Notes under the pieces: generated by a model
What the model was told of the DNA's origin: nothing
Database searches by the model: none
Seen by the model: only the letters and a program-made list of their open reading frames with translations
Source of the DNA: an uncultured Sphingomonas sp.
Lineage (GTDB): Bacteria > Pseudomonadota > Alphaproteobacteria > Sphingomonadales > Sphingomonadaceae
Assembly: GCA_946886645.1 (NCBI GenBank)
Contig: CAMPIY010000039.1
Location: 1 to 10,975, forward strand
DNA: 10,975 nucleotides
Reading direction: 5' to 3'
Program-made: the position numbers and the translations under genes
Part shown: positions 1 to 10,975 of the stretch, in pieces
How the letters are laid out: each line of letters begins with the position of its first letter
How positions within the stretch are numbered: position 1 is the stretch's first letter

Positions 1-2
1 CT

Positions 3-95
3 AGTCTGAAAGGGGGCCAGCCGCCACTCGACCCCAAGAGCGACGAGCCGGCTTCCCGGACTCGCGTCGCATCGGATGACAAATCGGAAGGTTAG
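3..95 (+). CDS. C-terminal end of a gene entering from the left (partial)
   Basis: The only plus-strand frame open from the window edge reads 30 codons and stops at TAG 93-95. The tail is hydrophilic and rich in Pro, Asp, Ser and Arg and ends in SDDKSEG. About two thirds of its codons end in G or C, which suits coding sequence but is weak support. No domain can be recognised in so short a piece, so the product is unknown. The reading frame could be chance; extending the sequence leftwards would settle it. Confidence 0.35.
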   Translation, partial: SLKGGQPPLDPKSDEPASRTRVASDDKSEG

Positions 96-114
96 CCGCT
101 GATTCCCGCCAAAA

Positions 115-128
115 TTGACGTCGGTCAA
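115..128. promoter_or_regulatory. FixK/FNR-like palindromic box A
   Basis: The sequence is TTGACGTCGGTCAA, with perfect TTGAC/GTCAA half-sites around four bases. It is one of eight related sites in the window. It lies about 110 bp upstream of the start of the 119-aa hypothetical protein at 237, the nearest downstream gene. A possible -10 element, TATGCG at 163-168, lies downstream but is about 11 bp further away than expected for a site centred at -41.5. The site is seen directly; its role as an operator is inferred from the repetition. Confidence 0.6.
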
Positions 129-236
129 GGACCGTTTGGCGTCACGGGATGACTTGGCTCCTTATGCGGTGGCACACGGCCAACAACCATAAACGACGCT
201 CCTTGCGACGGAAGCCCGTAGGAGTTCGAGGCCGGA

Positions 237-596
237 ATGGCCGTTGAGATCAACCGGCGAGGCTTCGAGCATGCGCAACAGCTGATCAGCGACGGCAGGG
301 CAGTTGCGGACGAGCGCGACGACTGGAGCGAGCACCAGCCCTCGGCAGAAGACGAGAACAGGTTCATCGAGCGTCATGGGATGGCCGAATACGGCAAATG
401 GCACCTTGGCATCGACGACGAGAAATCCGCCCGGACAAAGGCGCACTACAAATTCCCCTATGGTGATTTCAGCAGGGTGCATCGCTGCGCCCTGCTCGCA
501 GCAGAAAGCAGGGCGGGCCAGTACAAGTATCGTGATATCGAGCTCGCCGCCGCCCATCTCCACGGCGCGATTGACGCGCTGACTCGCGCAGGTTGA
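237..596 (+). CDS. conserved hypothetical protein, 119 aa
   Basis: This is a small soluble protein with no signal peptide or membrane segment. It starts MAVEINRRGFEHA, has a central acidic/aromatic stretch (EYGKWHLGIDD, about residues 58-68) and a distinctive C-terminal block (YKFPYGDFSRVHRCALLAAE, about residues 73-92) followed by an alanine-rich helix. From memory, this block recurs in short uncharacterised proteins of many proteobacteria, so the gene is probably real and of conserved length. The function is unknown. GGAG at 221-224 lies 12 bases before the ATG, a rather long spacing. The gene stands alone between a partial gene on the left and a decayed gene on the right. The palindromic box at 115 suggests it belongs to the same regulon as the stress genes further right. 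No frameshift or unusual feature is seen. Confidence 0.8.
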   Translation: MAVEINRRGFEHAQQLISDGRAVADERDDWSEHQPSAEDENRFIERHGMAEYGKWHLGIDDEKSARTKAHYKFPYGDFSRVHRCALLAAESRAGQYKYRDIELAAAHLHGAIDALTRAG

Positions 597-627
597 CAAA
601 GGGCGCGCCACGACTGCTTTCGCGGTT

Positions 628-905
628 GTGATCAATGTTACCGTGCCCCTTCTGTTCTGGGCGAGAACGGCAGCCGGCACTTCATAAGCGTGCCCCAGGC
701 GTTTTTGCGGCGAGATCCGTGCCCACGCGATGTCGCCCTCCACGGCTTCGCCTCGGATTGGCGTCGAAAATCCGCGACGTAACGCGCTGCACTTCGGTGT
801 TCCCTGTGAAGAGCGAGGCTACATCTTTCCGGTCAAGCAGACGTGCGGCGCAAGACCGAGATCGCTTCGGAAGACGCGGTGACGGTGACGCTCGAGCTGC
901 TCTGA
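628..905 (+). pseudogene. frameshifted remnant of a DUF1905-type protein
   Basis: Successive pieces in different plus-strand frames reproduce the order of a DUF1905 domain (about 95 aa, function unknown). Bases 628-660 read VINVTVPLLFW. From 663 the frame reads ENGSRHFISVPQ. From 712 it reads EIRAHAM. From 743 to 817 it reads through SKIRDVTRCTSVFPVKSE. From 817 it reads GYIFPVKQ. From 843 it reads VRRKTEIASEDAVTVTLELL and stops at TGA 903-905. The total span, about 92 codons, matches the family length. The pieces fit what is remembered of the family: tPLw.W near the start, hFitlP, tSlFP, GYilPVK, then VRrk and a final TVTLEL strand. About five one- or two-base indels are needed, so this is an old pseudogene rather than one sequencing error. 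No intact frame covers it. The assignment rests on remembered family motifs and was not searched. Confidence 0.65.
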
Positions 906-909
906 GCGA

Positions 910-1155
910 TTAGGGCGTCTTGTCCCCTGGGTGCCTGCTCAGGCTCCGCTCGCCGTGCTCGATCTTGTCGCCCTTGTTGATGCCTTCGTGCGTCTCCGGG
1001 TCGCGAACTCGCTCGAGCTCGACCTGTGTGGCGATATCGGCTTGGTCCCCGCCGGCCGTGCCCTAGAAGCGGGGCGCTGGTTCCTCTCCTATGCTGCTTT
1101 CGATCAGTTCGTGATCGTCGTGCTCCCGCGCGATCTCGGCGCGGCGGCTTTCCAT
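910..1155 (-). pseudogene. small hydrophilic protein gene broken by an in-frame amber codon
   Basis: From ATG 1155 the minus strand reads 30 codons (MESRRAEIAREHDDHELIES... ending EEPAPRF), then TAG at 1065-1063. The same frame then continues for 50 more codons (GTAGGDQADIATQVELERVR... ending SLSRHPGDKTP) to TAA at 912-910. The second part has no ATG start but keeps a coding-like, charged composition. The join (EPAP-R-F-stop-GTAGG) would be restored by a one-base change of TAG to TCG. The product would be an 80-residue acidic/basic soluble protein resembling small hydrophilic sphingomonad hypotheticals; the function is unknown. GGAGGA lies about 11 bases upstream. The start lies 24 bases after the lipoprotein stop, so the two may have formed an operon. 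Its stop is 4 bases from the end of the convergent DUF1905 remnant, which suggests a decaying stretch. A genuine 30-aa peptide is an alternative. Confidence 0.55.
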
Positions 1156-1178
1156 GACCGACTCATTCCTCCAAGCAA

Positions 1179-1679
1179 CTATTGCGGCGGGAACTGCGCG
1201 CTGATCACCGTCCCGTTCGGCAGCTGACATTGGCCAGCGCCGCCCCCGGCCATTCCGGAGGACGGGCTCGCAAGCGTGAACTGGCAGCGCATATAGCCGC
1301 CCGCTCCCTGAAGGTTGGCGAGCACCTGGCCGGTGTAGTGGGTTATTACTGCTTGCGTTGGGCCCCAATAATCCCAGCCGCGCCAGCGCCACCGTCCTGC
1401 CCAACCCACCCATAGCGGGGCCGTCTCTTCGACGGTGGTTTCCCGGGTTATCTGAAAGAACGGCCCTTGGTAGGATGTGCCATCGCTGAGCATCGCGATC
1501 ATCGTCCCGCGAGATGGCGTTTCCGCTTTCCAGGTAAACGTAGCAGTCACGTTGCCGGTCACCGCTTGACCGGTCCCAACGCCGCTTGTCGTGCATCCCT
1601 GCAAAGCGACCAAGCCGCCGCTTACCATGCCCGCCAGAATCCAAGCGTACCCACCCCCGCGCACCATCGAAACTTTCAT
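1179..1679 (-). CDS. putative outer-membrane or periplasmic lipoprotein, 166 aa
   Basis: The N-terminus is a lipoprotein signal: a short charged start, a hydrophobic stretch (about residues 11-27) and the lipobox LQGC with Cys29 as the likely lipidation site. Thr30-Thr31 follows, which does not look like an inner-membrane retention signal. The mature part (about 137 aa) is rich in Gly, Trp and Thr, with a tryptophan-dense stretch around residues 90-106. Its C-terminal block is MRCQFTL...GMAGGGAGQCQLPNGTVI. Two cysteines, Cys132 and Cys151, could form a disulphide. This C-terminal pattern recurs, from memory, in uncharacterised bacterial lipoproteins; no function is known. The start is supported by AAGGAA about 8 bases before ATG 1679. 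Box B and the divergent hemerythrin lie upstream, but box B is about 200 bp away and probably serves the hemerythrin. Confidence 0.85.
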   Translation of the reverse strand: MKVSMVRGGGYAWILAGMVSGGLVALQGCTTSGVGTGQAVTGNVTATFTWKAETPSRGTMIAMLSDGTSYQGPFFQITRETTVEETAPLWVGWAGRWRWRGWDYWGPTQAVITHYTGQVLANLQGAGGYMRCQFTLASPSSGMAGGGAGQCQLPNGTVISAQFPPQ

Positions 1680-1767
1680 TATCAGTTTCCTTCATTGCGG
1701 CTGTGGAACATGCTTTCGCGTTCCTTTGCCCTCGTGCATCGCACCTGCATGAAATAAATTGACCATC

Positions 1768-1859
1768 GGCAGGAATGTTACGAGCAGTGCCTTCTACTCG
1801 AGACACCCGGTCATCCGCGCTCGCAATCGCAATGTCTGCTTTCGACCCCCATTCCTGCC
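1768..1859. repeat. 10-bp perfect inverted repeat in the lipoprotein-hemerythrin gap
   Basis: GGCAGGAATG (1768-1777) is repeated as its exact reverse complement CATTCCTGCC (1850-1859), with 72 bases between the arms. The arms lie in the divergent intergenic region (1680-1974, about 295 bases), which otherwise holds only box B and its possible -10. The arms could be two binding sites for a dimeric regulator, or chance. No gene was seen in this gap on either strand. Confidence 0.3.
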
Positions 1860-1877
1860 ATTAGCGGTTGGCCGGCA

Positions 1878-1891
1878 TTGACGACTGTCAG
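1878..1891. promoter_or_regulatory. FixK/FNR-like palindromic box B with a matching -10
   Basis: The sequence is TTGACGACTGTCAG (centre 1884.5), 84 bp before the hemerythrin ATG at 1975. A TATGCG hexamer at 1915-1920 sits about 30 bp after the centre. This is the position expected for the -10 element if the box is centred near -41.5, as at class II CRP/FNR promoters. The predicted transcript would start near 1926-1927 and have a leader of about 48 bases. This is the best promoter arrangement among the eight boxes. The lipoprotein gene on the other side starts about 200 bp away. Confidence 0.65.
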
Positions 1892-1974
1892 CGCGACGCA
1901 AGGGCGATGCAGGCTATGCGTCCGACGCACTTGGGACGGCCATGACGGGCGAAGCGTGACGGGAAGGGCCAGAG

Positions 1975-2556
1975 ATGAGCAACTATGCAGAGCGCGGCAG
2001 AACACCGCCGCACGCCATCATGCGCGATGATCCGCCACCGATCGTGCTAATCAAGGAAGAGCATCAGAGATTTCGAGAGCTTTTCGACCGCGCCGAATCT
2101 GCCGAAGGAGACGCCTTGATCGGGATATCCGGAGAGATTGGTGCCCGGCTCCTCATTCATATGGAGATCGAGGAGGACATTCTCTATCCCGCGCTGAAGG
2201 AGGTCATCAACGTCGAGGAAGTAGACGAGGGAATCGTCGAGCATCAGGTGGCGCGGAATCTCATCCTCGACATCACGCGCATGACCGGCCGCGAGGAGAT
2301 GTTCAAATCAAAGGTTCACGTGCTGGGCGAAGAGACGATGCATCACATCGACGAGGAGGATTCCAAGCTTTTCGAGGACGCCAAGGAGGCATGGAAGCAG
2401 GGCAGGATCGACCTCGTCGAGCTCGGCCAGCAACTGAGCGCTCGCTGCAAGGAACTCTACGATCGCCTCGATTCCATCGGGCGCGAAATGGATCAGCCCA
2501 AGGTCGAAATGCCCGTCGGCGATGATATCGAGGAATTGCCCGCGAGCGTTCCCTAG
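1975..2556 (+). CDS. hemerythrin HHE-domain protein (paralogue 1), 193 aa
   Basis: This is a cytoplasmic four-helix hemerythrin-like protein expected to bind a di-iron centre and so O2, NO or peroxide. Likely ligands are His30 (KEEH), His62 and Glu66 (HMEIEED), His90 (EHQ), and His124 with Glu128 (HIDEED). This spacing is typical of HHE-type domains, which fill roughly residues 20-135. A helical, acidic C-terminus (about residues 136-193) follows. The start at ATG 1975 is supported by GGAAGG at 1962-1967, 7 bases upstream. It aligns without gaps from the PPH motif (residues 11-13) to residue 129 with the second hemerythrin at 6169-6804, so the two are paralogues. Box B and a well-placed -10 lie upstream, suggesting control by a Crp/Fnr-type factor. 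The exact ligand set and physiological role (oxygen sensing, NO defence or iron/redox buffering) are not decided by the sequence. Confidence 0.92.
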   Translation: MSNYAERGRTPPHAIMRDDPPPIVLIKEEHQRFRELFDRAESAEGDALIGISGEIGARLLIHMEIEEDILYPALKEVINVEEVDEGIVEHQVARNLILDITRMTGREEMFKSKVHVLGEETMHHIDEEDSKLFEDAKEAWKQGRIDLVELGQQLSARCKELYDRLDSIGREMDQPKVEMPVGDDIEELPASVP

Positions 2557-2686
2557 GGAGCCACCGATTAGGGCCTGTTCTCACTTTTCGACGGCCGTCA
2601 CGCACTCGCTGTCGGTCAGGGGCGAGGAGGCGAGCGATGCTCGATGCAATGCAACCCGCCACAGATTCCTGTCGAGGACCGCAAAC

Positions 2687-2700
2687 ATGACGGTCGTCAA
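2687..2700. promoter_or_regulatory. FixK/FNR-like palindromic box C, no clear target gene
   Basis: The sequence is ATGACGGTCGTCAA; its reverse complement TTGACGACCGTCAT matches the window consensus. It lies in the 293-bp gap between the ends of the hemerythrin gene (2556) and the PQQ-type gene (2850), which converge here, so no recognised gene starts nearby. A TCTAGC at 2723-2728 is at the right distance for a plus-strand -10. No convincing open frame follows; the only one is about 25 codons, from ATG 2744. No terminator-like hairpin was recognised in the gap. The site may drive a small RNA, serve a lost gene or be inactive. Confidence 0.5.
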
Positions 2701-2849
2701 GGCCGAGGTCGCCTTACATCTCTCTAGCTGCGGTGCGCCAGAACATGTTGCGGCTGCGCCGCGCTGCTGATCAAGGCATGGCGGCCGGAGGGCTTGGACT
2801 AGGCTTTGGTTTCTGCCTTTAGCGCGGCGGTCCGGTCGATTTCAACGCC

Positions 2850-4619
2850 TCAGCGCAGGCCGAGGATTACCACTTTCGCACTCGTGATTTCAGTCGGCCA
2901 CAGGATTTCGGTGAGACCGGTAGCCGCCGCGACGCGCTCACCTTTTCCTGTATCATAAGTGATCACTCCACCACCGACAGCGCCGCCGATCTTCCTGCCC
3001 CAGAGCTTGCCGCCGCTGTTCGCGTCGAGTGCGTAGAAGTTGCCACCCATGTCGCCAAAGAAGACGACGCCTCCGGCTGTCGGCGTGACGCCGCTCTGGA
3101 TCGGGAAGTTGGTGTGGGCCCGCCAGCGCCATTTGCCGGTGTCGGCATCGACGGCATAGAGCCACCCGCCCCAGTGGAAGGTCGGGTCGGGCTTGCCCCA
3201 GGTCTCGTAGGGATTGATCGTGTCCTCCGCCGACCAGGCCTCGTAATCCTTGACGGAGAGGACCTTTCTCGCGCCCGCGACCTTGACCGTCGTGCACCAG
3301 TCGACCTGTCCGATCATCACGAGATTGTTCATCGGATCGTAGGCGGGGCCGTTCCATTCGGATCCGCCGGTCGTCCCCGGGCAGAAATGGACGGAGACTC
3401 CCGGCCGGAAAGGCACCCGCGGATTCTGGATGGTCGTGACGGGGAGCCGGTACAGGAGCTTCCTGGCGGCGAGGTCGATTCCGTAGAGATGGCCGTCCTT
3501 GGGCGCATCGACGAGCAGGTCGCGGCCGCCGGCGGTGTGGACCAGCACCGGCGCGCTCGACACGTCATAATCGTGCCAGTCGATGGGGACGAGCTTGAAG
3601 TCGCCGCGATAGCCCCCCGTCTTCGCGTCCAGGATGACGACTGATCCGGTCAGCAGGTTGGTGCCCTTGCGCAGCCCCTGCGCGAAGTCCGGCGCGGGGT
3701 TTCCGCCAGGGACATAGAGCAGCCCGGATTTCGTATCGAGCGTGTACGAGGTCCAGGTGCCGCCGCCGGTGATCGGCGCTCCATTCACGTTGTGCCATGT
3801 CGAGCCGTTGAGTGGGGACGACGCCTCCGGGCCATACTCCGGGTCACCGGGCTGCTTGGGGACCAGATAGAATTCCCAGTCGACTTTGCCGGTGACGGCG
3901 TCGAGGGCATACATGCGGCCGCGCACGTTCTTGAAGTCGCCGCCGGCGGTGCCGATGAAGACCATGCCGTTCCAGCCGATGGGCGCGGCGGGCGTGCTTT
4001 CGGCCTTCTTCGGGTCGGCGATCCTGGTCGCCCACAGCTTGCGGCCGGTCGCGAAATCATAGGCAATGACCCGGCCGTCCTGCGTGCCGCGGAAGACGCG
4101 GCCGTCCATCACCGCAACCCCGCGGCTGACGTCCTGCGGCGTGGAGGGGGCGTAATGTTCGCGGGCGTGCCAGATCGGACGACAATCGTTGGGGTCGATC
4201 GCGTAGGTATCGAACTCGGTGGAGAAGAGCAGGCGACCCCGGACTTCGACGAGCCCCGAGTTGAAGCCTGTGAACTTGCCGGTGTCGAAGGTGCACAGGA
4301 CCTTCAGCTGCGACGCGTTGGCCGGCGTGATCTGGGCGACCGGCGAGAAGCGCTCTGAGGTCAGCGTCTTGTTGTAGCTCGCCCAATCCTTCCCGGTGTC
4401 GTAGGCGGCGAGATTGAAGGCCGGCTTTCTGCCCGCCGCGGCGCCGGGAGCCATCTCGGTTTCGATCGTACCGGCCGGCGCATTGAGGTAGCGCGCCCAA
4501 TTAATGCCCATCGAGGCATAGCGGATGGCCAGATTCTTGTTGAGCAGGGCGAGGATCCCGGCGGCCGCGATCACGACCACGACGATCGCTCCGACAATGG
4601 CAAGACGCTTGTGCTTCAT
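2850..4619 (-). CDS. membrane-anchored PQQ-type beta-propeller (quinoprotein dehydrogenase-like), 589 aa
   Basis: Residues 7-27 form one hydrophobic segment after MKHKR, so the protein is probably anchored in the inner membrane with the propeller in the periplasm. The domain starts with the quinoprotein alcohol dehydrogenase signature (WASYNKTLTSERFSPVAQIT, residues 79-98). Tryptophan-docking repeats follow (YALDAVTGKVDWEF near 237; LYAVDADTGKWRWR near 487; FYALDANSGGKLW near 528). The block CPGTTGGSEWNGPAYDP lies at 413-429, and IDWHDYDVSSAPVLV at 346-360 matches the family W-D-Y-D strand. Family members oxidise alcohols or sugars with PQQ and pass electrons to a cytochrome or quinone. The adjacent-cysteine pair typical of the alcohol dehydrogenases is missing: PQ at 161-162 stands just before VSRGVAV where CC is expected. 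The usual GGK-W lysine is Ser420. Substrate, and even PQQ use, are therefore uncertain. GGAAG lies about 8 bases before ATG 4619. No heme-c motif is present, and no PQQ synthesis genes are in the window. Confidence 0.85.
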   Translation of the reverse strand: MKHKRLAIVGAIVVVVIAAAGILALLNKNLAIRYASMGINWARYLNAPAGTIETEMAPGAAAGRKPAFNLAAYDTGKDWASYNKTLTSERFSPVAQITPANASQLKVLCTFDTGKFTGFNSGLVEVRGRLLFSTEFDTYAIDPNDCRPIWHAREHYAPSTPQDVSRGVAVMDGRVFRGTQDGRVIAYDFATGRKLWATRIADPKKAESTPAAPIGWNGMVFIGTAGGDFKNVRGRMYALDAVTGKVDWEFYLVPKQPGDPEYGPEASSPLNGSTWHNVNGAPITGGGTWTSYTLDTKSGLLYVPGGNPAPDFAQGLRKGTNLLTGSVVILDAKTGGYRGDFKLVPIDWHDYDVSSAPVLVHTAGGRDLLVDAPKDGHLYGIDLAARKLLYRLPVTTIQNPRVPFRPGVSVHFCPGTTGGSEWNGPAYDPMNNLVMIGQVDWCTTVKVAGARKVLSVKDYEAWSAEDTINPYETWGKPDPTFHWGGWLYAVDADTGKWRWRAHTNFPIQSGVTPTAGGVVFFGDMGGNFYALDANSGGKLWGRKIGGAVGGGVITYDTGKGERVAAATGLTEILWPTEITSAKVVILGLR

Positions 4620-4692
4620 ACGCTAGTCTTCCGCGGCCGCGGAGCGCGACCATCGGGCACGAGCACGGCAGCCGCGTCGTGCGATCCCCCGC

Positions 4693-5295
4693 TCAACGCC
4701 GCTTTGCCTCGTCCTCGCCGCCGGGCTCATTCCGGGCAGGCTCCTCTACCGGCGCCGGCGGTCCGCTCCGCTTCTGCCGCCAGGCCTCGAAGTCGCGATC
4801 GAAGCGCGCCTGCCGGTCGCGGCAGTAATCGGCATATTCGCGGTCGAGCTCGGCCGTCTTGCGCCGGCGATAGTCGGCATAGCCGGTCCCGCCCTCTCCA
4901 GCGCCCCTCTGGGCCATCGCCCGCCTCAGCAGATAATATTCGCGCGCGGAGCTGTGCGGGCTGAACGCCGGCCTTTGCCCGCCGTCGAACGAGGAGACCG
5001 GGTCGACAGCATGACTGCCGACGGCGCCGACGTCGATGCGGTCGAAGCGAGGGCCGGCAAGGCTCGGATCCCACCCCGGGGCATCGGCCCGCGGTCCGCC
5101 GAACAAGCGGGGCGAAGGGTCCCCGGGGTCATAATAAGCGAATGGCGAATCCAGCGGCGCCCACGCGCGCTCGTGCCAGTCATCCTCGCGCCGTCCCAGG
5201 AGACGGTCGAGCTTCTCCTCGATCCGCCGGAGGATGGAGCCGCGATCCTCTTCCCTGCCTTCGTCCTGATCCACCGTGCGACTGTCGCTGTCCAT
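4693..5295 (-). CDS. charged hypothetical protein with terminal coiled-coil-like helices, 200 aa
   Basis: Soluble; no signal peptide or membrane segment. Residues about 15-35 (SILRRIEEKLDRLLGRRED) form a charged amphipathic helix. The middle is Pro/Gly-rich (YDPGDPSPRLFGGPR). The C-terminal third has the pattern GYADYRRRKTAELDREYADY and continues to FDRDFEAWRQKR, a long Arg/Asp/Tyr-rich helix. From memory, similar tails occur in uncharacterised sphingomonad proteins, some near BON-domain genes; no function is known. The start was placed at ATG 5295 (MDSDSRTVDQ) because GAAGGA lies 6-7 bases upstream; an in-frame extension to 5355 would run back into box D. The gene follows the Crp/Fnr gene after 63 bases and precedes the PQQ-type gene by 73 bases on the same strand, so the three may be co-transcribed. 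Confidence 0.75.
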   Translation of the reverse strand: MDSDSRTVDQDEGREEDRGSILRRIEEKLDRLLGRREDDWHERAWAPLDSPFAYYDPGDPSPRLFGGPRADAPGWDPSLAGPRFDRIDVGAVGSHAVDPVSSFDGGQRPAFSPHSSAREYYLLRRAMAQRGAGEGGTGYADYRRRKTAELDREYADYCRDRQARFDRDFEAWRQKRSGPPAPVEEPARNEPGGEDEAKRR

Positions 5296-5348
5296 GGCCC
5301 ATCCTTCACATCGAAGGCCTCGTCCACGACCTTTCGAACGGCCGCTCC

Positions 5349-5362
5349 ATGACAACGGTCAA
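5349..5362. promoter_or_regulatory. FixK/FNR-like palindromic box D over the Crp/Fnr stop codon
   Basis: The plus-strand sequence is ATGACAACGGTCAA; on the coding (minus) strand it reads TTGACCGTTGTCAT. The TGA of the Crp/Fnr gene (5361-5359) lies inside the box. The centre is about 60 bp before the start of the charged hypothetical gene at 5295. No good -10 is seen at the expected distance (5321-5326 reads GGACGA on the minus strand), so activation from here is unproven. Confidence 0.5.
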
Positions 5363-6147
5363 GAAATCACTGTTCCGGCCGGGTCCGAGGGCCAGGTGGA
5401 GCGGAGCTCGAGATAATGCGGATCGAACTCGGCCAGCGCCGCGAGCTCGCGCCCATTGTTCACCCGGAGGATTCCGCGAGTCACGTCGGCCAGGCCTCGT
5501 TCGCGCAGCACCCGGAACGTGCGGTTGACGTGGACGGGCGTCAGGCCGAGCGTTTCCCCGACCATCCGCTGCGAGAAAGGGAACGGGCAGCAGGCCGTGC
5601 CGTCCAAGCCGGGCGCTCCGGAGCGGATGACCACCTCGCACAGAAAATGCGCGAGCGAAGCAATCGCGGGCATGATGCTGTTCCGGGTCAGCCATGCGGA
5701 TTGGACTCCGGTCTGGAACAGCGTCTCGATCGTGAGCAGCCGAAGAATTCGGGGACTCCTGTCGAGCAGCTGGCGGATCTCGCCGCGGGGAATGAATCGC
5801 GCCTTGGTTCGCACGAGGGCCGCGATCTGTCCTTCGAGCGGCGTCCCGACCAATGCTTCCACGGTTGCCCAGTCGCCGGGAAAATAGAGCGCCACCACCT
5901 GCCGCCGACCGTCGCGCTTCTGGATGTAGCGAAACAGAAGGCCGCTGAGGACAAGCACGGCGAATTCCGGCTCCCTCCCCCGAAGCCGGACATGGGCGCC
6001 CTTGGGGATTTGCCTGCTCTCGCCCGTCAGGTCATGGAGGGCGCCGAGATCGGCCCGGCACAGGCCAAGGGGACTTGCGATTGGACCATGAGGCAGGCCT
6101 TGCAGCCTGGCTGCCGGCGCTTGTCGGTGGGCCGCCCGCGTATCCAC
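5359..6147 (-). CDS. Crp/Fnr-family transcriptional regulator (FixK-like)
   Basis: The protein has up to 262 aa. A cyclic-nucleotide-binding-type beta-roll lies at about residues 48-125, a dimerisation helix at about 130-172, and a winged helix-turn-helix at about 190-235 with the recognition segment VGETLGLTPVHVNRTFRVLR (196-215). In FNR numbering the E..SR recognition residues become V..NR, keeping the arginine that contacts the G of the TTGA half-site. It lacks the N-terminal cysteine cluster of FNR (only Cys30, Cys170, Cys186 and Cys187 are present) and shows no cAMP-binding RS motif, so it resembles FixK/DNR-like members of unknown signal. The start is GTG 6147, with GGAAGG only 3 bases upstream; no ATG is available in frame nearby, so the start is uncertain. 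It lies 21 bases after the second hemerythrin and is probably co-transcribed with it. It is the natural candidate to bind the eight palindromes of the window; this is inference. Confidence 0.88.
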   Translation of the reverse strand: MDTRAAHRQAPAARLQGLPHGPIASPLGLCRADLGALHDLTGESRQIPKGAHVRLRGREPEFAVLVLSGLLFRYIQKRDGRRQVVALYFPGDWATVEALVGTPLEGQIAALVRTKARFIPRGEIRQLLDRSPRILRLLTIETLFQTGVQSAWLTRNSIMPAIASLAHFLCEVVIRSGAPGLDGTACCPFPFSQRMVGETLGLTPVHVNRTFRVLRERGLADVTRGILRVNNGRELAALAEFDPHYLELRSTWPSDPAGTVIS

Positions 6148-6168
6148 GATCCTTCCGGGAGCCCAAGG

Positions 6169-6804
6169 CTAATGCCGGCCATGGCTGACCGCGCCTGAGC
6201 GCTCGGGGCGCGCCTGGCCGTCGACCGGCGAGCCGGATTGCGCCAGGCATTCCACGGCATCCGCGGGAAGGTCGACATCGAAGGCCTGGGTCTCGAGGGC
6301 GGCCGAGCCGACCAGAGTGAACAGATCGCGCCGTCGGCTCTGCATCGGGACTCCGATCGCGACGAGGTCGACCCTGCCATCCTCCCATGCCCTGCGCGCG
6401 TCGCGCAGCAGTTGCCGGTCTTCCTCGTCGATATGGCCGATCACCTGCTCGCCAAGCGCGTGCACCCTGGTCCTGAGACGCGCTCCGCGGCCGGTCATGT
6501 CCATGATCTCCGAGATCAGGCGCTTGGTAAGCTGATGCTCGCGCATGGCCTCGTCGATCCCGTCTGCGTCGATCAGGGTGCTGAGCGATGGGTAAAGGAG
6601 TTCTTCCTCGAGGCTCATGTGGATCGCGAGGCGGATGCAGATCTCGCCGGCAATCGGAAAGAGGACGTCCTCGCCGACGGTCTCGACCAGATCGAACAAT
6701 GCGCGGAAGATCTGATGGTCTTCCTTGAGCTGGGCGATCGCTGGCGGATCACGATCATCGATCAGGTGCGGCGGCACGCTGGCATTGTTCACGTAAGCCG
6801 TCAT
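6169..6804 (-). CDS. hemerythrin HHE-domain protein (paralogue 2), 211 aa
   Basis: Cytoplasmic di-iron hemerythrin-like protein. Likely ligands are His30 (KEDH), His62 and Glu66 (HMSLEEE), His90 (EHQ), and His124 with Glu128 (HIDEED), at exactly the same residue numbers as in the paralogue at 1975-2556. The shared opening (PPH at 11-13, then DPP-I--LKE-H) shows homology beyond the metal site. The C-terminus (about residues 140-211) is longer and unlike the paralogue; it is arginine-rich near 155 and ends in a polar tail. The start was set at ATG 6804 because AGGAGG lies about 9 bases upstream; the in-frame extension to 6831 has no such support. It lies 91 bases after Hsp20 on the same strand and 21 bases before the Crp/Fnr regulator. 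A hemerythrin next to a regulator of the oxygen/NO family suggests a related signal, but the sequence does not prove it. Confidence 0.92.
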   Translation of the reverse strand: MTAYVNNASVPPHLIDDRDPPAIAQLKEDHQIFRALFDLVETVGEDVLFPIAGEICIRLAIHMSLEEELLYPSLSTLIDADGIDEAMREHQLTKRLISEIMDMTGRGARLRTRVHALGEQVIGHIDEEDRQLLRDARRAWEDGRVDLVAIGVPMQSRRRDLFTLVGSAALETQAFDVDLPADAVECLAQSGSPVDGQARPERSGAVSHGRH

Positions 6805-6841
6805 TGCCGGGTTCCTCCTGTGTGATTGCACCGGGGCTGGA

Positions 6842-6877
6842 TGCGGGGCCCGGCACGACTGGTCGCCGGACCCCGCA
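6842..6877 (-). terminator. strong hairpin between Hsp20 and hemerythrin 2
   Basis: A 13-bp stem (6842-6854 with 6865-6877) encloses a 10-base loop. The plus strand has one C-A mismatch (6849/6870), but the minus-strand RNA has a G-U pair there, so the stem is fully paired only in the Hsp20-to-hemerythrin direction. It begins 18 bases after the Hsp20 stop. No U-run follows, so it may be a partial terminator, attenuator or RNA-stabilising structure rather than a full intrinsic terminator. Confidence 0.5.
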
Positions 6878-6895
6878 CATGGCCCTCGGCGCCGT

Positions 6896-7531
6896 TCAGG
6901 CCGCCGCGTCGGCCTTTTCGCGCTGTGCTCCGGCGCCCTTTTCGCGGGCCGAAGAGCCGGTGCCCGTGGCCGAGCCCTGCTCCTGGCTGGTGCCGCGCCC
7001 GCTTGTCGACGAGCCGGTGCTGGTGCTTGCGCCGGCCCCGCTTCTGGCCTGGCCGGAATCGCGTTTCACCTCGATCTGCCTGTGCCTGCTCTGCTGCTCG
7101 GCATTCTTCGGCGCCGTGATTGTCAGGACGCCATCCCTGAACTGGGCTTCGACACGGTCGGGATCCGGCGCGAACGGCAGTTGAATGGCCCGCCGGAACC
7201 GGCCGAAGGCGCGTTCGACCAGCCGCATGCCGCCCTCGTCCACTTCTTCTTCCTGCCTCTTCTCGCCGGCGATGATCAGCATGTCGTCGTCGAGGGTGAC
7301 CTCGACATCGTCCTCCGAGACGCCGGGCAGCTCGGCCGTTACCCGGATTTCATTCCCCTTGTCCTCGATGTTCATCCGCGGCTGAGCGAGCAAGTCGCCG
7401 CCGCCGTTGCCGGTGCGTGTCCCGACGACGTCCGAAAACAGGCTGTCGACCAGCCGGAACGGGTCCATCAGCGATGGCAGCGCCGGCGTCCGGCGCGAGC
7501 GGGAAGTGGGTGCAAGCGAGCGCGAGGCCAT
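6896..7531 (-). CDS. Hsp20 family small heat-shock chaperone with long low-complexity tail, 211 aa
   Basis: An ATP-independent holdase that binds unfolding proteins as an oligomer. The alpha-crystallin domain spans about residues 52-142. It includes VTAELPGVSEDDVEVTL (64-80), IIAGEKR (86-92), the loop FGRFRRAIQLP (109-119) and the family signature GVLTITAPK (134-142). An I-x-V motif (IEV, 153-155) that locks oligomers follows. Residues 159-211 form an unusual tail of Ser, Gly, Thr, Ala and Gln ending in REKGAGAQREKADAAA; most bacterial Hsp20 proteins stop soon after the I-x-V motif. The start at ATG 7531 (MASRSLAP) has GGAG 7 bases upstream; an in-frame TTG at 7537 is less likely. Two palindromic boxes (E and F) lie in the divergent promoter region shared with the PRC-barrel gene. 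A hairpin follows the gene. Confidence 0.93.
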   Translation of the reverse strand: MASRSLAPTSRSRRTPALPSLMDPFRLVDSLFSDVVGTRTGNGGGDLLAQPRMNIEDKGNEIRVTAELPGVSEDDVEVTLDDDMLIIAGEKRQEEEVDEGGMRLVERAFGRFRRAIQLPFAPDPDRVEAQFRDGVLTITAPKNAEQQSRHRQIEVKRDSGQARSGAGASTSTGSSTSGRGTSQEQGSATGTGSSAREKGAGAQREKADAAA

Positions 7532-7608
7532 CTTCAATCTCCTTCAGTCCATCCGGCGAGCGCGCCGGCGGCTGTCACCGGCCCTGGCCCATGCAGAACG
7601 CCGAGGCG

Positions 7609-7622
7609 TTGACGACGGTCAG
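7609..7622. promoter_or_regulatory. FixK/FNR-like palindromic box E (Hsp20/PRC-barrel divergent region)
   Basis: TTGACGACGGTCAG, 77 bp before the Hsp20 ATG and 89 bp before the PRC-barrel ATG. It differs from box B at one base. Its centre is exactly 33 bp (three helical turns) from that of box F. No clear -10 is seen at class II distance on either side. Confidence 0.6.
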
Positions 7623-7641
7623 CATTTCCGCGGCTTGAAAA

Positions 7642-7655
7642 CTGACGCTTGTCAT
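7642..7655. promoter_or_regulatory. palindromic box F, second site in the divergent region
   Basis: CTGACGCTTGTCAT keeps the TGAC-N4-GTCA core perfectly but has lost the outer T/A pair, so it is probably weaker. It lies 56 bp before the PRC-barrel ATG. As a single site it would not be convincing; the pairing with box E in phase on the helix makes it worth listing. Confidence 0.4.
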
Positions 7656-7711
7656 GGCGCCCGAGACGCTCGGAAGTGATGAGGCCGGCTCCTTACGAAA
7701 GGAGACAACAC

Positions 7712-8125
7712 ATGCCCTTGATTGAGAATTGCGCGGGATTTGGCCGCAAGGCGCTCCTGCTTGCGGCGGCGGTCGCGCTGCCCGCGAGCGCATTGACCTT
7801 CAGCACGCCGGCCGGGGCGCAACATCCGGTCGTCCTTGCGGTAGTTGATGTGAAGCTGGTGGCGCTCGGCTTCCGGATCAGCGAGCTGATCGGAAAGCCG
7901 GTCTACAATCCGCAGGGGCAGAAGATCGGCAAGGTCGATGACTTCATCATCCAGCGCGACAAGGTGCTGATGACCATCATCAACGTCGGCGGATTCCTCG
8001 GCATCGGCGGACGGCTGATCGCCATCCCTTATTCGTCATTGCAGATGACACCCAAGGGGATGGTGCTGCCAGGCGCGAGCAAGCAGGCGGTCGGCAAGCT
8101 CCCGCAGTTCCACTACCGCCGATAG
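7712..8125 (+). CDS. secreted PRC-barrel domain protein, 137 aa
   Basis: The N-terminus is a Sec-type signal peptide: Arg12-Lys13, a hydrophobic stretch ALLLAAAVALPASA (14-27), then likely cleavage after AGA at 34-36. The mature protein holds one PRC-barrel-type beta-domain (about residues 54-115): ISELIGKPVYNPQGQKIGKV, then DDFII, VLMTIINVGGFLGIGGRLIAIPYSSL. PRC-barrels occur in photosynthetic reaction-centre H subunits, RimM and many small stress or envelope proteins; the role here is unknown. The start at ATG 7712 has GGAG 7 bases upstream; an upstream in-frame ATG at 7649 would hide the signal peptide. The gene diverges from Hsp20, shares boxes E and F with it, and is followed after 3 bases by a hairpin. 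Confidence 0.87.
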   Translation: MPLIENCAGFGRKALLLAAAVALPASALTFSTPAGAQHPVVLAVVDVKLVALGFRISELIGKPVYNPQGQKIGKVDDFIIQRDKVLMTIINVGGFLGIGGRLIAIPYSSLQMTPKGMVLPGASKQAVGKLPQFHYRR

Positions 8126-8128
8126 GGA

Positions 8129-8150
8129 AAGGGGCCCTCACGGGCCCCTT
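8129..8150. terminator. bidirectional hairpin terminator between convergent genes
   Basis: AAGGGGCCC pairs perfectly with GGGCCCCTT (9 bp) around a 4-base loop (TCAC). It starts 3 bases after the PRC-barrel stop and touches the stop of the convergent small acidic gene (8151-8153). T-runs are short on both sides (TTCT on plus, TTTCCC on minus), so it is a moderate terminator that probably serves both units. Confidence 0.7.
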
Positions 8151-8345
8151 CTAATCGAGTTCGTCGGCGCCGCTTCGGGTGTCAGGCTCGTCCTCGACCA
8201 CGAGGTCCTGGTCCTCGTCGTCGGCATCGGATGCACCCGTCGTCCATGCCGGCGGGTCGCTCGCGGGGAAGGATTCGATATCGGCCTCCTCGACCGGATC
8301 GAGCTCGACCGGGTCGAACTCCTTTTTTTCGCGGCCGGCAGTCAT
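8151..8345 (-). CDS. small acidic protein with ESFPASDPPAW motif, 64 aa
   Basis: A 64-residue, strongly acidic soluble protein (MTAGREKKEFDP...). The motif ADIESFPASDPPAW (21-34) is a hallmark, from memory, of a widespread family of very small uncharacterised bacterial proteins. The C-terminal half is mostly Asp and Glu. Its ATG overlaps the DsbA-like stop as ATGA (8345-8342), which points to translational coupling. It is the last gene of the HdeD - peroxiredoxin - DsbA-like operon and ends directly at the hairpin 8129-8150. Function unknown; the context suggests a helper in the redox or stress unit. Confidence 0.85.
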   Translation of the reverse strand: MTAGREKKEFDPVELDPVEEADIESFPASDPPAWTTGASDADDEDQDLVVEDEPDTRSGADELD

Positions 8346-8902
8346 TCGACCGCAATCCTGACGACATTGGACGGAACGGCGGTTGCCGTCGCCTCTATCG
8401 CCGTCGCGAGAGTCGCAGCGTCGTAAGCGCCGTCGTGCCGCTCGCCATTGACGAAGAAGCAGGGCGTGCCGTTCACGCCGCTTCGGATCCCGCTGAAGAA
8501 ATCGGCATCGACCTTGGGTGCGTAGGTGCCTGCCTCGAGTGCGTTCCGAAGCTCGGCGACGTCGAGCCCGAGCTTGCTTGCAAGCGCAAACAGGGCGACC
8601 CCCGACAATTGGTGCGCGTTCGCATAGATCGCCGAGTGCATTTCCCAGAACAGCCCATGCGCCCCGGCGAATTCCGCAGCTTCCGCGGCAGGCTTGGCGA
8701 GGGGATGCACGGTCGACATCGGGAAATGCCGGTAGGCATAGCAGAGATCGTCCCCGAAATGACTCAGAACCAGTTCGACCTCCGGCCACGCGGCCTGGCA
8801 ATGCGGGCACTGATAGTCGCCATATTCGACGAGCGTCACCGGCGCGTCGGCGGGCCCGATGATATGATCGTCCTCGCTGATCGGAAATCGCAGCTCAGGC
8901 AT
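8342..8902 (-). CDS. cytosolic DsbA-like thiol-disulfide oxidoreductase, 186 aa
   Basis: Thioredoxin-fold protein of the DsbA/FrnE-like family. The redox motif CPHC is at Cys32-Cys35 within YGDYQCPHC, a helical insertion covers about residues 65-140, and the cis-proline loop GTPCFFVNG is at 145-153 (Pro147). No signal peptide precedes it (MPELRFPISEDDHIIG), so it probably acts in the cytoplasm, unlike classical periplasmic DsbA. Cys54 and Cys148 are extra cysteines; Cys148 directly follows the cis-proline, an unusual position. Its first 8 bases overlap the end of the peroxiredoxin gene, and its stop overlaps the next start by 4 bases, so it is translationally coupled on both sides. The pairing suggests it could reduce or partner the peroxiredoxin, but that is inference. 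Confidence 0.92.
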   Translation of the reverse strand: MPELRFPISEDDHIIGPADAPVTLVEYGDYQCPHCQAAWPEVELVLSHFGDDLCYAYRHFPMSTVHPLAKPAAEAAEFAGAHGLFWEMHSAIYANAHQLSGVALFALASKLGLDVAELRNALEAGTYAPKVDADFFSGIRSGVNGTPCFFVNGERHDGAYDAATLATAIEATATAVPSNVVRIAVE

Positions 8903-9380
8903 CGGCGCTCTCCAGTTTCGGCATGCGCTCGAGCGCGTCGAGAATGCCGTCGGCGCCGGGATTGACCGCGATGGGCGAAAGATAGCTCCAGACGATGTGC
9001 CCGGTCTCGTCGAGGATGAACAAGGCGCGGTCGGCCACGCCTTCGCTTTCGCGATAGGCGCCGTATGACTTTGCGATTTCTCCCTTCGGATGAAAATCGG
9101 CGATCAGCGGAAAATGGAGCTGGTTCGCCTTGGCGTAAGCCTGGTGGCACCAGGCGCCGTCGACCGAGATGCCGAGCAATTCCGCGCCATGCTTGCGGAA
9201 CTCCGGAAGCGCCATGTTGTAGAGGGTCATCTGATCGCCGCAGACCGGACTCCAGTCGGCCGGGTAGAAGGCGAGGATGACGCGGCGGCCCCTGAGATCG
9301 CGGAGCGAAAGCTTCTGATCGGGAGTGACGGGCGCAGTGAAGTCGGGCGCCTTGGCTCCGGGTTGCAGGATCTCACCCAT
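8895..9380 (-). CDS. peroxiredoxin of the AhpC/TSA (BCP/AhpE-like) family, 161 aa
   Basis: Reduces hydrogen peroxide or organic hydroperoxides with a cysteine thiol. The active-site pattern P-x-x-x-S-x-x-C is present (YPADWSPVC: Pro40, Ser44, peroxidatic Cys47), with the conserved arginine likely Arg118 (VADRALFILD). The N-terminus GAKAPDFTAPVTPDQKLSLRDL and the block LLGISVDGAWCHQAYAK are typical. Cys78 is the only other cysteine and could be a resolving cysteine, though its position just after SVD is atypical; a one-cysteine mechanism is possible. No signal peptide, so cytoplasmic. The start overlaps the HdeD stop by 8 bases (ATGGGTGA), and the end overlaps the DsbA-like start by 8 bases. 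Confidence 0.93.
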   Translation of the reverse strand: MGEILQPGAKAPDFTAPVTPDQKLSLRDLRGRRVILAFYPADWSPVCGDQMTLYNMALPEFRKHGAELLGISVDGAWCHQAYAKANQLHFPLIADFHPKGEIAKSYGAYRESEGVADRALFILDETGHIVWSYLSPIAVNPGADGILDALERMPKLESADA

Positions 9381-10017
9381 GATGCGCCTCCCGCGGGCGG
9401 GCTCCCGAAAATTCGGCGGCCGGCGCTGCCTTCACGCGGTCCTCGGCGTTCCGCGCGCGCAGCCGATAGGCAAGGGCGAGCAAAGCGAAGCCCGCGAAGA
9501 ATGCCTGGAAGCCGACAAGATAGGACAAGGCGAGCATCCCGAGATTGACGTCCCACACCGCCCACAAGCCGAAGAACAGGGCGATGAGACCCGCGATCAG
9601 CAGCCACCAGCGGCCGTGATCGATGTTGAGCTGCATCGCCGCGACGATCGACGTCACTCCGGAAATGAGCGCCCAGACGGCGAACAGGATTCCGAAGGCG
9701 ATCGCGGTCAGGGCCGGATAGAATATTGCGACCGCCGCTGCGGCGATCGAGATCACTCCATTGAACGCGAGCCAGCCCCAACGCTCGTGCCGCCGTGCGC
9801 CTCGGATTGCGAGGACGATGGCGAATGCGCCGTCGACGAGCGAATATGCGGCGAAGATCATCACCAAAGCGATGAGCGTCACTGCGGGCGCGAAAATCGC
9901 GATTGATCCGATCAGGATGGCGCAGACCCCGCGCAGCGCGGCTGCCCACCAATTGCTTGCCAGAAGCGCCTGCCTCGCGCGCGAATGCACGCCGCCGCGC
10001 CCGAATATCGTTGCCAT
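9373..10017 (-). CDS. HdeD-family inner-membrane protein, 214 aa
   Basis: Six hydrophobic segments fit the HdeD/DUF308 fold: about residues 24-43, 47-69, 81-100, 104-126, 137-156 and 160-184, with a conserved-looking start NWWAAALRGV and a hydrophilic tail (185-214). In E. coli, HdeD is linked to acid resistance at high cell density; the molecular activity is unknown. GGAG lies 8 bases before ATG 10017. It is the first gene of the four-gene unit ending at 8151. Box G lies 54 bp upstream of the start. The AT-rich stretch 10031-10040 could hold a -10, but not at the exact class II distance. Confidence 0.9.
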   Translation of the reverse strand: MATIFGRGGVHSRARQALLASNWWAAALRGVCAILIGSIAIFAPAVTLIALVMIFAAYSLVDGAFAIVLAIRGARRHERWGWLAFNGVISIAAAAVAIFYPALTAIAFGILFAVWALISGVTSIVAAMQLNIDHGRWWLLIAGLIALFFGLWAVWDVNLGMLALSYLVGFQAFFAGFALLALAYRLRARNAEDRVKAAPAAEFSGARPREAHHG

Positions 10018-10070
10018 ATCACGTCTCCAAATTTCTAAATCTCGCCTCTCATGTCACTGGCCGCTGCTCG

Positions 10071-10084
10071 TTGATGACCGTCAA
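10071..10084. promoter_or_regulatory. FixK/FNR-like palindromic box G upstream of the HdeD operon
   Basis: TTGATGACCGTCAA has TTGA/TCAA ends exactly matching the FixK/FNR pattern. It is 54 bp before the HdeD start. It sits between HdeD and the terminator of the BON gene, so HdeD is the only gene it can serve in the downstream direction. The spacing to an AT-rich -10 candidate (TAGAAA, 10037-10032) would put the box near -52. Confidence 0.65.
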
Positions 10085-10105
10085 TTTCCAGGGGATGGAG
10101 AGAAA

Positions 10106-10140
10106 ATGGCGGCGCCCCCGGGGAGAGAGGGCGCCGCCAT
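10106..10140 (-). terminator. intrinsic terminator of the BON-protein gene
   Basis: A perfect 12-bp GC-rich stem (10106-10117 with 10129-10140) with an 11-base loop, followed on the minus strand by TTTTCTCTCC. It lies 33 bases after the BON stop, so it ends that transcript before box G and HdeD. Confidence 0.85.
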
Positions 10141-10173
10141 CGGACGCCTGAGGCCAGCTTCAGGCCGGCCGTC

Positions 10174-10860
10174 TCATGCTTCCTCGAGTTCCCGCGTTTC
10201 CTGAAGCGCCGGATCGACCTGGATCTCGTTCTTGACTTCGAACACGCCGGGCGCGCGCCACGCCGCCTTCTCCGCTTCTTCCTTTTCGGCCCAGGAGCGC
10301 ACGCGGCCGCGCAGCGTGACCGTGCTGCCGTCCGCCACAACGGTTATGCGATTGGCGTCGATCTCGGCACTGCGTTTCAGCGCCTCCTCGATCTTCTGCT
10401 TGACGTCGGACGTGCTCACCCGTTCCTTGATATGGATCAGGTTGATCACGCCCTTGACTCCCTTCACGTTCCGCACGGCGGCCTCCGCCGAGCGCCGCTG
10501 GAAATCCCAGTCGACATCGCCTTCGAGCGTGATCCAGGCCTGGCGCACAGTCACCTTGATGTTCTGTGAGCTGTACGGAAGATCCCGCTTGAGCTTGTCG
10601 ACCGCGTCCCGCGCAATGTCCGGATCGGGTCGCTCGGATCCGGTGGCGAGCTTCACTTCAATATCGTTGGCGACCGCCTTGACGCCGCGCAGGCGCTTGG
10701 CGACGCGCTCGGCCTCATATCTGTCCGAATAGCTCGGGACGAACCCGGTCAGGGTCACCACGCCGTCCGATACCTTGACGGCGATATTCTTCGCATCGAT
10801 GTCGGGTTCCCATTCGAGTTCGAGCTCGACGTCGCGCTTGATGTCATCGTCAGTTCGCAT
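10174..10860 (-). CDS. cytosolic triple-BON-domain protein, 228 aa
   Basis: Three BON domains in tandem: about residues 5-70 (DDIKRDVELEL ... GVVTLTGFV), 80-148 (IARDAVDKLKRDL ... AWITLEGDV) and 151-215 (DVKQKIEEALKR ... STVTLRGRV). Each shows the alpha-beta layout and the V-x-G-V glycine pattern between repeats (RGVKAVAN, KGVKGVIN). BON domains in OsmY-type proteins are thought to contact membranes and are induced by osmotic stress. OsmY is periplasmic, but this protein has no signal peptide. The start at ATG 10860 (MRTDDD) has GGAGAG 7-8 bases upstream; a longer frame to 10899 lacks such a site. Box H lies 64 bp upstream, with CAATGC (minus, 10901-10896) at class II -10 distance. It ends at a strong terminator, so it is a single-gene unit. 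Confidence 0.92.
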   Translation of the reverse strand: MRTDDDIKRDVELELEWEPDIDAKNIAVKVSDGVVTLTGFVPSYSDRYEAERVAKRLRGVKAVANDIEVKLATGSERPDPDIARDAVDKLKRDLPYSSQNIKVTVRQAWITLEGDVDWDFQRRSAEAAVRNVKGVKGVINLIHIKERVSTSDVKQKIEEALKRSAEIDANRITVVADGSTVTLRGRVRSWAEKEEAEKAAWRAPGVFEVKNEIQVDPALQETRELEEA

Positions 10861-10923
10861 TGGTTCTCTCCACTTGCTGATTCGCGGGAGGAAGCGCATT
10901 GGATCGGCGCCAACTGCGATGCG

Positions 10924-10937
10924 TTGATGATCGTCAA
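10924..10937. promoter_or_regulatory. FixK/FNR-like palindromic box H upstream of the BON gene
   Basis: TTGATGATCGTCAA, extended to a 16-base near-palindrome (10923-10938) by flanking G and C. The centre (10930.5) lies about 30 bp from a minus-strand CAATGC hexamer (10901-10896), the class II spacing also seen at box B. It could also serve a plus-strand gene beyond the window. Nothing was recognised in the last 37 bases. Confidence 0.6.
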
Positions 10938-10975
10938 CGAAATCGCCGGGCCGGTCGCGCAGGCGGAATACGCGG

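Follow-up and report, generated by a model that had tools for sequence, protein, structure and literature searches.

Among the closest described counterparts of the locus analysed here are the FixK2 and FixK regulons of Bradyrhizobium and Caulobacter, whose known targets are respiratory oxidase genes dispersed over the genome. In Enterobacteria, the transmissible locus of stress tolerance, or heat-resistance island, carries HdeD and Hsp20, as do the present islands; neither an array of FixK boxes nor a regulator resembling FixK is known to us from it. Both the FixK/FNR box and the control of an Hsp20 gene by FnrN are known: in R. leguminosarum, expression of the small heat-shock gene rlv_1399, with boxes at -87.5 and -143.5, depends on FnrN (PMC11784457). 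In the open literature searched, we found no description of a box array that spans an island. Here we consider a 10,975-nucleotide stretch of an uncultured Sphingomonas sp. (contig CAMPIY010000039.1), hereafter the window, with the following genes:

237 to 596, + strand: 119-aa ORF without a Pfam or NCBIfam match
1975 to 2556, + strand: hemerythrin-domain protein 1 (PF01814)
2850 to 4619, - strand: PQQ-type dehydrogenase-like beta-propeller protein (PF01011; NCBIfam PQQ models matched only under their cut-offs)
4693 to 5295, - strand: 200-aa ORF, family not recognised, with box 5349 upstream
5359 to 6147, - strand: Crp/Fnr-family regulator of 262 aa (PF13545, PF00027)
6169 to 6804, - strand: hemerythrin-domain protein 2 (PF01814)
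6896 to 7531, - strand: Hsp20 small heat-shock protein (PF00011)
7712 to 8125, + strand: PRC-barrel protein (PF05239)
8342 to 8902, - strand: DsbA-like thioredoxin-fold protein (PF13462)
8895 to 9380, - strand: AhpC/TSA-family peroxiredoxin (PF00578)
9373 to 10017, - strand: HdeD/DUF308 membrane protein (PF03729), leading hdeD-ahpC-dsbA
10174 to 10860, - strand: BON-domain protein (PF04972; three BON stretches matched)

The hemerythrin 2 gene, 21 bp from the regulator gene, probably shares an operon with hsp20. An Rfam search of the window gave no match.

The box array of the window

A sequence-only reading had placed eight palindromes in the window, and all eight are present at those positions:

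115 to 128, +: exact; 20.4 bits; centre 115.5 bp upstream of the ATG of the 119-aa ORF
1878 to 1891, +: one mismatch; 21.4 bits; 90.5 bp upstream of hemerythrin 1; TA at the -10 distance
2687 to 2700, +: one mismatch; 23.4 bits, the top matrix score of the window
5349 to 5362, -: one mismatch; 15.0 bits; 60.5 bp upstream of the ATG chosen for the 200-aa ORF
7609 to 7622, -: one mismatch; 19.4 bits; 84.5 bp upstream of hsp20
7642 to 7655, +: weaker, two mismatches; 18.4 bits; 63.5 bp upstream of the PRC gene and 117.5 bp of hsp20
10071 to 10084, -: exact; 23.3 bits; 60.5 bp upstream of hdeD
10924 to 10937, -: exact; 22.6 bits; 70.5 bp upstream of the start chosen for the BON gene

The consensus TTGAY-N4-GTCAA, attributed to all eight, fits exactly at 115, 10071 and 10924 only, with one mismatch at 1878, 2687, 5349 and 7609 and two at 7642 (CTGACGCTTGTCAT). 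As palindromes of the TTGAY-N4-RTCAA form upstream of genes (three exact, four with one mismatch and one with two), the boxes are of the FixK/FNR operator type. Five indeed carry the longer form TTGAYGAYNGTCA; the common orientation claimed for it extends to four of them, since it lies on the + strand at 1878, 7609, 10071 and 10924 and on the - strand at 2687. Gene coverage of the window is 80.6%, given the chosen gene starts, and seven of the boxes contain no coding base; box 5349 shares 4 bases with the end of the regulator gene. All boxes face a start codon except 2687: this one is flanked by convergent genes and has no start codon downstream, and its G at +9 points right, toward a geneless stretch. 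From box centre to the start codon of the nearest faced gene the distance is 60.5-115.5 bp (117.5 if 7642, 33 bp from 7609, is also counted for hsp20).

The statement that this array is far beyond chance was borne out by dinucleotide shuffles, a consensus-free inverted-repeat scan, an outside-trained matrix and real-DNA controls. Allowing one mismatch, TTGAY-N4-GTCAA has 15 strand-matches in the window, where 0.48 would be expected; the coding site 7970 is among the 15, and none of 200 dinucleotide shuffles reached this count. When every 4-mer was scanned at gaps of 0-12, leaving the earlier consensus unused, TGAC-N4-GTCA emerged as the top inverted repeat of the window (6 seen against 0.22 expected; 1e-7 before correcting for ~3,300 tests). 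The weight matrix was built from 29 boxes of other islands and none from the window, two of them in coding sequence (L169 7775 and L191 8905); these were chosen via a consensus derived from the earlier one, so that the matrix test is sequence-independent and not consensus-independent. With this matrix the eight boxes take ranks 1-7 and 9 in the window. Nine sites reach 15 bits or more; 300 dinucleotide shuffles averaged 0.07 such sites, with 1 as the maximum, and the 80 control loci, 1.44 Mb in all, had 29, equal to 0.22 per 11 kb. A matrix match at 7970, scoring similarly to the boxes, lies inside the PRC gene.

Box-bearing islands in other alphaproteobacteria

Clusters bearing such boxes were found in Altererythrobacter (G201), Sinorhizobium NGR234, Azospirillum (A. 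brasilense) and the genome G809, three of them being located via HdeD and that of G201 via the FixK-like regulator itself. All four have parts of the set hdeD, ahpC, dsbA, PRC-barrel, BON, Hsp20, DnaK and DnaJ. The DnaK and DnaJ of NGR234 and the DnaK of G809 were identified by eye, and the simple gene caller used misplaced some overlapping genes. The A. brasilense plasmid NZ_CP059451 has six exact TTGAYN4RTCAA sites, at a USP/USP pair, BON-hdeD, ahpC-dsbA, dnaJ and trxC; two of the six belong to the USP/USP pair, one of these lying 17 bases inside an annotated gene, and the BON-hdeD site is the identical 14-mer to box 10071. On pNGR234b, hdeD-ahpC-dsbA is ordered exactly as in the window and is accompanied by PRC, BON and Hsp20 genes.

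Local concentration of the motif was confirmed in these other bacteria by scanning one genome assembly plus two complete plasmids. In G201, 12 of the 75 genome-wide TGACN4GTCA sites fall inside 62 kb, a stretch picked afterwards, against ~1.3 expected; with strands merged, TGAYN4GTCAA has 8 of 29 sites in 29 kb of the 863 kb of the A. brasilense plasmid and 6 of 49 in 23 kb of the 2.43 Mb of pNGR234b. The preferred inner bases GAC, suggested to be perhaps undescribed, recur in the other islands and are thus a trait of the island's box type rather than of the window alone. Recurrence of the boxes before related genes spans three orders. HdeD neighbourhoods without ahpC and dsbA partners (L116, L117, L127-L135, L136, L137) showed no array, and HdeD alone is therefore no predictor of boxes. 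HdeD was searched in 71 genomes congeneric with G001, with 2 matches, so that the window probably belongs to another genus.

We also compared the form of the promoters using 30 oriented boxes, 8 from the window and 22 from the other islands, the direction of 2687, 7642 and L115 7514 being our choice. Twelve matches were left out as ambiguous in direction, inside a gene or second of a pair (L138 24291, 24306, 26085 and 28676; L126 3580, 6090 and 10400; L169 2719, 7775 and 13525; L191 8905; L115 22755). At +9, counted from the centre of the box, 28 of the 30 have a G (8/8 in the window), and at the mirroring position 6 have a C (2/8 in the window). Downstream, TA occurs 29-32 bases away in 13 of the 30, compared with 0-5 in nine other 4-base blocks. 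Both features fit a placement at -41.5 relative to a predicted transcription start; the TA at the -10 distance is seen in just 2 of the 8 window boxes, which counts against class II activation by a FixK-like protein.

Each of the four other islands encodes a FixK-like regulator whose ETV[SC]R helix contains the glutamate that reads DNA. In PDB searches, made for the NGR234 protein and P0213, FixK2 was the best solved relative (4i2o, 3.4e-33 for the NGR234 regulator). Against the NCBIfam FixK model the island regulators score 103-141.5 bits, and P0213 94.6, below the 300-bit cut-off. Next to the FixK-like gene, G809 encodes a histidine kinase as well as a response regulator, and A. brasilense a response regulator. 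FixK-/FNR-like homologues without an island are common, which speaks against the reading preferred below: no island genes were found at the homologue loci L140-L168 (29), the longer versions L170-L173 or L196-L205 (10).

The window's Crp/Fnr protein and the reader of the boxes

The Crp/Fnr protein of the window was rightly described as being without an Fe-S cysteine cluster: its sole cysteines are 30, 170, 186 and 187, and it lacks the N-terminal cluster of FNR. It resembles FixK in having Crp/Fnr domains without such a cluster and departs from it in the recognition helix, which is PVHVNR instead of the glutamate-bearing ETVSR; its score with the NCBIfam FixK model is 34.1 bits, under the 300-bit cut-off. 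The helix type was classified in all 240 listed homologues: [VIL]HxNR, without glutamate, is present in 120/120 of those of the window regulator, and ET[VI]xR in the regulators of the four other islands and 120/120 listed homologues of one of these.

The view that the encoded protein reads the boxes is thus unsupported as put forward, its helix being without Glu, its relatives without an array and the regulators of the other islands Glu-type. Of the proposed compact stress regulon travelling with its regulator, the FixK/FNR-type boxes, the local regulon and the stress genes stand; a role of the local Crp/Fnr as its reader is unsupported. The 80 loci surrounding relatives of the window regulator showed no array, and at 15 bits or higher each has at most three sites; [VIL]HxNR is visible in the aligned portion for 73 of these loci, and for the other 7 the motif falls outside that portion. 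L001 and L002, the closest relatives (40% and 37%), lack TTGAYN4RTCAA even when one mismatch is allowed. Searches of 397 genomes of the family and 396 of the order, both samples of larger groups, turned up no orthologue exceeding 40% identity. Searching the window for TTAAT, GTAAC and TGTGA palindromes gave nothing clear, nor did a search for a palindrome common to the upstream regions of eight Sphingomonas regulators of the window type.

Our preferred reading, with a joint probability of about two in three, is that the window belongs to a recurring alphaproteobacterial stress island and that its boxes are predicted to serve as class II operators for a FixK-like activator whose gene would lie directly beyond it, the local Crp/Fnr probably being a target or second-tier regulator. 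Seven predicted operons (119-aa ORF; hemerythrin 1; 200-aa ORF and PQQ-type gene; hsp20-hemerythrin 2-crp; PRC-barrel; hdeD-ahpC-dsbA; BON) would carry FixK/FNR-type operators ~41.5 bp before the putative transcription start. Low oxygen or redox stress would act through a FixLJ-like two-component pair to switch on an activator with an ETV[SC]R helix, whose gene is probably in this island, close beyond the window; bound to the boxes, this activator would recruit RNA polymerase by class II activation. The PVHVNR protein is encoded in the predicted hsp20 operon, so it most likely stands under the control of the box system as a second-tier regulator and is not the main reader. P0011 (window-type) and P0213 (VETVSR) are both labelled Sphingomicrobium MAG, and in each case the longest contig has 11,730 bases; from this agreement in label and length they probably lie on one contig. 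A P0213 search of 296 Sphingomonadales genomes at 1e-32 found none, which would tell against a FixK-like reader, although such an empty answer is uninformative. An extended reading, which we hold tentatively and at somewhat less than even odds, is that at least three alphaproteobacterial orders share a self-contained stress island with its own FixLJ-K-like circuit and a private directional operator (TTGAYGAYNGTCAA-SGC, with G at +9 on the gene side). This island would comprise chaperones, peroxiredoxin, DsbA, HdeD, BON and PRC-barrel proteins, with hemerythrins in the window's clade, and a second Crp/Fnr protein, of the PVHVNR type, would have entered the hsp20 operon in the window's lineage, being recruited into a two-tier cascade.

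That the boxes are chance occurrences or a mobile repeat without regulatory role would suit box 2687, which has no downstream gene, and the match at 7970; given the shuffles, the controls on real DNA, the positions of the boxes and their return before related genes across three orders, this reading has hardly any credence. Another explanation is that a distant general oxygen regulator (FNR, FnrL or FixK) reads the boxes, the islands having joined the host's anaerobic regulon. Compatible with our preferred reading, it draws on the FnrN-controlled sHSP of R. leguminosarum (PMC11784457), on Hsp20 and USP genes tabulated as microoxia-induced in B. diazoefficiens (PMC6515984), and on two exact boxes within 3.6 kb at the Sphingomonadaceae FNR/FixK-like loci L154, L155, L162, L165 and L168. 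We consider it unlikely, as each of the four islands has an internal FixK-like gene and the G201 inner form TGACGATCGTCA has, among the 51 sites listed of the 75, 7 of its 8 copies at the island.

Likewise unlikely, in our estimate, is that the window's own PVHVNR protein is the reader, the island having exchanged its FixK-like regulator while the TTGAC specificity was kept or regained; still, the protein may bind the boxes directly. It is the sole regulator recognised in 11 kb, and box 5349 touches its gene. Translated, this box forms the C-terminus (FLT[VI]VM or close) in 13 of 20 close homologues, and it is therefore probably conserved in the clade. Across its clade the regulator gene seems to keep the box alongside, which a cognate regulator might do too. 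Proline at position 180 suits the TTGAC type of HcpR (PMC1274295), and CprK-type proteins, likewise without Glu, bind a modified FNR box (PMC7062800). Against this reading, HcpR2 has a GTAAC motif along with the loss of that Glu (PMC1274295), and CprK, with Val aligned at the Glu position, has a TTAAT motif; the position of Glu-181 is Val, Ile or Leu in 120/120 homologues listed, the 80 relative loci are without an array, and the regulator is Glu-type in four other islands. L079 (Rhizobium albus), a window-type regulator locus, has two exact TTGAYN4RTCAA sites, one ~111 bp upstream of a BON gene, contrary to a FixK-like reader; this box and the 120/120 regulator counts point opposite ways, leaving the odds of the readings unaltered.

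Implications and comparison with known systems

If the preferred reading is true, protection of soil alphaproteobacteria, including nitrogen-fixing plant partners, against heat, redox stress and low oxygen would be the work of one island with its own FixK circuit. One box and one regulator type would predict the regulon in any genome and account for oxygen-type boxes upstream of chaperone genes, and the window would offer a clean test case for DNA choice by Crp/Fnr proteins without the recognition Glu.

The islands share with the FixK2/FixK regulons the TTGAY-N4-RTCAA-type palindrome, regulators that best match FixK2 (4i2o, for the two tested) and the NCBIfam FixK model, and, in two islands, an adjoining two-component pair or response regulator. 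They differ in that their FixK scores (94.6-141.5) are all under 300 and in their presumed targets, which are genes for chaperones and redox stress lying in one cluster with the regulator. Like the Enterobacteria heat-resistance island, of which the annotation hdeD-GI among the matches is a reminder, the alphaproteobacterial islands also have Clp, DegP-like, PsiE and thioredoxin genes and are partly plasmid-borne; unlike it, they have hemerythrin, BON and PRC-barrel genes and the hdeD-ahpC-dsbA order. The HcpR regulon has the same palindrome consensus, TTGACnnnnGTCAA, and Ser or Pro at position 180; its targets are hcp and nitrogen-oxide genes (PMC1274295), none of which is among the Pfam matches of the window. 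As in the FnrN anaerobox system of rlv_1399, an Hsp20 gene has one good and one imperfect box ~85-145 bp upstream, at -84.5 and -117.5 in the window against -87.5 and -143.5; the reader there is FnrN (PMC11784457), whereas the window clusters about seven boxed transcription units, including those of the hemerythrins, HdeD, BON and PRC-barrel proteins.

Gene content and box array of the window

Pfam searches of the window recovered two hemerythrin-domain proteins, a PQQ-type beta-propeller protein, a Crp/Fnr protein, Hsp20, a PRC-barrel protein, a DsbA-like protein, an AhpC/TSA peroxiredoxin, a DUF308/HdeD protein and a BON protein, and gave no Pfam match for the 119-aa ORF, the 166-aa ORF or the 220-aa frame containing the 200-aa ORF. 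The hemerythrins (1975-2556 and 6169-6804) score 52.1 and 33.1 bits with the NCBIfam PA2171 persister-protein model, far under its cut-off of 190. The nearest relatives of the Crp/Fnr protein (66-98% identity) are metagenome-derived; NCBI is given as a source for two, and one of this pair is labelled Sphingomicrobium sp. MAG. Between the 119-aa and 166-aa ORFs, about 570 bases (600-1175) lack a convincing gene; the ORFs at 635-913 (no Pfam match) and 931-1227 resemble debris. A short stretch around EEADIESFPASDPPAW in the 64-aa ORF at 8151-8345 recurs in four other loci, L114, L115, L128 and L129, which also contain HdeD.

The sequence-only reading described eight FixK/FNR-type palindromes in this DNA as sharing TTGAY-N4-GTCAA. 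All eight were found by pattern search where they had been placed, but the consensus is exact in just three (box start positions in forward-strand numbering):

115, box, exact
1878, box, one mismatch
2687, box, one mismatch
5349, box, one mismatch
7609, box, one mismatch
7642, box, two mismatches
10071, box, exact
10924, box, exact
5359..6147 (-), gene of the Crp/Fnr regulator, 262 aa, recognition helix PVHVNR

The array is far beyond chance, as had been claimed: allowing at most one mismatch there are 15 strand-matches where 0.48 would be expected, a number never reached in 200 dinucleotide shuffles. When 4-mer inverted repeats with any gap of 0-12 were counted, TGAC-N4-GTCA came out as the top palindrome of the window (6 versus 0.22 expected). 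In a weight matrix built from 29 boxes of other islands, with zero window sequence, the same eight sites rank 1-7 and 9 in the window. Nine window sites score at least 15 bits versus a mean of 0.07 in 300 shuffles, and control DNA from 80 loci around relatives of the window regulator has 29 such sites in 1.44 Mb. The eighth-ranked site, 7970, falls within the PRC gene and was discounted as an operator.

With the gene starts picked in this analysis, genes cover 80.6% of the window. Measured to the nearest start codon that a box faces, the box centres lie 60.5 to 115.5 bp upstream. The boxes lie between genes as described, except that 4 bases of box 5349 fall inside a gene. Box 2687 is the sole one without a gene in front of it: rightward of the box there is no convincing reading frame, and a convergent gene follows with its 3' end first. 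This box, which has the top matrix score and faces the gene-free stretch (2687-2850), is accompanied by the G at +9 and by CTAG where a -10 element would lie; the box may be the promoter site of a small RNA or a remnant left by a lost gene.

In 13 of 20 homologues of the window regulator (P0002-P0011 and P0017-P0019), the C-terminus is FLT[VI]VM or similar, the translation of box 5349; judged from these proteins, the box therefore seems to be conserved beside the regulator gene. Around 5340-5380 two reading frames are used at the ends of the homologues: in P0001 and in the window regulator the stop codon lies inside the box, its TGA belonging to TTGACC, and P0002-P0011 continue across the box with extra residues.

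Box-bearing islands in other bacteria

Four other box-bearing stress clusters were recovered. On pNGR234b of S. fredii NGR234, hdeD-ahpC-dsbA are ordered as in the window (identities 43%, 71% and 54%), along with PRC, three BON genes and Hsp20; here boxes precede the three BON genes, PRC, Hsp20/DnaJ, DnaK and the local regulator gene. The A. brasilense island (NZ_CP059451) combines USP, BON-HdeD, GrpE, DnaK, ClpB, Hsp20, PRC, DegQ, DsbA, a redoxin, a sigma factor and DnaJ, and its promoters carry six exact TTGAYN4RTCAA boxes. Between the DUF5335/sigma-factor and DnaJ/CbpM genes of this species, the starts of two boxes (24291 and 24306 of locus L138) are separated by 15 bp, an unusually tight tandem. 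Genome G809 has HdeD, AhpC, DsbA, PRC and DnaK with three boxes at no more than one mismatch. G201 (probably Altererythrobacter) has BON, HdeD, DsbA, Hsp20, DnaK and DnaJ, with ahpC close by, and most of its boxes are TGACGATCGTCA or close to it. About 50 kb from the first, G201 carries a second BON-HdeD-Hsp20 set (L192, 7830-9517), which has near-identical boxes of its own and gives the impression of a partial duplication of the island. Another boxed G201 gene (L191, 2535-4229) encodes a pyridine nucleotide-disulphide oxidoreductase with an N-terminal cNMP-binding domain. At 13 loci having HdeD without ahpC-dsbA partners there was no box array.

Whether the motif is equally common everywhere, the check proposed with the sequence-only reading, was examined in three of these cases, and the distribution proved uneven. 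G201 has 75 copies of TGACN4GTCA versus 38 of the reversed control pattern, and 12 of the 75 fall within 62 kb (1,744,719 to 1,806,390; bounds picked after the fact, with 51 of the 75 sites listed), where about 1.3 are expected. For TGAYN4GTCAA, with strands merged by hand, 8 of 29 distinct sites on the A. brasilense plasmid lie in the 29-kb island (1.0 expected) and 6 of 49 on pNGR234b lie within 23 kb (0.5 expected). These excesses argue against equal frequency throughout.

Promoter form

Thirty boxes were oriented towards genes, 8 from the window and 22 from other islands, twelve further matches being excluded. A G stands at +9 from the centre in 28 of the 30, including all eight window boxes, and the mirroring position is C in 6. 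With the centre at -41.5 this G would fall at -33, where the -35 element TTGACA has its G. At the distance of a -10 element, 29-32 bases downstream, 13 of the 30 have a TA step; nine other 4-base blocks give 0-5. Of the 8 window boxes, only 2 have the TA. As sequence features, the G and the TA spacing would be consistent with class II activation.

Candidate regulators of the boxes

Each of the four islands encodes a Crp/Fnr protein with an AETVCR, VETVCR or VETVSR recognition helix; HdeD led to three of these islands and the regulator itself served as query for G201, so the four-of-four count is not selection-free. FixK2 (4i2o) is matched by the NGR234 protein at 3.4e-33 and by P0213, a FixK-like homologue with VETVSR, at 3.3e-22, versus only 2.8e-7 for the window protein. 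The two helix types are uniform: [VIL]HxNR in 120 of 120 listed homologues of the window protein (best 120 of 387) and ET[VI]xR in 120 of 120 of the G201 FixK-like protein (best 120 of 236).

A rival reading, that the window's own Crp/Fnr protein reads the boxes, is favoured by L079 (Rhizobium albus, 10889-12904). There a BON gene in the neighbourhood of a VHxNR regulator has the box TTGATCAGGGTCAA about 111 bp upstream, and another exact site is at 12891. This is the sole such locus among the 80 around the window protein's relatives, and none of the 80 showed a box array. According to the specificity paper PMC1274295, the motif depends on residues 180 and 181: TTGAC accompanies Pro or Ser at 180, and HcpR2, with Glu-181 lost, has the motif GTAAC. 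Solved CprK sequences align with the window protein, with Val at the Glu-181 position; the CprK motif is given as the dehalobox TTAAT-N4-ATTAA (PMC3638464), though RdhK6 is reported to accept a modified FNR box too (PMC7062800). Homologues P0011 (window type) and P0213 are both labelled Sphingomicrobium MAG, and for both the longest contig has 11,730 bases, so in the window's clade the two regulator types are probably encoded together on a single contig.

A FixK-like activator under a two-component pair is most likely the driver of the boxed genes. A response regulator and a histidine kinase adjoin the FixK-like gene in G809, and a response regulator does so in A. brasilense. Such a pair would sense low oxygen or a redox change, upon which the activator would be made, bind the boxes and jointly switch on chaperone, thiol-redox and envelope-stress genes. 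The window order is hsp20, hemerythrin 2 and the Crp/Fnr gene, with gaps of 91 and 21 bp; hence the Crp/Fnr gene would share the boxes of hsp20, and its protein would act second.

Comparison with known systems

Searches of open-access literature on FixK with HdeD/BON/PRC-barrel, hemerythrin and Hsp20/ClpB, and on stress-tolerance loci with a regulator, turned up no account there of an island saturated with such boxes. FixK/FnrN boxes are already known, as is their use at Hsp20 genes. PMC11784457 reports boxes at -87.5 and -143.5 for an R. leguminosarum sHSP gene, with FnrN-dependent expression up about 50-fold at low oxygen; the two boxes of the window hsp20, at -84.5 and -117.5, sit close to the same places.
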